NCBI GenBank assembly: GCA_021373115.1
Contig: JAJFTI010000016.1
Coordinates: forward strand, 17,819-81,818
Direction: 5' to 3'
Source of the DNA: Eubacteriales bacterium
GTDB taxonomy: Bacteria > Bacillota > Clostridia > Christensenellales > CAG-138
Length of the DNA stretch: 64,000 bases
Shown here: positions 1 through 64,000 of the stretch, piece by piece
Layout of the letters: every line of letters begins with the position of its first letter
Position numbering within the stretch: position 1 is the first letter of the stretch
Translations under genes and position numbers: made by a program
The notes under the pieces: generated by a model
What the model was told of the DNA's origin: nothing
The model's input: only the letters and a program-made list of their open reading frames with translations
Databases searched by the model: none

Positions 1-320
1 ACGATGGTAACCTGCCAGCTCGCGGCGATGAGCCACGATTCGCCGTGGTCTCCCGCATAGGAGATCGGCGCGTAGAACAGCCCGAACCCCACGGTGCTCC
101 AGAGCAGCCACGCGCCGGGATGCTTCCGGATCGCCCCGTGTACGCGCGAAAACCCGAATCTTCTGCCGACCAGCAGCGCGAAGACGGGGAATGTAAACAG
201 GTAGCGAAGGCTCGCGCTCCAAACCCAGCTGCCTCCCGAAAGGTGCATGCTGCGGTTGAGCAGGAACGTAAAGGCGAAGAAAAATGCGGCAAGCAGGCCG
301 AGCGGGACAGCTTTTTTCAT
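1..320 (-). CDS. DMT/EmrE-like multidrug efflux transporter, N-terminal part, runs off window
   Basis: An ATG at 320 opens a frame of 106 codons with no stop before base 1, so the gene continues outside the window. The product starts MKKAVPLGLLAAFFFAF and is very hydrophobic: predicted membrane segments lie near residues 5-22, 36-50 and 70-85. Its look and a tryptophan-rich stretch after the first helix (GGSWVWSASLRY) match the multidrug-resistance efflux transporter branch of the drug/metabolite transporter superfamily. GGAG sits 5 nt upstream of the ATG. It would export a small molecule across the cytoplasmic membrane; the substrate cannot be read. It faces away from the neighbouring genes, so no operon partner is visible. 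Family assignment is from resemblance only. Confidence 0.6.
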   Translation of the reverse strand, partial: MKKAVPLGLLAAFFFAFTFLLNRSMHLSGGSWVWSASLRYLFTFPVFALLVGRRFGFSRVHGAIRKHPGAWLLWSTVGFGLFYAPISYAGDHGESWLIAASWQVTI

Positions 321-484
321 GTAAACTCCGTTTGCCGCCCTTCCGGCTAGAGCGGGCGCTATGCTGGGAAAATAGTGTTTTGCAACGGACCAGCGCCAAG
401 GAGCATCCAGCCGCGTTGAAACAGACGACCGACCGCCGCGCTGAAATTAACCTGTGTTATAACACACCTTCGCCTTCCGGTGCA

Positions 485-510
485 AGAAAAAAGAGGCCAA
501 ACGGCCTCCT
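485..510 (-). terminator. Rho-independent terminator of the DUF4256 gene
   Basis: Read on the minus strand this is a perfect 6-bp stem (GAGGCC and GGCCTC) with a 4-nt GTTT loop, followed at once by a run of six T. It begins about 30 nt past the stop of the DUF4256 gene and is the natural end of that transcript. Confidence 0.85.
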
Positions 511-542
511 TGATCGGGATAGTAAGGTACCTTTCAGGCGGT

Positions 543-1103
543 TTACACCCTCAGCGCACCGCGAAAACCGCGAGCGGCGTAGTAGGAGTCCGCGCCGTTG
601 TGGTAGGTAAACACGTGGTCATACCGGCGGTCGCAGAACAAGGCCCCTCCGTGCGAGCGGACGCCCAGCGGAGTGAAGATCCAGCTGGAAGTCTTCAGGT
701 CAAATTCGCCCAACGTTTGCAGGTAACGGTATTGCTCCTCGGTCAGCAGGGATATCCCGATTTCTTCCGCCATGTCTTCCGCGGAGGTGGCGGGCTTGTT
801 CTCCTTGCGGGAGTCCAGCGCTTCGCGGTCGTAACAAAGGCTCCTGCGGGCGGTCGGACTTTCCGGCGAACAGTCGAAAAAGAGGTATTCGCCCGTAACA
901 GCATCGTAACCGGTAACGTCCGGTTCGCCGCCGGTACGCTCCATTTCAAACAGCGAACGAAGTTTTTCGGGCTTGCCGCGAAGACGCGGTTCAATCTTGC
1001 CCCAGTCCAGTCCGGTGTGGCGGTAACGGTTCTTTTCGAACCGGGTTTTCAGCGTTTGAAGCAGTTCTTCGGTCTGCTCGCTTCGAATGGAAGTCTGATC
1101 CAT
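543..1103 (-). CDS. DUF4256 family protein
   Basis: A 186-residue protein that I match to the DUF4256 family by its length and by the motif run VTGYDAVTGEYLFFDCSPESP, then YDREALDSRKENKP and a C-terminal stretch around GGALFCDRRYDHVF. No signal peptide or membrane segment; likely cytosolic. The biochemical role of the family is unknown to me. The start at 1103 is preferred because AGGAG lies 8 nt upstream; an in-frame ATG two codons earlier (1109) is only 2 nt from it, and the longer frame to 1145 has no ribosome binding site. It is a single-gene unit: a terminator follows and both neighbours are unrelated. Confidence 0.75.
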   Translation of the reverse strand: MDQTSIRSEQTEELLQTLKTRFEKNRYRHTGLDWGKIEPRLRGKPEKLRSLFEMERTGGEPDVTGYDAVTGEYLFFDCSPESPTARRSLCYDREALDSRKENKPATSAEDMAEEIGISLLTEEQYRYLQTLGEFDLKTSSWIFTPLGVRSHGGALFCDRRYDHVFTYHNGADSYYAARGFRGALRV

Positions 1104-1762
1104 AATCATCGCTCCTTTTCCTGATTGTACCAAACCCCAGCGCAAGCACCGTGACTAGGTTACTATGCCGAAACCGGACCGGCAGCCGGCGGGGCGTGCC
1201 ATGCGGCATTTTGGATGCGCAATCGGCTTGCGGCTATGGATGCGGAGCGGGCGAGGCGGTAGTGGAACCGTCGAAAATGCTTTGGCGGAGGCATATGGAG
1301 GGGGTGATTTGAGAGAAAACGGCGATAGAAAGGAGTAACTCTGAAAGACAGCAGTCATAAAAGAATTGTCGATGCACTGAACGAAAGGAAGGTTTCCGGA
1401 ACTTTGCCGCCAACCGTATAGCACGATACTTCTCCAAGCGGATTGCTTGAAGGAATCAGCAGAGAACAATGATGGCTTTTAAATCGAAGTTTCCGGAAGG
1501 ATACTTCGGAAGACTTCAATACCTTATGTGTATTACGGGATGTTATCCCTGTGAGGGAATTTAAAACGACACCAAAGGGTATGAGCTGGTGAAAGCAGCA
1601 ATCGATAAACAAGCAGAAATTCAAAGCTGAAATTTTAATATGTCTCGAGATTGCGCGGTAAATAGCGTATTATAAAGACAGTTTCACAGCCGCAAGTGTG
1701 GTTTTTTTGTGTTCAGCCCAAATGAGAGGCGACCTTGAATCTATGTATAGGAAGGAAGGACT
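1104..1762. other. Gene-poor interval, probably decayed sequence
   Basis: No convincing gene. On the plus strand a short frame after AAAGGAGT near 1330 reads like coding sequence for about 26 residues (KDSSHKRIVDALNERKV and so on) and stops at 1420; further short protein-like stretches in other frames around 1545-1600 are broken by stops. This looks like remains of one or more old genes, which I cannot identify. Confidence 0.4.
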
Positions 1763-2149
1763 ATGGAAGCGTCAGGAAAAGGAATGATTTATACCGCAAG
1801 CGCTCTGTTCGTATTCATGGGTGTGATTTTTCTTGTAATGGTGTACATGGCGTTGGGAATGTCGTCTCTGCTTGCCCCCTTGATTGGCAATGCGTTTGGT
1901 ATTCTGGGTGAATTGCTGGACGGAAATCTGGTCGTTATTTTTTTGATACTGGCTGCTGTTTGTATGACGCTGGGAATATTCGGTATAAATTGGGGAGGCA
2001 AGCCGGAAAAGGCGCTGTTTTTTATAATAACCGGCTCGATACTGACGATTTATAATGTTTTCCTTCTTATTACTGCATTCTCGGTTTGGCCGATGTTTTC
2101 GCTTTTTTTGTCACTGCCTTTCCTCGCTGGTGGCTTATCCAATATTTAA
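1763..2149 (+). CDS. Small four-helix membrane protein of unknown function
   Basis: The 128-residue product is almost wholly hydrophobic, with four predicted membrane segments near residues 10-32, 33-52, 56-76 and 86-125 in which charged residues are rare. The motif MTLGIFGINWGGKPEKA between the third and fourth helix is the only polar loop. AGGAAGGA lies just upstream of the ATG, supporting the start. The next gene follows after 33 nt on the same strand and may be cotranscribed. I do not recognise the family; small proteins of this type are common beside stress or transport genes, but no job can be assigned here. Confidence 0.6.
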   Translation: MEASGKGMIYTASALFVFMGVIFLVMVYMALGMSSLLAPLIGNAFGILGELLDGNLVVIFLILAAVCMTLGIFGINWGGKPEKALFFIITGSILTIYNVFLLITAFSVWPMFSLFLSLPFLAGGLSNI

Positions 2150-2182
2150 AACGGAAACGTTATCAAAGGAGGAATTTGGAAC

Positions 2183-3124
2183 GTGAAACCTTATTCGTCC
2201 GGCAATGGTTCCGCTCTGCCGGAAGATCTATTCAGCGAAGACTGGTTTACGCGAAGAGACTGTGTGAACGGTTTGGAGGACGAATCCATATTGCGCGCCG
2301 TTTTGGCAAACGATCCGGATTGGTGCGTTCGCGCGGAAGCGTTTCGGATCGTCCGGTCGAACGAAGAAATCCTGAAAAACGTTGCGCTGAACGACCCGGA
2401 CTGGCGGCTGCGGCTGCTTGCCGCGCAGTGGCTGTATGAGGCGGAAGACGATATACTCGTCAATATAGCGCTTAACGACGTAAACGAACAAGTGCGCAGT
2501 ACAGCCGTTTCGATCCTCTGCGAAAGAATGCGGCAGAACAGCGAGTATAATCAGCCGAATGGTGCGCTGCTGGACAAAATGCAGGAATTTCTACCGAAGC
2601 AAGAGAAGCGTTATCGCTTTATCGTCGACTTTGACCGGATCATCTTTTCTCCGCCGGAATGGAATAAAAACTTCTGCATTATGCCGACGTTCGAAGCGTG
2701 CCATAGTTCTGGAATGACCGGCGGCGACTGGTACGATATCTTCATAGCGATACGCGCGGCGAAAACAAACACACAGTACGTTGAAATGGCGGACGTTCCA
2801 ACATGGGGTCGCGGATTTTCCGTTTACTATCTTCGAATCAAACCGATGAACGACGACAAGACGGAGATTATTTTCCTGGACTGCAGCGGCGGCAGCCCGC
2901 AGCTCGAAAAAGCACTGCGCGAGAACAGAAAAACCGATTTTGATGCTTTGATCGATCGCGGCGTTGTATGTTACAGGCGATGCCGGGCGGTTTTGCCGTA
3001 TCAGGAACTGTGCGAAGCCGCGGTGCAAGCCGTTCTGTTTAACCACGATGCGATCGACTTTGTGCAGCGTGATTTCACCCGCGACTGGGAGATGGAAGAA
3101 GTCCATGCGGGTTTTCGTCATTGA
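2183..3124 (+). CDS. HEAT/LRV-like repeat protein of unknown function
   Basis: Starts with GTG, 10 nt after a strong AAAGGAGG. The 313-residue product has an N-terminal repeat domain: three copies of about 26 residues with the pattern 'ILxxVAxNDPDWxVRxxAxxxL' (around residues 36-60, 62-86 and 90-113), the spacing and Asp/Arg placement typical of leucine-rich variant or HEAT-like helical repeats. Residues from about 150 on form a separate alpha/beta domain with no family I recognise (motifs HSSGMTGGDWYDIF, FLDCSGGSP). No signal peptide, so probably cytosolic. Helical repeats usually bind another protein; the partner is not evident. It may form a two-gene unit with the upstream membrane protein. 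Confidence 0.6.
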   Translation: MKPYSSGNGSALPEDLFSEDWFTRRDCVNGLEDESILRAVLANDPDWCVRAEAFRIVRSNEEILKNVALNDPDWRLRLLAAQWLYEAEDDILVNIALNDVNEQVRSTAVSILCERMRQNSEYNQPNGALLDKMQEFLPKQEKRYRFIVDFDRIIFSPPEWNKNFCIMPTFEACHSSGMTGGDWYDIFIAIRAAKTNTQYVEMADVPTWGRGFSVYYLRIKPMNDDKTEIIFLDCSGGSPQLEKALRENRKTDFDALIDRGVVCYRRCRAVLPYQELCEAAVQAVLFNHDAIDFVQRDFTRDWEMEEVHAGFRH

Positions 3125-3178
3125 GGGTTGTCAGAGCAAGAAATAAAACCTTCGCCGTCCGCGTTTGCCCGGTTCCGT

Positions 3179-5425
3179 CTACAGAACGACCCTTCCGGCG
3201 GTAACGCGCCGATATTGCGGATAGCCGCTTTGCCGGAGCTCAACGGTGAACGCCCCCGTTTCGTCGGCAACGATGCGATACAGGTTATATACGTCGTTTT
3301 GATAGTCGAAGGTTTCCCCGTTGTCCTGATAATGGGTGCAGGAAGCGTTCGGGCCGAACACCTCAAGCACGAGTTCCGTTTCCTGCAGGGGATCGATCAA
3401 CTGCCGCAGAGGCCAGGTGGGCAGGATTGTTCCGCTCTTAATATAAATCGGGCAAAGATCGAGCGGCGCTTCCCGAATCAGCCACCGGGAGCCTTCCTCG
3501 CGCGCACTCGTCCAGTAGTCGTACCATATGCCTTCGGGCAGATAAACCAGCTTTTGCCGCGCGCCCTGCTCCAGCACCGGGGAAACGAGGACGTTTTCGC
3601 CGAGCAGGAACGCGTCGTTGATTTCCCGAACCTGCGGATCGGAAGGATAATGGAATGCGAGCGGCCGCATGACCGGCCAGCCTTTTTGCGCCGCCAGGCG
3701 AACCTGATCGTAAAGATACGGAATCCAGCGGTAGCGCAGTTCGACGTACCTGCGGTAAATCGCCAGTGTGGATTCGCCAAACTGCCAGGGTTCCTGATTT
3801 CGCGTTCCTTTTGCGCTGTGGTTTCGAAAGAACGGGGAAAAGCAGCCGACCTGCACCCACCGGGTCAGCAGTTCCGGCGTTGTGTCGCCGCCGAAACCGC
3901 CAACGTCCGTGCCGCAGAAGGCCATGCCGCTCAAACCAAGGTTGCAAAGCTGCGGAATAACCAGCCGCAGGTGCGACCAGATGCTGTGGTTATCGCCCGT
4001 CCAGGCGGCGGTATACCGTTGGGAACCGCAGAAACACGCGCGCGTCAGCACAAACGGACGCCGTCCGCTCAGCCGTTTCCAGCCTTCGTAAGTCGATTTT
4101 GCCATATTGTGACCGTAGATATTATGGATGTCCGCGTGCCTTGCGCGGCGGCCTTCGTCCGAAAAGACAAGGTCGTCCGGCAGCGGCCCGTGAAAGCTCG
4201 CCGGTTCGTTCATATCATTCCAAACGCCGTCGATTCCCATATCCAGAAGAAAGCGGTGCAGGCCGCCCCACCAGGCGCGAACACTCGGATTGCCAAAATC
4301 CGGAAACGCGGCGTCGCCGGGCCAGACGGCGTTGCGGTACGTTTCTCCCTCCGGGGTCTTTGCGAAGTAGCTCAGATGCTCCCCTTCGTCAAATACGCCG
4401 TAGCCCGGCTGTGCCTTGACACCCGGGTCGATGATGGCGACGGCTTTGAACCCCTCCGACTTCAGGTCGGCGAGCAGCTTCTTTCCGTCGCGGTAACGCT
4501 CCTTGTTCCAGGTAAACACCTTAAAATGATCCATGTAGTCGATGTCGAAATGGATGCAGTCGCAGGGGATCTGGCAGGCGCGCATCGTTTCGGCAATGAA
4601 GCGGATTTCGTCCTTCGATTCATAGCCCCAGCGCGACTGGTGGTAGCCGAGCGTCCAGAGTGGCGGCAGCGGCATGCGCCCCGTCAACGCGGTATAGCGC
4701 TCCAGAATTTCCGGCAGGGTCGGGCCATAGATGAAGTAATAATCCAGATACCCTTCGTCGCAGCCGAACACATAGTAATCGGGGTTTTCCTTGCCCATGT
4801 CAAAATAGGTTCGATGGTGGTTATCCAGGAAAATCCCGTATGCGCCGGCATCGCCAAGCACGAGAAAGAACGGCATGCTCTTGTAGAGCGCGCGAAAATT
4901 CTCGTTGTGCGGGTCCGCGTTGTCCGTATTCCACATTTCATAGGCATATCCGCGCTGATTCAGAAACCCTGCTTTATCGCCGAGCCCGTAGACGCAGTCG
5001 CCTGCGTGCAGCCTGCGGACGGACTGGAACCGGTAATCCGCCTTCGCTTCGAATACGGGGCGGTCGTGCCCTTCCCATGCGGCGAACTCCTCCGTACCGG
5101 AGCGCTCCATCTTCAGCGGAACGCGTAATCCACGGTATTCTTCGCTCAGGATACGGCCGTCCGCGGCCGAAAAATCGATATGGAACGATGGGTCCGCAAA
5201 GATCCGAAGTTTTCCCGTATGAATGCAAAGCCGCCCTTCTATCGTATCCGCCGCTAGATTCGAAACGGTCGCGGCGGCGCCAACGACCGCGGCGGAAGGG
5301 TCCTCCTCCATGCCGCCGGTAAAGACGACGCGTACGACGTCTTCGGAAAGGATTTCGATTCTCCGATAGGAATCCAGATGAAACACCTGTCCGTCCGGAA
5401 TATTCTTCGATTTGCGTAACATCAT
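3179..5425 (-). CDS. Glycoside hydrolase family 31 alpha-glycosidase
   Basis: A 748-residue retaining alpha-glycosidase of family GH31, usual length. The signature with the nucleophile is GIDGVWNDMNEPASF, Asp near residue 404; the acid/base Asp is in WTGDNHS near residue 478; the DFDYMD-like motif CIHFDIDYMDHFKVF and RACFCGSQRY are also present. N-terminal beta-sandwich, then a (beta/alpha)8 barrel and C-terminal beta domains are expected. No signal peptide, so it acts in the cytosol on an oligosaccharide brought in by the upstream ABC importer. Its ATG overlaps the stop of the MBL gene by 4 nt (ATGA) after GGAGG, indicating translational coupling. Last gene of the operon. Exact linkage specificity (maltose, isomaltose or xyloside) cannot be read. 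Confidence 0.93.
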   Translation of the reverse strand: MMLRKSKNIPDGQVFHLDSYRRIEILSEDVVRVVFTGGMEEDPSAAVVGAAATVSNLAADTIEGRLCIHTGKLRIFADPSFHIDFSAADGRILSEEYRGLRVPLKMERSGTEEFAAWEGHDRPVFEAKADYRFQSVRRLHAGDCVYGLGDKAGFLNQRGYAYEMWNTDNADPHNENFRALYKSMPFFLVLGDAGAYGIFLDNHHRTYFDMGKENPDYYVFGCDEGYLDYYFIYGPTLPEILERYTALTGRMPLPPLWTLGYHQSRWGYESKDEIRFIAETMRACQIPCDCIHFDIDYMDHFKVFTWNKERYRDGKKLLADLKSEGFKAVAIIDPGVKAQPGYGVFDEGEHLSYFAKTPEGETYRNAVWPGDAAFPDFGNPSVRAWWGGLHRFLLDMGIDGVWNDMNEPASFHGPLPDDLVFSDEGRRARHADIHNIYGHNMAKSTYEGWKRLSGRRPFVLTRACFCGSQRYTAAWTGDNHSIWSHLRLVIPQLCNLGLSGMAFCGTDVGGFGGDTTPELLTRWVQVGCFSPFFRNHSAKGTRNQEPWQFGESTLAIYRRYVELRYRWIPYLYDQVRLAAQKGWPVMRPLAFHYPSDPQVREINDAFLLGENVLVSPVLEQGARQKLVYLPEGIWYDYWTSAREEGSRWLIREAPLDLCPIYIKSGTILPTWPLRQLIDPLQETELVLEVFGPNASCTHYQDNGETFDYQNDVYNLYRIVADETGAFTVELRQSGYPQYRRVTAGRVVL

Positions 5426-6282
5426 TCAGTCCTCCCAAACCCATCCGGGGTAGCCCCTTCATCCTTTGCAAACAGATCCGCCAGCGAACCGTAACAAATG
5501 CAGCTGTTCCGGTATGAGGCAAATTCCGCGTCAAAAATATGGCGTTTCTCGCGCCGAAACGGGATTTCACCCGCCGCGGCGAGGCGGCCGCATTCGCGCG
5601 CTTCCAGCACCTGCGCCGGCGAAAGAAGCCCGTGACCGGCGCAGAACAGGGATGCGCCCGCGCAGCGGCTCAGGCAGCGTTCCAGCGCGCGAAGCCAGCG
5701 TTCCAGCCGCGCCGCGCGACCCTGGGGGAGATCGTCCAGCAACTGCATGGTATTGCAGCTGTCGCCAAGAAACAGGACGCCGTCCGTTTCGTCGAAAAAG
5801 CAGACGGAACCGTCCGTGTGTCCCGGCAGCTCGATCGTTTCCAGACATCTTCCGCCAAGATCGAAGCGATGGCCGTCCTTCAGGGAAAGCATACGCGGGG
5901 CGCGGGCGGGATTTACGATGTTCTGAATCTGATCTCGCGTAACGGGCGAGGCGTTTGCCCGGCGCATCCGTTCTGCATAATCGCTCCGGTCGTGAACGGA
6001 CAGGGACATGGCCTGTCTTCTGTCCGCAGGATGCATAGATACCATATTATAATACCGAGTTCCGCCCGCGTGGTCGACATGGCCGTGCGTCAAAACAACG
6101 TCGTACGGAAGACCGGTCAGCGTCGCAACGACTTCGGCGGGGTTTCCGATTCCCGTGCCTGTGTCGATGACGAGCGACCGCTCTTTTCCGGTTACGACGT
6201 AAAAGACGCTGAGGCCGGATTCGTCGATTGCATAGACGCCATTCCGAACGGGAATCACGCGGTAAACACCGCCGTTTTCCAT
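5422..6282 (-). CDS. MBL-fold metallo-hydrolase in the CUT1 sugar operon
   Basis: A 286-residue metallo-beta-lactamase-fold hydrolase. Metal ligands are seen in THGHVDHAGG (HxHxDH), in ELPGHTDGSVCFFDE and in LFLGDSCNTM, so a di-metal centre is likely. The start at 6282 overlaps the last base of the upstream permease stop (TGATG), and its own stop overlaps the GH31 start, so it is coupled on both sides; a longer frame to 6396 would run deep into the permease gene and is rejected. Families of this kind hydrolyse esters, thioesters or lactones. Lodged between an importer and a glycosidase it may remove an acyl group or open a lactone of the imported sugar; this is inference. Confidence 0.85.
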   Translation of the reverse strand: MENGGVYRVIPVRNGVYAIDESGLSVFYVVTGKERSLVIDTGTGIGNPAEVVATLTGLPYDVVLTHGHVDHAGGTRYYNMVSMHPADRRQAMSLSVHDRSDYAERMRRANASPVTRDQIQNIVNPARAPRMLSLKDGHRFDLGGRCLETIELPGHTDGSVCFFDETDGVLFLGDSCNTMQLLDDLPQGRAARLERWLRALERCLSRCAGASLFCAGHGLLSPAQVLEARECGRLAAAGEIPFRREKRHIFDAEFASYRNSCICYGSLADLFAKDEGATPDGFGRTE

Positions 6283-7115
6283 CAGCCCTTTACCGCGCCT
6301 TCCGTAACGCCCTTGATGATGTACTTCTGGCAGAACGCGTAAAACGTAACGACCGGAATTACGGCCAGCACGAGCGCCGCCGTGCCGAGGTTCCATTTCT
6401 TGCTGTATGCGCCAAAGAACAGGTAGGTTTTCAGCGGAAGCGTCTGGAGACCCGCTTTGTTAATGGTCAGCGACGGCAGCAAAAAGTCGTTCCAAAGGCT
6501 CATGACGCAGAGAATCGCGACCGTCGCGCCAATTCCCTTGAGCAGCGGGAGCACGATCAGAAAAAACGTCCGAACGGGGCCGCACCCGTCGATTGCGGCG
6601 GCTTCCTCCAGATCGGTCGGAATGTTCTTGATAAACCCGTGGTAGAGCAGAATGGACATGGGGCATAGAAAGCCGAGATTGATCGTCATCAGCCCGATTC
6701 GGTTCATCATGTGCAGAGAACCCATCACGCGCAGCAGCGGCAGCATGACGCACTGAAACGGAACGAGGATGGAAAGCGAGAACAGCGCAAAGAGAAATCT
6801 GCTCTTGCGGGTCTTTGACCGGGCCAGCACCCAGGCCGCCATGGGGCAGAAGAGAGTCGCACAGGCGGTGACGCCAACCGTGATCAACAGCGAGTTCTTG
6901 ATGGACGCCAGGTAATCGAGCTTTTGAAACGCTTGTAGATAATTGCTCAGATTCAGCGATTTTGGCAGCAACAGAACACTCTTATAGATCTCCTTGAGCG
7001 TCTTAAAGGAATTCAGCGCCAGTAAAAATGCCGGAAAAAGGAAGATGGCGGCCAGTATAATACAGGCGGTCAGAGCCAGCGCGCGCTGGCGGGAAAGGCT
7101 GTTTCGTTTCTGCAT
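6282..7115 (-). CDS. Carbohydrate ABC transporter permease, MalG type (CUT1)
   Basis: A 277-residue inner-membrane permease with about six membrane helices and the binding-protein-dependent transport (EAA) loop, seen as EEAAAIDGCGPVRTFFLIVLP, which contacts the ATPase. Its ATG overlaps the last base of the preceding permease stop (TAATG), so the two subunits are translated together. It would pair with the gene at 7115-7981 to form the channel for the lipoprotein at 8086. The operon has no ATP-binding gene; CUT1 importers often share one MsmX-type ATPase encoded elsewhere. Confidence 0.93.
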   Translation of the reverse strand: MQKRNSLSRQRALALTACIILAAIFLFPAFLLALNSFKTLKEIYKSVLLLPKSLNLSNYLQAFQKLDYLASIKNSLLITVGVTACATLFCPMAAWVLARSKTRKSRFLFALFSLSILVPFQCVMLPLLRVMGSLHMMNRIGLMTINLGFLCPMSILLYHGFIKNIPTDLEEAAAIDGCGPVRTFFLIVLPLLKGIGATVAILCVMSLWNDFLLPSLTINKAGLQTLPLKTYLFFGAYSKKWNLGTAALVLAVIPVVTFYAFCQKYIIKGVTEGAVKG

Positions 7116-7981
7116 TACAGTTCAACCTCCCTGCGTTTGAAAAAGAAGAGTTGCGTTAAGGTAATCACGGCTACCACAACCAGGTACACAACGCCTTTTG
7201 CCTGCGCCTGGCCGAACTTGTTCATGGAAAACGCGGTGTTGTAGATATTCATGGTCAGCATTTCCGAACTGTTGTAAGGCCCGCCCTGCGTCAGCGTCAG
7301 GTTCTGGTCGTAGAGCTTAAAGCAATTCGCAAGGGTCAGGAAGATCCCAACGGTAAAGGCCGGCGTAAGCATCGGCAGTTTGATATGCCAGAATCGCTGG
7401 AACCGGGTGGCTCCGTCGATGGAGGCGGCTTCCAGCAGACTGTCCGGAATATTCTGAATCTGCGCAATGCAGATCAGCATCATATAACCGCTCATTTGCC
7501 AGACGACGACGATGAGCAGCCCGGCGGTGGCGGTTTGCGGAGTGGAAAGCCAGTTGCAGAGCCAGGGGATTTTTAAAAGCGTCCCGAGGCCGTCGAACAC
7601 ATCCGAGAAGATGAACTGCCAGATGAACCCCACAAGGATTCCGCCGATCAGGTTCGGCAGGAAGAAGATGCTGCGAAAGGCATTGCTGCCGCGGAACTTC
7701 TGCGTAACCAGCAACGCAAGGCCGAGCGCAAGAAGATTGACAAGCAGCACGGCCGCAAGCGAGAAGACGAGCGTATAGCGGAAGGAATATGCGAATTGCC
7801 GGTCGTTTGTAAAAATCGTTATATAATTCGACAATCCGTTTGGAACGGCGCTGCTGCCGATTCCGTTCCAGTCGGTAAACGAATAATAAATCCCCATTGC
7901 CATCGGCAGAAGGATGGCAAGCGAAAACGCGATCAGGCACGGGGTTTGGAACCCCCAGAAAACGAGCTTGGACTGTTTCAT
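7115..7981 (-). CDS. Carbohydrate ABC transporter permease, MalF type (CUT1)
   Basis: A 288-residue permease with six predicted membrane helices and the EAA loop LLEAASIDGATRFQRFWHIKLP. The start at 7981 is chosen since AAGGGAA lies upstream at normal spacing; a frame open to 8005 has no good site and lies next to the hairpin at 8009-8052. It follows the binding-protein gene after a stem-loop, a layout that allows the binding protein to be made in excess over the membrane subunits. Partner of the MalG-type permease that overlaps its stop codon. Confidence 0.92.
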   Translation of the reverse strand: MKQSKLVFWGFQTPCLIAFSLAILLPMAMGIYYSFTDWNGIGSSAVPNGLSNYITIFTNDRQFAYSFRYTLVFSLAAVLLVNLLALGLALLVTQKFRGSNAFRSIFFLPNLIGGILVGFIWQFIFSDVFDGLGTLLKIPWLCNWLSTPQTATAGLLIVVVWQMSGYMMLICIAQIQNIPDSLLEAASIDGATRFQRFWHIKLPMLTPAFTVGIFLTLANCFKLYDQNLTLTQGGPYNSSEMLTMNIYNTAFSMNKFGQAQAKGVVYLVVVAVITLTQLFFFKRREVEL

Positions 7982-8008
7982 TGACGTTCCCTTCCATTGT
8001 CGCATCCT

Positions 8009-8052
8009 AAAAAAGAAGGTGCCTCCGGTTTTGTGAGCGCCGAAGGCACCTT
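8009..8052 (-). terminator. Intergenic hairpin (partial terminator) between binding protein and permeases
   Basis: On the minus strand, 13-nt arms (AAGGTGCCTTCGG and CCGGAGGCACCTT) pair with one wobble around an 11-nt loop and are followed by C and a run of T. It stands between the binding-protein stop and the first permease. It likely stops most transcripts and protects the upstream mRNA, giving more binding protein than permease. Confidence 0.85.
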
Positions 8053-8085
8053 GCTGTTCCGATTTGGAGGGCCTTCAACCGACCG

Positions 8086-9498
8086 TTATCTCAGTTGTGC
8101 CCAGCTGTCCTTTGCTTCCTGAATGACCGTATCCCAGTCCTTTTCGCCCGCGATGTAGCTCTGAATGCCCGCGCCGAACGAATCCTGCCAGCCGTCCGGA
8201 TAGCCGCCGAACACCAGAGGCGTGATGTTGCCGGACTGTGCATAGGCGTTGCAGGCCTGGCTGACCACGTTGTCCACCGGGTAGTCGCCATAGCAATCCA
8301 TCGGGACATTGAATCCGAGGTCGTTCGACTGCACGGACTTGCCTTCGTTGGAAAGGTAGAACCAGTTCAGGAAGTCCTTCGCGGCGGCTTTCTGTGCGTC
8401 GGTCGAATGCCGGTTGACGACAAAGTATTCGCCAACGCCGTAGCACACGTTATCCTCGTCCACACCCTTGAGGGGAATCGGCAGCACACCGATCTGGTCG
8501 AGCATGGTTTCGTCCACACCGGCGACAATCGGCTGGACCCACTGGCCCATCTGGATTGCAGCGGTCTTCTGGATGCAGAAGGAACCGCCCATTGCGCTGT
8601 CGTAATCGACGGCGTTCAGCGCGGAGGGGTTGTCCGCGTCGGCGCTGTACTTGACCATTAGATCGATATAATCCTTGAACGCGCCGGCGGTGGTAAAGTC
8701 GAGCGTCTTGGCATTGTAAGCGTCAAAACCGTTGGAGAACTCCAGCCCGAGCGCAGCGTTGGCGCCGTGCAGAACGAGCACCCATTTTTCCGCGGCGGGC
8801 AGGGACACGACGGTCTCAAGGTCCGGATACTGATCCTTCAGCTTGCCGCTGTCAATGGCTTCCTGGACGGTTGCGAACGCGGCGTCGATTGCATCGTAGG
8901 TGCGCAGGGTCTCGCCGTCGATGCCGCAGGCGGTGAAGATGCCCTTGTTATACAGCAGGCCGTAACAGACGATGCAGGCGGGCAGCGCGACGACTTTGCT
9001 GTCGATCGTGCATTCCTTGAGTACGCTGTCGTAAACATGGCTGACCCAGGGCTGGTCGCTGACGTCCTCGAGCATATCGGAGAACGTATCGAAATCCGAA
9101 ACGCCTTCCAGCGCAATCAGCGTGGGTTCGTCGCCGCTGGAAATCTTGGCTTTCAGCGAGGTGCGCCAGTCGGTGCCGCCGCCTACGGATTCCAGATTGA
9201 TCTTGACGTTCGGGTGAATCGTTTCGTACTGGTCGATAGCCGACTGAATGATCTCCGCGTTTTCAACGGAATACTGGTAGAACGTCAGTTCTGCATCCTG
9301 CAGATCCTGATACACATAGTCGCCGGAATTCTTGCTTTCGTCCGCCGTGGCGGCGGCCGTAGCAACCGGTGCCGTCTCCGTGCCGCTGGAAGCGGTGGCA
9401 GCCGCCGTGTCCGCCGCGGGAGCCGGACTGCAGCCGAAGGTAAATGCAACGGCAAAAATCAACGCAAGCAGCATACAGATCTGCTTTTGATACCGCAT
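8086..9498 (-). CDS. Extracellular sugar-binding lipoprotein (CUT1 family 1)
   Basis: A 470-residue solute-binding protein with a type II signal peptide: basic start MRYQKQ, a hydrophobic core and lipobox FTFGC, so it is lipid-anchored outside the membrane. A low-complexity Ala/Thr linker follows, then the family 1 binding fold (for example YDSAMGGSFCIQKTAAIQMGQWVQ). GGAGG lies 8 nt before the ATG at 9498; an ATG five codons upstream is part of that Shine-Dalgarno region and is rejected. It delivers an oligosaccharide to the two permeases downstream. The divergently transcribed sensor kinase/regulator pair is probably its controller. Confidence 0.93.
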   Translation of the reverse strand: MRYQKQICMLLALIFAVAFTFGCSPAPAADTAAATASSGTETAPVATAAATADESKNSGDYVYQDLQDAELTFYQYSVENAEIIQSAIDQYETIHPNVKINLESVGGGTDWRTSLKAKISSGDEPTLIALEGVSDFDTFSDMLEDVSDQPWVSHVYDSVLKECTIDSKVVALPACIVCYGLLYNKGIFTACGIDGETLRTYDAIDAAFATVQEAIDSGKLKDQYPDLETVVSLPAAEKWVLVLHGANAALGLEFSNGFDAYNAKTLDFTTAGAFKDYIDLMVKYSADADNPSALNAVDYDSAMGGSFCIQKTAAIQMGQWVQPIVAGVDETMLDQIGVLPIPLKGVDEDNVCYGVGEYFVVNRHSTDAQKAAAKDFLNWFYLSNEGKSVQSNDLGFNVPMDCYGDYPVDNVVSQACNAYAQSGNITPLVFGGYPDGWQDSFGAGIQSYIAGEKDWDTVIQEAKDSWAQLR

Positions 9499-9798
9499 AG
9501 AAAGATCCTCCATCCTTTTGCTGTAATTCGATATGGAAATTGAGCATACTCGAAAGGGACTGCGCAGACCCTGTTTCTGATTCCTATTCTAGCAACCGTG
9601 GCGGCGGCTATCGACTGTGAATATTTTACTTTTCGTGCTCAGATTTTGTCTTTTCGGCTGCAACGGCCGCTTTGCTCATCGTTCGATCTTGCGAATGCTC
9701 CCCGGTAAAATTATAATGAACGAAGGCTGAAATCCGCAATCCCCGCGTGTTTTCCCGAACCGGTTCGGACGTTTTCTACGGAAGGTGCCAATGCAGGA
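9499..9798. promoter_or_regulatory. Divergent control region between sugar operon and YesM/YesN pair
   Basis: 300 bp without a gene. On the minus strand a possible -10 box TAGAAT (9586-9591) precedes the binding-protein gene, with no matching -35 box, as expected for an activator-dependent promoter. I see no clear promoter for the plus-strand kinase and no strong inverted repeat. Confidence 0.35.
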
Positions 9799-11637
9799 AT
9801 GAAAAAACTTAATCTGGGTAATTTCAGCATTAAGTATAAGTACGCCATATCGATTCTGCCGTTCGCGCTGCTCGGGTATCTTTGCATCGCGCTGATCGCA
9901 TTCGCCTTTTATTACCAGAATTTGTACATCACGACCCGAAAACAGACCGATCTGCTCCTAAGCGGCAAGGTAAGCGCAATTGACGCCTTTCTGGATCAGT
10001 ATTCGCTGGATTCCGATAATCTCCTGTATGCGGTTCGACAGCAGGCCGATCTGGTGAGCCTGAACAGGAGTTTTGGCGGTCCTGCCGGCGAAAGCGCGGT
10101 GAGCGAACGAAGCAAAAATCTCGCGGAGAAAATGGGCACCTACTCGTCCCTGAACGATGCGTTTACCCGGAATGTATATATTCTGACGAAAAACGGAATC
10201 CTTATTGCGAAAAACGAGACCCTTGGCAGCGAGCGAAAGAACGCCTTATCCCTGTTTGACGAAGTGCGCCGGGCGACGGACGAAAACCACGGGATGATCT
10301 GCCTTTCCGCTTCGCAAACCGATTCCGGCGTCCTTTTGCTTTCCCGCAATATCTACGAATGGCGGAACTATGACTGGTCGAATAAAGTCGGCCTCGGCAC
10401 GCTGCTTGTGGAAATACGGCTCAGCCATCTGGAGGAACTGCTGCAGCAGAGCGAATCGGACGGGGTCTTTTTTGCGCTGCTGGATGACGCGGGAAACGGC
10501 GTTCTCAACGGAACGCCGCTCACGCAGGACGGCATCCGCGCGGTTATGGAGTCCGGTTCCGTCCGGCTGGAGGGGCAGAAGTATATCGCGCGGGAGGGAG
10601 ACCTTTCCTACTGCGGGTACCGGGTTGTGGCCGTCTGCAACGAAACGCTCGCCACGAAGGGCGCAAACGAACTCCTGTGGTTCGCGCTTGCGCTCATCCT
10701 CGTTTCGCTGGTGTTCATCGTGATATCCATTTCCAACGTGTCCGGCCGCGTGAACGCGGAATTCCAGGTATTTACCAACAAGCTGAAAAACACGTCCGCA
10801 ATCAACGAGGAAGCGCTGATCCACATCGATTCCAACGACGAGTTCCATGCGCTTGCGGAGGTATATAACGATATGCTGGTGCGCATCGACGACCTTTCCA
10901 GACGGGTTCATCTGCAGGAGATCCTGACACGGGAGGCGCAGATCAAGGCGTATCAGTCCCAGATCAATCCGCATTTTCTATATAACACGCTCAACTGCAT
11001 CTCCGGGCTGGCGGAGCTTGGCCGGTCGGAGGATATTCAAAAGGCGATCTGCGCGCTGGCAGCCATTGAGCGCATTTCCGTGCGCGAAACGCCTTTTTAC
11101 ACGCTGAACGAGGATGTGAGCTATCTAAGGCAGTATATCTATATTCAAAAGCTGCGCTTTGCGGACAAGCTGATCGTTTTAATCGACGTTCCGGAAGAAC
11201 TGCTGGACTGCGCGATTCCGAAGCTGATTACCCAGCCGATCATTGAAAACGCCGTTACGCACGGGGTTGCCAATATGGCGGGCAAGGGGATGATTGCGAT
11301 CGGCGCAAAACGCTGCGGCGGAAATCTGGAAATCACCGTAAAGGACAACGGCCCCGGATTCGACGCGGAAACGCTGGAATCGTTTCAGCGCGGCGGTGTG
11401 AGCGCGGGTTTAAGCGGGTTTGAAACCGACGAGGGAAAGAAATCCTACGGGCTGCAGAATATCCAGAAGCGCCTGCAGCTCTACTTCGGGCCGGAATACG
11501 GCCTGGAACTGACGAACCTTCCCAGCCGGGGCGCGTGCGTGCGCATCGTACTGCCGGCCTGCACACTTTCGGAGGCGATGCTGCGGATCAACTGCCGCAT
11601 ACAGGAGAAAACGGATGAAGATACTGATTGTCGATGA
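9799..11637 (+). CDS. Sensor histidine kinase, YesM type
   Basis: A 612-residue membrane kinase: membrane helix about 14-37, a long extracellular sensor region to about 290, second helix about 291-313, a HAMP-like linker, then the His-kinase domain with the phosphoacceptor in SQINPHFLYNTLN (His near residue 392) and a HATPase domain with N box ENAVTHGV (about 480) and G box DNGPGFD (about 515). Such kinases sense extracellular sugars or a binding protein and phosphorylate a YesN-type regulator, here encoded next and overlapping by 23 nt. It is divergent from the GH31 sugar operon, its probable target. The Shine-Dalgarno sequence is weak (GAAGG at 13 nt), so the start is less certain than the rest. 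Confidence 0.93.
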   Translation: MKKLNLGNFSIKYKYAISILPFALLGYLCIALIAFAFYYQNLYITTRKQTDLLLSGKVSAIDAFLDQYSLDSDNLLYAVRQQADLVSLNRSFGGPAGESAVSERSKNLAEKMGTYSSLNDAFTRNVYILTKNGILIAKNETLGSERKNALSLFDEVRRATDENHGMICLSASQTDSGVLLLSRNIYEWRNYDWSNKVGLGTLLVEIRLSHLEELLQQSESDGVFFALLDDAGNGVLNGTPLTQDGIRAVMESGSVRLEGQKYIAREGDLSYCGYRVVAVCNETLATKGANELLWFALALILVSLVFIVISISNVSGRVNAEFQVFTNKLKNTSAINEEALIHIDSNDEFHALAEVYNDMLVRIDDLSRRVHLQEILTREAQIKAYQSQINPHFLYNTLNCISGLAELGRSEDIQKAICALAAIERISVRETPFYTLNEDVSYLRQYIYIQKLRFADKLIVLIDVPEELLDCAIPKLITQPIIENAVTHGVANMAGKGMIAIGAKRCGGNLEITVKDNGPGFDAETLESFQRGGVSAGLSGFETDEGKKSYGLQNIQKRLQLYFGPEYGLELTNLPSRGACVRIVLPACTLSEAMLRINCRIQEKTDEDTDCR

Positions 11638-13219
11638 CGAACCGATTATCCGAAACAGCTTGCGCAAGACGATTCGTACATCCGCCTACGCGGACGCGGA
11701 AATCCTGACGGCGGATAACGCGGAAGACGCGCTGGTTGCGCTGCGCCGCTCGCAGCCGGAAATCGTGCTGACGGATATTCAAATGCCATGTAAAAACGGG
11801 CTGACCCTGCTGAAAGCCGTAACCGAGGAGAAGCTCCAGACCGTCGTGATCTGTATTACGGGATATTCGGATTTCGACTATGTCCGTACCGCGCTGCGCT
11901 ACCAGGCGTTTGATTATCTGCTGAAACCCGTACAGGCGGATTTACTGATTTCCTGCATTGGGCGTGCCGAGCAGCATTACCGCCAACTGGAGAACAGCAA
12001 AAAACTTTCCGACGCGCTGGAAACGTTCTACAAAAACAATTCCGAAGGACTGCGCAAGCAATTTTTCGAAAATCTGCTTCTAGACCCTTTGCATGTAAGC
12101 ACTCCGGAAGAGGAAAAGCAGGCGCTCGCGCTGGGTATGAGCTTCTGCGATTATCGCCTTCTTGCAATCCGCTGCTGTCCCAATGAGGAGGAACCCTTGC
12201 CGAATCAGTCCTTCTTTGCGGCATACACCCTCTCAAAGCGGCTTCGCCAGAATTTTCTGCAATTCCATTCCTGCTATATCGGCGATATTGTTTATCTGCT
12301 CTGGAAGGTGGAATCACCCGAACTGACCGAAGGAAACATGAATACGCTCCAGCAGCTGGAAAACTGGGCTTCGGAATTCGCGAAAACGGAGCTTTTTTCC
12401 AGCGTCGTTCTTGCCGTAAGCAATCCCGGACACGGAATCGGCATGCTGCCGCTCCTGAGCCGCCAGGTCGCCGCCTGCCTGGCTTCCGCCCATGCGGCGC
12501 ACGGGGCGGGAAGCGACGGTCCGGTCGTTTGCTTTTATGAAGACATCGCCGACTTCAGCGGGCGCGTCATCGATACGAACGACCGCATTGCCCAGTTCGT
12601 TCATGCGATTTACGCGGGCGATGAAACCGCCTGTTTCGAAAAGGCGGAGCACCTGCTGCAGCACCTTCGGCAGGAGAGCGAGGAAACGCGCGCCGCCGCG
12701 CTCAAGATTACGGAACTGAACATCGGCCTTCTGCTGCGCAATCTCGGCGTTCCAAACGAGGAGGACGATCTGCTGGCAAAATTCCTGCCGCGCAACCTCG
12801 ACATGACAAACGGCGATGCGGAGCGGCTTCGCGCCGGGTTGGGCAGCCTGCTTTCGGCCATTGCGTCTGCGCGAAAGTCGCACACCAGCCAGCTGGTGGA
12901 TCGAATGCTGGAATTCATCAATCAGAATTTCATGCGTCCGGTCGGGCTGGCGGATGCCGCGGAAAGCATTGGACGCAACGCGTCCTATGTTTCCCGGCTG
13001 CTGAATAAAGAGCTTGGCAAGGGATTTGCCAGCCTGCTGACGGAAAAACGAATCGCGGAGGCGAAAATTCTGCTGGAAACGACGATGCTGAAAACATCCG
13101 AGATTGCCGAAAAGGTGGGATATCCGAACCCGCGGTATTTCCAGCAGGTATTTTGCTCGAAAATGGAAATGACGCCGTCCGAATACCGCCAGATCGCCGC
13201 CGCTTTTCACGAGTCATAA
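11615..13219 (+). CDS. Response regulator with AraC-type DNA-binding domain, YesN type
   Basis: A 534-residue regulator. Residues 1-120 are a receiver domain with phosphoacceptor Asp54 (LTDIQMP) and acidic pocket VDDEP; a long middle region of helices follows; residues about 430-530 carry two AraC-type helix-turn-helix motifs (SIGRNASYVSRLLNKELGKG and KTSEIAEKVGYPNPRYFQQVF). The start has CAGGAG 8 nt upstream and lies inside the kinase gene, so the pair is coupled. Phosphorylated protein should activate the divergent binding protein/permease/GH31 operon (inference from position and from how such pairs work in Bacillus). Confidence 0.93.
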   Translation: MKILIVDDEPIIRNSLRKTIRTSAYADAEILTADNAEDALVALRRSQPEIVLTDIQMPCKNGLTLLKAVTEEKLQTVVICITGYSDFDYVRTALRYQAFDYLLKPVQADLLISCIGRAEQHYRQLENSKKLSDALETFYKNNSEGLRKQFFENLLLDPLHVSTPEEEKQALALGMSFCDYRLLAIRCCPNEEEPLPNQSFFAAYTLSKRLRQNFLQFHSCYIGDIVYLLWKVESPELTEGNMNTLQQLENWASEFAKTELFSSVVLAVSNPGHGIGMLPLLSRQVAACLASAHAAHGAGSDGPVVCFYEDIADFSGRVIDTNDRIAQFVHAIYAGDETACFEKAEHLLQHLRQESEETRAAALKITELNIGLLLRNLGVPNEEDDLLAKFLPRNLDMTNGDAERLRAGLGSLLSAIASARKSHTSQLVDRMLEFINQNFMRPVGLADAAESIGRNASYVSRLLNKELGKGFASLLTEKRIAEAKILLETTMLKTSEIAEKVGYPNPRYFQQVFCSKMEMTPSEYRQIAAAFHES

Positions 13220-13305
13220 TTCTTTGATTCCGGCGGCGTCCCGATCGGTTTCGTTCCGGTTTCGAATGGACGAACGCGGGCAGAACGGGCGGTTACTCCC
13301 GAAAT

Positions 13306-13334
13306 TTGACAGATCCTGGGCGATATGCTATGGT
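13306..13334 (+). promoter_or_regulatory. Promoter of the GNAT gene
   Basis: TTGACA (13306-13311), 17-bp spacer, TATGGT (13329-13334), about 80 bp before the GNAT start: a sigma-70-type promoter with a perfect -35 box. Confidence 0.65.
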
Positions 13335-13414
13335 GGGCACAACTGAATAATAAAGAACCGTCTGTGAACACGCGGAAGGGCTTTATGGTATTACACTGCT
13401 GAGAGGTAAGCGAT

Positions 13415-14020
13415 ATGAATGAAGCCGCTTCTGTTTTTTTGCGTGCAAAGATAAATCAAAGGGACGGGTACCGCCTGGCGGAGTGGATGCGCAACCGGAA
13501 TGTGACCCGTTATCTCAACGAAGGAATCAGTGTTTCGGATGAATTGATCGCCCTGATGGAGCGTACGCCGGAGGGGATGCTTTCTTGCCACCTGAACCAG
13601 AACGGACGATTCTTTCTGGTGAGCAGGGAAGGCGGCCCGGTTGGCTTTGTCCGGCTGACCCATTGCACGGAGGAATGCTGCGAAATTGTTTACGTAATCG
13701 GTGAAGAACGGCTGTGGGGGCACGGCTATGGAAAGCGCGCGCTTGAACTGGCACTGGCGAAAGCGTTCTACGAGATGCGAAAGGAAGTCGCTTTTGCACG
13801 GATTCATGAGGAAAACACACGCTCAACGGGAACGGCGGTGCACTGCGGCATGAAACTAGCCCGCAAAAGCGGGCATATGCAGATTTATCAGATTACCGCC
13901 CGCGAATTTATGGAGCAGCAGAAACGCAGCCGCGGCGAACGGATGCAGACGGATCGTTGCATGCCCCGCTATGCGGAAAATCCGGGGGATTTATCTTCTC
14001 GGCGTTTCCGGCTGCCCTGA
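13415..14020 (+). CDS. GNAT family N-acetyltransferase
   Basis: A 201-residue cytosolic acyltransferase of the GNAT superfamily. The acetyl-CoA binding signature is the stretch RLWGHGYGKRALELALAKAF (about residues 104-123), after the beta strands GPVGFVRLTH and CEIVYVIG; the later HEENTRSTGTAVHCGMK matches the conserved 'N..S...a...GF' region of ribosomal-protein and small-molecule acetyltransferases. GAGG precedes the ATG. The last 40 residues, rich in Arg and Glu, look like an unstructured tail and may be spurious read-through beyond the domain. It has its own promoter and a terminator at 14179; the substrate is unknown. Confidence 0.82.
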   Translation: MNEAASVFLRAKINQRDGYRLAEWMRNRNVTRYLNEGISVSDELIALMERTPEGMLSCHLNQNGRFFLVSREGGPVGFVRLTHCTEECCEIVYVIGEERLWGHGYGKRALELALAKAFYEMRKEVAFARIHEENTRSTGTAVHCGMKLARKSGHMQIYQITAREFMEQQKRSRGERMQTDRCMPRYAENPGDLSSRRFRLP

Positions 14021-14094
14021 TTTCTGCACCTTCGCGGAAGGAACCGGCAACACGATGAAAGCGTTCAGCGAACCGCCTTAGGCTGCCGCGGTTC

Positions 14095-14124
14095 TGATCT
14101 GCCCCCGTTTTATGGTTCAGGAGC
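14095..14124 (+). repeat. Solo terminal inverted repeat of the IS at 37925
   Basis: These 30 bases match the outer end of the complete IS at 37925 with one base different (GTTTT in place of GTATT). No transposase is attached on either side, so it is an isolated IS end left by deletion or a failed transposition. It lies between the GNAT gene and its terminator. Confidence 0.75.
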
Positions 14125-14178
14125 GTCGTGTCCCCCTTGCATTACGATCTTTACTTCCCGCGAGGCAAGTGGCGACGG

Positions 14179-14199
14179 AGAGCCTTCGGGCTCTTTTTT
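14179..14199 (+). terminator. Rho-independent terminator downstream of GNAT gene
   Basis: Arms AGAGCC and GGCTCT close a very stable TTCG tetraloop and run into six T. It separates the GNAT transcript from the convergent LacI gene. Confidence 0.85.
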
Positions 14200-14278
14200 A
14201 TTTGGAGATTTCAATCCGTCGCTCCCAGCGGGCGGGGACGACGGATACCGCTCGAGCAGGGAGCAAAACGACGATACG

Positions 14279-15277
14279 TCAGGTCGTTTCACGAATGATC
14301 AATTCAGGACGTAGTTGAATCCGGTGGATAATGCCGGTGTCGTTACTTTCCACGCAGCTGATCATGAGATCGACGCCCAGCTCTGCCATTCGCTCCAGCG
14401 GGGGCGAAAGTGTCGTCAACGCTTTATGTAAAAAAGGCGCTTCCCGAATATTGTCGTTGCCAATCAGCGCGATATCCTCTGGGATACGAAGGCCGGCTTC
14501 GTCGATGGCGCGCATGGCACCAATCGCAATGTCGTCGTACCCGGCGAGAAACGCGTCCGGTCGATTCGGGTCGGCCAGAGCGAGCTTCATCATTTCGTAT
14601 CCGGCCGTTTCGAAACGCATCGTTTTGTGGGTGTAAATGGGATTATCGGCGGGATCGAGCCCGTTGTGCCGAAGCGCGGCGACGAACTGATCATTTCGTA
14701 AATCAACGAGAATATAGTCGCTTAGATAGCCAACGCGCGAGTAGCCGCGTTCCAGCAGATAAGCGATGGCGTGTGTAATGCCGGCTTCATCGTCGATCAT
14801 GATGTAGTTATAATCGTCACTATGCAGGCGTGCTTCAATTAAGACCAGTGGGATTCCCTTGCCCTTCAAGGGATCCGCAAACTTATCCAGTATATCCTGG
14901 TGAATCGTGCAGGCTAGGAATATGCCGTCTACATTGTACTGGCAAAAGGTATTTAGCGCGGCAATCTCCTTCTCACTGTTGAATTGGGTGTTTGCGATCA
15001 TCAGGAAATAACCTTTCGACTGCAAACGTTTTTCTATCTCAAAGATGATTCGCGCAAAATAGTTGCTGTCAACTTCGGGTACGATACACCCGATGATGCG
15101 AGAACCTTTGCCGACCATGATACGTGCGGATAGATTCGGGGAGTAATTCAGCGCTTCTGCCGCCTGCTTCACGCGGTCGCATGTTTCCTGCGAGATATTG
15201 AGGCCGCCATTCAGCGCGCGCGACGCGGTTGAGATATTAACACCAGCTTTTTTCGCTACATCCTTTAACGTTGCCAT
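14279..15277 (-). CDS. LacI family transcriptional regulator
   Basis: A 332-residue regulator with N-terminal LacI helix-turn-helix (TLKDVAKKAGVNISTASRALNG) and hinge helix (NYSPNLSARIM), then a periplasmic-binding-protein-like sugar sensor domain (DGIFLACT, GYDDIAIGAMRAIDEAG, IGNDNIREAPF). The ATG at 15277 has AAGGCGG at good distance; a TTG two codons upstream is rejected. Transcribed away from the SGNH hydrolase and CUT2 importer, it most likely represses them by binding GCAAACGTTTGC at 15540 and is released by the imported sugar. It has its own promoter. Confidence 0.93.
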   Translation of the reverse strand: MATLKDVAKKAGVNISTASRALNGGLNISQETCDRVKQAAEALNYSPNLSARIMVGKGSRIIGCIVPEVDSNYFARIIFEIEKRLQSKGYFLMIANTQFNSEKEIAALNTFCQYNVDGIFLACTIHQDILDKFADPLKGKGIPLVLIEARLHSDDYNYIMIDDEAGITHAIAYLLERGYSRVGYLSDYILVDLRNDQFVAALRHNGLDPADNPIYTHKTMRFETAGYEMMKLALADPNRPDAFLAGYDDIAIGAMRAIDEAGLRIPEDIALIGNDNIREAPFLHKALTTLSPPLERMAELGVDLMISCVESNDTGIIHRIQLRPELIIRETT

Positions 15278-15329
15278 AATCAACCGCCTTGCTTTTCATA
15301 CTCGATCGACGTTTTTTGTTTGCATAGTT

Positions 15330-15358
15330 ATTATAATGTATTTGGCAGAAACTGTCCA
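15330..15358 (-). promoter_or_regulatory. Promoter of the LacI regulator gene
   Basis: On the minus strand TGGACA (15353-15358), 17-bp spacer and perfect TATAAT (15330-15335). A degenerate operator-like palindrome, TGCAAACCATTGCA, lies at 15368-15381 just upstream and could mediate autoregulation. Confidence 0.7.
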
Positions 15359-15502
15359 GCATCAAAATGCAAACCATTGCATGCAATACGATACCAATTT
15401 CGTCCAGGCCGGATAAATTCGTGCTGAAAACTAGATGATAATAAACAATATAAGCAAACAATGTCGATATAATAAAATTTTCCGGGAATTAGCGACAGAC
15501 TA

Positions 15503-15531
15503 TTGACACGATATTGGCCGTATAGTATACT
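15503..15531 (+). promoter_or_regulatory. Near-consensus promoter of SGNH hydrolase / CUT2 operon
   Basis: TTGACA (15503-15508), 17-bp spacer and TATACT (15526-15531). A strong promoter of this kind needs a repressor, and the operator starts 8 bp after the -10 box. Confidence 0.85.
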
Positions 15532-15539
15532 CGAGAAAA

Positions 15540-15551
15540 GCAAACGTTTGC
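15540..15551 (+). promoter_or_regulatory. LacI-family operator
   Basis: Perfect 12-bp palindrome GCAAACGTTTGC with the central CG typical of LacI-family sites, covering the expected transcription start. Binding of the divergent LacI protein here would block the promoter directly. Confidence 0.85.
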
Positions 15552-15570
15552 ATTAGCGAGGGCAAATTCA

Positions 15571-16383
15571 TTGGACGATTTATCTTTGTCATCGGAAATA
15601 TATAACAACGTTAAGTTTAATATGTATAAGCTGATTTTGGATCTTCCGGAACAGGATTCCGATCGAATCGCAATGGTCTTTCATGCGGATCGAAACGAAG
15701 TGCAATCGCTGATGGAATCATTTCGGCAGACAGTTCGAACGGAAGCAGAACGGATGCGTGCGGAAACGAGCATTCCGGCGTCAACAGCGAAACGTTCGAT
15801 TGTGTTTATTGGCGATTCCATCACGAGCGACCGGGAGAGCTACATGAACACAATCCGCGAACTCTATCGCGATCAGCCGAACGTACAGATTGTGGATGCC
15901 TCAATTTCCGGCGATAAGAGCGACGACGCAGTAATGCGGTTCTATGAGCGGACGCTTCATTACGAGCCGGACGTGGTTTGCATTCTGATTGGAACAAACG
16001 ACCTAAGGCGAAACGACGACGTCTACGCGGCTCCTTGCGTCAGTATGCAGGACATTGAGAAGAACCTTCGCTACATGATTCGCCTGCTCAAGAGCCGCGG
16101 CGTACAGATCATTCTGACCACCATCAGCCCGGTCATCAACGAACAGCTCAAGACAAGATTCCCCGATTCCAACTGGTGTTACGAACCATCCGAAATCGAT
16201 GCGCTCAATAATATGATTCACGATCTCTCCGTTGAATATCAGATTCAACTCAACGACATGCGTACGACGTATGCAGCCTATTCGCCAAAGGAGATTCTGC
16301 TAAACGATGGTTTGCACCTGAATGCGCTGGGGCAACGATTGCTGCTGCGGAGCACGCTTCAGTGTTTGAGCAAGATTCTATAG
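15571..16383 (+). CDS. SGNH/GDSL-family hydrolase
   Basis: A 270-residue esterase of the SGNH fold. Block I is IVFIGDSITSD with the catalytic Ser (near residue 85), block III is LIGTNDLRR with the oxyanion Asn, and block V is NDGLHLNALGQ with the catalytic Asp and His. Residues 1-65 form a helical N-terminal extension. It starts with TTG after GAGGG; there is no signal peptide, so it acts in the cytosol, perhaps as a deacetylase of an acylated sugar imported by the CUT2 system that follows. First gene of the LacI-controlled operon; the permease starts 29 nt downstream. Confidence 0.87.
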   Translation: MDDLSLSSEIYNNVKFNMYKLILDLPEQDSDRIAMVFHADRNEVQSLMESFRQTVRTEAERMRAETSIPASTAKRSIVFIGDSITSDRESYMNTIRELYRDQPNVQIVDASISGDKSDDAVMRFYERTLHYEPDVVCILIGTNDLRRNDDVYAAPCVSMQDIEKNLRYMIRLLKSRGVQIILTTISPVINEQLKTRFPDSNWCYEPSEIDALNNMIHDLSVEYQIQLNDMRTTYAAYSPKEILLNDGLHLNALGQRLLLRSTLQCLSKIL

Positions 16384-16412
16384 TCCGAAATCATGACAAA
16401 CGGAGAATACAG

Positions 16413-17381
16413 ATGGAACGAAAGAAAAAGAATGTTTTCAAATCGATGCTGAAGACAAAGGAACTGGGAATTCTCTTCATCCTGATTATACTTAGCATTC
16501 TAGTGGAGATTGCGAATCCCATCTTCCTGACTTACAGCAACATCATGGACGTTTTGCGCAATACGTCGTATACGCTGATTATTGCGCTCGGCATGACGTT
16601 TGTGCTTATTGCGCGTGGTCTGGACCTTTCGGTTGGCTCAATTCTCGCGTTGAGCGGACTGATTTCCGCTGCGGCAATGTTTTATTTTCACCTGCCGATC
16701 TTCGCAGCGGTTTTGCTGGGACTGCTCTGCGGCGCGCTGTTTGGGTTTTTCAATGCGTTGTTTATCGTAAAGCTGAAGATCCCGCCGATGATTGCTACGC
16801 TCGGCAGCCTGTACATGGCACGCGGACTAGTTCTCGTCCTAACGAAAGGTTCGCCTATCTATCCGCTGCCGGACGCGTTCTCGCAGTTTGGCAAGGGCTA
16901 TGTTTTAGGAATTCCCTACATCGTCCTGGTGGCGGCCGTATTAGCGCTGGTTGGCCACGTGGTGCTGAAGCATACGACATTTGGCCGAAAAGTCTACGCG
17001 ATTGGCGGCAACCCGGAGACGGCAAAGTTCGCGGGAATCGATGTGAACCGCATCACCTTCAGCGTATACCTGCTTTGCAGCACGCTCGCGGCGCTCTCAG
17101 GCATCCTGACCGCGGCGCGGATGGGCTCCGGTCAGCCGAGCGTCGGAGACGGCACGGAGATGACAGTGATCACGGCAGTCATCATTGGCGGCGTCAGTTT
17201 GAACGGCGGTGCTGGTACGATCCTCGGTACCGTTCTCGGTACAGTCCTTATGAGCGTACTGTCGAGCGGCATGAATCTGGTTGGCGTTTCCGCCTATTGG
17301 CAGAAGTTTGTGATGGGCTTGATCATCATCGTAGCCGTAGGATTTGACCAATACCAGAGGAGCCAACGAAAAGCGGCTTAG
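16413..17381 (+). CDS. Sugar ABC transporter permease, RbsC-like (CUT2)
   Basis: A 322-residue membrane protein with about eight to ten helices and the CUT2 motifs GMTFVLIARGLDLSVGS, YAIGGNPETAKFAGI and ITAVIIGGVSLNGGAGT. It forms the channel of a ribose/xylose/galactose-type importer with the ATPase and binding protein that follow. The ATG at 16413 has CGGAGAA upstream; a frame open to 16362 would overlap the hydrolase gene. The genes are ordered permease, ATPase, binding protein, which differs from the RbsDACB order and places the binding protein last. Confidence 0.95.
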   Translation: MERKKKNVFKSMLKTKELGILFILIILSILVEIANPIFLTYSNIMDVLRNTSYTLIIALGMTFVLIARGLDLSVGSILALSGLISAAAMFYFHLPIFAAVLLGLLCGALFGFFNALFIVKLKIPPMIATLGSLYMARGLVLVLTKGSPIYPLPDAFSQFGKGYVLGIPYIVLVAAVLALVGHVVLKHTTFGRKVYAIGGNPETAKFAGIDVNRITFSVYLLCSTLAALSGILTAARMGSGQPSVGDGTEMTVITAVIIGGVSLNGGAGTILGTVLGTVLMSVLSSGMNLVGVSAYWQKFVMGLIIIVAVGFDQYQRSQRKAA

Positions 17382-17395
17382 GAAGAGTGGCGGTT

Positions 17396-18919
17396 ATGGA
17401 AAAGATACTCGAAGTAAAACAGGTGACCAAACGCTTTGGCAAGATCACGGTATTTAATCAAGTGAGCTTGGATCTTTTCCAGGGCGAAATTCTGGCGATT
17501 GTCGGCGAAAACGGCGCCGGCAAATCAACCATGATGAATATTTTGTCTGGCGTCTATGCGGCTGGCGAATATGAAGGCGAGTTCTTTGTTCGGGGCAAGA
17601 AGTGTGAGTTTCGGAGCGAGCACGACGCGAAGGAACACGGAATCGAGATGGTCCATCAGGAGATCAGCCTGCATCGAGATCTGTCCGTTGCGGAGAACCT
17701 GTTCTTGGGAGTACTTCCTCATCAGGGACCGTTTATCCGCTGGAAGGAGATCTATCAAGAGGCGCAAAAATACCTCGATGTGGTGAACCTGAACGTCGAT
17801 CCCTATGAAGATGTTCGCAACCTTAGCAACAGTCAGCAGCAGCTCCTGAGCATCGCGAAAGCACTGGTCTGTAAACCGGAAATCATTCTGCTGGATGAAC
17901 CAACCAGCGCTTTGACGGAGTCCGACGCGCGCAACTTAAACCAGATTATTCGGAACCTGGTTTCACAGGGCATCTCCTGCATCTATATTTCACACCGTCT
18001 GGACGAAGTACTGGAAATTGCAGACCGCATTGCTGTGTTACGGGACGGCGAGATGATTTCGATTAGAAGCCGAGCTGAATCCACGGTGGATCAGATCATT
18101 GGCGATATGATTGGCCGCCCGTTAGGCGAGATGTATAACAAACAGTCCGCAAAACTCGGAGAAGTCATCTTCGAAGTGGAAGAATTGAAGGTTCCACATC
18201 CCTATATACTGGACAAAAATATCGTAGAGAATGTCAGCTTCAACGTGCGCCGAGGCGAGATTCTCGGGCTTGCCGGCTTGGTCGGCGCCGGTCGGAGCGA
18301 GAGCATGTGCGCCGTATACGGCTACATGAAAAAGACGAGCGGAAAAGTTAAGCTCGAAGGTCGTGAGATAAAGATTCAAAAGCCGCTTGACGCGATTTCC
18401 CACGGCATCGGGATGGTTTCGGAGGATCGGAAAGGTTCCGGTATCATCGCGCCTATGACGCTTCGAGAGAACATGACGATTGCAAGCCTCAAAGATATCT
18501 CCAAAGCCGGATTCCTAAAGAAGAAGAAGGAAGAAGACCTAGCGCAGACCTTCTACGACGCGCTGCATGTACGTGCTGGCGGGATTGAGGATTACATACG
18601 GAATCTCTCTGGCGGAAATCAGCAGAAAGTTGTTCTTTCAAAGTGGCTGATGAAGGATCTCAAGGTGCTGATTCTTGACGAACCGACTCGCGGCGTAGAC
18701 GTTGGCGCAAAGATTGAAATCTACAACATTATTTATAGGCTCGCGCAAAAAGGTGTTGCGATCATTTTTATCTCTTCGGAGCTCAACGAACTGCTTGGCG
18801 TCTGCGATCGTATGATCGTTTTCGGACACGGGCAGATCTGGGGAAACATCGACCGAGATTCGTTCTCTCAGGAAACGGTGATGAAAGCTGCAACCTGTGT
18901 TGAAAAATACGGGATATAA
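17396..18919 (+). CDS. Sugar ABC transporter ATP-binding protein, RbsA-like (two ABC domains)
   Basis: A 507-residue protein with two fused ABC domains, as in all CUT2 ATPases. First domain: Walker A GENGAGKST (about residue 35), signature LSNSQQQLLSIAKAL, Walker B IILLDEPTSAL. Second domain: degenerate Walker A GLVGAGRSE, signature LSGGNQQKVVLSKWL, Walker B VLILDEPTRGVD. The ATG at 17396 is 8 nt after GGAAGAG; a GTG three codons upstream is too close. It powers the sugar importer from the cytosolic face. Confidence 0.95.
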   Translation: MEKILEVKQVTKRFGKITVFNQVSLDLFQGEILAIVGENGAGKSTMMNILSGVYAAGEYEGEFFVRGKKCEFRSEHDAKEHGIEMVHQEISLHRDLSVAENLFLGVLPHQGPFIRWKEIYQEAQKYLDVVNLNVDPYEDVRNLSNSQQQLLSIAKALVCKPEIILLDEPTSALTESDARNLNQIIRNLVSQGISCIYISHRLDEVLEIADRIAVLRDGEMISIRSRAESTVDQIIGDMIGRPLGEMYNKQSAKLGEVIFEVEELKVPHPYILDKNIVENVSFNVRRGEILGLAGLVGAGRSESMCAVYGYMKKTSGKVKLEGREIKIQKPLDAISHGIGMVSEDRKGSGIIAPMTLRENMTIASLKDISKAGFLKKKKEEDLAQTFYDALHVRAGGIEDYIRNLSGGNQQKVVLSKWLMKDLKVLILDEPTRGVDVGAKIEIYNIIYRLAQKGVAIIFISSELNELLGVCDRMIVFGHGQIWGNIDRDSFSQETVMKAATCVEKYGI

Positions 18920-18948
18920 CAGAAAAAAGGAAAGTGGAGGAAAGATTC

Positions 18949-19971
18949 ATGTATCGTAAAAAAGGACTACTGCTTAGCATCGCCCTGGTCATGGTAATGA
19001 GCCTGCTGTTTGCCGGATGTACGGCAGCCAGCGCACCCGCAGCGGCTCCTGCTGCGGAAGCAACCGACAGCGAAGCGGCCGCCGAAGCTACGGACGCTCC
19101 CGCTGCGAGCGCCGAAATGCCCTATATTATTTGGGTAAACCCGCTGGTCGGGAGCTCCGTCTTCACCAGCGCCGACAACGGCATTACGGCCGCGTCGGAA
19201 GAATTTGGATTCAAGCTCAAGATCATCGGGCCATCCGTGCTGGATGATACGCAGATGTTCGAAGCGGTGCAGAGCGCGATTGTGGAAAAACCCGACCTTA
19301 TCGTCACCACGCCGTATAACTTCACGGCCATCGGCACGCTGTATGCGCAGGCCAAGGAAGCAGGCATCCCGATCATCGACATCAGCTCCGACTCCGGCGC
19401 AGACTCCGGCCGCGTTTGCTTCATTGGGACGGATAACGCCGCTTACGGAGCGCTTGCCGCGGACTATATCAACCAGGTCAAGGGCGGAAAAGCCAACGTG
19501 CTTACCATGATGGCCAACCTTGACACCAGCAATCAGCTTCAGCAGCGCGAAGCGTTTGAAGCCAAGTGTGCAAGCGACTATCCAGATGTTAAAACCGTTC
19601 TGGTGGATGCGGACAATGCGGACAGCGTCGTGAGCCTTGAGAAGTTCAAAGACGACCTGAAGGCACATCCGGAAATCGATACAATTCTCTGCCTTGAAGG
19701 TTTTGCAGGCCCGTCGGCAGCGCTGGCTTGCGAAGAACTCGGTATTAAAGGCAAGGTCACCATTCTGGCCATCGACGACACCGCGGATACGCTCCAGAAG
19801 ATTCGTGATGGTGAAATCTGGGGTACTATGGGTCAGAACTTCTACAAGATGGGTTATATGGCCGGCCAACTGGCGATGGACTATCTCAGCGGCAAGACCG
19901 TTGACTCCGTATACGATTCCGGCACCGTGCTGATCACGGCGGATAACGTGGACACCTATACGTACGAGTAA
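18949..19971 (+). CDS. Sugar-binding lipoprotein, RbsB-like (CUT2)
   Basis: A 340-residue binding protein with a type II signal peptide (basic MYRKKG, hydrophobic core, lipobox LLFAGC) and an Ala-rich linker, then the periplasmic-binding-protein fold for monosaccharides (ITAASEEFGFKLKIIGP, DLIVTTPYNFTAIG, GTDNAAYGALAADYINQ). GGAGG lies 8 nt before the ATG. It captures the sugar for the permease/ATPase encoded upstream; a strong terminator follows and ends the operon. The likely inducer of the LacI regulator is its ligand. Confidence 0.95.
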   Translation: MYRKKGLLLSIALVMVMSLLFAGCTAASAPAAAPAAEATDSEAAAEATDAPAASAEMPYIIWVNPLVGSSVFTSADNGITAASEEFGFKLKIIGPSVLDDTQMFEAVQSAIVEKPDLIVTTPYNFTAIGTLYAQAKEAGIPIIDISSDSGADSGRVCFIGTDNAAYGALAADYINQVKGGKANVLTMMANLDTSNQLQQREAFEAKCASDYPDVKTVLVDADNADSVVSLEKFKDDLKAHPEIDTILCLEGFAGPSAALACEELGIKGKVTILAIDDTADTLQKIRDGEIWGTMGQNFYKMGYMAGQLAMDYLSGKTVDSVYDSGTVLITADNVDTYTYE

Positions 19972-20033
19972 GTTCTTCCGTCCCGGGCGGGGTGCGCGGT
20001 CCGTTCATCACTGAACGCGCGGATATCTCGCAA

Positions 20034-20080
20034 CAACGCAACAGCCGATCCGCTTTCAAGTGGGTCGGCTTTGCGTTTTA
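20034..20080 (+). terminator. Terminator of the CUT2 operon
   Basis: Long stem AACGCAA-CAGCCGA pairing with TCGGCT-TTGCGTT around GCTTTCAAGT, ending in TTTT. It lies about 65 nt past the binding-protein stop. Confidence 0.8.
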
Positions 20081-20141
20081 GAACGAAGCGAAGGATTTTC
20101 CATAGCAGATCTAGGCAAGAAAAAGTTATCGTGAGCGTCAA

Positions 20142-20342
20142 CATCCAAATCTCTTTGCCTCACGAACAACAGACGATCTGAAAAACGTGCGCCGCCAGAA
20201 GCTGCGTATCGAAGCTTTGCAGGAGCGCATCGAGCGGCTTCGCTCCCGCGCGGAGTATAACCAGCGGCAGCTTGGCGAGTGCGGCAGCAGCGATCCGACG
20301 CGCGACCGGCTGGCGGAGCTAACCTGCTCCCCGAAAAAGTAG
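20142..20342 (+). pseudogene. Remnant of a phage protein (DUF1492-like)
   Basis: In this frame residues 14-62 read as one amphipathic coiled-coil segment (LKNVRRQKLRIEALQERIERL, then AEYNQRQL and TRDRLAEL) like the small DUF1492 proteins found in late-control regions of Firmicutes prophages. It has no start signal and its end is cut by the IS fragment that begins near 20326. No other phage gene is present, so it is debris from an old prophage. Family assignment is tentative. Confidence 0.4.
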
Positions 20343-20496
20343 TCCACTTAAAAGGAGAAAAAGTTAGTAAAATCAGAAAAAGGAGTGGACAAGAATATGA
20401 GCAAGAGTAATTACATGGAGGAGCAGATTGCCTTTGCGCTGAAGCAGGCGAAACTGGGCACGCCGGTATCGGAGGTGTGCCGGAAGATTGCTAATT
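20326..20496 (+). mobile_element. Truncated IS3-family element (left end only)
   Basis: The segment has the outer end and leader of an IS (CCCCGAAAAAGTAGTCC, then AAGGAG) and the first 32 codons of an IS3 OrfA, then breaks off abruptly. A second, more decayed relative of the same end lies at about 61083-61228. Confidence 0.7.
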
Positions 20497-20522
20497 ACCA
20501 ATTAATAGACAACTACGTTTGA
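20397..20522 (+). pseudogene. IS3-family OrfA, truncated after 32 codons
   Basis: Starts MSKSNYMEEQIAFALKQAK and continues to VSEVCRKI, the typical start of the helix-turn-helix domain of an IS3 OrfA; the following residues (ANYQLIDNYV) are unrelated and the frame ends at 41 residues. AAGGAG lies upstream. Non-functional on its own. Confidence 0.75.
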
Positions 20523-20655
20523 ATCTTCTTGCAATATAATTCTGATTCCTTCTATATTGAAGACAGTAACAGATCGCCTTCACCCACAAAATGGATGGAA
20601 GCGAATTCTTTCTGTAACTGTTATGGGTTCTTCGGAGTGGAAACTGCATCTGCAA

Positions 20656-21141
20656 TCATGTTTTTTTCTTTGAAAGATATCGACGTATCCCTTCCATGAG
20701 TGCTGCGTTGTCTCTCAGATGTGGCAGGCCGGACACCGCTGCGACGCCGATGACGCTTCCACCTGATTGCTTTATCGGGAACGCACCGCCACAATACGCA
20801 TACTCCATTGGGTCGAGGAGCCAGTCGCGCACCATATCTTCGCCGTTTTCAGTCAACTCGCAGAAAAAGCGCAGGCTGCTTCGCTCGAGCGTATTGACGG
20901 TATTCCGCTTTCGACGAAGCCATTGTTCGTGGTATTCGCCCGTACCGTCTGGAAAATACCGAAACACGACTACGCGGTCAATCTCGATCTCAACAGCCAG
21001 CGGCCCTTCGTATTCCCGACACGTCTCCACAAGTATTTTACCGAGTTCCCAAGCGTCCGCATGAGAAAATGCGGGGAACTGATACCGCGCCTCGTCCTCA
21101 AAACACTGCTGAAGTAGCACTTTCACTTCTGTCTGCTCCAT
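20656..21141 (-). CDS. UPF0303 / HbpS-like (heme-degrading domain) protein
   Basis: A 161-residue cytosolic protein of the UPF0303 group, which shares the GlcG/HbpS fold. Diagnostic stretches: FPAFSHADAWELGKILVETC near residue 22, PLAVEIEIDRVVVFRYFPDGT, HEQWLRRKRNTVNTLERSS and the Gly-rich C-terminal GGAFPIKQSGGSVIGVAAVSGL. HbpS relatives bind heme or similar ligands; members are often found near sugar-catabolic genes, and the true role of UPF0303 is not settled. It points away from the Dpp-type operon and seems to be a single gene. Confidence 0.8.
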   Translation of the reverse strand: MEQTEVKVLLQQCFEDEARYQFPAFSHADAWELGKILVETCREYEGPLAVEIEIDRVVVFRYFPDGTGEYHEQWLRRKRNTVNTLERSSLRFFCELTENGEDMVRDWLLDPMEYAYCGGAFPIKQSGGSVIGVAAVSGLPHLRDNAALMEGIRRYLSKKKT

Positions 21142-21636
21142 TGTTTCTCCTATCGATTGATGTATTTAATGCCTTGAAAGCATTACCTAGTATATTTATC
21201 ATAGCACATACCGCCGTTGCGTTGCCGGGGTAATCAGAAAAAGCGTCCAGAAAACCTAAAAAAGAGTGCAGCCAGCGTTTGATCAAATGGGATCATTGAT
21301 AGACTAGCGTCAGCGATACTGCCGAAAGCGATTGCGCCTTAATTGAATTACGCACAAATATACTTCACGAGAGGTAAAAAAGAGCCAGCCGGAAGAATGC
21401 TTGTCACGTGAAAAGCACCCGTCTCCATAGCAATAAAGATTCCTCTGGAGCTCGTCGGTTGGAAGATTCCACCCCCTACAAACCTTACATTAGGGAAGGT
21501 TTGCAAGAATGAATTTAAGCAGTTTCCACCGTAATGAAACACGAAAATGGTATAAATATTTCTTTTGACAGTGAAATACTCTGTTATTTGCCCCGAAAAC
21601 TCTAAAACACCCCAAAATTCTAGAAAAAAAAGAGGA
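21142..21636. other. Non-coding interval upstream of the Dpp/Opp operon
   Basis: About 500 bp with no convincing gene. It holds one inverted repeat, CAAACCTT (21479-21486) and AAGGTTTG (21496-21503), which could be an operator or a weak hairpin, some 135 bp before the operon promoter. Confidence 0.4.
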
Positions 21637-21666
21637 TTGACTTTCAAAAATGGAATGCTCTAGACT
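21637..21666 (+). promoter_or_regulatory. Promoter of the Dpp/Opp-NagA operon
   Basis: TTGACT (21637-21642), 18-bp spacer, TAGACT (21661-21666), 45 bp before the binding-protein ATG. Confidence 0.6.
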
Positions 21667-21711
21667 ATCAAATAGCTGGAAATACAGCAAATATTATGAT
21701 GGAGGCGCACA

Positions 21712-23289
21712 ATGAAATCGCTCAAAAGGAACGTTTGTTTTTTGCTTGTACTTATGGCAATACTTTCCCTAACTGCATGTACAGCGAAAACAGAAACGAC
21801 CGCCGGTGTTGACAAGCCGGTAACCGAATCAGGCACAGCTGCCACTGGCGGCGTCGGCGACCATGACCAGAACATAGTAATGGCATTGCAGTATGACATG
21901 GGTAGCTTTGATACGAACGTAAGATGGGCAAACGAAGATTTCCCGGTCTATTTCCTGATTTACGCTCGCCTCTTCGAGTATGATGAAAACACCAGTGCCA
22001 TTCCTGGACTCGCGGAAGAAGTAAACGTGATCAGCGACACCGAAACGCAGATCAAGATCCATCAGGGCGCAAAGTTCAGCGACGGTTCCGAGATCACTTC
22101 AAAGGACGTTGCTGCAAGCGTTATGTATGCAGTTGAATCCGGCTTAGCAGGCGAGATGCTGGATCAAATCCAGAAAATCGACTGCATCGATGATTATACT
22201 CTGAGCATTAAGACGGCATCCGCTTATCCGCAACTAAAACTGGCTCTTGCCGATCCTTTGACTTCCATTGTTCCTGCTTCCTTCCTTGAAGAAGCGAAAA
22301 CGAATCCTGATCTATGGTCCAATCCGATCTGCTCTGGCCGCTATACGGTCATGGAGAGAGTCGTAGGAAGTTCCGTTACACTCGTGCCGAATGAATATTG
22401 GTATGACGAGGCAACGGCGGCGCAGAATGACTCGATCACATTCAAGATCGTCCCTGAAGCGTCCACGAGAACCATCATGGTTCAGACTGGAGAAGCAGAT
22501 ATTTGTGATGGATTCTCCGCGGCCGATATCGAATCGGCAAAGGCAGATCCCAACGTTGCTATTCACTCGATCGCGTCCGCCCGTTATTTCTATATCTTTA
22601 TGAATTGTCAGGATGAAGTATTCAGCAACAAGCTGGTTCGTCAGGCACTCAACTATGCAGTTGATCGCGACGCAGCATTGATGGTACAGGAAGAAGGACG
22701 CGGTCAGGTTATGTATGATTATGTAGCGCCGTGCTGCATGGGGTATGTTGAAAATCCGGGTAATTACTCCTATAACCCCGAAAAGGCGAAGGAACTTCTC
22801 GCGGAAGCCGGATATGCGGACGGATTCTCGTTTGATCTGACCTGTGATGCAAGTTTCGGCAGCCTTGCGGCGTTGATTCAGGGCGAGCTTGCCGAAATCG
22901 GCGTTACCGTGAATGTTGTGACTGTTGAGCAGATGGTCGACATCATCCCGCTTGTTGCACAGGATCAGTGCGACGCTGCAGTCGTTGCATGGAGCGGTCC
23001 ACCGGATGATGCGCTCAGCACGCCCTGCTGCCTTGCGGAAGCGGCGATTGGCGCCAACAACTTTGCGCGGTATACCAACGCAGAGCTGGAAAAACTTTGG
23101 GCTAACTCGTACCTGCAGGACGACGCGGCTCGCGTAAATGCGTATCATGAGTGGGAAAACATCCTTTGCGACGACTGCCCGTGGATCCCGTTGTACGTGA
23201 ATGAACAGAGATCGCTTGCGAATGCCGACCTAAAGAACGTTGAGATGTGCTGCATCATGCCCTATAACCTCTATAAGCTGACCTACTGA
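21712..23289 (+). CDS. ABC transporter substrate-binding lipoprotein, family 5 (Dpp/Opp type)
   Basis: A 525-residue family 5 solute-binding protein. Type II signal peptide with lipobox LSLTAC, then the usual family features: NIVMALQYDMGSFD, WANEDFPVYFLIYARLFEYD, GAKFSDGSEITSKDV and the C-terminal ligand lobe with YNPEKAKELLAEAGY. Lipid-anchored on the outer face. Family 5 proteins bind peptides, nickel chelates, or sugars and glycopeptides. GGAGG lies 6 nt before the ATG. A 13-bp hairpin follows and should raise its level over the permeases. Downstream NagA and NagB-like genes point to a ligand holding an N-acetylated amino sugar, for example a muropeptide (inference). Confidence 0.93.
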   Translation: MKSLKRNVCFLLVLMAILSLTACTAKTETTAGVDKPVTESGTAATGGVGDHDQNIVMALQYDMGSFDTNVRWANEDFPVYFLIYARLFEYDENTSAIPGLAEEVNVISDTETQIKIHQGAKFSDGSEITSKDVAASVMYAVESGLAGEMLDQIQKIDCIDDYTLSIKTASAYPQLKLALADPLTSIVPASFLEEAKTNPDLWSNPICSGRYTVMERVVGSSVTLVPNEYWYDEATAAQNDSITFKIVPEASTRTIMVQTGEADICDGFSAADIESAKADPNVAIHSIASARYFYIFMNCQDEVFSNKLVRQALNYAVDRDAALMVQEEGRGQVMYDYVAPCCMGYVENPGNYSYNPEKAKELLAEAGYADGFSFDLTCDASFGSLAALIQGELAEIGVTVNVVTVEQMVDIIPLVAQDQCDAAVVAWSGPPDDALSTPCCLAEAAIGANNFARYTNAELEKLWANSYLQDDAARVNAYHEWENILCDDCPWIPLYVNEQRSLANADLKNVEMCCIMPYNLYKLTY

Positions 23290-23321
23290 TTGCTTTCTGC
23301 AGTCAGTGCATATGCGATTAT

Positions 23322-23353
23322 GCCCTACACACATTGTTAAATGTGTGTAGGGC
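23322..23353 (+). other. Perfect 13-bp stem-loop between binding protein and permease
   Basis: GCCCTACACACAT and ATGTGTGTAGGGC flank a 6-nt TGTTAA loop. There is no T run after it, so it is an mRNA-stabilising structure rather than a terminator, in the same place as the hairpin at 8009-8052. Confidence 0.85.
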
Positions 23354-23372
23354 CTTAGAAGGAGCAGATACG

Positions 23373-24320
23373 ATGTGGAAATTTGTCGTAAAACGATTGT
23401 TGCTCACGATTCCGATCATTATTGCAGTAATATTTGTAGTATTTACCTTGCTTCATTTTGCGCCGGGTGATATCACCATGCAGCTTCTCGGTACCAAATG
23501 GACACCGGAAGCAGCGGAGACCCTGAGACATGAATTAGGAATTGATCAGCCTTTTATGACGCAGTTTATTAACTATATCAAAGGGATCGTTCAGGGTAAC
23601 TTCGGCATTTCATATATATCAAGAGAATCGGTGACCAATATGCTGGCTGTCAGTATGCCGAACACAATCTATATTCTGATCACTTCAGTCGTTCTTTCTA
23701 TCGTGATCTCTATTCCGATCGGTATTCTTGCAGCCCTGAAGCCAAATTCCGTCTTCTCGGGAATCACAACAGCATTTTCATTGATTGGTGTTTCTGCTCC
23801 AAGCTTCTGGATCGGACTATTACTTATTCTGCTGTTATCATTAAGGCTGAAGTGGCTGCCTGCATCTGGCCTCGAGTCATTTTCCGCTTTGATTATGCCG
23901 TCTGTGGTAATGAGCCTTTCGCATCTGGCGGCGCTGTCGCGTACAACGAGATCTTCTATGATTGAGTCTTTGCGTATGGACTATATCCGGACTGCCAGAG
24001 CAAAGGGAGTCAAAAAGAAGGATATCGTGCTCAAACACGCGCTTAGAAATGCATTGATGCCGACGGTTTCTTTGGTTGGCTTTATCATCGGCGAAATGAT
24101 AGGGGGTGCTACGGTTGTTGAGACGATATTCGGCATTTCCGGCATGGGTCGATTATTGGTCGAATCCGTCAACAAAAGAGACATCAACGTGGTATTGGGC
24201 TGCGTAACCATGATGGCGATCTGCGTTGCGGTGATATCGATCGTGACGGACGTTGCGTTTGCGTATCTGGATCCGCGTATCAAGGCGCAATATGTCAGTG
24301 GAGGGAAGAGCAATGGCTGA
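23373..24320 (+). CDS. Dpp/Opp-type ABC transporter permease, DppB-like
   Basis: A 315-residue permease with six membrane helices. First helix VVKRLLLTIPIIIAVIFVVF, conserved LGIDQPFMTQFINYIKGI, GVSAPSFWIGLLLIL and the EAA loop with YIRTARAKGVKKKDIVLKHAL (about residue 207) that contacts an ATPase. The ATG at 23373 has AAGGAG upstream; the frame open to 23334 would start inside the hairpin. Pairs with the next gene, whose start overlaps its end by 8 nt. Confidence 0.95.
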   Translation: MWKFVVKRLLLTIPIIIAVIFVVFTLLHFAPGDITMQLLGTKWTPEAAETLRHELGIDQPFMTQFINYIKGIVQGNFGISYISRESVTNMLAVSMPNTIYILITSVVLSIVISIPIGILAALKPNSVFSGITTAFSLIGVSAPSFWIGLLLILLLSLRLKWLPASGLESFSALIMPSVVMSLSHLAALSRTTRSSMIESLRMDYIRTARAKGVKKKDIVLKHALRNALMPTVSLVGFIIGEMIGGATVVETIFGISGMGRLLVESVNKRDINVVLGCVTMMAICVAVISIVTDVAFAYLDPRIKAQYVSGGKSNG

Positions 24321-25212
24321 AGTGAAAAGAGTAAATAAGCGGGCGTTTCTGCGCGAACACCGCAAAGACGGCAAAGCGCTGGAGATGGTGCGGATTTTTT
24401 CGAGTAATTATCTGGCTATGATCGGCTTGGTGATCTTCCTCATCATACTGATTGCCGTTATTTTTGCTAACGTGATCGCGGACTATAATTCCATTGCCAT
24501 TGCGACGCATCCTGCCGATAGACTACTGCCACCCTCCGCCGAACACTGGTTTGGTACGGATGACCTCGGGCGGGACGTTTTCGCCAGAGTCTTGCATGGA
24601 AGCCGCATTTCCCTTCGGATTAGCGTCGGCGCAGGCTTTCTGGGTCTATTCATTGCAGGAACAATCGGTTCTGTTGCCGGCTTCTATGGCGGCGTTGTCG
24701 ATAATATCTTGATGCGCGTGATCGACGTTCTGGCTTGCGTTCCCTGCATTGTGCTCGCAATTGCTATGGTTGCGGCGTTTGGTGCGAGCGAGTTCAACCT
24801 AATTCTGGCAATTGCGGTCTCAACGACTGTCGGCCTGAGTAGAACGGTCCGAACGGCTGTAATGTCGGTTCGCAACATGGAATATGTGGAAGCGGCAAGA
24901 GCGATCGGACAGTCCACATGGAAGATCATACCTCGACATATTCTAATCAATTGCATCGCGCCGATCATCGTACATCTTACGATCATCATTGCGTGCAACA
25001 TTCTGACGACTGCCGAACTGAGCTTTCTTGGACTCGGCATCTCGGCTCCGACTCCGGAGTGGGGCTGTATGATCGCCATGGCAAGAACGAATATGAGAAG
25101 TTACCCGTATTTGGTCATCGCTCCGGGCGTAGCGATCTTTCTCTCTGCAATATCTTTCAACTTAATCGGTGACGGCCTTCGCGATGCGTTGGACCCGAAA
25201 CTGAAACGCTGA
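24313..25212 (+). CDS. Dpp/Opp-type ABC transporter permease, DppC-like
   Basis: A 299-residue permease: cytosolic N-terminus of about 40 residues, then six membrane helices. Typical motifs are AEHWFGTDDLGRDVFARVLHG, the EAA loop MEYVEAARAIGQSTWKIIPRH and APTPEWGCMIA. The ATG at 24313 lies inside the end of the DppB-like gene (8-nt overlap) after GAGGGAAGAG, showing coupled translation. Confidence 0.95.
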   Translation: MAEVKRVNKRAFLREHRKDGKALEMVRIFSSNYLAMIGLVIFLIILIAVIFANVIADYNSIAIATHPADRLLPPSAEHWFGTDDLGRDVFARVLHGSRISLRISVGAGFLGLFIAGTIGSVAGFYGGVVDNILMRVIDVLACVPCIVLAIAMVAAFGASEFNLILAIAVSTTVGLSRTVRTAVMSVRNMEYVEAARAIGQSTWKIIPRHILINCIAPIIVHLTIIIACNILTTAELSFLGLGISAPTPEWGCMIAMARTNMRSYPYLVIAPGVAIFLSAISFNLIGDGLRDALDPKLKR

Positions 25213-25227
25213 CAGGGGGCAATGATT

Positions 25228-26259
25228 ATGAAAAACCACGACCAAGAGCTGCTACTCAATATTGAAAATTTGCATATTCATTTCGTTCTCAAGAAAGAGA
25301 CCGTGAAAGCGCTCAATGGCGTCGATATCAAGGTCGCCAGGGGCAAGACAATCGGCCTTGTCGGCGAGACCGGCGCGGGGAAAACGACCACGGCGCTGGC
25401 TATTATGAACATGATCCAGAAGCCGCAAGGCAGAATCATCGACGGCAAGATCACGCTGGACGGGATCGATATCCTGAGTAAGAACAGAATGGAGATAGAG
25501 AGCATTCGCGGCAATCTGGTCTCGATGATTTTCCAGGATCCGATGTCGTCTCTAAACCCCGTTCTGAATGTCGGCGAACAGATCGCTGAAGGGCTGGTTC
25601 TGCATAAGCACATGGATCGAAAGGAAGCGTTGGTCGAGGCTGGCGAGCTTCTGGAAAAAATCGGTATTCCCAGGAGCAGGGCCTGCGATTATCCACACCA
25701 GTTCTCCGGCGGTATGAGGCAGCGCGTTTTGATCGCCATGGGCTTGGCCTGCAACCCGAAGCTACTGATCGCCGATGAGCCAACCACTGCGCTCGACGTA
25801 ACCATACAAGCGCAGGTGCTTCAACTGATGCGCGAATTGAAGGCGAATTTCAATACTACAATTTTTATGATCACCCACGATTTCGGTATAGTTGCCGAAA
25901 TGTGCGATGAAGTTTATGTCATGTATGCAGGAACCGTGATTGAGCGAGGTACGCTGACAGACATTTTTGATCATACGCGCCATCCCTATACGGAAGGGCT
26001 GTTCAATTCCTTGCCCGACATCGAGCACAGAAACCGGGAGCTTATCCCTATCCATGGACGTACGGTCGATCCAACAAATCTCCCCGCCGGATGCCCGTTC
26101 TGGCCGAGATGTAACTATATATGCGACAAATGCAGGCAAGACATGCCGCCGGAAATACTCGTTTCCGATACACACGGCGTAAAATGCTGGCTGTACGAAA
26201 ATACCTCTGAAAACCCGCTCATGCGGCGCGATTATGTGGCGGAGGAAAACAATGACTGA
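25228..26259 (+). CDS. Dpp/Opp-type ABC transporter ATPase, DppD-like
   Basis: A 343-residue ATPase: Walker [11 protein letters not shown] loop [12 protein letters not shown], signature [16 protein letters not shown], Walker [13 protein letters not shown], and the C-terminal oligopeptide-transporter extension with four Cys ([14 protein letters not shown]), usually an Fe-S or zinc site. AGGGGG is 8 nt before the chosen ATG at 25228; the ATG at 25222 is only 2 nt away. Overlaps the next gene by 8 nt. Confidence 0.93.
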
Positions 26260-27211
26260 TCATAATACGATCCTTCAGGTGAGGAATCTGAAAAAGTACT
26301 TCAAGGTCGGCGCAGGATTGCTGCACGCGGTGGACGACGTCTCTTTCTCTATTGAAAGAGGAACGACGCTGGGCATCGTCGGTGAATCCGGTTGCGGTAA
26401 GTCTACACTCGGTCGTACCATCCTGAGGTTGGTCGAACCTACCTCCGGTGACATCATCTTTGAGGGGAAGAATATCACACACGTTAATCGTCGTGCCATG
26501 AAGCAACTGCGTAAAGAAATGCAGTTAATCTTTCAGGATCCGTTTTCTTCCTTAAATCCCAGGATCTCTATTTCGTGTGCAATCGATGAAGCATTGGTTC
26601 TGACTGGCCGATATAAGGATGCTGACGAGAGATTCGCAAAGATTCTGGATTTGATGGGATCCGTTGGCCTAGATGAAAGACTTGCAAACGCATATCCCCA
26701 CGAACTGGATGGCGGATGCCGCCAAAGAGTGGGGATCGCCAGGGCATTGGCAATGGAACCAAAGTTCATCGTTTGCGACGAGCCGGTTTCTGCGCTGGAT
26801 GTTTCGATCCAGGCGCAGATTCTGAATATTCTGCGGCAATTAAAAAAGGATCACAATCTGACGTATATCTTTATTACGCACGATCTTTCCGTGGTCAACT
26901 ATATTTCCGATGCGATCGCAGTTATGTATCTGGGGCGCGTGATCGAGATGGCAAAAACGGAAGAATTGTTTGCGAATCCGCTGCATCCTTATACAAATGC
27001 GCTGCTATCCGCGCTGCCGATCCCTAGCATCCATAACCGGAAGGAGCGTATCCTGATCCGAGGCGAGATCACATCACCCATCAACCCCAAACCGTGCTGC
27101 AGATTTGCGCAGCGATGCGATTATTGTACGCAGGAGTGCCTGGAGAAGGAGCCGCCGTTGGTGGATCTCGGAAACGGCCATATGGTCGCTTGCAACAGGG
27201 TAGGTAAATAG
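26252..27211 (+). CDS. Dpp/Opp-type ABC transporter ATPase, DppF-like
   Basis: A 319-residue second ATPase: Walker A GESGCGKST, LIFQDPFSSLNPR, signature variant LDGGCRQRVGIARAL (the usual S of LSGG is D), Walker B FIVCDEPVSALDVS, and a C-terminal Cys cluster CCRFAQRCDYCTQEC. GGAGG lies 6 nt before the ATG. Forms the heterodimer with the DppD-like protein. NagA follows after 31 nt, in the same transcript. Confidence 0.93.
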   Translation: MTDHNTILQVRNLKKYFKVGAGLLHAVDDVSFSIERGTTLGIVGESGCGKSTLGRTILRLVEPTSGDIIFEGKNITHVNRRAMKQLRKEMQLIFQDPFSSLNPRISISCAIDEALVLTGRYKDADERFAKILDLMGSVGLDERLANAYPHELDGGCRQRVGIARALAMEPKFIVCDEPVSALDVSIQAQILNILRQLKKDHNLTYIFITHDLSVVNYISDAIAVMYLGRVIEMAKTEELFANPLHPYTNALLSALPIPSIHNRKERILIRGEITSPINPKPCCRFAQRCDYCTQECLEKEPPLVDLGNGHMVACNRVGK

Positions 27212-27242
27212 CCAAGCAAAACAGTTAGGAACGACAGAAAGT

Positions 27243-28391
27243 ATGAAGGCGATAATTAACGGAAAGCTGGTATTTCCCGAAAGGGTCATATCGGGGAATT
27301 TACTCATCGACGGGGAAAGAATCGTTGCTTCCGGCAATGTGGATATTCCTGCGTGTGCTGAGATTATTGATGCGGCAGGGCTGTATGTCGGTCCTGGCTT
27401 TGTGGATGAGCACAGCCATGGCTATCAGCAGTATTGCGAAAGTCTGTCCGTGAAAGTGGATCCCGCCGCTGTGGCAGCGGCACATCTCAAGCATGGAACA
27501 ACGACCTATATTCCGAGCACAGATTATGCCGACTCTTCGGCAGATCATGTACATACTGTGCAAATGTGCATCAAAGCAATGGTTTCGGGAGAGAATACTT
27601 CTATCATGGGTATCCATCTGGAAGGGCCTTTCATCAACAGAGAGCTCGGTTCCAACTCGGAAAGTGCAATGAACTATTCCGATGTCTTCTGTGAAAAGCT
27701 CTTTTCCATGGCGTCGCCGTATGTACGGCAGTGTACTTATGCGCCGGAACTGCCCACAGCACAAAAGGTGGAAGAAAAACTTCGGAAATATGGAATAACG
27801 CCTGCAATCGGCCATACGAACGCCGGACCGAAGGATATTGAAAGGGCTGTTGCATACGGCGCAAAGATCGCGACCCATTTGTTTGATGCCAGTTCAAATT
27901 ATCAGGGCGTGGGAAAAGCCGCTGAACGGACGCAACATCCGCAGGAATGCACGGCGGACATTCTGCTGGCAATACCGGGGCTCTACTATGAATTGATCTG
28001 CGACTCAATGGGCCGGCATGTCACGAAGTACAATGTTTGCGAAGCCTACCGCGCAGCGGGTGAGGATCATATTATCCTGATTTCGGACACTTTTGCAGAA
28101 GAAACACCACAAAAAGAAGAGTTGGATGTCAACTACGACGCCGCCGGAACTCTCAGCGGCAGTAGGCTCTGTCTGGCCATGGCAGCGAGAAACTTCATTC
28201 GGTTCACAGGTGTGGACATCCGCGTTGTATTTAAATGTGCATCAACGAACGCGGCAAAAGCGATGCAGCTTTTTGACAGTGTTGGTTCCATTGAAGCCGG
28301 CAAATTAGCGAACATTGTTTTTGTCGATCCGAGCTTCTTCGTGAAAAAAGTCTTTTTTAAGGGAAAAGAAGTTATGGAAGTCAGAGCATAA
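27243..28391 (+). CDS. nagA: N-acetylglucosamine-6-phosphate deacetylase
   Basis: A 382-residue amidohydrolase of the NagA family that removes acetate from GlcNAc-6-P to give GlcN-6-P in the cytosol. Seen: metal motif HxH at His57 and His59 (FVDEHSHG), metal-bridging Glu in GIHLEGPF, metal His in AIGHTNA and ATHLFDA, and catalytic Asp in LISDT. Length is usual. It follows the Dpp/Opp importer directly, so the imported ligand probably carries an N-acetyl amino sugar. A phosphate-adding enzyme is not encoded nearby, so the substrate might be non-phosphorylated, or the kinase lies elsewhere. Confidence 0.9.
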   Translation: MKAIINGKLVFPERVISGNLLIDGERIVASGNVDIPACAEIIDAAGLYVGPGFVDEHSHGYQQYCESLSVKVDPAAVAAAHLKHGTTTYIPSTDYADSSADHVHTVQMCIKAMVSGENTSIMGIHLEGPFINRELGSNSESAMNYSDVFCEKLFSMASPYVRQCTYAPELPTAQKVEEKLRKYGITPAIGHTNAGPKDIERAVAYGAKIATHLFDASSNYQGVGKAAERTQHPQECTADILLAIPGLYYELICDSMGRHVTKYNVCEAYRAAGEDHIILISDTFAEETPQKEELDVNYDAAGTLSGSRLCLAMAARNFIRFTGVDIRVVFKCASTNAAKAMQLFDSVGSIEAGKLANIVFVDPSFFVKKVFFKGKEVMEVRA

Positions 28392-28585
28392 CAAACGTTA
28401 GCACATGAAAGAACAACAAGCCGTTATGCACGATTGGGTCTTTGGAGCTCACGAACGAAAAAACTTTGCCCGTGATCCGACGAACGCAGGAATATCATCG
28501 TTGCATCGAAGCGACCGGACGGGGTAAATACCTTTTGAAGATTGGTACAGCAGAGACAAACGACTGTAGAAAGAAGAGGGTTACT

Positions 28586-29629
28586 ATGAAAAAGGTTCGT
28601 TGGGGCGTTATCGGAGCGGGTGGCATCGCCGATCGCCGTACGATTCCTGGAATGATGCTGTGCAATAACGCGGAGCTGGTCGCAGTGATGGAGATCAACA
28701 AGGAGTTGGCTGAAAGGTGCCGCGCAAAGTGGGGATGTAAAAAAGCTTATGTCACGATAGAAGATCTGCTGGCAGATCCGGAGATCGATGCGGTTTACAT
28801 TGCAACACCGGTCGTTTGCCATGCCTATCAGGCAATGGCTGCGGCTGACGCCGGCAAGCACATTCTGCTGGAGAAGCCAATTGCCATTTCATCCGAGGAG
28901 GGACAGAGAGTCATCGAACATTGCAGAAAGAAGAACGTTCTGATCACCGTTGGCTTCATGATGCGGTTCGGCACCTACGTTCAGGAGATGAAAAAAGCGA
29001 TCGCTAGCGGAAAGATCGGCAGGCCAGTTTCCGGATATTCACAGTTCACCTGCTGGTTTCCTGATTCTGTAGGCGGATGGGGACAGAACAGGAAAACTGC
29101 CGCCGGAGGCGCTATGATGGATATGGGCGTGCATTGCATTGATTTGATGCAGTACATCCTGAACACAAAGGTCAGGCAAGTGGCAGCTTTCCAGGATACG
29201 CTGTCTTTCCGGTACGATGTGGAGGATTCCTCCATGGTCATGCTCCGCATGGAAAACGGTACACAGTGCGTGGTACAATCAAATTTCAATATTCCCGATG
29301 ACGCAGCAAAGTGGCGTCTGGAGTTTTTCGGAGATAAGGGTAGGCTGTTGGGCGATACTGTCATTGGGCAAGTGGATGGCGGAAAACTGGATGAGATTTT
29401 TCTAGACAATCCCGGCGAGTACAATGTGCAGCAGGACAAGAAAGACATTGTCGGCGAGGTAAGGAATGTGAAATTCGGCAATTTTTATACCCGTGAGATC
29501 ACAAGTTTTTCCAATACCATACTCACCGGTGCGCCTGTAGAAGTGCCGGCGGAAGATGCAGTACAAGTACAGCGCGTGATGGAGGCGGCATATCGTTCAA
29601 ACGAAGAACAGCGTTTCATCGATCTGTGA
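28586..29629 (+). CDS. Gfo/Idh/MocA family oxidoreductase
   Basis: A 347-residue NAD(P)-dependent sugar or inositol oxidoreductase. Rossmann motif VIGAGGIADRR at the N-terminus, the family signature GKHILLEKPIA (catalytic Lys in EKP), and the C-terminal domain with GGAMMDMGVHCIDLMQYIL where the Asp and His act in hydride transfer. The ATG at 28586 has GAAGAGGG upstream. It is 195 nt after nagA and may oxidise or reduce a derivative of the amino sugar; substrate cannot be read. First of three members of this family in the window (others at 42481 and 57643). Confidence 0.92.
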   Translation: MKKVRWGVIGAGGIADRRTIPGMMLCNNAELVAVMEINKELAERCRAKWGCKKAYVTIEDLLADPEIDAVYIATPVVCHAYQAMAAADAGKHILLEKPIAISSEEGQRVIEHCRKKNVLITVGFMMRFGTYVQEMKKAIASGKIGRPVSGYSQFTCWFPDSVGGWGQNRKTAAGGAMMDMGVHCIDLMQYILNTKVRQVAAFQDTLSFRYDVEDSSMVMLRMENGTQCVVQSNFNIPDDAAKWRLEFFGDKGRLLGDTVIGQVDGGKLDEIFLDNPGEYNVQQDKKDIVGEVRNVKFGNFYTREITSFSNTILTGAPVEVPAEDAVQVQRVMEAAYRSNEEQRFIDL

Positions 29630-29829
29630 TCTGTAGGCGTACAACTGCAAAGGCATTGAAGGAATATAGATGGCCGCTCTAATCATCTGCTTTTGGTGGG
29701 ATCGCGGGAAAATGGTTTGCAGGAAACGACCCTGTTTTCCACCTTTTTCTGTAACATACTTCCAATAGAAGCTTAATGGGAGTTAGAATGCGTTTTGAAC
29801 CAAAATATCGAAAACGGGAGATATAGGCC

Positions 29830-30738
29830 ATGAAAGAAACCAAAATATATTCTGTTGGAGAAATGGCGGAGACTTGTGGTATTTCGCCGAGGCAGTTGCG
29901 TTATTACGATCAAATCGGCGTGATACGCCCCAGCTATCGAAATCCGGAAAACGGCTACCGATATTACAGCGAGGATCAGATAGAACCACTGTTATTCCTC
30001 AAAGAATTGAAGCAGATCGGTATTTCCAATGACAGTATCCAACGTTTGTTTATCAATAGAGACGTGGATCAGCTCGTACAGGAATTGCAGATCAATTTGA
30101 CTATGGTGGAACAGGAGATACAAGCTGCATTCGCGCGATATCACAATATCGTGAACGCACTTGTTTTGAATACACGCGCGCTTGCGTATCTGCATGGGGA
30201 GGAAGCGATACTATCTTCCGAATATTCACAGTTTCGGATCAGTATTGTCAAGGTGCCTGCGGTCAAGATCCTGTATTTGCAATTTGACGAGGATCTTGAG
30301 TATGGTGATCGGAATGCATATATCAACCACGTTGTGGAACTCACCCGCCTGGCCGAATCTACAAAGCTAAAACTGGCGGATACAAAGATGTTTATTCGTC
30401 ACGCCAACTTGCGTTTGCGAACCGGCGAAGAGTCATTCGAGAAGAAATCGACCTATGAGTTTGCCCAAGAGATCGTTAGCGAGAACATCCCTGAGAATCT
30501 GGTTAATGTGAAAACATTTGGCGGCTTTCAGGCACTATGCACCGTGAATGTAGGTGCACTGACCTCTACCCCACAAGCCTATGAGATCCTGCCCAAATGG
30601 GCGCGGGATCACAACTTGGCAATTTCCGATACCTCAGTGGAAGAATACATGGTGGATGCACTTACATCTTCTGATGAAGATCGTTTTGTTACAAGGATCA
30701 CCATTCCACTTCTGGATAATCCAGGGAAAAAAAGCTGA
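29830..30738 (+). CDS. MerR family regulator with GyrI-like effector domain
   Basis: A 302-residue regulator. Residues 1-75 are a MerR winged helix (YSVGEMAETCGISPRQLRYYD, then GYRYYSEDQIEPLLFLKELKQIGIS), followed by a dimerisation coiled coil (about 85-120) and a C-terminal domain of the GyrI-like small-molecule-binding type, as in BltR and BmrR. It would bind near-by promoters with long spacers and activate on ligand binding. Position between the nagA/Gfo block and the NagB-like gene suggests it senses an amino-sugar metabolite. No ideal Shine-Dalgarno is seen; GGGAGATATAGGCC precedes the ATG. Confidence 0.85.
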   Translation: MKETKIYSVGEMAETCGISPRQLRYYDQIGVIRPSYRNPENGYRYYSEDQIEPLLFLKELKQIGISNDSIQRLFINRDVDQLVQELQINLTMVEQEIQAAFARYHNIVNALVLNTRALAYLHGEEAILSSEYSQFRISIVKVPAVKILYLQFDEDLEYGDRNAYINHVVELTRLAESTKLKLADTKMFIRHANLRLRTGEESFEKKSTYEFAQEIVSENIPENLVNVKTFGGFQALCTVNVGALTSTPQAYEILPKWARDHNLAISDTSVEEYMVDALTSSDEDRFVTRITIPLLDNPGKKS

Positions 30739-31005
30739 ACGAAGACGAGCAAGGCAGGATGGACCCCTCATCGGTTTCGATTTGTGGCTGAAAACTTTCA
30801 ACATTAGCGCTTCTTTCGAAAGCAGATAAAAGGAGATGGATCGTAACGAAAAGAAATAGGGAACGATCCGATCATGTTGTGTGTGTAGGCCGGTGATATG
30901 AACTGCCGGACTTCCTTTCTGGCGGCTTTCCGTGTTTTAAGTGAAAGAGCCAAGGTTCGGTTGCTGGAACGATAGTAAAAAAATGCTAGAGGAGAATTAC
31001 ATAAG

Positions 31006-31956
31006 ATGAACATGACGACAACATTGGCGGGCTCTAATTTCTCGAAGGTTTTGCCTGAGGGGTGGGATATCAACCGCATTATGGAATGCGTTTCAAATTC
31101 GCCAGAATCCGTTTTCACACCGCAATCGTTCTGGAACAAAGATTTTCGACCGGTTATCTGCTCCAACCTTGAAGAATTCGGCGTATACATGGGGCATGAA
31201 ATTGCCATGCAGATCCGGCAGACCAAGGAGGAAGGCCGTGAGCTGATTTTGATCTTGCCGGTCGGCCCGATGGGTATGTACAAATGGGTCGTTTATTTTC
31301 TCAAGCAATGGAACGTGGATTGCAAACATGTATATGGGTTTAACATGGACGAGTGGAGTGATGCCGAAGGCAACACACTGCCAGCAAGCGACCCCGCCGC
31401 ATTCCAAAATGCCATGATCAATGCGCTGTATGGTCCGCTTGGCGAATTAACGGTGCCGGAGAGCCAGCGTAACTTTGCGACTCGCAACAATCTACCGCTA
31501 TATCATGAAAAGATCAAAGCACTGAAGGCGCGCGGTGCAAAACAGGTGCTGGTGTTCGGTATAGGCCGAATGTGCCACATTGCGTTCTGGGAGCCGCATC
31601 TTGCCAAGGATTATGCTACGCAAGAGGATTGGATGCATGTACCGCATCGGTTAGGCGTCAATCTGCATCCGTTCACAATAGAGCAAAACGCCATTACGAG
31701 TTTCCGCTCAAGCTGGCCGCTGATCCCCTGCTATGCCAATACCATTGGACCGGCGATCCTGTTTGCTTCGGATTATATCATCGGCGGTGCGGACGGCATA
31801 CTGTCTCGCGGCATGCAGTGGCAAGGCATGAGCTTATGGATGACCTTGCGCTATGGTCCGGATATGCATATTACCTCGAGTTTCATACCGACGATGCCCG
31901 GCAAGCTCTTCTTTATGGAAGAACTTGCAGGACCGCTCTGCGCGGATACCAACTGA
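31006..31956 (+). CDS. NagB-like (glucosamine-6-P isomerase/6-phosphogluconolactonase fold) protein with altered active site
   Basis: A 316-residue protein with the NagB fold, about 50 residues longer than E. coli NagB. The motif FNMDEW carries the equivalent of the general base Asp72 (here Asp115). The ring-opening motif, GNDGHIAFNEP in E. coli, reads GRMCHIAFWEP (residues about 187-197): His143 and Glu148 equivalents are kept (His191, Glu196) but Asp141 is replaced by Met. So it may not be a standard deaminase; it could isomerise another amino-sugar phosphate. GAGGAG precedes the ATG. Follows a MerR regulator and belongs with nagA in context. Confidence 0.78.
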   Translation: MNMTTTLAGSNFSKVLPEGWDINRIMECVSNSPESVFTPQSFWNKDFRPVICSNLEEFGVYMGHEIAMQIRQTKEEGRELILILPVGPMGMYKWVVYFLKQWNVDCKHVYGFNMDEWSDAEGNTLPASDPAAFQNAMINALYGPLGELTVPESQRNFATRNNLPLYHEKIKALKARGAKQVLVFGIGRMCHIAFWEPHLAKDYATQEDWMHVPHRLGVNLHPFTIEQNAITSFRSSWPLIPCYANTIGPAILFASDYIIGGADGILSRGMQWQGMSLWMTLRYGPDMHITSSFIPTMPGKLFFMEELAGPLCADTN

Positions 31957-32344
31957 TCGTAAAAGTAAGTGCTAGCTCTCTTAATGGCAAGGTGCAGCGG
32001 GTTTCGTTTGGTACGTCAAGGCAACGAGTGTGCGAAATAGAGGAAGCTCCGTTGTTATCAATGCGACCGCGAACGTGTGTTGCCTAGTGGAATGTGCGCC
32101 AAAGAACGCAGATAACCAGTCGTCATATGAAAAGGTTCTTTCCGGTTCTTGGTTGAACCCTCGCCATGGCAGCAATCGCGCATTCCCAGTTGCTGTGGAC
32201 GAACTGGTTTGCCAAGGAGTCATTTACAACGCATAAAATCAAAGAATGATGCGTTTTGAGTGGCGCTTGCGTTCGAAACGTTTTAGCCGAATCGAAAGGT
32301 ACTACAGCACGTTATATATTGCTTATGGGAAGGAAAACAATGCT
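31957..32344. other. Unexplained interval with overlapping frames on both strands
   Basis: About 390 bp between the NagB-like and DUF4432 genes. Frames of 68 codons (plus, 32030-32236) and 80 codons (minus, 31981-32223) are both open. Neither has a good ribosome binding site and neither product resembles a family I know. I cannot decide between a small gene and chance. Confidence 0.35.
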
Positions 32345-33340
32345 ATGGTCAATCCGGCTTATTACGGACACGAAACGCAGATCTTTGGGGTTGAGGAACA
32401 CAGGCTTGTCGGCGGCAAGGGAGACAGTATGCGTTTACTTGAGGTGAAAAACGGTCTTGGGCTCGATTTTACTGTTTCAGCAGATCGTTGTGCCGATATC
32501 TCCCGTTTATCGTTCGGCGGCGTAAACTACGGGTTTTTCTCTGTAAACGGGTATGTTGCACCTTCGTATTATGATGACAGAGGCTACGGCTGGCTAAAAA
32601 GCTTTACGGCCGGATTTCTGACAACCGTCGGTTTTCTCAACGCGGGTAATCCCTGCATTGACGAGGGCGTTGCGCTGCCCCAGCACGGCGGGCTTTCCCA
32701 TCTCCCCGCGGAACAGGTTTACTGGGAATCGGACCCACAGGCCGTTCGCATTCACGCAACGGTACGGCATGCCGGAATATTCGCCGAGAAGCTCATACTG
32801 GATCGTACGATCGAGTGTTCGTTGATAAAAAACGAGATCGTTATTACCGATCACGCCGAAAATATGGGGGATGCGAGAAGCCCGCTCATGCTGCTTTACC
32901 ATCTGAACATGGGCTATCCGCTGCTTTCAGAAACTGCACAGCTGAAAATTTCTTCTGTTTCCGTCGAAGCATGCAACGCGCGCGCCGCGGAAGATATTGA
33001 CACATGGAACATTATGCTGCCGCCACAGAAGGGCTTTGTGGAGCAGTGCTACTATCATCATGTAGTTGGCGGTACCGGACATGCAGCAGTCTTCAATCCA
33101 GCAATCGGAAAGGGCCTTATCGTTCGGTTCGATCCATCGAGTCTCGACTGTTTTACAGAATGGAAAATGATGGGACATAAGGATTATGTGTTGGGTTTGG
33201 AACCGGGAAACTGTTATCCTGACGGGCGTGATGTGATGCGGCGTAAGGGGAAGCTCAAGTTTCTTGAACCGGGCGAAAGCAGGAAATATTCCATCACTCT
33301 GCAGATCCTTGAAAATGCGGAACAGTGGGATATGATATGA
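32345..33340 (+). CDS. DUF4432 family / aldose 1-epimerase-like protein
   Basis: A 331-residue protein of the galactose-mutarotase superfamily, closest to the DUF4432 group. Supporting stretches: FTVSADRCADISRLSFGGVNYGFFS near residue 50, LPQHGGLSHLPAEQVYWE with the conserved His, the central His in LLYHLNMGYPLL, and LGLEPGNCYPDGRDVMR near the C-terminus carrying the catalytic-Glu equivalent. Expected role: anomer or epimer interconversion of a sugar in the cytosol. Start at 32345 keeps the normal N-terminus (MVNPAYYGHETQIFGVEEHR); 33 codons of open frame upstream are not part of the family. Probably serves the same amino-sugar pathway as the preceding genes. Confidence 0.83.
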   Translation: MVNPAYYGHETQIFGVEEHRLVGGKGDSMRLLEVKNGLGLDFTVSADRCADISRLSFGGVNYGFFSVNGYVAPSYYDDRGYGWLKSFTAGFLTTVGFLNAGNPCIDEGVALPQHGGLSHLPAEQVYWESDPQAVRIHATVRHAGIFAEKLILDRTIECSLIKNEIVITDHAENMGDARSPLMLLYHLNMGYPLLSETAQLKISSVSVEACNARAAEDIDTWNIMLPPQKGFVEQCYYHHVVGGTGHAAVFNPAIGKGLIVRFDPSSLDCFTEWKMMGHKDYVLGLEPGNCYPDGRDVMRRKGKLKFLEPGESRKYSITLQILENAEQWDMI

Positions 33341-33459
33341 CTCATGCCGGCGGATGGGGAAAACCAGAAGTTTTATAAGTCTGAATTCGTCAAAGAAGCA
33401 ATCGCTAACCGGCTAAACCGGCTAAACGGTACATCGTCGAGAATGGAAAGGAAAAATCA

Positions 33460-34392
33460 GTGAGGAGCAAAGGCGTCTTGTGCGCATTGGGTGCTGGGAT
33501 TTGCTGGGGGGCAAGTCTTGGAGTGTTTGCACGCAGCCTGACGGCGCTTGGATTTTCCGCCATGCAGATCACGGCGGTGCGAACGACGATCAGCGCCGTG
33601 TTCTTCTGCGTATTTGCCTTGCTAAAGGATCCTTCAGCATTTCGCGTACGCCCCCGAGATCTATGGATTTTTTTGTGTTCCGGCATTATCAGTATAACGG
33701 CCTTCTGTTGGTGCTATTTCACGGCAACAAAATACTGCTCGCTGGCGGTTGTGGGAATCTTGGTATATACGGCGCCTGTTTGGGTCATCCTGCTTTCCGC
33801 GCTTGTGTTTCGGGAGCGCGTTACGAAGCGAAAACTCGCCGCAATGGTTATGGCGGTGGTTGGTTGCGTGCTAGTGAGCGGAATCAGCGGAGGCGTGGGG
33901 GGTGTTTCGACGATTGGTCTGGTTACGGGGCTTTTGGCAGGCTTAACATTCGGTACATACACCGTATTTACGAGATTCGCCGTTTCTAAATACCGGACAC
34001 TGACAATCAGCCTGTATTCGTTCCTCGTCGCATCCATATCCTCACTGCTTATGGGTGGTCCGGCCGAAACGATAGAGAAAGTATGCGCTCCGAAAGCGCT
34101 GCCTTATGCCGTTATAGGGGGCTTGATCTGCGCTGCGGTGCCTTACTATCTGTACACCAGAGCGATGGAGTATCTTGACAATGGAATGGTCAGCCTCCTC
34201 GCAACAGTGGAGCCGGTGATCGCTGCACTGGTGTCCGTACTGTATTATCGCGAGGCGATCACTGGTTCGACAATAGCGGGTATTGTGCTGATTCTAGCGG
34301 CGGTTGTTACGCTTGCGTTACAGGGATTTCGTAAAAAACAGGGGAAAATATACCGTGTCCGAGTGATAAGACACCGTAAAAGGCGCTATTAA
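33460..34392 (+). CDS. EamA/DMT family transporter
   Basis: A 310-residue membrane protein with ten predicted helices in two EamA repeats (first from about residue 5, second from about 150, each opening with a Gly-rich helix such as LGAGICWGASLGVFARSL and VTGLLAGLTFGTYTVFTRFAV). GTG start after GGAAAGGA. DMT proteins of this type export amino acids or metabolites, or take them up by proton exchange. Located before alanine racemase and an aminotransferase it may move an amino acid such as alanine; this is only inference. Last 15 residues are strongly basic. Confidence 0.85.
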   Translation: MRSKGVLCALGAGICWGASLGVFARSLTALGFSAMQITAVRTTISAVFFCVFALLKDPSAFRVRPRDLWIFLCSGIISITAFCWCYFTATKYCSLAVVGILVYTAPVWVILLSALVFRERVTKRKLAAMVMAVVGCVLVSGISGGVGGVSTIGLVTGLLAGLTFGTYTVFTRFAVSKYRTLTISLYSFLVASISSLLMGGPAETIEKVCAPKALPYAVIGGLICAAVPYYLYTRAMEYLDNGMVSLLATVEPVIAALVSVLYYREAITGSTIAGIVLILAAVVTLALQGFRKKQGKIYRVRVIRHRKRRY

Positions 34393-34865
34393 GAAGAAAT
34401 ATACCTCGCGTGTATTTGCAAGAGAAATGTTAAAAGTAAAAATCTACAAGGAATGACGCAGTTTTTCGTTCTATGCCGCGAAAGAAGGGGCGTACACCAA
34501 CACGATGCTGCAGTACAACCGGCTGCCGCTTCTGTATTTCGTAGTGTTTTTCGATGAATCCTTGTAGATGATACGGTTCCAGCTATGGTTTTCAGCATGA
34601 TTGGCGCGGAGAGTTCGGGGGGCGTATCACTCGTGGAGGGGGTGCTGTTCTCATTGTTCGCGGCGCGAGCATCGTATTTTTGCATGATCTATATCGGGGC
34701 GCTGAATACAAGATTCGGGAACTTTTCGAGCGGACAGGTCGGGTAGGTGACAGGCCGAAGAATGGACGCAGAAATGTTGTTTATGGTAATTGGTATTCGG
34801 ATTCAGGTGCAGGATTCGAAGCGGGTCTTTAAAAATGGATTTCAATTGAATGGAGCGTTCGACGA
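34393..34865. other. Decayed region with membrane-protein-like remnant
   Basis: No intact gene. From 34565 to 34747 the plus strand reads without stop as a hydrophobic polypeptide (AMVFSMIGAESSGGVSLVEG, then LFAARASYFCMIYIGALNT), preceded in another frame by GAYTNTMLQYNRLPLLYF. This looks like a broken membrane-protein gene with frameshifts. I cannot name its family. Confidence 0.35.
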
Positions 34866-36038
34866 ATGAATCAACTGGATAATATCCGCGATACGCGGGC
34901 GGAGATCGATCTGGATGCTTTGCGACAGAACATGCAGGCAATTCGTCTGGCGGTTCCAAAGGGCGCTTTGATTTCCGCCGTGATAAAAGCGGATGGATAC
35001 GGGCATGGAGCAACACGGATCGCAGGGATTTTACTGGATAACGGAGCGGATTATCTGGCGGTTGCGATCGTTGAGGAAGGAATTGAACTTCGTAAAGCCG
35101 CAATCACCGTCCCTATTATGATTCTGGGGCATACCGGGTTTCAGCGTGCGGACGAGGTGGTGCGATACGATTTGGAGCCCTGTGTTTATCGCTTGGAAGA
35201 TGCGCAGCGGTTTTCGGATGAAGCCGTCCGGCAAAAGAAACAGGTAAAAATACACATTAAGATTAACAGCGGCATGAACCGGATCGGATATTTCCCTTGC
35301 TCGGACGCCGAAGAGGAGATCACCCGTATCGCAAGTCTGCCCAACATCCTTTTAGAGGGGATTTTCACACATTTTTGCACTTCGGACGCTCCGGATCGGA
35401 CCTTTACCCGGCTGCAAGCGGAACGGTTCGAAGATTTCTGCGCACTGCTGGAACGGCGTGGAATCACATTCCGCCTGAAGCACTGCTGTAACAGCGCTGC
35501 GATTATCCACTACCCGGAATACACCTTCGATATGGTACGTGCCGGCATCCAACTGTATGGCTTGCAACCATCCATTAATATGTCAACGGGTAGCATTCAG
35601 TGCAACCCTGTTATGAGCTTGAAAACAAGGATTGTCCAGATCCGGGAAATTTGTCCCGGTGAAAGTGTAGGATATGGAAGAGCGTATATTGCGACGAAGC
35701 AAAGGACGATTGCGACGCTGCCGATCGGATATGCGGATGGATATCCGAGACAACTTTCCGGAAAAGCGGATGTGCTGATCCACGGTTGTCGGGCCAGACT
35801 CATTGGCAATATCTGCATGGACATGTGCATGGCGGACATCAGTCCGATCCAAAATGTCAAGATTGGAGACGAAGTCGTTCTCTTCGGGAATCAGTGCGGC
35901 GCGGCATTGCCGGTGGATGAGCTGGCCGGTATTCTGGGCACGATTAATTATGAAATCGTATGCAGAATTGGGCGCCGTGTGCCCCGTGTCTATACCGCCA
36001 AAGGGGAAACAATATACGTGAAGAACTACCTCGCTTGA
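34866..36038 (+). CDS. alr: Alanine racemase
   Basis: A 390-residue fold-type III PLP enzyme interconverting L- and D-alanine in the cytosol. PLP Lys41 is in VIKADGYGHGA; the second catalytic residue, Tyr, is in SVGYGRAYIA; the PLP phosphate region LPIGYADGYPR and the metal-like CMDMCMADIS motif match the family. Normal length. It can supply D-Ala for peptidoglycan or allow use of D-Ala as nutrient. With an importer, nagA, an exporter-type gene and an aminotransferase close by, the second use is plausible here. Confidence 0.95.
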   Translation: MNQLDNIRDTRAEIDLDALRQNMQAIRLAVPKGALISAVIKADGYGHGATRIAGILLDNGADYLAVAIVEEGIELRKAAITVPIMILGHTGFQRADEVVRYDLEPCVYRLEDAQRFSDEAVRQKKQVKIHIKINSGMNRIGYFPCSDAEEEITRIASLPNILLEGIFTHFCTSDAPDRTFTRLQAERFEDFCALLERRGITFRLKHCCNSAAIIHYPEYTFDMVRAGIQLYGLQPSINMSTGSIQCNPVMSLKTRIVQIREICPGESVGYGRAYIATKQRTIATLPIGYADGYPRQLSGKADVLIHGCRARLIGNICMDMCMADISPIQNVKIGDEVVLFGNQCGAALPVDELAGILGTINYEIVCRIGRRVPRVYTAKGETIYVKNYLA

Positions 36039-36040
36039 GG

Positions 36041-36193
36041 ATGTTGATCAGCGCGTTATATACAGATGATACCCATATGATTATCCCGCATACGGCCTTT
36101 GAAAGGCACAATGATTTAATCGCTCTACATATTCTTGCCGAAGGAACGCAGGCAGCGGCGCGATTGCTGACCGGGGAAAACGTACTGCTGTGA
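36041..36193 (+). pseudogene. Short 50-codon frame, probably a C-terminal remnant
   Basis: Starting 2 nt after the alr stop, a frame of 50 codons reads MLISALYTDDTHMIIPHTAF and ends with a helix AAARLLTGENVLL. The composition looks like a real protein C-terminus, but there is no proper ribosome binding site and no family match I can give. Probably the end of a gene whose front was lost when alr was joined here. Confidence 0.35.
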
Positions 36194-36235
36194 TTACATT
36201 TGATATTACGATATTTGATTTGAAAGGCGCAAAAC

Positions 36236-37432
36236 ATGAAATTTTCTGAGCGTATCAACTGTTGCAGTCAATCGCCGATGCGCAAGTTCCACTCGGATGC
36301 CGAACTGGCGAAAAGCAGAGGAATTAAAATCTATCAACTAAACATAGGTCAACCGGATATTCTAACCCCGCAATCGTATTTTGAGGTGATATGCAATTCC
36401 ATTCAGCCTACGCTTGCGTATGCGCCGTCACCTGGAATTCCGGCTCTGGTTTCGAAAATGATACGGTATTACAAGGAACTAGGCGTTGATTATACGCCCG
36501 ATGACGTACTGATTACTGCGGGCGGGTCCGAGGCATTGTCTATCCTGATGAATTGTATCCTAGATCCGGGCAGCGAAGTTATCATACCGGAACCATTTTA
36601 CCCGAATTATCACGCGTTTATTGAAACTGCGGGAGGCGTTATTCGCCCGCTGTCAACCAAGGTGGAAGAAGGGTATGCATATGCGGACAAGGATAAATTG
36701 GAGACGCTGATCAACCCGAATACCCGCGCAATCCTTTTCACAAATCCGGGGAATCCGACTGGCGTCGTGCTCAGCGAGCCGCAAATGCGAGTGATAGCCG
36801 ACGTAGCAAAAGAGCACGGACTGTTTGTCATCGGGGACGAAGTGTATCGTGAGTTTGTCTATGGCGGCGAGCAGCTGCTGACGATTGGAATGTATGAGGA
36901 TATCGCAGAAAACGCGGTGGTCATTGACTCGGTGTCCAAGCGTTTCTCCGCTTGCGGCGCGAGAATTGGCGCATTGATAACAAAAAACAAAGAATTACGG
37001 AAAAATGCATTAAAGCTGTGCCAAAGCCGCTTATCCGTAGCGACACAAAACCAGATTGCTGCGGCGGCACTATACGATTTGAAGCAAGACTACTTTTCAG
37101 ATGCCAGGAATGAATACAAGCTGCGACGGGATACAATTTATCGTCGTCTGCTCGCGATGTCGGGGGTTGTCTGTTCTGAACCCAAGGGGGCGTTTTATGT
37201 GATGGCGAAACTGCCTGTAGATAACACCGACACTTTTCAAAAATGGTTGTTGACCGATTTTCAATTTAACGGTGCAACAATTATGGTTGCACCTGGAGCG
37301 GGATTTTATGCAACGCCAGGAATGGGAATGGATGAAGTGCGGCTCGCCTATGTTTTGTGCGTCGAGGAAATTGAAACGGCAATGGATGTACTGGAAGCCG
37401 GAATGAAAGTATATAATCAAAATCAAAACTGA
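36236..37432 (+). CDS. Pyridoxal phosphate-dependent aminotransferase, class I/II (AspC-like)
   Basis: A 398-residue fold-type I aminotransferase. Seen: cofactor region TAGGSEALSILMNC, Asn/Asp pair FTNPGNPTGV and IGDEVYREFVYGG, PLP Lys in DSVSKRFSACGARIG (near residue 236), and Arg for the carboxylate near the C-terminus (DEVRLAY). Normal length; AAGGCGC precedes the ATG. It transfers an amino group between an amino acid and a 2-oxoacid; next to alanine racemase it may handle alanine/pyruvate or a peptide-derived amino acid. Confidence 0.92.
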   Translation: MKFSERINCCSQSPMRKFHSDAELAKSRGIKIYQLNIGQPDILTPQSYFEVICNSIQPTLAYAPSPGIPALVSKMIRYYKELGVDYTPDDVLITAGGSEALSILMNCILDPGSEVIIPEPFYPNYHAFIETAGGVIRPLSTKVEEGYAYADKDKLETLINPNTRAILFTNPGNPTGVVLSEPQMRVIADVAKEHGLFVIGDEVYREFVYGGEQLLTIGMYEDIAENAVVIDSVSKRFSACGARIGALITKNKELRKNALKLCQSRLSVATQNQIAAAALYDLKQDYFSDARNEYKLRRDTIYRRLLAMSGVVCSEPKGAFYVMAKLPVDNTDTFQKWLLTDFQFNGATIMVAPGAGFYATPGMGMDEVRLAYVLCVEEIETAMDVLEAGMKVYNQNQN

Positions 37433-37546
37433 GGTGTCCCCAAAATCGCAGTCCGCTTTTTATGGAGCAGGTCAAACAGGGCATAGTTCAGGTGTTCGAG
37501 TCCCATTGCCAGAATTTGTTAATTTCAGAATCTCCCATATTGTCCC

Positions 37547-37730
37547 CCAAGCGGGTTACAAAGAGGGTTTTGGGGCAAAAGGAAAGAGCCGAAAACGTTA
37601 GAGTTTATCGGCTCTTTTTCTGGTGCGACCGGAGGGATTTTCCACTTGGCTGCGGCTTGCGATCTGCGCGGCGCAAGCGTTCGCCTGCGCTCCCCGGCCG
37701 CGAAAAACGCCGACACTGCGGCGTTTTTTT
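37547..37730 (+). repeat. tRNA-scar module 1 (integrase-end motif, terminator, tRNA 3' end, terminator)
   Basis: Order: a 29-bp motif (37547-37575) also found at the 3' end of the integrase remnant; a strong hairpin with T run (37583-37619, arms AAAGAGCCGA and TCGGCTCTTT); the antisense of a tRNA 3' end (37621-37640, TGGTGCGACCGGAGGGATTT: CCA, acceptor stem and part of the T-arm); about 60 bp of other sequence; a second hairpin (AACGCCG and CGGCGTT, 37706-37730). The tRNA body is missing. Related copies at 37739-37924 and 61295-61493. Confidence 0.75.
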
Positions 37731-37738
37731 AACGCGGC

Positions 37739-37924
37739 TTCAAATCCCTCTGAATCAAAGCCAAAAGAAAGAAGACCACGAGGGTCTTCGTTCTTTTGGT
37801 GCGACCGGAGGGATTTGAATCCAAAAAGCGGATTCGTGCCTGCGAATTTTCGATACGTAAATACGAAGAAAGCGCCGACTTTGGCGCTTTTTTGAAAGTG
37901 ATGTTCTTTTACGCGAATTCGTAA
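37739..37924 (+). repeat. tRNA-scar module 2, abutted by the IS
   Basis: Contains TTCAAATCCCTC (37739-37750) and its inverse GAGGGATTTGAA (37808-37819) around a hairpin (GAAGACC and GGTCTTC), the tRNA 3'-end antisense (37797-37822, T-loop to CCA), a hairpin AAAGCGCC / GGCGCTTT with T run (37869-37893), and a tail ending in CGCGAATTCGTAA. The IS at 37925 starts exactly after that tail. Module 3 at 61368-61493 has the same order and tail. Confidence 0.75.
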
Positions 37925-37975
37925 TGATCTGCCCCCGTATTATGGTTCAGGAGCAATGTTAGTATATGAATCGTT

Positions 37976-38821
37976 CTACGCAGCGATTGGGATTACGGTT
38001 TGAGGAGCGGGCGGTCGCCCGCTGAGGCTCGAATGCGGCCTGACCTGATTGTAGTAGCGAACCCATCGTTGCGTCAACACTTGTGCCTCATACATGGTGT
38101 CAAATAACTCGCCATTCAGGAATTCAGCTCGCATACGAGCATTGAAGCTCTCGATATAGCCGTTTTCCCACGGGTTGCCCGGTTCAATAAAAGCGGTGAT
38201 AGAACCTGCGGCGCTTAGCCATTTACGAATCTGCTTAGCAGTGAATTCGCTTCCGTTATCGCTTCTCATATACTCCGGAACCCCGTGAGTTAACATGAGA
38301 TCAGACAGTAATTCAATTACATCATTATTCCGCCAACTTCTGCGGGGCACACTGGCGAGGCATTCATGCATGTATTCGTCCAGGACGTTCAGGAATCGTA
38401 TCTTCCGGCCATTACGGGTTTTGTCTTCAACAAAATCATAACTCCATACATGATTCTTCTGCTCAGCTCGCAGGCGGATGCAGTTGCCATCTGTCAGCCA
38501 GAGTCTGCGCTTCTTTATCTGCTTTTTCGGCAGCTTCAATCCTTCTTCCCGCCAGATTCGTTCTACACGTTTGTGGTTGATCAGAATGCCTTCATTCCGA
38601 AGCATATAGGTAATCATCCGATACCCGATTCGACCGTAATTGGTAACCAATCGGATGATCGCGGCATGGATCTCGTCTTCGTCAGCTCGCTTCACAGGCT
38701 CATACCGGCAACTGTTGCGGTTGATTTGTAATACCCTGCAAGCCCGTCTTTCTGCCACATGATGTTTGACCACGGCATACTTGACAGCCGCTAAGCGCTT
38801 GGCAGGGCTCAAAAGTTTTTT
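37976..38821 (-). CDS. IS3-family transposase OrfB (DDE catalytic domain)
   Basis: About 281 residues from the frameshift point to the stop. DDE residues: first Asp in WSYDFVEDKT, second in MRSDNGSEFT, Glu in WENGYIESFNARMR, with the HTH_21 region (ACRVLQINRNSCRY) before them. It has no start of its own: the frame is entered by -1 slippage at AAAAAAC (minus strand, 38815-38821) inside orfA, giving the fused OrfAB transposase. The open frame in fact extends upstream to 38956. Appears intact. Confidence 0.9.
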   Translation of the reverse strand, partial: KKLLSPAKRLAAVKYAVVKHHVAERRACRVLQINRNSCRYEPVKRADEDEIHAAIIRLVTNYGRIGYRMITYMLRNEGILINHKRVERIWREEGLKLPKKQIKKRRLWLTDGNCIRLRAEQKNHVWSYDFVEDKTRNGRKIRFLNVLDEYMHECLASVPRRSWRNNDVIELLSDLMLTHGVPEYMRSDNGSEFTAKQIRKWLSAAGSITAFIEPGNPWENGYIESFNARMRAEFLNGELFDTMYEAQVLTQRWVRYYNQVRPHSSLSGRPPAPQTVIPIAA

Positions 38822-39087
38822 GAATTCACATCCCGAAGAATTGAGATGTCCAGCGCCTGCTCGGCTACTAGCTTTTTCAAGCGTGCGTTTTCTTTTTCCA
38901 GCTCTTTCATTCGTCGGGCGTCGCTGGTGCTCATCCCACCGTATTCTTTTCGCCATCGATAATATGTCTGCCCCGTGATTCCTAGCCCTCTACAGGCCTC
39001 AGCGATCGTTTTTCCCTGGTTGCAATGCAGCTCTACCTCCCGCAGCTTGACGATGATCTGTTCGACAGTGTAATTCTTTCTTGCCAT
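38809..39087 (-). CDS. IS3-family OrfA (helix-turn-helix and coiled coil)
   Basis: A 92-residue DNA-binding protein that recognises the IS ends: helix-turn-helix with TIAEACRGLGITGQTYYRWR, then a leucine-zipper coiled coil (MKELEKENARLKKLVAEQAL). Near its end codons TCA AAA AAC form the slippery A AAA AAC heptamer that yields the OrfAB fusion. AAGAAGATGG is the start context. The copy at 63939 begins with nearly the same residues. Confidence 0.9.
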   Translation of the reverse strand: MARKNYTVEQIIVKLREVELHCNQGKTIAEACRGLGITGQTYYRWRKEYGGMSTSDARRMKELEKENARLKKLVAEQALDISILRDVNSKNF

Positions 39088-39165
39088 CTTCTTTCAGCTC
39101 CTTTGTTAGTCTTTTTTCTCTTTTTCCTAACATTGTAGCTGGCCCAACTCCGTGGGGCTAGATCA

Positions 39166-39671
39166 GACATCGTTGGTGCGATATGCGCCGGTCGACGCAA
39201 CACATTTACCCTGCCTCATGCATAGAGGCGTGCGATATGAATGGACGCTTTTAGTGTATACGTTTAATAACGAAATCCTTGTCCTTGCCCTTTTACGCAA
39301 CGGCAATACCACCCCATATTATCATTGCTTAGAAGTTCTAAAATAAAAATCACTTCTGCTGAATCGGACGGTGACATTGCATACCGATCAAGGTGCCGTC
39401 TTTTCTTCGCGTGGTTTTCAACTATCTTACGACGGTTATCCTATCCTTCGATCTATGTCCCGGGTCGGTACGTCTACGGATAATCCAATTGTTGAAGCCC
39501 TCAACGGTTGGATAAAGAGCGAACTGTATCAAGAATTTGATCTTCGTAATACCGATGACCTTCTTAGCACGCTTGATCCGTATGTGTCTTTTTTAACCTC
39601 GAACGTCCTGCTGCCGCGCTCAACTACAAAAGCCCTGCCCAATTTCGCTTAGATCAGGGCGTTGCTTGATT
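39166..39671 (+). pseudogene. Decayed IS3-family transposase (different element)
   Basis: Beginning right at the IS end, the frame reads as the C-terminal two thirds of an IS3-type DDE transposase: VDATHLPCLMHRGV (first Asp), LHTDQGAVFSSRGF (second Asp), RSMSRVGTSTDNPIVEALNG (Glu). It has an in-frame stop at 39344-39346 and a frameshift near 39600, after which the proper ending (RPAAALNYKSPAQFRLDQG) continues in another frame. Its N-terminal part is missing, probably removed by the IS at 37925-39165. Confidence 0.75.
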
Positions 39672-39695
39672 TATTTCCTCTACTTTTACTTTACA

Positions 39696-39955
39696 GGTTC
39701 ACTGGTCCATAAGGTTTTCTCAATGGTGAAGGGGAATCTATTCGACATGCAAATGTTCCACACGGATCGGGGCAGCGGGTTCGATAATATGTTGATCGAT
39801 GAGTTGTTCGACAGTTTCCAGATCAACCGCTTGCTGAGCATGAAGTGATACAATCGCGCGACTGCTTACGGGCACGTGTAAATCATTGATAAGTACATTT
39901 AATATACAAAAGGGATGAAGTATTCGAGCTAAAAAGATCATTCACGTTGAAAGGA
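39696..39955 (+). pseudogene. Remnant of the IS at 58770 (OrfB middle and end)
   Basis: Reads LVHKVFSMVKGNLFDMQMFH and so on, nearly the same as residues about 155-205 of the OrfB at 58794-59618, ending with stop at SMK. After some 60 unrelated or decayed bases the extreme C-terminus reappears (ELKRSFTL, near 39940). A deleted, inactive copy in the opposite orientation to the intact one. Confidence 0.7.
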
Positions 39956-40050
39956 CAGAATCATTCGGTTGACAATGACCAAACGAACCAATACAATAAA
40001 AAACAGCAGAATTTAAAAGAAAACGATAATGCTGGACGGGGAGGAACCAT

Positions 40051-41589
40051 ATGCCCGGGTATTTGATTGGCGTCGATATCGGGACACAAGGAACGAAAGC
40101 GGCGCTTTTTGACGAAGCGCTTGGTGTACGTGCGACGGCGTTTGAACCGTCCAGCCTTATTTCGCCGGAGCCAGGTACCGTTTGGCAGGAACCGGACGTG
40201 ATTTACGGATCCTGTGCAAACGTGATCCGGAGTATAATGGAGGAGTCCGGTGTGCGTCCGCAGGATGTTCTCGCCATCGGGTTGGACGGTCAGATGGCGG
40301 GTATTATGGGCGTGGACGAAAACGGCGAAGCGACCACATATTACGATTCATGGCTTGATATGCGTTGCGGAAAATACATGGATCAGATGCGACAAAAGGC
40401 TGGTCGGCGGATTATCGAAATCAGCGGCGGACCTGTCACATACATTCACGGACCGAAAATCCTTTGGTGGAAAAATGAGCACCCGGAAGCTTATAAAAAG
40501 ACAGCTTTTTTTGTTTTGCCGCATGCCTACGTGGTAGGAAAAATGACTGGCCTGCGCGGTGCAGAAATTTACTTCGATTATACACATCTGCATTTTTCCA
40601 CATTTGGCGATAATGCGAATAAATCCTGGTCCGAAGAGATGCTCGACTTGTTCGGCGTAGATCGCGCGAAAATGGCGCGCGTTGTATCCCCGTTTATGAT
40701 CGTGGGGAAGACCACCAAGGAGTTCGCCTCAATCAGCGGATTGATCGAGGGAATTCCGGTGTCAGCGGGCTGCGGCGATACGGCGGCGGGCACATTTGGG
40801 TCCGGTATGTTTGAAACTGGGCGTGTGCTGGACTGTGCCGGGACCGCATCCGTACTTTGCAGCGTCGTTGACGCGTATGTGCCGGATACGGCACACGAAA
40901 CAATGACCATGATGCGCAGCCCCATCGATGGGTTTTGGCTGCCGCTTGCATATATCAACGGCGGCGGTATGTGCGTACGTTGGTTTCGGGATACGCTTAC
41001 TGGAATACCATGCGCACAGTATGACGAACTGGAACGGGAGGCGGAACAAGTTCCGGTCGGCAGCGAAGGCGCCTTATTTATTCCGCATTTTTCCGGGCGC
41101 GTTCTGCCGAACAATCCAAATTTGAAGGGCAGTTTTTTAGGCTTGGATTTTAAACATACGCGGGGTTATCTCTATAGGGCGGTGATGGAATCGATCGCCT
41201 ACGAATACCGCTATTTTCTTTCGGTTCTGCGCGAATTATACCCCGAAGAGCGTTTCGAATGTTTGTCAGTGATTGGCGGCGGTGCGAAATCTGCGCTGTT
41301 TAACCAGATCAAGGCGGATGTGCTCGGCGTTGAAGTGAACACCTTCCAAACAGGCGAAACGGCGCTGATCGGGAGCGCCGTGATTGCAGGATACGGCGCG
41401 GGAGTGCTTGACGATTACCGCGCACCGATTCTCCGGGTTATGCAAAAAACGAGGGTATTTTTAGCCGAATGTCAAAACACCCAGCAATACCGTGTTTTTG
41501 CGGACGCATATCTTCTGGCGCTGGAACATCTGACGGGTTTCTATGCAGAAGAACTGCGCTTGCAGAAAGACGAAATGAAAATCAGATAG
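40051..41589 (+). CDS. FGGY family carbohydrate kinase (xylulokinase-like)
   Basis: A 512-residue sugar kinase. N-terminal phosphate loop DIGTQGTKAALFD, substrate region AIGLDGQMAGIMGVDENG and WLDMRCGKYMDQM, ATP-domain loop AGCGDTAAGTFGSGM, and C-terminal adenosine motif VIGGGAKSALFNQIKADVLG. It phosphorylates a sugar, ketose or polyol in the cytosol, with ATP. GGGGAGGAACC precedes the ATG. The DeoR regulator begins 11 nt after its stop, so the two are cotranscribed. Within FGGY it is nearest to xylulokinases by motif, but the true substrate likely is an unusual ketose or sugar acid derived from the local pathway. Confidence 0.92.
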   Translation: MPGYLIGVDIGTQGTKAALFDEALGVRATAFEPSSLISPEPGTVWQEPDVIYGSCANVIRSIMEESGVRPQDVLAIGLDGQMAGIMGVDENGEATTYYDSWLDMRCGKYMDQMRQKAGRRIIEISGGPVTYIHGPKILWWKNEHPEAYKKTAFFVLPHAYVVGKMTGLRGAEIYFDYTHLHFSTFGDNANKSWSEEMLDLFGVDRAKMARVVSPFMIVGKTTKEFASISGLIEGIPVSAGCGDTAAGTFGSGMFETGRVLDCAGTASVLCSVVDAYVPDTAHETMTMMRSPIDGFWLPLAYINGGGMCVRWFRDTLTGIPCAQYDELEREAEQVPVGSEGALFIPHFSGRVLPNNPNLKGSFLGLDFKHTRGYLYRAVMESIAYEYRYFLSVLRELYPEERFECLSVIGGGAKSALFNQIKADVLGVEVNTFQTGETALIGSAVIAGYGAGVLDDYRAPILRVMQKTRVFLAECQNTQQYRVFADAYLLALEHLTGFYAEELRLQKDEMKIR

Positions 41590-41600
41590 AGGATACGATT

Positions 41601-42395
41601 ATGGGCGAACAACAGGAAGTATTATTTGCGGAAGTCCGCAAACAGAACATTGTGGAAATGGTCAACGGAAAAGGCCGCGCAACCGTTGCGGAGCTTTGCA
41701 AGGAATTCAACGTGTCGTCCGCGACAATCCGAAACGACTTGCGCGAGTTGGAGGAAGCCGGCGCGTTGAAGCGTACGCACGGCGGCGCGATCAACAAACG
41801 CCGTGTTTCCTACGAGCTGAATACCTATGAAAAAGAGGTGCAAAACGTCAACCGGAAACGTGCAATCGCGCTTTCGGCGGTCGGATACGTGCATCCAGGC
41901 GATTCAATCGCAATCGACACGGGGACGACTACGTTTGAATTGGCGAAACTTTTGGGCAGTATCGCGGATCTTACCGTTGTGACAAACGATCTTCAGATAG
42001 CCGCCTATCTGGAGCGCAACACAAACGCCTATATAATTATGGCGGGTGGAGCGGTGCGCCGTCATTTCCATTGTACCGTGGGTGATTCGGCGATTAATAC
42101 GGTCAAGAATCTGCATGTGGACAAAGTGTTTATCGCTGCAAACGGTGTTCATATCAAAAAAGGCCTTACGACGCCGAATATGGATATGGCGTCGATTAAA
42201 ATGCAACTGATCGAGTGTGCAGACGAGGTGTTTGTTCTGGCAGATTCTTCCAAGATTAACACCAGCGCCTTTATCTCGTTTGCGCCGCTTTCGAGAGTAG
42301 ACGTGTTGATTATGGACGATGAAGCGGATCCGATGTATTTAAAAGAGATAAAAGCGATGGGCGTAGATGTGATTACCGCAGAAATCAAAAAATAA
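41601..42395 (+). CDS. DeoR family transcriptional regulator
   Basis: A 264-residue repressor: winged helix with RATVAELCKEFNVSSATIRN and LEEAGALKRTHGGA at residues about 22-62, then the DeoRC sensor domain (SIAIDTGTTTFELAKLL, TVVTNDLQIAAYL, ADSSKINTSAFISF), which binds a sugar phosphate. Start at 41601 follows AGAGGATACG; the frame is open further into the kinase gene but without a site. Directly after the kinase, it probably controls the kinase and the genes from 42481 on, its inducer being a phosphorylated intermediate. Confidence 0.93.
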   Translation: MGEQQEVLFAEVRKQNIVEMVNGKGRATVAELCKEFNVSSATIRNDLRELEEAGALKRTHGGAINKRRVSYELNTYEKEVQNVNRKRAIALSAVGYVHPGDSIAIDTGTTTFELAKLLGSIADLTVVTNDLQIAAYLERNTNAYIIMAGGAVRRHFHCTVGDSAINTVKNLHVDKVFIAANGVHIKKGLTTPNMDMASIKMQLIECADEVFVLADSSKINTSAFISFAPLSRVDVLIMDDEADPMYLKEIKAMGVDVITAEIKK

Positions 42396-42418
42396 TAAAA
42401 GTAAATAATAACAAACGA

Positions 42419-42447
42419 TTGAAAACAATAACATACCGCGCTATAAT
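42419..42447 (+). promoter_or_regulatory. Promoter of the catabolic cluster from 42481
   Basis: TTGAAA (42419-42424), 17-bp spacer, perfect TATAAT (42442-42447), 34 bp before the Gfo/Idh ATG. The AT-rich stretch around the -35 box, with repeated AACAA motifs, is a plausible DeoR site. Confidence 0.75.
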
Positions 42448-42480
42448 GATGACAGAAAATGGCGATCAAGGAGTTGCGGT

Positions 42481-43500
42481 ATGGGTAAAAATGATTTAGG
42501 AATTGCATTGATTGGAGCCGGCCGCGCCGGAATGATCCATGCGGAGAACTTCGCCCATCGGGTGGAGGGAGCGCGCATCGTCGCCGTTGTAGACGTTGTG
42601 GAAGAGAACGCAAAAAAATCTGCTGCGCTGTTGGATTGTGAAAAGTTCTACACGGACTATACGAATATATTGAACGACCCCTCCGTGCAGGCGGTGATGG
42701 TCGTTTCGCCAACCAACCTGCATAAACAGATCGTGATTGACTGCGCGAACGCAGGGAAACATATCTTCTGTGAAAAACCTATGGCTATGAATACTACGGA
42801 ATGCGACGAGATGATAGAGGCATGCCGGAAAAACCGTGTAAAGCTGCAAATCGGCTTTATGCGTCGGCATGACGAAAATTTTTGTCGCGCAAAGGAACTT
42901 GTCGAATCCGGCACGATCGGCGAGCTTGTTTTAATTCGCTCCAATACACGCGGACCGAGCAAGCCGCGCCCTTGGATGTATGACATAAAGAAATCCAACG
43001 GGATTCTCGCAGAGATCAACAGTCACGATATCGACAGTATTCGCTGGTTTGCGGGATCGGAAATTAAGCGCCTTTTCGCGGTTGCGGGTAATTACCGTAA
43101 CCCTGAGGTGGCTGCCGAATACCCGGATTATTATGATAATGTCGTGATGAACGGCGTATTTGAAAATGGGATTCAGTTTTCGATTGACGGCGCGGCTTAT
43201 GTAGAGTATGGGTATGATTCCAAGATGGAACTGGTCGGGACCAAGGGCGTTCTGCACATTGGCCGTAACGAAGGCGCCTTTCTTCGCTATGCCACGGCGG
43301 AAACCGGTATCTGCGAACCGTTTATCCAGAGTTGGATGACGCTTTTCAAAGATGCATATCTTGCCGAAGATAATTCGTTTGCCAGCTGTGTGCGGCGCGA
43401 TATGCAGCCGAAGGTAACCGGTGCCGACGGGCGCATGGCTGTACGCATTGTAGAAGCAGGAAATGAATCGATCTCGAGCGGCGGGATTGTCGAGTTATAG
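42481..43500 (+). CDS. Gfo/Idh/MocA family dehydrogenase (inositol 2-dehydrogenase-like)
   Basis: A 339-residue NAD-dependent dehydrogenase. Rossmann motif LIGAGRAGMIHAENF, signature GKHIFCEKPMAM with catalytic Lys, and catalytic Asp/His in LAEINSHDIDSIRWF. Overall it is most like inositol/scyllo-inositol dehydrogenases, which oxidise a ring hydroxyl to a ketone. CAAGGAG precedes the ATG. First gene of a long same-strand run that continues to the FucI-like isomerase; followed by a zinc dehydrogenase after 91 nt. Confidence 0.93.
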   Translation: MGKNDLGIALIGAGRAGMIHAENFAHRVEGARIVAVVDVVEENAKKSAALLDCEKFYTDYTNILNDPSVQAVMVVSPTNLHKQIVIDCANAGKHIFCEKPMAMNTTECDEMIEACRKNRVKLQIGFMRRHDENFCRAKELVESGTIGELVLIRSNTRGPSKPRPWMYDIKKSNGILAEINSHDIDSIRWFAGSEIKRLFAVAGNYRNPEVAAEYPDYYDNVVMNGVFENGIQFSIDGAAYVEYGYDSKMELVGTKGVLHIGRNEGAFLRYATAETGICEPFIQSWMTLFKDAYLAEDNSFASCVRRDMQPKVTGADGRMAVRIVEAGNESISSGGIVEL

Positions 43501-43591
43501 AAAAGCATGTGCCCATGTGTGCCGAAGGTGTACTATTGCCGGACATCGCCGGGATACGTCGCATATCTGACCGTAAAGGTAAGGAGAAAAA

Positions 43592-44629
43592 ATGAAAGCG
43601 CTGAAATTATTTGGGCCGAAGGACATCCGCCTTGTGGAAGTTGCCGTGCCCGAAATCGACGACAACGAAATTTTGCTGAAAACGGAAGCCGCGGCGATTT
43701 GCGGAACGGACATACGCATGTGGCAGAATGGTTGCCAGGGAGTGGACGAAACGCACCCGCTTACACTGGGGCATGAATTTTCGGGGGTGATTGAAGAGGT
43801 CGGGAAAAACGTTCCGTTCTATCAGCCCGGCATGGTGGTTGGTATGCAGCCGAATATCGGCTGCGGTATCTGCGATGCGTGCGTTGCGGGCAATTTTCAC
43901 CTTTGTGAAGATTACCGCGCGTTTGGCATCAATATGGATGGAGCGTTTGCCGAATACATAAAGATACCGTCGGAAGCGATTGTACGCGGCAATTTGGCTG
44001 TGCTTCCGAACGGAGTTTCCTGTGAAGAAGCCGCTGTCAACGAACCGCTCAGCTGCGCATATAACGGGTTTACCAAATGCAGCGTACAGCCTGGGGAACA
44101 CGCGCTGGTTGTCGGCGCGGGCCCAATCGGCGTGATGCACGCAAAGCTGCTGCACATGGCGGGGGCAATCGTTGCAATGAATGATCTTTCCGGCGAGCGT
44201 CTGGAGCAATGCAGATCTATTATGCCGTTCATTTCGACCTACTGCGGGGATGATCTGGCTGCGTTTACCAGGGAGTTTACGCTGGGTCGCGGGCTGGATA
44301 TCGCAATTACGGCCTGCCCGGTTCCTTCCGTACAGGCGGCTATGCTTCCGCTGATGAACTATGGCGGGCGCGTCAATTTCTTCGGCGGTATTCCCGAAGG
44401 GAAGCAGCCGGTTCCTATCAACACGAATTTTGTGCACTACAAAGAGCTTTTTCTAACCGGTTCAACGCGGTCCAGCATAGCGCAGTTTCGCAGGACACTG
44501 GGATTTATTTCACAGGGGCTGCTGGACATTCGCAGCGTGATTACCGATCGATATGCGTTGAACGATATTACAGATGCCTTTGAAAATGCACGTCAGGCAA
44601 AGGGAATCAAGCACCTTATCCATTTTTAA
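43592..44629 (+). CDS. Zinc-dependent alcohol/polyol dehydrogenase (MDR family)
   Basis: A 345-residue medium-chain dehydrogenase. Catalytic zinc ligands Cys37 (ICGTDIRMW), His and Glu in LGHEFSGVIEEVG; four structural-zinc cysteines in GCGICDACVAGNFHLC; NAD motif VVGAGPIGVMHAKLL (about residue 170). The family includes sorbitol, threonine and idonate dehydrogenases. Next to a phosphotriesterase-like lactonase it might oxidise a sugar at C1 to the lactone, or a polyol to a ketose. AAGGAG precedes the ATG; 29 nt to the next gene. Confidence 0.93.
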   Translation: MKALKLFGPKDIRLVEVAVPEIDDNEILLKTEAAAICGTDIRMWQNGCQGVDETHPLTLGHEFSGVIEEVGKNVPFYQPGMVVGMQPNIGCGICDACVAGNFHLCEDYRAFGINMDGAFAEYIKIPSEAIVRGNLAVLPNGVSCEEAAVNEPLSCAYNGFTKCSVQPGEHALVVGAGPIGVMHAKLLHMAGAIVAMNDLSGERLEQCRSIMPFISTYCGDDLAAFTREFTLGRGLDIAITACPVPSVQAAMLPLMNYGGRVNFFGGIPEGKQPVPINTNFVHYKELFLTGSTRSSIAQFRRTLGFISQGLLDIRSVITDRYALNDITDAFENARQAKGIKHLIHF

Positions 44630-44658
44630 CGTTTGGAGCAAGGGGAGGGCCGCGGGAC

Positions 44659-45585
44659 ATGGTTAGAACGGTATTGGGCGACATTGCCGGGGACGTGCTT
44701 GGCCACACGCAGTGCCATGAGCATTTGTTCATTGAGAAAGGAACGTCGTTTGACTGTAACCCGGCGCTTTACATGGAGGACGAGGACCGGACTGTAGACG
44801 AGTTGCGAGCGTATGTACACGCGGGGGGCAAAAGCGTTGTGGACGCGCAGCCACCGTTCTGCGGAAGAATGGCAGAAAAGCTGGTGGCTGCTTCCATGCG
44901 TGCAAACGTGCATATCATTGCGGCGACCGGGGTTCACAAACGGCAGTTCTATCCGGCGGATGCGCCGATTCTGGCGATGACGCGCGAAGTGCTTGCCGAA
45001 TTCTTTGTTTCGGAATTGCGCGAAGGGATGATTTCCGAAAAGGGCGAACGGTTCGGCGCTTGCGCGGGTATTGTGAAAATTGCGTTTGAAAGCGACGGTT
45101 CGCTCGACGATCGATTAACGGATGCGGCGATTGATGCCGTCCTTGAAACCGGTGCGCCGTTGATGGTCCACACAGAAAAGAACTGCGGCGTGCTTCCGTT
45201 GATTAACCGTGCAGTTAGGCGAGGCGTTTCCGCCGAACGCGTGATCATTTGCCACATGGACCGGACGAGCCGGGAAATGGATGTCCATCGTGCGGTGCTG
45301 GAAACCGGCGCATATCTGGATTACGACAGTATCCATAGGTATAAATACCTTTCCGATGATGAAGAATTGGACATCATATGCAAAATGCTGGAATTCGACT
45401 ATGAAAAGCAGTTACTGCTGAGCCTGGATACGACGAACCGGCGCTTAAGAAGCTACGGCGGGGAAACGGGGCTCGATTATATACTGACTGTTTTTTTTCC
45501 AATGCTGCGCCTTCGCGGTGTCACCGAGGAACAACTTTTTATGATGAGCACAGAAAATCCGGCGGCAGCGCTTGCATTTCGGTAA
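44659..45585 (+). CDS. Phosphotriesterase-family metal hydrolase (likely sugar lactonase)
   Basis: A 308-residue amidohydrolase-superfamily member of the phosphotriesterase branch. Metal residues: His20 and His22 in GHTQCHEHLF, His in LMVHTEKN and in VIICHMDRTS, and Asp in LLSLDTTNRR. A Lys or Glu bridging position near residue 135 (GIVKIAFES, Lys) fits the carboxylated Lys. Relatives with natural substrates hydrolyse lactones or cyclic phosphates. Placed between a sugar dehydrogenase and an acid-handling set it is best read as a lactonase that opens the oxidised sugar. AGGGGAGGG precedes the ATG. Confidence 0.88.
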   Translation: MVRTVLGDIAGDVLGHTQCHEHLFIEKGTSFDCNPALYMEDEDRTVDELRAYVHAGGKSVVDAQPPFCGRMAEKLVAASMRANVHIIAATGVHKRQFYPADAPILAMTREVLAEFFVSELREGMISEKGERFGACAGIVKIAFESDGSLDDRLTDAAIDAVLETGAPLMVHTEKNCGVLPLINRAVRRGVSAERVIICHMDRTSREMDVHRAVLETGAYLDYDSIHRYKYLSDDEELDIICKMLEFDYEKQLLLSLDTTNRRLRSYGGETGLDYILTVFFPMLRLRGVTEEQLFMMSTENPAAALAFR

Positions 45586-45677
45586 GGACAAATTTAGAAA
45601 ACAATTCGGTAAGATTTGTCGAACGATCCACGGTAAAACCGCAACCGAATAAAGAATGATCAAAGGAGAAGCAACAA

Positions 45678-46619
45678 GTGACATACAAAAGAGCCGATCG
45701 TCCAACCATGTACTTTATCGGCGTGACAACCGGGAAGTCGTCGATCATGCAAGTTTTTCCCAAATGGGTCGAAGCACTGGGCATAGATGCGGTCATCAAG
45801 GGCATGGATCTACCCATTCATGCCGAACCGGAGCTTTACCGCGAAGCGGTTTCGTTCATCAAGAACGATCCTCTTTCGCTTGGGGCATTGGTGACGACAC
45901 ATAAAATCGATCTGTATAACGCTGCTAAAGATTTGTTTGATTATATGGATCCATATGCGCAGCAGTTCGGAGAGCTCTCGTCCATTTCAAAGGGTGCGGA
46001 TGGGTCTTTGCGGGGGCACGCGAAGGATCCGATTACCTGCGGCATGGCGATGGAGGAATTTGTTCCGTCTGCGTATTGGACGGAGAACCCGAACGCCGGC
46101 GTAATGATTATGGGCGCAGGCGGCAGCGCAATCTCCATGTGCGCATATTACCTGCGAAAAGAATTTATCGGCAATCAACCACTTACGATAACAGTGTGCA
46201 ACCGCAGCAAACCACGCCTGGACGAACTGAAACACATCTGCGAAGCGCTCAATCCGGGCACGGTGAAAATGGAGTACTGCTTGACGCCGGAGCAGGGACA
46301 GAACGACAAGGTGCTTGCCGGCATGGCCACCGGATCGTTGATTATCAACGCAACGGGTCTCGGCAAGGACCGCCCCGGGTCGCCGCTGACGGACGACGCC
46401 GTGTTTCCACAAAAAGCGATGGTTTGGGAAATCAATTATCGCGGCGAGTTGAATTTCCTTCATCAGGCGCAGGCGCAGCAGGCCGCGCGCGAACTGAACG
46501 TTCAAAACGGTTGGATGTATTTCATTTATGGCTGGACGCAAGTCATGGCGGAAGTATTTCATCGCGAAATTCTAGGTGAAACGCTGAGAAAACTCAGTGA
46601 TATTGCCGCGGTCTGCTGA
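45678..46619 (+). CDS. AroE-like (shikimate/quinate dehydrogenase fold) oxidoreductase
   Basis: A 313-residue protein of the shikimate dehydrogenase family, but longer and divergent. The catalytic Lys is in VTTHK (Lys76) and the catalytic Asp in GHAKDP; the NADP motif is IMGAGGSAISMCAY, followed by INATGLGKDRPGSP and the C-terminal YGWTQVMAEVFH. GTG start 9 nt after AAAGGAG. No other aromatic-pathway gene is present, and the setting is sugar catabolism, so it probably acts on a cyclic polyol or a sugar acid rather than on shikimate. Coupled tightly to the cupin isomerase gene 17 nt downstream. Confidence 0.87.
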   Translation: MTYKRADRPTMYFIGVTTGKSSIMQVFPKWVEALGIDAVIKGMDLPIHAEPELYREAVSFIKNDPLSLGALVTTHKIDLYNAAKDLFDYMDPYAQQFGELSSISKGADGSLRGHAKDPITCGMAMEEFVPSAYWTENPNAGVMIMGAGGSAISMCAYYLRKEFIGNQPLTITVCNRSKPRLDELKHICEALNPGTVKMEYCLTPEQGQNDKVLAGMATGSLIINATGLGKDRPGSPLTDDAVFPQKAMVWEINYRGELNFLHQAQAQQAARELNVQNGWMYFIYGWTQVMAEVFHREILGETLRKLSDIAAVC

Positions 46620-46636
46620 ATGGAAAGGAGAGCAAT

Positions 46637-47239
46637 ATGAAGGATTTTCATCCGAGCGGTACGCTGCTTGATTTTGAAAAAGGATGTGCCATTGATTTCA
46701 GCCTTAAAAACGGGCTTTCGGAAACGGTTGAAACCGGAAAACGATACCTGAGCCAGATGAAAAGCATGTTTGCCGACGACGCCGCATATGAGGCAGAACT
46801 GAAAAATGGCGATAAACTGGTTTATGAGTTTCACGGATTGCCCGTTCCGGAAACTGCCGGCGATTTGATGTATGGCTGCAGCATCGTTTATCCGGGCAAG
46901 GTCGGTAGCGAGTACCATATGACGAAAGGACACTTTCATACGATCCTGGAGACGGCCGAAGTTTATTACTGCATCCGGGGACAGGGTTATATGCTGCTGG
47001 AAAACCCCGAGGGGGATTGGCGCGCCATTGGGATGGAGCCCGGTAAGGCTGTATATGTGCCGAAACGATACGCGCATCGCAGTATCAATGTTGGCCAGGA
47101 CGAACCGTTGATCACGTTTTTTGTGTTCCGCGCGGATGCGGGACACGACTATGGCACGATTGAAACAAAAGGATACCGTAAGTTGCTTGTCGAACAAAAC
47201 GGGGAGCCCGCGGTGATCGACAACCCGAAATGGAAGTGA
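46637..47239 (+). CDS. Cupin-type phosphoglucose isomerase family protein
   Basis: A 200-residue cupin of the archaeal/bacterial glucose-6-phosphate isomerase family. Metal-binding motif is SEYHMTKGHFHTILETAEVYY (two His, one Glu) and the later His is in PKRYAHRSINV; the conserved GQGYMLLENPEGDW sits between. It isomerises an aldose phosphate to the ketose phosphate. AAAGGAGAG precedes the ATG. Main metabolism normally uses the other type of isomerase, so this copy is probably dedicated to the local pathway. Confidence 0.9.
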   Translation: MKDFHPSGTLLDFEKGCAIDFSLKNGLSETVETGKRYLSQMKSMFADDAAYEAELKNGDKLVYEFHGLPVPETAGDLMYGCSIVYPGKVGSEYHMTKGHFHTILETAEVYYCIRGQGYMLLENPEGDWRAIGMEPGKAVYVPKRYAHRSINVGQDEPLITFFVFRADAGHDYGTIETKGYRKLLVEQNGEPAVIDNPKWK

Positions 47240-47245
47240 ATCGAC

Positions 47246-48199
47246 ATGAAGCTGCTGGTTACGCCGACTTCGTTTGGAAAACCGGAAAATGAGAAAGCAC
47301 GCGTGCTGCTTGAGTCGTTTGCGGACGAAATCGTCTATAACGATACCGGCGCTCCCTTGAGCGGCGGGGATTTACTCAGAAAGCTGGACGGTGTGGACGG
47401 CTATATTGCTGGGCTGGATTATATTACGGCGGACGTGGTCGAAAACATGCCTTCCTCTGTCCGCGTTATCTCGCGTTATGGCGCGGGAGTTGATCGTGTG
47501 GACATTGCCGCCTGCACGCGCCGCGGCATCAAAGTGACCAATACGCCCGGAGCGAACGCAACAGCGGTTTGTGAGCTGGCATTCGGACTGATGCTTTGTG
47601 CGGCGCGGAATATTCCGGCGCTGCATTCCGCGGTGGAATGCGGAGAATGGCCGCGCAGTACGGGTATGGAACTCTCCGGCAAGACGTTTGGTATTATCGG
47701 ATTGGGTGCGATCGGAAAAAAGCTAGCCCTTCGTGCAAAAGCGTTTGAAATGCAGGTGCTTGCGTACGACTTGTTCCTTGACGGTGCGTTTGCGGCAGAA
47801 AACGGAATTGAACCGCGCGAGCTGGACGATCTGCTTGCGGAAGCCGACGTGGTCTCTCTGCATGTTCCTCTGACCGCAGAAACCCGGCATATGATTAACG
47901 CGGAGAGGATTTCGCACATGAAGCGCGGAGCGATTGTAATCAACACCGCGCGCGGCGGCCTGATTGACGAAGAAGCCGCCGCGTCCGCGCTGAGAAGCGG
48001 GCAACTTCGCGGGATGGGGCTCGACGCGTTCGAGCAGGAACCGCTGGTGAAATCCCCGCTGGCCGGTCTTGATGGCGTTGTGTTTACGCCGCATACGGGT
48101 GCGCATACCGCAGAGGCTGTTACCGCAATGGGCGTTATGGCGGTCGAGAATGCGATTGCCGTGCTGAAAGGGCAGCAGACGGCACACATATTGAACTGA
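47246..48199 (+). CDS. D-isomer specific 2-hydroxyacid dehydrogenase (SerA-like)
   Basis: A 317-residue NAD-dependent dehydrogenase. NAD motif FGIIGLGAIGKKLALRAKAF, the Arg of the substrate site in INTARGGLIDEEA, Glu in FEQEPL and catalytic His in FTPHTGAHT. Similar to 3-phosphoglycerate dehydrogenases. It interconverts a 2-hydroxyacid and a 2-oxoacid; following the lactonase this could oxidise a sugar acid or reduce a pathway 2-oxoacid. Only 6 nt separate it from the cupin gene. Confidence 0.93.
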   Translation: MKLLVTPTSFGKPENEKARVLLESFADEIVYNDTGAPLSGGDLLRKLDGVDGYIAGLDYITADVVENMPSSVRVISRYGAGVDRVDIAACTRRGIKVTNTPGANATAVCELAFGLMLCAARNIPALHSAVECGEWPRSTGMELSGKTFGIIGLGAIGKKLALRAKAFEMQVLAYDLFLDGAFAAENGIEPRELDDLLAEADVVSLHVPLTAETRHMINAERISHMKRGAIVINTARGGLIDEEAAASALRSGQLRGMGLDAFEQEPLVKSPLAGLDGVVFTPHTGAHTAEAVTAMGVMAVENAIAVLKGQQTAHILN

Positions 48200-48271
48200 G
48201 CATGGAGTTGCCGGCGCAGAAGGACGAAAAAAGCGTGTTCGGAGAAATTTGAATCAACAAGGAGAATAGCG

Positions 48272-48916
48272 ATGCTGAAGCAGGAAGTGCTGAAAAGACT
48301 AACCGACTGCGGCGTAGTTGCCGTGGTTCGTGCCGAAAATGAGGAACAGGCCGTCAAAATCGTCGAAGCGTGTGTGGCGGGCGGCATTACAGGAATTGAA
48401 ATCACGTTTACCGTACCGGGCGCAGCGAATATCATACATATGCTGACGGAAAAGTATCGTTCCAGCGATGTCATGGTCGGCGCAGGTACGGTGTTGGACC
48501 CGGAAACTGCCAATGCTGCGATTCTAGCCGGCGCGCAGTTCGTCGTCAGCCCTTGCCTGAATGTGGAAATGGTTAAGTTTTGCCTGCGCTACCAGATTGC
48601 CTGCATCGCAGGCGCGATGACGGTCAAGGAGACGCTGGAATGCATGGAAGCCGGCGCGGACATTGTAAAAATATTCCCCGGCAACCTATTTGGCCCGGCG
48701 ATCATAAAAGCGATTCACGGGCCGCTGCCGCAGGCGAGAATGATGCCGACGGGCGGCGTATCGGTGGAGACCACGGGCGATTGGATTCGGTCGGGCGCCG
48801 TAGCAGTCGGTGCGGGCAGCGATCTGACCCGGGGCGCGAAAACGGGGGACTATGCGTCTATCACCGAAATCGGGAAACAACTTGTGGAAGAGGTTCGAAA
48901 AGCACGGGAAAGCTAA
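48272..48916 (+). CDS. eda: 2-keto-3-deoxy-6-phosphogluconate / 4-hydroxy-2-oxoglutarate aldolase
   Basis: A 214-residue class I aldolase of the Eda family. Schiff-base Lys133 in GADIVKIFPGN and catalytic Glu43 in GIEITF align with Lys133 and Glu45 of E. coli Eda; MPTGGVS is the phosphate site. It cleaves a 2-keto-3-deoxy sugar-acid phosphate to pyruvate and an aldehyde phosphate. AAGGAG precedes the ATG. As the lyase of the cluster it defines the expected end products. The other half of a classic Entner-Doudoroff route, a dehydratase, is not present here. Confidence 0.92.
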   Translation: MLKQEVLKRLTDCGVVAVVRAENEEQAVKIVEACVAGGITGIEITFTVPGAANIIHMLTEKYRSSDVMVGAGTVLDPETANAAILAGAQFVVSPCLNVEMVKFCLRYQIACIAGAMTVKETLECMEAGADIVKIFPGNLFGPAIIKAIHGPLPQARMMPTGGVSVETTGDWIRSGAVAVGAGSDLTRGAKTGDYASITEIGKQLVEEVRKARES

Positions 48917-49016
48917 TGTTTTCTTGAATGACGCGCCGGAGAAGGTTTGTGTTGTTCAAATAGGCCTTGCCATGGATGGATTCTTTCAGCCAAGACCAAA
49001 CGGAGGATGGAAACGA

Positions 49017-50348
49017 ATGAGAAAAGCAAAATTATTACCGCTGTACTTTGAGGAAAGTAACGAACGCGAACGCGGTGAATACGCCGAGCAGATGGAAAGG
49101 CTGGCTGGGTTCTACGGGGATGTGGCGGAGTTTTTACCGTCGGTGAAGGTAGGCGAAGCGCTGCCGGAAGCGGACGCGATCGTGTTTCCGCAGATGATCT
49201 ATGCTGCGTTCCGGCATGATGCGTTTTTCAGTGAGATCAAGCTGCCTTTGATCGTTCTTACTTCCCGCTTTGGAACCGTAGAGATGTGGGATTGGGAAAT
49301 TGTTACGTATCTGCGGGACCTTGGCTGTACGGTGTTTTCACCTTACAACGTTGAACTCGGCCGTAGCGTACTGCGCGCCGTCGCCGTTAAGGCTGCACTG
49401 AAAAACGGCGCGAAGTTTCTGATGCTGCAGGACTCGCCGGGGGAGGGGATGCAGGCAAATATCTTTAAGCGGTTCTATTGGTGGGAAGAGAGCAGCACGA
49501 AATCAATGGAAAGCATATTCGGTTGTAAGCTGATCTATCGCAGCTGGAAGGCCGTTGGTGATCGCGCACAGGAAATCGGGGATGATCAGGCTCGCAGCAT
49601 CAGCGCAGACTGGAATATCGCGCGGGAAGGAGTCAGCGAAAGCTGCTTTCTGAAGGCTGTCAAGATCTATATCGCCATTAAGGAAGTAATCGACGAAATC
49701 GGAGATGTAGCAGCCGTTGGATCAAATTGCCTGAACGAATCCTTCCACTGCAATACCACGCCGTGCCTCGCATGGTGCATGCTATTTGAACGTGACGATA
49801 TCATCTGGGCTTGCGAAGGCGACACGCTGACGTTGCTTTCCACATATATTATGTATCGTTCCATTGAAAAACCCATCATGATGACAAATCTGTATCCTTT
49901 TCTGGTGGGTATGGCTGCGTTGGCGCATGAGCGGATTGACCGTTTTCCGGAAATCGATGACCCGGACAATCATGCGCTCGGCGTGCACTGCGGCTATTTC
50001 GGGCTGGTGCCGCGGCAATTCTGCTCGAGCTGGACATTGCGTCCGAAAGTGCTCGCCATCGTGAATGACGATGCGGTTATGGTGGATGCGCAACTTCCGG
50101 TGGGGCCCATCACGCTTGCAAAAATTTATCCGGGGTTTCGGAAACTTTCGATTATCCGAGCGGAACTGGAGAAATATGTCCAGTATCCTGGTTCGGACTG
50201 CCGTAACGGCGCGCTGATTCGTTATCGGGACGGACACGCCGTGATGGAGGCGCTCTGTTCGCATCACTCGTTGATTATCGGCGGGGATGTTTCACCGGAA
50301 CTGAAGCAGATAGCGAAGGTATTTCAATGGGAAGTCATCATGATGTAA
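49017..50348 (+). CDS. L-fucose/L-arabinose isomerase-like protein
   Basis: A 443-residue protein with the fold of L-fucose/L-arabinose isomerases, known from features such as AIVFPQMIYAAF, the Glu-rich VGSNCLNESFHCNTTPCLAW and WACEGDTLTLLSTYIMY (metal Glu), and HCGYFGLVPRQFC (metal His). It is shorter than canonical FucI and belongs to an uncharacterised subgroup. Expected reaction: aldose-ketose isomerisation, making the substrate for the FGGY kinase. Start at 49017 has GGAGG upstream; an overlapping open frame back into the aldolase gene is rejected. Confidence 0.82.
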   Translation: MRKAKLLPLYFEESNERERGEYAEQMERLAGFYGDVAEFLPSVKVGEALPEADAIVFPQMIYAAFRHDAFFSEIKLPLIVLTSRFGTVEMWDWEIVTYLRDLGCTVFSPYNVELGRSVLRAVAVKAALKNGAKFLMLQDSPGEGMQANIFKRFYWWEESSTKSMESIFGCKLIYRSWKAVGDRAQEIGDDQARSISADWNIAREGVSESCFLKAVKIYIAIKEVIDEIGDVAAVGSNCLNESFHCNTTPCLAWCMLFERDDIIWACEGDTLTLLSTYIMYRSIEKPIMMTNLYPFLVGMAALAHERIDRFPEIDDPDNHALGVHCGYFGLVPRQFCSSWTLRPKVLAIVNDDAVMVDAQLPVGPITLAKIYPGFRKLSIIRAELEKYVQYPGSDCRNGALIRYRDGHAVMEALCSHHSLIIGGDVSPELKQIAKVFQWEVIMM

Positions 50349-50472
50349 TCCATTCAAGCGGATCGCTGAACGGGTGACCGCAAAGATCGGGTTAAGAAAC
50401 CCAAGGTGCCCGAAAAGGCGCACGAATCAACTATTTGCGTTGAAAATTACCGATATGGAATTGACATGATCG

Positions 50473-50486
50473 ATGTATTTATACAT
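50473..50486. promoter_or_regulatory. Possible operator upstream of second CUT1 importer
   Basis: Perfect inverted repeat ATGTAT-TT-ATACAT, downstream of TTGACA at 50461. The matching -10 box is poor (TGTAAT at 19 bp), which fits an activator-dependent promoter for the ABC genes starting at 50605; the AraC-type protein at 53800 is the obvious candidate. Confidence 0.4.
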
Positions 50487-50604
50487 GTAATGCAAGGACT
50501 TTACATTGTGTTTGGCGGATCGGAATACTATGCTGGATTAGTACAATTCAATCAAGGCACGTTTTCGATAGAAGCTTGGAATCGGATGAAGGCACGGAGG
50601 ATGC

Positions 50605-51498
50605 ATGAGAAAGAAAATTCTTTCCAACCAAAGGACGACTAGAATAGAAACCATTTCTTTCACAGCGCCAGCGATGATTATGGTTGTGATTACTACATAT
50701 ATTCCTTTTGCACTCAGCATTGTTTACTCTGTAACAAATTGGAAGGGGCTCGCCGATAAAGCGACGTTTGTTGGACTTGATAACTTCATTAAAATATTTG
50801 CCAGCGATCCGGATTTCATGCAATCCGCCTTGTTCACGATACGGTACTCTGTGGCATTTGTCGTACTCTCCAATATTCTGGCTCTCGCATTGGCGGTCAT
50901 TCTAGCGAGAAAAATGAAGTTTGCGAGCTTTTTTCGTGCCGTGTTTTTTGTGCCCTATGTAGTAAGTATGACAATCGTTGGATTCATATGGGAATTCATC
51001 TTCACGCAGGGATTTTCGAGTCTATATAAGGTGCTGGGATGGGGGTTTTTAAATCTCAGCTGGCTTGGATCGCAGAATCTTGTTTACTATGGCGTTGTAC
51101 TGGTCGGAATCTGGCAGGCACTCGGGTTTTACATGGTTCTATACATCGCTGGGCTTAAGACCATTCCCAATGACGTCCTGGAGGCTGCGGAGATCGATGG
51201 AGCGAGCACGATTGGACGGTTCTTCCAAGTAAAACTGCCATTGCTTATCCCGTCCATAACAACTTGCCTGCTGATGTCCATTATCAACTCCTTACAGGTT
51301 TTCGACACGATTATGGCAATGACAAAGGGTGGTCCGGGCATTGCATCGATGAGCTTGACTTTGAATATCTATCAGGATGCATTTATTTACCACCGCTATG
51401 GGATTGCCTCGGCGAAAGCTGTAGTCTTCTTTATCATGATTTTGCTGCTGACGAAGGTGATCCTGAATGCTTTGGGCCGGAAGGAGGTTGATTACTGA
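50605..51498 (+). CDS. Carbohydrate ABC transporter permease, MalF type (CUT1)
   Basis: A 297-residue permease with six membrane helices and EAA loop VLEAAEIDGASTIGRFFQVKLP. GGAGG lies a few bases before the ATG. First gene of an importer operon ordered permease, permease, binding protein; the next permease starts within its stop codon (TGATG). No ATPase is encoded, as in the CUT1 operon at 6282-9498. Confidence 0.94.
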   Translation: MRKKILSNQRTTRIETISFTAPAMIMVVITTYIPFALSIVYSVTNWKGLADKATFVGLDNFIKIFASDPDFMQSALFTIRYSVAFVVLSNILALALAVILARKMKFASFFRAVFFVPYVVSMTIVGFIWEFIFTQGFSSLYKVLGWGFLNLSWLGSQNLVYYGVVLVGIWQALGFYMVLYIAGLKTIPNDVLEAAEIDGASTIGRFFQVKLPLLIPSITTCLLMSIINSLQVFDTIMAMTKGGPGIASMSLTLNIYQDAFIYHRYGIASAKAVVFFIMILLLTKVILNALGRKEVDY

Positions 51499-52370
51499 TG
51501 ACTTCTGTCTCAAAGAAAAAGCATTCCTTTGGACGCAACAAGCGGACAAAACTTGCTAATACGATTCTTCAAATCCTGTTATTATTCGTCAGCGCGGTGT
51601 ATTTTTACCCGATTATTTTAATGTGCATCAACGCGGTAAAATCCCGCAGGGAAATGGCACTAAGCGTACTGACGCTGCCCAAGAAAATCATCTGGAGCAA
51701 TATTGCATACGTATTTAATGACATAGACTACCTGACTTTGTTTAGAAACACGATGGTTGTGACCGTTATCGGTGTTGTTGGGATTGTTTCAATTTCATCG
51801 ATTGCAGCTTACATGTTAAGTCGTAGAAGCACCACAAGGTATGCGAAAGTAACGCGCGCCGTGCTGATTGCGCCAATGCTAATCCCGTTCCAGACGTTTA
51901 TGGTGACGCTTTTAAAGGTAATGATGGGGTTACACTTAACCGGCTCCATATGGGGACTGGGGATCCAATACTGGGGATTTGGCGTCCCAATGGCGGTATT
52001 CATCTATTATAACTTCATGAAAACGGTCCCGAAGGAGATCGATGAAAGTGCAAAGATCGATGGAGCGTCAACATTGCGTTCATTTGTCAGCATCATCTTT
52101 CCGCTTTTACGGCCGGTTACGATCACGATCATTGTGCTCAATGTTATGTGGATTTGGAACGACTTTGTTCTGCCGCTGCTGATGGTCAACTCCAGATCCT
52201 CCACACGTACTTTGGTGCTTGGGGCATACGGTTACATCGGACAATTTGTGACGCAGTGGGATTACGCTCTATGTGCCATGGCAATGGCTGCAATCCCGTC
52301 GATTATCGTATTTTTGATACTACAAAAGTACATCGTGGATGGCGTCGTCGCGGGTTCAATCAAGGGCTAG
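51498..52370 (+). CDS. Carbohydrate ABC transporter permease, MalG type (CUT1)
   Basis: A 290-residue permease with six membrane helices and EAA loop EIDESAKIDGASTLRSFVSIIFP; the ending IVDGVVAGSIKG is the usual C-terminus of MalG-type subunits. Its ATG shares a base with the stop of the preceding gene. Forms the sugar channel with that subunit, serving the lipoprotein that follows after 56 nt. Confidence 0.94.
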   Translation: MTSVSKKKHSFGRNKRTKLANTILQILLLFVSAVYFYPIILMCINAVKSRREMALSVLTLPKKIIWSNIAYVFNDIDYLTLFRNTMVVTVIGVVGIVSISSIAAYMLSRRSTTRYAKVTRAVLIAPMLIPFQTFMVTLLKVMMGLHLTGSIWGLGIQYWGFGVPMAVFIYYNFMKTVPKEIDESAKIDGASTLRSFVSIIFPLLRPVTITIIVLNVMWIWNDFVLPLLMVNSRSSTRTLVLGAYGYIGQFVTQWDYALCAMAMAAIPSIIVFLILQKYIVDGVVAGSIKG

Positions 52371-52426
52371 TTTGAGCATCGATTCAGTCCGCACTGCCAG
52401 CGGATAATATAAAAGGAGAGAGAACT

Positions 52427-53668
52427 ATGAAACGAAAGAGATGTTTGTATGCACTTCTAGCGCTCATCTTGGCTTTTACTGCCTTAAGCGGCTGTAAAGC
52501 GAACGAACAAACTGAGATCTACATGTTCCTAGGCAGCCCCGAATTCAAAGAGCCGACGCAGGCATTGTGCGACGAATACATGAAATTGAACCCGGGCGTG
52601 AAGATCGTTTTTGAAACATCTTCAGATTATATGTCCATGTTCCAAGCAAAGATCAACACGGGTGAATTGCCGGACATCTTCTTTGTGCCAACAGGACTTG
52701 AGCTGAAGAATTACGAACAATTCTGTTATGATCTTTCCGATCAACCTCTTGCAAGCGCGCTCACGGATTCCGCAAAAGCGAGCTTGAGCTACGGTGACAA
52801 GCTTTGCGGTTTTGCCCAAGCTTGCGATCTGTTTGGCTTAATCTACAACATGGATATTTTGTCAGAATGCGGGATCACGAAAGTACCAGAAACAAACGAA
52901 GAGATGACTGCGCTTTGCGAAGCGGTTTCCGCCAAGGGATATAATGTGTTTACGACCGGTTATAAAGAACTCTGGGTTTGGAAACACGTCCTTCAGCCAT
53001 ATTTGAACATGACCGGCGAACCCGCTTATGACACTTTCTCCAAAATTGGTTCGGGAGAGAAAACAATGGCGGATTACTCAAGTCTGTATAACGATTTCTT
53101 CAATTTCGTCGACTTAACGCTCCAGTACAGCGGAACCAAACCCCTCGAATGTGGATTCGATGCTGAAATTTCCGAAATGGCAGCCGGAAAGACAGCAGTC
53201 ATGATCGGTCAGGGCTCTTGGGCAGAAGGCGAAATTCTAAGAACAGCCCCGGATTTCAATCTCGGCTTTGGTGGATACCCGGTCAGCAGCAACGCGAGCG
53301 ACTGTAAGGTTGTGCTGGGTACAAGCCAGGCAATCTGCGTATGGAAGGATTCCAAGGTACGTCAGGCGGCCCTTGACTTTGCAAATTGGTGGAATACTTC
53401 CGATTATGGCAAATCGTGGTACGCGGATGTGATCATCACGTATCCGCCCATCAAGGACGCGAAATTCCCGACCTCGAACCTGAATAACGACGCTATGAAG
53501 TCAATTGACGAAAAGGGAGCCGGTCGGATGTCGTGTTATGATATTCCTGTGGCATTTACCGACGCTGCGCTTGGTCAAGTAATGCAGGTTTATGCAGCGG
53601 GTGATATTACGAAAGATGAAGCCTGCACACAACTTCAGGGAAAAATCGGAGAATTTCTGAACGATTAA
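52427..53668 (+). CDS. Sugar-binding lipoprotein (CUT1 family 1)
   Basis: A 413-residue binding protein: signal peptide MKRKRCLYALLALILAF with lipobox ALSGC, then the family 1 fold (MKLNPGVKIVFETSSDYMSMF, LYNDFFNFVDLTLQY, AAGKTAVMIGQGSWAEG). AAAGGAGAG precedes the ATG. It captures a glycoside outside the cell for the two permeases upstream. A large hairpin follows at 53702. The GH4 glycosidase at 56253 is the likely user of the imported ligand. Confidence 0.94.
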   Translation: MKRKRCLYALLALILAFTALSGCKANEQTEIYMFLGSPEFKEPTQALCDEYMKLNPGVKIVFETSSDYMSMFQAKINTGELPDIFFVPTGLELKNYEQFCYDLSDQPLASALTDSAKASLSYGDKLCGFAQACDLFGLIYNMDILSECGITKVPETNEEMTALCEAVSAKGYNVFTTGYKELWVWKHVLQPYLNMTGEPAYDTFSKIGSGEKTMADYSSLYNDFFNFVDLTLQYSGTKPLECGFDAEISEMAAGKTAVMIGQGSWAEGEILRTAPDFNLGFGGYPVSSNASDCKVVLGTSQAICVWKDSKVRQAALDFANWWNTSDYGKSWYADVIITYPPIKDAKFPTSNLNNDAMKSIDEKGAGRMSCYDIPVAFTDAALGQVMQVYAAGDITKDEACTQLQGKIGEFLND

Positions 53669-53701
53669 CATACGAGACTGAATCAATCGAAACGTTATGT
53701 A

Positions 53702-53763
53702 TTGGGGCAGACTTCAGGTTAACCGCGGAGGATTTCACGGCCTAACCCTGTAAGCTGCCCCAA
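53702..53763 (+). other. Long imperfect stem-loop after the CUT1 binding-protein gene
   Basis: Outer arms TTGGGGCAG and CTGCCCCAA pair perfectly; the inner part continues with GGTTA and TAACC. No T run follows. It may end or protect the importer mRNA before the AraC gene. Confidence 0.65.
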
Positions 53764-53799
53764 ACATACGGTTCATGCGAAGCAAAGGGATACAGCTGC

Positions 53800-54714
53800 A
53801 TGAATGAACTCTCGGCTTTTGAAATGCTGGAAACGGCCATCAAGGATATTCAGAGCCATTTCGATACGAGTTGGCTTTTTATCGATGCGCCCTGGAATAC
53901 GCGTTCTTATGATCTCATCGAATCCATTCCGGCAGCGAGGAAAAATGCTCCATATAGCGAACTGCAGCGGCATTCGCACTGGGAGATGTCCGTTCTACTA
54001 TCGGGGGAGAATGCACTTCGTGTTGATGAAAAGGTATTTCCTTTACATAAACGTGAGGTAGCGATTATACCGCCGGGCACCCTTCATCAAGACCTTCCCT
54101 ATGCTGATAAAGAAAGCCTGACTCTTTGGATTGTACTTGAGCCTGGAAATGTAAGTCTGCACTTTGCCGGTATCGATCTATCCGGAGCCTTTTTTGCGGT
54201 CGGCCATGTATGGCCCGATTTTGATATTTCTTATTCAAACCATCACTTGCAGGCAATCCAAAACGAACTATACAGCGGTGTCGATTCGTGGTCGGAATTA
54301 ATTGTAAAAGCAGAAGTGCTTGCAATGCTTGTGATGACACTCAAGTATATGATGCCGGACAATTTAATACCAAATTATTGTAATTGGCAAGAGAAATTGG
54401 TTGGGATGATCACAAAGCATATTGAAAACAGCAATGGTGAGAAGTTGGTTTTAGGTGATATTGCTCAACATTTTGGCTTGAGCGTGAATTACATGAGCAC
54501 GATATTTAAAACAAAAACCGGTAAGACGATTGCTACGTATGCGCAGGAGCATCGAATTTATGTAGCGAAGGAAATGCTTTACAATACCGCATTCAGCATA
54601 AAAGAAATTGCGAATACGTTGGGATATTACGATCAGTACCATTTTTCAAAAGGATTTAAAAAGAGCGTCGGTGTCTCTCCAAAGGCGTTTCGGGAAAAAG
54701 GTAGGTTCATTTAG
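53800..54714 (+). CDS. AraC family transcriptional regulator with cupin sensor domain
   Basis: A 304-residue regulator. Residues about 45-130 form an AraC-type cupin (HSHWEMSVLLSGENALRVDE, VAIIPPGTLHQDLPY), which binds the sugar signal; residues about 205-300 hold two helix-turn-helix motifs (LGDIAQHFGLSVNYMSTIFK and SIKEIANTLGYYDQYHFSKGF). AAAGGGA lies upstream of the ATG. It probably activates the preceding CUT1 operon and the downstream DegT/GH4/Gfo genes when the glycoside is present. Confidence 0.92.
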   Translation: MNELSAFEMLETAIKDIQSHFDTSWLFIDAPWNTRSYDLIESIPAARKNAPYSELQRHSHWEMSVLLSGENALRVDEKVFPLHKREVAIIPPGTLHQDLPYADKESLTLWIVLEPGNVSLHFAGIDLSGAFFAVGHVWPDFDISYSNHHLQAIQNELYSGVDSWSELIVKAEVLAMLVMTLKYMMPDNLIPNYCNWQEKLVGMITKHIENSNGEKLVLGDIAQHFGLSVNYMSTIFKTKTGKTIATYAQEHRIYVAKEMLYNTAFSIKEIANTLGYYDQYHFSKGFKKSVGVSPKAFREKGRFI

Positions 54715-54789
54715 ATCAATACTATCAGTCTACTGATGTATTACAGCTGTTATTTAATGAATCTTACATTTATTGAAGAGGCTGTTCCA

Positions 54790-54819
54790 TTGTGGAGTTG
54801 TCGATGCTGTTGTTATGAT
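54790..54819 (+). promoter_or_regulatory. Probable promoter of the DegT-GH4-Gfo/Idh operon
   Basis: TTGTGG (54790-54795), 18-bp spacer, TATGAT (54814-54819), about 50 bp before the DegT ATG. Confidence 0.45.
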
Positions 54820-54872
54820 AAAAGCATAAAAAACAATCGTGTGAATTATTGGTTGTTTTCGGAGGATAATTT

Positions 54873-56147
54873 ATGAAGAAACTTGCAGCATTAGGTGGAA
54901 AAATTACTGGAACTTTAAACACACCAAGTTGGCCGATCTTTGATCAACGCGATATCGACTACGTAGGCGAAGCGGTTAAAAGCGGCATATGGGCGTTTCG
55001 CGGGCCTATCGAAAAAGAATTCGAAGAGAAATGGGCGGTTTATTCAGGCGCGAAGTACGGGATTGCTTGTACGAATGGAACGCACGCGATTCGGATGGCG
55101 TTGGAAGCGCTGGGGATTGGACCAGGTGACGAAGTCATCGTACCGGCGCTTACATGGCAGGCGACGGCGGCATCCGTTCTGGACGTGAATGCAATTCCCA
55201 TTTTAGTGGATATTGATCCAACGACTTATACGATTGATCCGAAAATGGTTGAAAAGGCAATAACGCCTCGCACAAAATGTATTATTCCGGTACACCTGTA
55301 TTGCAGACTTGCGGATATGGACGCAATCATGTCGATCGCAAAAAAATATAATCTTTATGTTGTGGAAGACTGTTCTCATTCGCACGGATCCAAATGGCGT
55401 GGTAAGGGCGTTGGTACGATCGGCGATATCGGCGCGTTCAGCTTGCAGGCGTCCAAACTGCTGAATACTGGCGATGGCGGCATTCTGAGCACAAATTGCG
55501 AACGCTACCGTGACCTGCTGCAATCCCTGAAAATCTGCGGGCGTCCCAGCTACGAAGGGGCACCTTCCATTCAAAGCGGGAATTTCAGGATGACGGATCT
55601 GCAAGCCGCTCTCGGCGTAACACAATTGGAGAAACTGCCCGAACAGAATGATCATCGGCTTAAGAACATGCTGCGGTTGGAACAAGCGCTGGCAGGTTTG
55701 GATTGCATCGAAATACTGCGTAAACCCGAAGGGATAACGTATCAGGCAGCATATAATTATTCATTCAAATATATCAGCGAAAAAGCACACGGGATTGAGC
55801 GGGATGTTTTTCTGCGGGCATTACGCGCCGAGCTCGGTCAGTCCGATGAAAAGAACATGTTCTATAGGACATATATTCCACTTACGGATAGCCCGCTCTA
55901 CCGGCCTTTTAGCAAGCATACCCACAAGATTTCAGACGAGTATTGCAAGGCAATCGATCCCGCGCGCTTCCATACTCCCGAAGCGAACAAGGCGTATTAC
56001 AAGGAAGGCGTAAACTTCATTCACTACGTTCTTCTCGGGCCGGCGTCGGATATGGACATCCTGTCCGACGCAATCATCAAGGTATGTACCCATCTTGATG
56101 AGCTGAAAGAAGTATCTGCGGCAGCCGGGCTTGGCAAAGAAGGCTGA
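54873..56147 (+). CDS. DegT/DnrJ/EryC1/StrS family aminotransferase
   Basis: A 424-residue PLP sugar aminotransferase, or a near relative. Seen: ACTNGTHAIRMALEALGIGPGDEVIVPALTW region split over the cofactor pocket, DIDPTTYTIDP, VVEDCSHSHGS (Asp for the pyridine nitrogen) and the PLP Lys in SLQASKLLNTGDGG (near residue 202). Family members aminate a keto group of a sugar or cyclitol (NtdA for 3-keto-glucose-6-P, StsC and BtrS for inosose); in catabolism the reverse reaction is possible. CGGAGG precedes the ATG. Together with a Gfo/Idh enzyme downstream it recalls the NtdA/NtdC pair. Confidence 0.9.
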   Translation: MKKLAALGGKITGTLNTPSWPIFDQRDIDYVGEAVKSGIWAFRGPIEKEFEEKWAVYSGAKYGIACTNGTHAIRMALEALGIGPGDEVIVPALTWQATAASVLDVNAIPILVDIDPTTYTIDPKMVEKAITPRTKCIIPVHLYCRLADMDAIMSIAKKYNLYVVEDCSHSHGSKWRGKGVGTIGDIGAFSLQASKLLNTGDGGILSTNCERYRDLLQSLKICGRPSYEGAPSIQSGNFRMTDLQAALGVTQLEKLPEQNDHRLKNMLRLEQALAGLDCIEILRKPEGITYQAAYNYSFKYISEKAHGIERDVFLRALRAELGQSDEKNMFYRTYIPLTDSPLYRPFSKHTHKISDEYCKAIDPARFHTPEANKAYYKEGVNFIHYVLLGPASDMDILSDAIIKVCTHLDELKEVSAAAGLGKEG

Positions 56148-56159
56148 GAGAACGGATCG

Positions 56160-56197
56160 GCAGTCGCGGGGGTGCATAGACGAGCCCCCGCGACTGC
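56160..56197 (+). other. Perfect 13-bp GC-rich stem-loop between DegT and GH4 genes
   Basis: GCAGTCGCGGGGG pairs with CCCCCGCGACTGC around a 12-nt loop. No T run, so it is an mRNA processing or stabilising element, not a clear terminator. Confidence 0.8.
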
Positions 56198-56252
56198 TCG
56201 GCTGGAATCGAAATGATGAACGCTCAGCGTATTGATCACAAGGAGATAAAAC

Positions 56253-57623
56253 ATGAAACCGATTATTGTTCTGTTGGGAGCGGGAAGCGCTTCGTTCACA
56301 ATTTCAATAACGAAAGACCTGATCTTGAGTGATGGACTGAAAGAATGCACATTCCGTTTAATGGATATTGACCCTTCCAGGCTGGAAGAGGGAAGGAGCG
56401 CGGCGGAAAGCTACATTCAGTCAACGAAGTCGCGTATCACGATTGAAACATACATAGATCGTCGGGAAGCGCTCAAAGGTGCGGATTATGTGATCTGCGC
56501 GGTGAAAATCGGCGGTTATGGCCCGCTTGAAGCGGAACGGAAGATTGCAGAAGAGCACGGCTATTATCGTGGGATTGGAGACCGCGTTTCATGTTATTTC
56601 GGCGGGATTGGCGCATACTGGCAGATTCGGTTTTTCGAAGATGTTGCAAAAGACATGGAAGACGTCTGCCCCAATGCCCTGTTGGTTCAAACCGCTAATC
56701 CCGTGTTTGATGGAACCAATTATCTGACTCGCTATCGCAATATTCGTGCGGTAGGAGTTTGTCACGGACATTTTGAAGCGTTTAAAATTGCGGATATCCT
56801 TGGGCTGGAGCGGGACAAGGTTACGGTTGAAGTAGTAGGTTTTAACCACCACGTGTATTTGACGGATTTCAGATATAAAGGAATGGATGCATACCCGCTG
56901 ATTGACAAGTGGATTGCGGAAAAAAGCGAGGATTATTGGAAGGGAGTAGAATACAATACGCCCGGACCACTCAAGTTCGCTCCGGATTCCCTGTCGCCTG
57001 GTACGATTGACGCATATAAATACTATGGATTGCTGCCGATTGGCGACGCAATTCGAAGCGCGTCTCCCTGGTGGCACCATACGGATTTTCAAACGAAGGA
57101 AAGATGGTACGGGATCAATGGCGGGTTTGATTCCGAGATCTGCTGGGCGGAGTATTTGAGGCAAAAGGACGTCCACCATAAAAAAATCCATGATACGCTC
57201 GCGATGGGAAAATCGATTACCGAGGCTTACCCGCTCGAGCTGAGCGGGGAACAGCATATTCCATTAATCAACGCCATGGTAACGGACCAGTACCAGCACT
57301 TTACTTTGAATATACCAAATAACGGCTGCGTGCCGGGCATCCCGGATGACGTGATGGTAGAGATACCAACGCAAGTGAGCGGTTGTGGAATTCGAGGGAT
57401 TCGGGTACGTCCGTTGCCAAGGCGGCTGATGGATAATGTGATCTATCCGCGAATTCGTACTTTGGATAATTTACACGATGCGTATCGCTATGGCGATCGA
57501 TCACTGCTGGTACTTGAACTGATGCAGGACCATCGCACGCGTTCGCTGGAGCAGGCGGAAACACTGATTGATACTCTGCTTGCGCAACCGTGGAATTCGG
57601 ATGCGGAAAAACATTATCGTTGA
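56253..57623 (+). CDS. Glycoside hydrolase family 4 (NAD+/metal-dependent glycosidase)
   Basis: A 456-residue GH4 enzyme. NAD motif VLLGAGSASFT at the N-terminus; metal Cys170 and His171 in VGVCHGHFEAF (most members have CHS); NPVFDGTNYLTRY and VGFNHHVYLTDF with the second metal His. GH4 enzymes cleave glycosides by transient oxidation at C3, with NAD+ and Mn2+, and so accept both alpha and beta bonds and unusual sugars. Cytosolic. AAGGAG precedes the ATG. It is the likely hydrolase for the ligand of the CUT1 importer upstream. Specificity (galactoside, glucoside, glucuronide) cannot be read with confidence. Confidence 0.92.
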   Translation: MKPIIVLLGAGSASFTISITKDLILSDGLKECTFRLMDIDPSRLEEGRSAAESYIQSTKSRITIETYIDRREALKGADYVICAVKIGGYGPLEAERKIAEEHGYYRGIGDRVSCYFGGIGAYWQIRFFEDVAKDMEDVCPNALLVQTANPVFDGTNYLTRYRNIRAVGVCHGHFEAFKIADILGLERDKVTVEVVGFNHHVYLTDFRYKGMDAYPLIDKWIAEKSEDYWKGVEYNTPGPLKFAPDSLSPGTIDAYKYYGLLPIGDAIRSASPWWHHTDFQTKERWYGINGGFDSEICWAEYLRQKDVHHKKIHDTLAMGKSITEAYPLELSGEQHIPLINAMVTDQYQHFTLNIPNNGCVPGIPDDVMVEIPTQVSGCGIRGIRVRPLPRRLMDNVIYPRIRTLDNLHDAYRYGDRSLLVLELMQDHRTRSLEQAETLIDTLLAQPWNSDAEKHYR

Positions 57624-57642
57624 GTAAACGGGAGAAGCAACC

Positions 57643-58716
57643 ATGGACATTTGCGTAGGGATGATTGGCTGCGGCGGGATTGCGACCGCAAAACATATGC
57701 CCGGCCTAGTCAAAGCCGGCGCGAAAATCACCGCGCTTTATGACGTGAATCAAAAGAGCGCGCAGGATGCCGCTCAAAAATTTGGTACGGACGCGGTCGT
57801 TTATGAAACGGTGGATGCGTTACTAGCCAATAAAGAAATCACGGCCGTACATATCTGCACACCGAACAAAACGCATGCCGACTTAGCTGTGCGCGCGATG
57901 CAGGCAGGGAAGCATGTCATGTGTGAAAAGCCCATGGCGATGAACGCGATTGAAGCAGCGCGTATGCTTGAAGTTAGCCGGAATACCAATAGAAAGCTCA
58001 CGATTGGTTACCAAGGCAGGTTTCGTAAAGAAGTGCAGTTGCTGAAGGAAATGTGCATGAGCGATCAACTTGGGGAGATTTATTTCGCTCGAGCACACGC
58101 ACTGCGCCGCAGAGGCGTTCCAACGTGGGGCGTCTATCAAGACAGTTCGCTGCAGGGAGGCGGATGCTTAATTGATATCGGGACGCATGCGTTGGATCTC
58201 GTTTTGTGGCTGATGGATAATTACGAACCCGAATACGTTATTGGCAATACATACCGCAAGATTATTGACCGGCCGACGGATGCTAATGTTTGGGGAACAT
58301 GGAATTCCGCTCTGCTCAACGTAGAGGATTCGGCGTTTGCGATGTTGCGCATGAAGAACGGCGCAACGGTCGAGCTGGAGTGCAGCTGGGCAATTAACTG
58401 CCGTAATGCGGTTGAAAGCAATGTTACGCTGGCTGGAACGAAAGCCGGAGCAGATACGATTAAAGGATTGAAAATCAACGGAGCGTCTGGCGGAAGCTTG
58501 TATATTAACGATATCGATACGAATAATAAATCCGGGACGAGCTTTGATGTTGTTAATATAGACGATCCTGGAAGCAAGGAGATTGCAGTCTGGGTCGATG
58601 CAATCAAGAATGATCGGCCGCCGCTTGTTTTGCCGGAGCAGGCGTTGATGGTTGCTCGTATTATTGATGGAATATACGAATCGTCAAAAACCGGCAGACC
58701 GGTGAATTTCGATTAA
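57643..58716 (+). CDS. Gfo/Idh/MocA family oxidoreductase
   Basis: A 357-residue NAD(P)-dependent oxidoreductase. Rossmann motif MIGCGGIATAKHMPG, signature GKHVMCEKPMAMN with catalytic Lys, and GGGCLIDIGTHALDLVLWLM with Asp and His. Third family member in the window, 20 nt after the GH4 gene and in the same operon. Working next to a C3-oxidising glycosidase and a DegT aminotransferase, it might oxidise or reduce C3 of a free or phosphorylated hexose, like NtdC (inference). Confidence 0.93.
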   Translation: MDICVGMIGCGGIATAKHMPGLVKAGAKITALYDVNQKSAQDAAQKFGTDAVVYETVDALLANKEITAVHICTPNKTHADLAVRAMQAGKHVMCEKPMAMNAIEAARMLEVSRNTNRKLTIGYQGRFRKEVQLLKEMCMSDQLGEIYFARAHALRRRGVPTWGVYQDSSLQGGGCLIDIGTHALDLVLWLMDNYEPEYVIGNTYRKIIDRPTDANVWGTWNSALLNVEDSAFAMLRMKNGATVELECSWAINCRNAVESNVTLAGTKAGADTIKGLKINGASGGSLYINDIDTNNKSGTSFDVVNIDDPGSKEIAVWVDAIKNDRPPLVLPEQALMVARIIDGIYESSKTGRPVNFD

Positions 58717-58793
58717 ACGACGCACTCTAAACCTCCAATATTACTCCCCGTTTCTGGGGATGGTTGGATTGTCAACAGTAAGTCGGACAGATT

Positions 58794-59618
58794 TTATAAA
58801 GTAAGGGATCTCTTAAACTCTGCTGGTGACAAGTATCCTAGTGTTCCGTGTAAACGGATGTTGTTGAACCAGTGAACATAATCCAGCAACTCCAGTTGGA
58901 GTTGATCTAGCGTTTCAAAGCGGCGCGAGTAAACGAATTCTGCCTTGATCATTTTGAAGGTTGATTCAGCTACAGCATTGTCGTATGGACAGCCTTTCAT
59001 GCTCAACGAACGGTTGATCTGGAAACTGCCGAGCAATTCGTCGATCAGCATATTATCGAACTCGCTGCCCCGGTCCGTGTGAAACATTTGGATATCGAAC
59101 AGATTCCCCTTCACCGTTGAAAACGCCTTGTGTACCAGCTCGGCGTTTTTATTTGCGCCGGCACTTTGACCAATAATCTCCCGGGCTCCAAGGTCAAGCA
59201 GGATGCAGATATATGCCCATCTTGTTCCAACACGGACATAGGTCAAATCGCTCACGACGCAGGCTCCAGGAGCCTGATTGTTAAAATCTCTGGCCAGAAG
59301 ATTGGGAATAGCAGCCTCGTTACTCTTTGATGAATGTACACGGTATTTCTTACAAGTATAGGCCGAAACCAGGCCACGTCTCGCCATGATTCGTCCGATG
59401 CGGCGACGTGAAACCGTCCAGCCTTTCCGGAATAACACACGCTTCAGCTTTCGCTGATCGTAGACGCGACGATTCTCGTCGTATGCCGTTTGAACCGCTT
59501 CTTCCAATGGGCTTTCATCTCGAGGATCATGGCATTCGTAATAATAGGTGCTCCGTGCAATGCCTAGACCTCTGCACAGCGCTGATATTGAGTACTTGCG
59601 GGCATTAGCTTTGATCAC
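58794..59618 (-). CDS. IS3-family transposase OrfB
   Basis: A 274-residue DDE transposase: HTH region ARKYSISALCRGLGIARSTYYY, first Asp in CVVSDLTYVRVG, second in FHTDRGSEFDN, Glu in NAVAESTFKMIKAE, and the C-terminal YVHWFNNIRLHGTLGYLSPAEF. GTG at 59618 could start it alone, but the frame is open upstream and a -1 shift near the orfA stop (around ACGAAAG) would give a fused OrfAB. Appears intact. Confidence 0.92.
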   Translation of the reverse strand: MIKANARKYSISALCRGLGIARSTYYYECHDPRDESPLEEAVQTAYDENRRVYDQRKLKRVLFRKGWTVSRRRIGRIMARRGLVSAYTCKKYRVHSSKSNEAAIPNLLARDFNNQAPGACVVSDLTYVRVGTRWAYICILLDLGAREIIGQSAGANKNAELVHKAFSTVKGNLFDIQMFHTDRGSEFDNMLIDELLGSFQINRSLSMKGCPYDNAVAESTFKMIKAEFVYSRRFETLDQLQLELLDYVHWFNNIRLHGTLGYLSPAEFKRSLTL

Positions 59619-59620
59619 AA

Positions 59621-59908
59621 TTACTTTCGTGCGAATATCAGCGCCGCTTGCTTTAAAACATCATTCTCCATTTGCAGCTGCTGATTATCCTTACGAAGCT
59701 TGATCAATTCTTGCTCTTCGATCGTGCGATTGTCTTTCTCCCGGCTGGAGCCTGTGGCGTTGATCCGTTTCACCCATTTTTCAAAAGCTGAGGCTGTCAA
59801 ATCATACTCACGGATGATTTCGCTTCTGGGTTTGCCGTGGTTGAGCAGTTCAACCAATTGCTTCTTTTGCTCTTCACTAAACGTTCTTCTTGCTCGTTTT
59901 TCAGGCAT
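59621..59908 (-). CDS. IS3-family OrfA
   Basis: A 95-residue protein: helix-turn-helix (PRSEIIREYDLTASAFEKWVK) and a coiled coil (LIKLRKDNQQLQMENDVLKQ), ending IFARK. Binds the ends of the IS at 58770-59978. Its stop lies 2 nt from the GTG of orfB in a different frame. Confidence 0.92.
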   Translation of the reverse strand: MPEKRARRTFSEEQKKQLVELLNHGKPRSEIIREYDLTASAFEKWVKRINATGSSREKDNRTIEEQELIKLRKDNQQLQMENDVLKQAALIFARK

Positions 59909-59978
59909 GGTTTTTCCCTCTCTTTCATCTTCAAGAGAATACCACTACCTCATCTTTTCTGTACAGTTTAGTTAGCCA

Positions 59979-60974
59979 ATCCATTGTATCTTTGAACCTT
60001 TAATCAGACGACGACTTTTAGATTTCAAAACGAAGACATAACGCTCGATTTAATACGTAACTTTACCGTTGATTATAACAGAGGTTTATGAAAGACACAA
60101 TTTTGAACAGTCGGAAAACGGTATTGTCTGGGTAATTAAGGCTGGATTATTATTGGGTTTGTACATATGATCGGACTATATGAAACTCAAAGGCAAATAC
60201 ATAATTTGGCTGCCCATGATCGAGATGGGTTCAAGTTGTGTCCGCTCTCCGTTGGCACGTAGAGATAGCAACCGCAAGGCAACGATATCCCACAGTGCCT
60301 GAAATACCACAATAAACGTCACCGGAGAAGGACGGCAGGCATAGTCCCCCCAGTCAAGGCGATTTGGAGCAAGCCCTTGGCTACCAGGGGCCATCGCCTC
60401 TTCCAAATGCGCGCGAGAATAAAATGGGGCATAGGGAAAAACTCGACAAAAGGTCACTTCTCAACACGATCGTCCAAACTCGGAAAACCCGTATAAACAG
60501 GGCGTTTCTCCGAGCTTTGACGCATCAAAATTGAAGAAGAAAATCAAGAGTTTTTACGTGCTGCAACGCTTTTCAAAAACAGAAAAAATCGTGAAAATCG
60601 ACGAATATAATTGAGCCATAACTAGCTTCATCTAGCCATATCAAAGTCATGGTGAGTCAAATAGAGATAGGGTGTCTTTTGTTCTCATTACTCCGATTGT
60701 CAATATTTCAAATATCGTCAAGATTGCTCTTGGCGGCATCTGTGTTTTTAACAAATAAAAGCCAACGGATTCGCTATCGCTTCAGCTTGCGGCTTCGTGG
60801 GTTCTGAAAAGTAAGCCTGCTAATGACAGCCGATTCAATTTCATGCGATTTGAAAGTTGAAACTACAATAAATAGCTTGAGTGCATGGCCGTATATGGGT
60901 TTACTGAAAGTGTAATTTTTAAAATGGTAGTTAAAATGTATGTCTTGAAATGGAATGCATAGGTCTCAAACGCA
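59979..60974. other. Long gene-free interval with decayed sequence
   Basis: About 1 kb without a gene I can support. A minus-strand frame at 60176-60457 (93 codons) is open, but lacks a ribosome binding site and a recognisable product. The rest is AT-rich with many stops. Probably mobile-element debris. Confidence 0.4.
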
Positions 60975-61228
60975 TACCGACTACCAACGATTTTAACGCA
61001 AAGAAGATTTGCTCCTCTTCGTAACAAGTCATCTTCATTTTGCCAACACTTGACCTGTCCCCACAAACAGTAATCCACTCAAAAAACGCAAATCGACGTA
61101 TCTTGTTTTGCCTGCTTCAATAAAAGAGCGATCTGCTCCCTTGTGTGATGGCTCTTTCTCGTATTCTCGTTCAATTCTTTGTTTCACCTGATTATTTTCT
61201 TCTTTAGGAGGACTACTTTTTTAGGGAT
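60975..61228 (-). mobile_element. Two tandem, decayed IS3 OrfA N-terminal fragments
   Basis: Read on the minus strand from 61228: the IS end CCTAAAAAAGTAGTCC (compare 20326), then SHHTREQIALLLKQAKQDTS near 61160-61090; then, from an ATG at 61038, MKMTCYEEEQIFFALK. Both resemble the start of the OrfA at 20397 (MSKSNYMEEQIAFALKQAK) and both lose similarity after about 20-25 codons. Inactive. Confidence 0.6.
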
Positions 61229-61294
61229 CAAGTTACAAAGGGGTAAATTCGTTATTGTCCTGTGCCATTATCGTCACATGGCGGCAAAGATGAG

Positions 61295-61493
61295 CCAAGT
61301 GGGTTACAAAGTGGGTTTTGGGGAAAAGGAAAGAGCCGAAAACGCTAGCGTTTATCGGGTCTTCTTTTGGTGCGACCGGAGGGATTTGAACCCAAAAAAC
61401 CAGATTCGCGTACACGAATCGTTCGTGCGCGAGTGCGAAGAAAGCGCCTAGTTTAGCGCTTTTTTAGAGAGTGTGTTCATGTGCGCGAATTCG
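61295..61493 (+). repeat. tRNA-scar module 3, right partner of the repeats at 37.5 kb
   Basis: Same order as modules 1 and 2: the 29-bp integrase-end motif (61295-61323), hairpin AAAGAGCCGA with its partner and T run (61330-61368), tRNA 3'-end antisense (61368-61393, reading TGGTGCGACC to TTGAACCC), hairpin AAAGCGC / GCGCTTT with T run (61441-61465), and the tail CGCGAATTCGTAA ending at 61496 or so. The tRNA body is absent. Confidence 0.75.
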
Positions 61494-61513
61494 TAATTAT
61501 TGCCTTTTTACAC

Positions 61514-61541
61514 CCAAGTGGGTTACAAAGTGGGTTTTGGG
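61514..61541 (+). repeat. Extra copy of the integrase-end/att motif
   Basis: Repeats 61295-61322 base for base. It overlaps the last codons of the integrase remnant and therefore marks the element side of a recombination site. Confidence 0.75.
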
Positions 61542-61815
61542 ACGGCGGTAAATATCGCGTCAAACCGCTGCTCGACGTAGGCCGTGGCCTGCTCATCTTC
61601 GCCAGCAACGGCCTGCCCGTAGATACCCTCAGTGTCCATACTGGACGCGTGACCGACGCGGCGGCGCTTCAGCCCCTCCGGCATATTGTTGCTAATCGAT
61701 ACAAACGTATGCCGCCAACCGTATGGCGTGATGGCAGGCGTTATTTCGTTCTTCTTTCGGAACACCTCCCAGCTATGAGCAACGGCGTATTGCATCGCAA
61801 GGTCACCGTCAAATT
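61523..61815 (-). pseudogene. Tyrosine recombinase (phage/ICE integrase), C-terminal fragment
   Basis: About 97 residues of the catalytic domain end: the Arg-box partner TPYGWRHTFVSI (His-x-x-Arg type, HT), LKRRRVGHASSMDTEGIYGQ with His and the nucleophile Tyr. In-frame TAA just upstream of 61815 shows that the first three quarters of the gene are gone. An intact protein would catalyse integration at a tRNA 3' end, which fits the tRNA fragments beside it. Confidence 0.8.
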
Positions 61816-61844
61816 TAGGGAATATTTATTGCGAGTTGACGCCA

Positions 61845-62594
61845 TTAAATACCATGTATGGTTTGTTCCGTCGACATATGCCCGTGGAGTACGATGGCAT
61901 TTTTATGGTCAAAGAACTTATCCCGCGCTTCTTTTTTATTGGAGCGGCTCACTGGAACTAGAGTTAAATCTCGAAGAATATACCCATCCTCTTCGATGCT
62001 GAGCACAAAATCAAGATTGACGATGTAACCCTGGTGGCATCTGAAGAATCCCTTTGGTAGATAGTTACATGCAATATTTTCTATTGAGTCTTTGATCCAA
62101 ATATCTCCTGTTTCAGAATGTACGAAGATTTTTCGACCGATGCGTTCAAAATACTGTATCTCGGAGAGCTTTCGCACTTCGACACCGGAGGGTACTCGAA
62201 AAACAATAGTATCCTGCGTAGAGTCACAATATTTTTTATAAGCAAGTTCCACGGCGGGCCAAAGACGTTCGTTCTGCTTATCCTTTAGGATGAGATACAC
62301 ATGATCCACTTCGTAGACATCCATAGCATAAGAAATATAACTCGTTAAAAAAATAATCTGGCAGTTGGGCAAAATATGGTTGATATGCTTTGCAAGGGAT
62401 ATACCGTCCGTATCACCCATATGGATATCCAGTATGGCGATATCCGCAGCAACTTCATGATTCATAAGCGCAAGCATCAGCGCTTCAGCATTTTGGAACG
62501 CTTCGATTTCAATTGAGCGCTCTGCTTTACGCGCTTGCTGCTGCAAAACCGCGGTAGTATCGGCGAGATGGAGTTCGTTATCATCGCAAAGCAC
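61845..62594 (-). CDS. LytTR-family response regulator (AgrA/VirR type)
   Basis: A 249-residue regulator. Receiver domain with acidic pocket CDDNE, phosphoacceptor Asp in AILDIHMGDTDG and Lys in LILKDKQN; LytTR DNA-binding domain from about residue 130 (VFRVPSGVEVRKLSEIQYFE, then FFRCHQGYIVNLDFV). The first codon is uncertain: GTG at 62594 leaves a slightly short N-terminus, and upstream codons are ATA. Its start lies 8 nt after the kinase stop, so they form an operon. About 20 residues beyond the usual end are present. Such pairs govern quorum sensing, bacteriocin or surface genes; none is seen here. Confidence 0.88.
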   Translation of the reverse strand: MLCDDNELHLADTTAVLQQQARKAERSIEIEAFQNAEALMLALMNHEVAADIAILDIHMGDTDGISLAKHINHILPNCQIIFLTSYISYAMDVYEVDHVYLILKDKQNERLWPAVELAYKKYCDSTQDTIVFRVPSGVEVRKLSEIQYFERIGRKIFVHSETGDIWIKDSIENIACNYLPKGFFRCHQGYIVNLDFVLSIEEDGYILRDLTLVPVSRSNKKEARDKFFDHKNAIVLHGHMSTEQTIHGI

Positions 62595-62602
62595 AAAGTG
62601 TA

Positions 62603-63811
62603 TTATTGAGGATCACCATCCAGTCTCAAGGTTATGGCGGATATAAACAAGCCATTTTCAGAATAACTTATGAAGTTTCCCTGGTACTGCTTGGCGATAC
62701 TCTCTAAAATGTGAAAGCCGAGGCCTCGCTGTATCCCTTCGATTCGAGTCGCCTTCTCAGCATGACTCGCCTGCGGAAGGCTGTTTTCCATACGAATTGC
62801 CAGAAAACCGTCCTTCGTTGCTGCGGCTATGCGGATGTAGCGATTTTCGATTGGGAGGTTCAGATTCGCTTCGATTGCGTTATCCAGCAGATTCCCGAAT
62901 ACGGTGACTAATTCGGGATCGCTGATACTCAATTGATAGGGGAGACAAATATCGATATCGATCGGCATTTGTTGATTTTTTGCGTCCTCAACACGGCTGC
63001 TTATGAATGCGTCGATAATGGGATTTTCACACTGACCCAGGCTCGACTGAAAGGTGTGCAACTGTAAGATTTCAGACGAATAGGATCTCGCTTCCTGAAA
63101 TTCTTTGCTTTTCAGTAAGATCTGAATCGTGTGCATATGGTTTGCAATATCATGCCGCAGCATTTGTATGCGTTGGTATTGCTCCGAAAGTTTGACATAA
63201 TGGAGTTTCTGCATGGCGATTTGTTTTTCCAGCATCTCGTTTTGCACCTTTAACTCCGCGCGCTGGGAAATCCCGCGGATGATCATATATAAAGAGATGT
63301 CAACCACGATACAGATGCAACCGGAAACGATCTGCCAAACGGCCAGCATGGTCGGCGACATGCTCTGTGCCGATAAGAACCACAGGCACAGCAACATTGC
63401 CTGGCTGAGGGGGAACAGAGCAAACAGCAACCATTCTTTCGTTGTAAGACGGCTGGATTTTCTGGAAAAAAGGCGCGCGGTTAAAAAAAGAAGGGTACCT
63501 AATATGATGGAATAAAAAACGAGCATCTGGACACGTTCCGGCTCAGAGAGCGTTTTAATCCAGTCGGTTGACGAACCTACGTTTGGAAAAGCGGCGAGCA
63601 GGATAATTTCACATATAATATTATCCAAGTACATCATGCCAGCGGCTAAAACGATTTTACCCGGTTTATCCTTGAAGACCACAAACGTATAACCTGTCAG
63701 CGCGACGAATATAAAAAACATTCGATAGGCGTACAGCGCATATGGGATTTGAAGTCCGATTAATGCAACGCCGACAATCCCGCCTGAAAGCAACAGAACT
63801 GAAACCAACAA
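62603..63811 (-). CDS. GHKL-domain sensor histidine kinase, 5' end disrupted by IS
   Basis: Six to seven hydrophobic segments fill the first 200 residues, then a coiled coil and the AgrC-like catalytic part: phosphoacceptor motif MLRHDIANHMHTIQ, Asn box VFGNLLDNAIEANL and Gly box RGLGFHILESIAKQ. The coordinates start at a TTG; the frame stays open upstream to the IS end at 63860 and reads like membrane protein (FDIFLLSVLKPRWN), so the native start has been cut off. Without its promoter and start the gene may be silent, unless transcribed from the IS. Cotranscribed with the LytTR regulator. Confidence 0.85.
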   Translation of the reverse strand: MLVSVLLLSGGIVGVALIGLQIPYALYAYRMFFIFVALTGYTFVVFKDKPGKIVLAAGMMYLDNIICEIILLAAFPNVGSSTDWIKTLSEPERVQMLVFYSIILGTLLFLTARLFSRKSSRLTTKEWLLFALFPLSQAMLLCLWFLSAQSMSPTMLAVWQIVSGCICIVVDISLYMIIRGISQRAELKVQNEMLEKQIAMQKLHYVKLSEQYQRIQMLRHDIANHMHTIQILLKSKEFQEARSYSSEILQLHTFQSSLGQCENPIIDAFISSRVEDAKNQQMPIDIDICLPYQLSISDPELVTVFGNLLDNAIEANLNLPIENRYIRIAAATKDGFLAIRMENSLPQASHAEKATRIEGIQRGLGFHILESIAKQYQGNFISYSENGLFISAITLRLDGDPQ

Positions 63812-63859
63812 ATTCCATCTCGGTTTCAGAACAGAAAGAAGAAATATATCAAACAGTAC

Positions 63860-64000
63860 TGATCTAGCCCCCGAAAACTGGACCAGCTACAATGTTAGGA
63901 AAGAGAGAAAAAAAGACTAACAAAGGAGCTGCAAGAAGATGGCAAGAAAGAACTACACAGTTGAGCAGATCATCGTCAAGCTGCGGGAAGTAGAACTGCA
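63860..64000 (+). mobile_element. Partial copy of the IS407-like element, runs off window
   Basis: Starts TGATCTAGCCCCCG and follows the left end and leader of the IS at 37925-39165 (minus-strand reading) closely, including CAGCTACAATGTTAGG and AAAGGAGCTG. Inserted in opposite orientation to the kinase gene, whose 5' end it removes. Confidence 0.88.
63939..64000 (+). CDS. IS3-family OrfA, N-terminal part, runs off window
   Basis: Begins MARKNYTVEQIIVKLREVEL, the same first 20 residues as the OrfA at 38809-39087. Cut by the window edge after about 20 codons. AAAGGAG lies upstream. Confidence 0.88.
   Translation, partial: MARKNYTVEQIIVKLREVEL

Follow-up and report, generated by a model that had tools for sequence, protein, structure and literature searches.

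The window analyzed here, a 64,000-nucleotide stretch of contig JAJFTI010000016.1 from a Eubacteriales bacterium (assembly GCA_021373115.1) that probably shares its order with Christensenella, contains a cluster of 17 genes between positions 40051 and 58716, all open reading frames on the + strand and in the order originally predicted (Table 1). Families were assigned with NCBIfam for all 17 genes and with Pfam for the first ten. Gene order and presence held up; the gene limits were revised in that the DeoR gene starts at 41601, and for the gene described as FucI-like, also present, relatives of about 443 aa point to a start most likely at 49017 (443 aa) rather than 48852. The cluster lies between an IS3-type remnant upstream and, in the opposite orientation, an IS3 gene downstream; it is made up of two parts: 40051–50348, which holds the recurrent core discussed below, and a second part with the importer, the AraC regulator, the DegT aminotransferase, the GH4 glycosidase and a second Gfo/Idh dehydrogenase.

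Table 1. Features of the cluster and its borders, with the evidence for each assignment.
Feature	Position	Strand	Evidence
IS3-type transposase gene remnant, in opposite orientation to the IS3 gene of 58794–59618	39696..39845	+	143 nt at 86%; 50 aa at 82%
FGGY kinase, xylulokinase-like; predicted ketose kinase	40051..41589	+	XylB model 285 bits vs cut-off 380; Pfam FGGY_N/C
DeoR-family repressor	41601..42395	+	Pfam DeoRC and HTH_DeoR; start read from sequence
Gfo/Idh dehydrogenase 1, inositol-dehydrogenase-like; predicted feeder	42481..43500	+	IolG model 285 bits vs cut-off 355; best PDB chain 3ezy
Zinc-dependent dehydrogenase, Tdh/IolM-like; predicted feeder	43592..44629	+	Tdh 194–197, IolM 182 bits, all below cut-off (IolM 450)
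Phosphotriesterase-family hydrolase (PTE); predicted phospho-lactonase	44659..45585	+	Pfam PTE; best PDB 3msr/3ovg
AroE-like dehydrogenase, core; predicted sugar(-phosphate) dehydrogenase	45678..46619	+	Predicted AroE fold; K76, D117 invariant
Cupin-type phosphoglucose isomerase (PGI)	46637..47239	+	Pfam GPI, 111 vs 20.7 bits; 193 bits to 1j3p and 4lta over residues 16–200 of 200
D-2-hydroxyacid dehydrogenase (HADH), phosphoglycerate dehydrogenase/glyoxylate reductase group	47246..48199	+	Pfam 2-Hacid_dh; best PDB 1wwk, 5aov
KHG/KDPG-type aldolase	48272..48916	+	NF005119 (277 vs 238 bits) and TIGR01182 passed
Isomerase, arabinose/fucose isomerase fold	49017..50348	+	443-aa relatives; model pLDDT 86; Foldseek to AraA/FucI
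CUT1 ABC permease 1	50605..51498	+	NCBIfam UgpA-like, below cut-off
CUT1 ABC permease 2	51498..52370	+	NCBIfam GlcU/UgpE-like, below cut-off
Sugar-binding protein of ABC importer	52427..53668	+	Weak match to carbohydrate SBP models
AraC-family regulator	53800..54714	+	NCBIfam AraC-type matches
DegT-family aminotransferase, nearest 2-deoxy-scyllo-inosose aminotransferases	54873..56147	+	276/275 bits to 5w71/2c7t
GH4 glycosidase, AglA-like	56253..57623	+	330 bits to 1obb AglA, same CHGH motif
Gfo/Idh dehydrogenase 2	57643..58716	+	IolG model 122 bits, below cut-off
IS3-family transposase, downstream edge	58794..59618	-	NF033516 above cut-off

The AroE-like protein had no Pfam match and scored just 34–37 bits against the AroE models of NCBIfam (34 vs 200 bits for the equivalog model TIGR00507). 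Its predicted structure (pLDDT 94) led Foldseek to the AroE fold, and K76 and D117, which align to 1nvt, were invariant in 56 sequences and in another set of 16. A Lys-Asp pair is the catalytic dyad of the AroE/shikimate dehydrogenase family, and by predicted fold and dyad the protein is a member of it. Two residues with a role in AroE are replaced in the alignment to 1nvt: Lys116 stands where AroE has the Thr that precedes the catalytic Asp, and Ser101 takes the position of the Asn in GAVNT. Where database records give such proteins a name, it is "shikimate dehydrogenase", which is likely wrong. At E ≤ 0.001 the family comprises at least 7,992 database proteins, the far end of which may hold other AroE-type proteins, and AroE-like and PGI sequences are fused in one protein (P0065). 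As a simple stand-in for a missing G6PDH the enzyme was rejected, because G6PDH, absent from 13 of 24 carriers (the window's own genome included), is present in the other 11. The 5-ketofructose reductases of Gluconobacter/Tatumella (7cok, 7col; 15–17% identity in structural alignment) likewise use the AroE fold on a sugar rather than shikimate. Their substrate is an unphosphorylated diketose, whereas the site of action proposed below is C1 of an aldose phosphate, and a putative shikimate dehydrogenase of C. pasteurianum is reported to have no activity on the diketose (PMC7954740).

For the cupin, the Pfam GPI match and the metal ligands H99, H101, E108 and H147 (three conserved in 59/59 sequences, the fourth in 58/59) identify it, at the sequence level, as a cupin-type PGI. 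Proton transfer in the archaeal PGI of P. furiosus is assigned to His158 and Tyr152 (PMC6627849); with this numbering transferred by hand, the His is kept in 59/59 sequences and the Tyr152 equivalent is Phe in 51/59, and the two residues were not found together in the cupin PGI. A housekeeping role was rejected, as a second PGI family (PF00342) is present in 23/24 carriers, including the window's own genome. Among the models, the PTE is closest to phospho-furanose lactonase, although well below its cut-off (NF045706, 144 vs 630 bits), and H20, H22, K140, H171, H199 and D257, which we take to be metal ligands, are invariant in 45 sequences. In the aldolase, the presumably catalytic E43 and K133 are invariant in 40 sequences, and its scores are those of a KDPG-type aldolase of the Entner-Doudoroff pathway. 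These residue counts followed a length filter (58/62 PGI, 44/53 PTE, 39/42 aldolase and 62/65 HADH sequences, plus the window's own). The isomerase had no sequence match in Pfam, NCBIfam or PDB; its predicted fold places it in the arabinose/fucose isomerase superfamily (Foldseek E 1e-18, TM 0.71, 13% identity).

Conservation was analyzed at genome loci that carry the AroE-like gene; at least 579 exist, and the 80 best were taken, the window's own locus being outside the counts. Neighbors were genes within 10 kb, named by BLAST to the window's genes or, family by family, from a single representative. HADH was found at 65 loci, PGI at 62, PTE at 53, FGGY at 45 and the aldolase at 42; HADH, PGI, PTE and aldolase occurred all together at 33 and at least three of the four at 50. 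A single-copy gene in a 20-kb stretch of a 3–4 Mb genome would be expected about 0.5 times per 80 loci (plain arithmetic; the loci are not independent), so the conservation of partial sets, with PGI at 62, exceeds chance. Fisher tests, uncorrected for relatedness, linked aldolase with PTE (p=1.6e-5), aldolase with HADH (7.8e-5) and PTE with HADH (4.3e-6) over all 80 loci, and likewise (0.013, 0.0037 and 0.038, also uncorrected) over the 52 loci of at least 15 kb, a subset in which short contigs cannot help an association. PGI showed little or no association with HADH or aldolase beyond their high frequency (p 0.03–0.7). The aldolase was absent from 38/80 genome loci and 5/15 plasmid loci; among the 13 genome loci of the Gfo/Idh type, the type to which the window belongs, it was found at one, and the FGGYb kinase type at 12. 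PTE was absent from 27/80. An SMP30 lactonase was rejected as its substitute (p=1), and a search of these 80 loci at E 1e-5 detected no relative of the metallo-beta-lactamase-fold (MBL) hydrolase, so the gap is not filled by an MBL enzyme there.

Carriers with the same partners include Firmicutes genomes and plasmids of rhizobia, Shinella and others. On the proteobacterial plasmids the MBL hydrolase takes the place of PTE: an FGGY match, PGI, the AroE-like gene and the MBL gene were present in 15/15 plasmid records, HADH in 14, the aldolase in 10 and PTE in none. Against the L-ascorbate-6-phosphate lactonase model the MBL enzyme gives only a weak match of 29 bits, and a general hydrolase model scores higher (54 bits). 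The core, consisting of the AroE-like enzyme, PGI, HADH, PTE, KDPG-type aldolase and a sugar kinase, thus recurs across phyla as a unit whose gene order varies and in which one type of hydrolase or kinase can stand in for another. The neighborhood search called for by the original prediction therefore did find the AroE-like, PTE and cupin genes together, and co-occurrence at genome and plasmid loci bears out the grouping of all six core genes.

A single unit of 17 genes, on the other hand, was not supported, since the second half (importer, AraC, DegT, GH4 and second Gfo/Idh genes) was not found conserved with the core. The DegT and GH4 genes were not among the recurrent neighbors at the best 80 loci; of 391 genomes of the class, the window's own was the only one in which a close GH4 (E ≤ 1e-130) turned up; and DegT had no match above about 190 bits in 60 relatives (own score 976). 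To count oxidative deglycosylation among the steps of the core's pathway is therefore guesswork, and the importer, GH4 and aminotransferase are probably a separate module that widens the substrate range. GH4 carries the catalytic Cys-His motif of the AglA type (CHGH, as in 1obb), and the idea that it is an alpha-glucuronidase acting on a glucuronosyl-inositol was dropped because motif and best match both indicate AglA. The database proteins P0029 (AroE-like), P0155 (isomerase) and P0262 (GH4) have one value, 61892, for the length of the longest contig, which suggests that they lie on a single contig, where GH4 would be linked to the core outside the window as well. MosB is a DegT-family protein. 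According to PMC6668481, the aminotransferase MosB and the Gfo/Idh dehydrogenase IolG of rhizopine metabolism turn myo-inositol into scyllo-inosamine, a precedent for the window's DegT and Gfo/Idh pair; the rhizopine pair is biosynthetic.

The absence of the dehydratase needed for a classic route was supported, in that none was a regular neighbor among the representatives of recurrent families scanned near the 80 loci (the 25 commonest of 92 families; 80 frames hand-picked from the nearest 148 of 306 unassigned ones within 7 kb). Genome-wide, the search covered the ILVD_EDD family. The window's own genome (89% complete as assembled) has a single copy, which is IlvD by NCBIfam (780 vs 618 bits; Edd 270 vs 708), and one carrier, G014, has none although HADH, AroE-like, PGI, PTE and aldolase genes are all present. 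The missing dehydratase is therefore probably no oversight: no Entner-Doudoroff sugar-acid dehydratase (Edd or an analogue) turned up among the recurrent neighbors or, within ILVD_EDD, in the window's own genome. Several other carriers have 2–3 ILVD_EDD copies of unassigned class (IlvD or Edd), and the Marinovum locus has a dehydratase-like gene at a distance of 3.5 kb on the opposite strand. The carrier lists for ILVD_EDD, glycerate kinase, PF00342 and G6PDH were hand-chosen and non-random; G132 and G202 are apparently one genome and thus counted twice, and L013 was outside the ILVD_EDD and glycerate kinase searches.

As a tentative reading, to which considerable doubt attaches, we propose a phosphorylated, oxidative and dehydratase-free route by which the core would cleave an unusual ketose; its substrates, step order and products are inferred. 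The FGGY kinase would phosphorylate the ketose, the cupin PGI would convert the ketose phosphate to an aldose phosphate, and the AroE-like enzyme would oxidize this to a phospho-lactone. PTE, or the MBL-fold enzyme in proteobacteria, would then open the ring to give an aldonate phosphate, HADH would oxidize C2 to yield a 2-keto-aldonate phosphate, and cleavage by the KDPG-type aldolase would give glyceraldehyde-3-phosphate and hydroxypyruvate. The probable role of the window's isomerase and two feeder dehydrogenases is to make the ketose used by the kinase from an imported (amino)cyclitol or rare sugar. Entry as a ketose phosphate is backed by the mutual exclusion of FGGY and PfkB kinases (0 loci with both, p=0.005) and by NagB at 6/80 loci. 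Phosphorylation and isomerization likely come first, because PGI residues are retained in the cupin and enzymes distantly related to either hydrolase type use phospho-lactones as substrates; on the same grounds the order given originally, oxidation to a lactone, hydrolysis, isomerization and phosphorylation, is probably wrong. Glycerate kinase was rejected as a marker of hydroxypyruvate. It was found in 21/22 carriers searched and is non-discriminating, with 115/201 relatives having it (8/10 of those with the AroE-like gene); being common anyway and not found in the 80 loci, it lends the hydroxypyruvate product no support. In favor of the reading as a whole are the co-occurrence of the core genes, the AroE-PGI fusion, the conserved PGI metal ligands, the ILVD_EDD results for the window's own genome and G014, and the AroE-fold precedent of the 5-ketofructose reductases. 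Against it speak the unphosphorylated substrate of those reductases, the Phe at the Tyr152 position, the loci that lack the aldolase or PTE, the weak association of PGI with HADH and aldolase, the gene near the Marinovum locus and the 2–3 ILVD_EDD copies of other carriers.

Several of these findings also bear on other explanations. The AroE-like enzyme could instead reduce a diketo sugar or cyclitol after oxidation by Gfo/Idh and the zinc dehydrogenase, flipping the stereochemistry so that a rare sugar passes to the kinase, PGI and glycolysis. The AroE-family membership of the 5-ketofructose reductases, the joint occurrence of Gfo/Idh, FGGYb and the AroE-like gene and the scarcity of aldolase at Gfo/Idh loci all fit this idea, but we find it doubtful since it leaves unexplained the hydrolase, HADH and aldolase, which are among the commonest neighbors, as well as the L018 and L014 operons, in which the AroE-like enzyme and HADH are the sole dehydrogenases. 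Unlikely, too, is an inositol route of the Thermotoga type, with two dehydrogenases forming a diketo-inositol, ring cleavage by PTE and conversion of a keto-hexonate to a KDPG-like acid. The chain nearest to Gfo/Idh 1, 3ezy (entry named "dehydrogenase"), is presumably a Thermotoga enzyme, the zinc dehydrogenase matches IolM, DegT is nearest to inosose aminotransferases, and the window's own genome lacks IolE above cut-off. However, the IolG and IolM cut-offs are both missed, so that neither protein qualifies as an orthologue, the window's genes include no IolO match, and Gfo/Idh occurs at far fewer loci than PTE (13 vs 53), which argues against tying PTE to an inositol step.

An ordinary Entner-Doudoroff pathway, in which an unlinked dehydratase acts on the aldonate phosphate, the aldolase yields pyruvate and HADH just recycles NADH, would account for an aldolase above the KDPG aldolase cut-offs, for the multiple ILVD_EDD copies in many carriers and for the gene near the Marinovum locus. 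We nevertheless hold it to be quite unlikely, given that within ILVD_EDD, the dehydratase family searched genome-wide, the window's own genome shows only IlvD and G014 no gene, that none of the recurrent families scanned around the 80 loci is a dehydratase and that HADH is a more constant neighbor than the aldolase. Finally, the IS3 borders and a second half that was not found conserved could suggest mixed-use sugar genes piled up by mobile elements, but a core kept across phyla despite reshuffled order and exchanged hydrolase and kinase types makes this very improbable.

No description of the cluster or pathway was found in the literature searched, in keeping with the earlier view that the pathway is probably new, although no longer as one unit of 17 genes. 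It is conceivable, if rather doubtful, that an AroE-descended sugar-phosphate 1-dehydrogenase and a KDPG-type aldolase (cleaving 2-keto-aldonate-6-phosphate to hydroxypyruvate and glyceraldehyde-3-phosphate) form a widespread new dehydratase-free counterpart of the Entner-Doudoroff pathway, with host-specific feeders leading many rare sugars, polyols and cyclitols to one ketose-phosphate hub. To establish what the AroE-like enzyme does would put right a widespread misannotation and might bring to light a general route for rare sugars, polyols or cyclitols. In its predicted chemistry, the core resembles the Entner-Doudoroff pathway and its semi-phosphorylated variants: the sugar is oxidized by way of a lactone, and the phosphorylated sugar acid that results is split into two three-carbon units by a KDPG-type aldolase. 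It differs in having HADH instead of a neighboring dehydratase, the AroE-like enzyme for G6PDH, a cupin PGI and a PTE or MBL lactonase. The inositol pathway of Thermotoga maritima, said to have been described by Rodionova in 2013, reportedly consists of IolG, IolM, IolN and IolO and includes a hydrolase step and a KDPG-type aldolase; to our knowledge, AroE-like, PGI and FGGY proteins are not part of it. It resembles the window in its hydrolase step, its KDPG-type aldolase and the related Gfo/Idh and zinc dehydrogenases. The work is cited in PMC12632266 and PMC3750489. The L-glucose/L-galactose pathway of Luteolibacter LG18 differs in its use of the dehydratase LguB and the KDG kinase LguH, and the available parts of its description name no AroE-like enzyme, PGI or PTE for it; as in the route proposed here, a rare sugar is oxidized by dehydrogenases and a KDPG aldolase acts last (PMC12632266).

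A search of species-representative genomes with the cluster's AroE-like dehydrogenase gene yielded at least 579 loci. In the 80 best of these, open frames were grouped by clustering, and each family was counted where it lay no more than 10 kb from the AroE-like gene. Its neighbors in these 80 loci included a D-2-hydroxyacid dehydrogenase (HADH, 65/80), a cupin phosphoglucose isomerase (PGI, 62/80), a phosphotriesterase-family hydrolase (PTE, 53/80), an FGGY sugar kinase (45/80) and a KDPG-type aldolase (42/80). HADH, PGI, PTE and aldolase were all present in 33 of the 80, at least three of them in 50, and none in 7, five of which are shorter than 9 kb. Aldolase, PTE and HADH co-occurred with p-values of 7.8e-5 to 4.3e-6 over all 80 loci, figures inflated by short contigs and relatedness, and with p-values of 0.038 to 0.0037 in the 52 loci that are no shorter than 15 kb. 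PGI showed little association with HADH or aldolase beyond its own high frequency (p 0.03 to 0.7). FGGY and PfkB kinases were mutually exclusive, with both found in 0/80 loci (p = 0.005). We are highly confident that the core genes are truly inherited together as a set, and for this set the original prediction of an unfamiliar but real pathway holds.

The window's arrangement of FGGY, DeoR, Gfo/Idh, zinc dehydrogenase, PTE, AroE-like, PGI, HADH and aldolase genes, with the isomerase further on, recurred in two Christensenella-group genomes (loci L007 and L117). The Gfo/Idh gene of the window marks a locus sub-type: 12 of 13 such loci share one kinase type, all 7 loci with a FucI-kind isomerase belong to it, and the aldolase is within reach in only 1 of the 13. 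Four other loci (L018, L014, L025 and L063) have a five-gene form, AroE-like, PGI, PTE, aldolase and HADH in that order, in an operon that lacks Gfo/Idh and whose feeders vary.

The cluster itself was read as 17 intact genes in the order that had been predicted, and is bracketed as a whole, by an IS3 gene on one side and on the other by what remains, in inverted orientation, of a related gene. Its coordinates and those of its surroundings are collected in the table.

Features of the cluster and its surroundings (window positions)
Feature	Position	Remark
Ribose-type ABC importer: permease, ATPase, binding protein	16362-19971	Pfam
Oligopeptide-type ABC importer, then amidohydrolase and further Gfo/Idh dehydrogenase	21712-29626	Pfam
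Short direct repeats	37547-37933 and 61295-61504	81-91% identical over 94-146 nt; flank the cluster outside the IS3 pieces
Inverted remnant (~150 bp) of related IS3 transposase gene	39696-39845	just upstream of kinase
Cluster of 17 genes	40051-58716	+ strand
DeoR start	41601	corrected
Probable isomerase start	49017	corrected
IS3 transposase gene	58794-59618	downstream edge of cluster

The further claim that all 17 genes form one unit was unsupported, since no conservation together with the core was found for the CUT1 importer, AraC regulator, DegT aminotransferase, GH4 enzyme and second Gfo/Idh dehydrogenase. Among 391 genomes of the class, only the window's own showed a close GH4 (E ≤ 1e-130). 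For DegT, the top score in 60 relatives was 190 bits at 38% identity (976 for the gene itself). CUT1 permeases lay near the core in 8/80 loci (best 80 of at least 579), at 24-32% identity. The GH4 enzyme is AglA-like, and DegT is nearest to 2-deoxy-scyllo-inosose aminotransferases; PMC6668481 gives MosB and IolG as a known pair converting myo-inositol to scyllo-inosamine. Our guess, held with low confidence, is that the second half is a separate module releasing and deaminating an (amino)cyclitol or amino sugar glycoside.

Pfam has no model matching the AroE-like protein, whose predicted structure has the AroE fold (model pLDDT 94). Its structural matches include the 5-ketofructose reductases 7cok and 7col, so this fold is already used on sugars. 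K76 and D117 align with the catalytic Lys and Asp of 1nvt. Compared with 1nvt, K116 replaces the Thr before the catalytic Asp and S101 replaces the Asn of the 'GAVNT' motif; all four residues are invariant in 56 sequences, and also in the window and 15 proteobacterial sequences. A natural fusion of AroE-like protein with PGI (database protein P0065) points to action of the two at neighboring steps. The gene is patchy, being found in 10/201 relatives at E ≤ 1e-40. In annotated plasmid records (L122-L128, L130) it is labelled shikimate dehydrogenase and lies near FGGY or other sugar kinases, sugar ABC importers and polyol-type dehydrogenases. This label is likely to be a common misannotation.

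As for the other core families, the FGGY kinase of the window is xylulokinase-like, the aldolase scores above KHG/KDPG cut-offs, and HADH most closely resembles phosphoglycerate dehydrogenases and glyoxylate reductases. Sequence searches assigned the 'FucI-like' protein to no family, and structure comparison gave it a predicted arabinose/fucose isomerase fold. The cupin aligned to the archaeal cupin PGI across residues 16-200 of 200, and residue positions were transferred by hand from this alignment. Of the residues named in PMC6627849, the metal ligands are retained in 58-59 of 59 sequences and the His158 equivalent in 59/59, and the Tyr152 equivalent is Phe in 51/59. Because 23 of the 24 carriers searched, including the window's own genome, also have a classic PGI, the cupin probably serves the core pathway; it is likely to act on another ketose phosphate, instead of fructose-6-phosphate or in addition to it.

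The AroE-like protein was also found on 15 plasmid records (14 from Alphaproteobacteria, 1 from Paraburkholderia), a number that overstates independent cases, several being closely related. All 15 had PGI, a metallo-beta-lactamase-fold (MBL) hydrolase and an FGGY match sharing 24-32% identity with the window's kinase; HADH was present in 14/15, aldolase in 10/15 and PTE in 0/15. Relatives of the plasmid MBL enzyme were absent at E 1e-5 from the best 80 of at least 579 genome loci. Two unrelated metal hydrolases thus accompany the same gene set. For the MBL enzyme the best match was a general metal-dependent hydrolase model (54 bits), with a weak one to an L-ascorbate-6-phosphate lactonase model (29 bits), both below cut-off; PTE is closest to 3msr/3ovg and, below cut-off, to a phospho-furanose lactonase model. 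These leads point to a phosphorylated lactone as the putative substrate of both types, and phosphorylation is therefore placed before lactone opening.

No dehydratase family was found among recurrent neighbors of the core in the representatives scanned, nor did any appear in the most frequent families when 80 additional neighbors were scanned; the sole contrary case seen was Marinovum, with a dehydratase-like gene 3.5 kb off on the opposite strand. At the genome level, the window's own genome (2.9 Mb, 39 contigs, 89% complete) has a single gene of the ILVD_EDD dehydratase family, IlvD by score, and other carriers have one to three copies. A relative's genome that is 95% complete (G014) carries HADH, AroE-like, PGI, PTE and aldolase and no ILVD_EDD gene. 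In the scheme that we propose, HADH would oxidize C2 of the sugar acid, so that the aldolase could split a 2-keto-acid with its C3 hydroxyl retained, yielding hydroxypyruvate, and five genes would account for five steps. These specific reactions, with their predicted chemistry, are a tentative reading that we consider less likely than not. Glycerate kinase, tried as a genome-level marker of hydroxypyruvate, did not discriminate, and none was found in the best 80 of at least 579 loci. Loci L019 and L020 have a glucosamine-6-phosphate deaminase-like gene within the operon, ahead of GntR or HADH, which hints that an amino sugar phosphate enters the same route.
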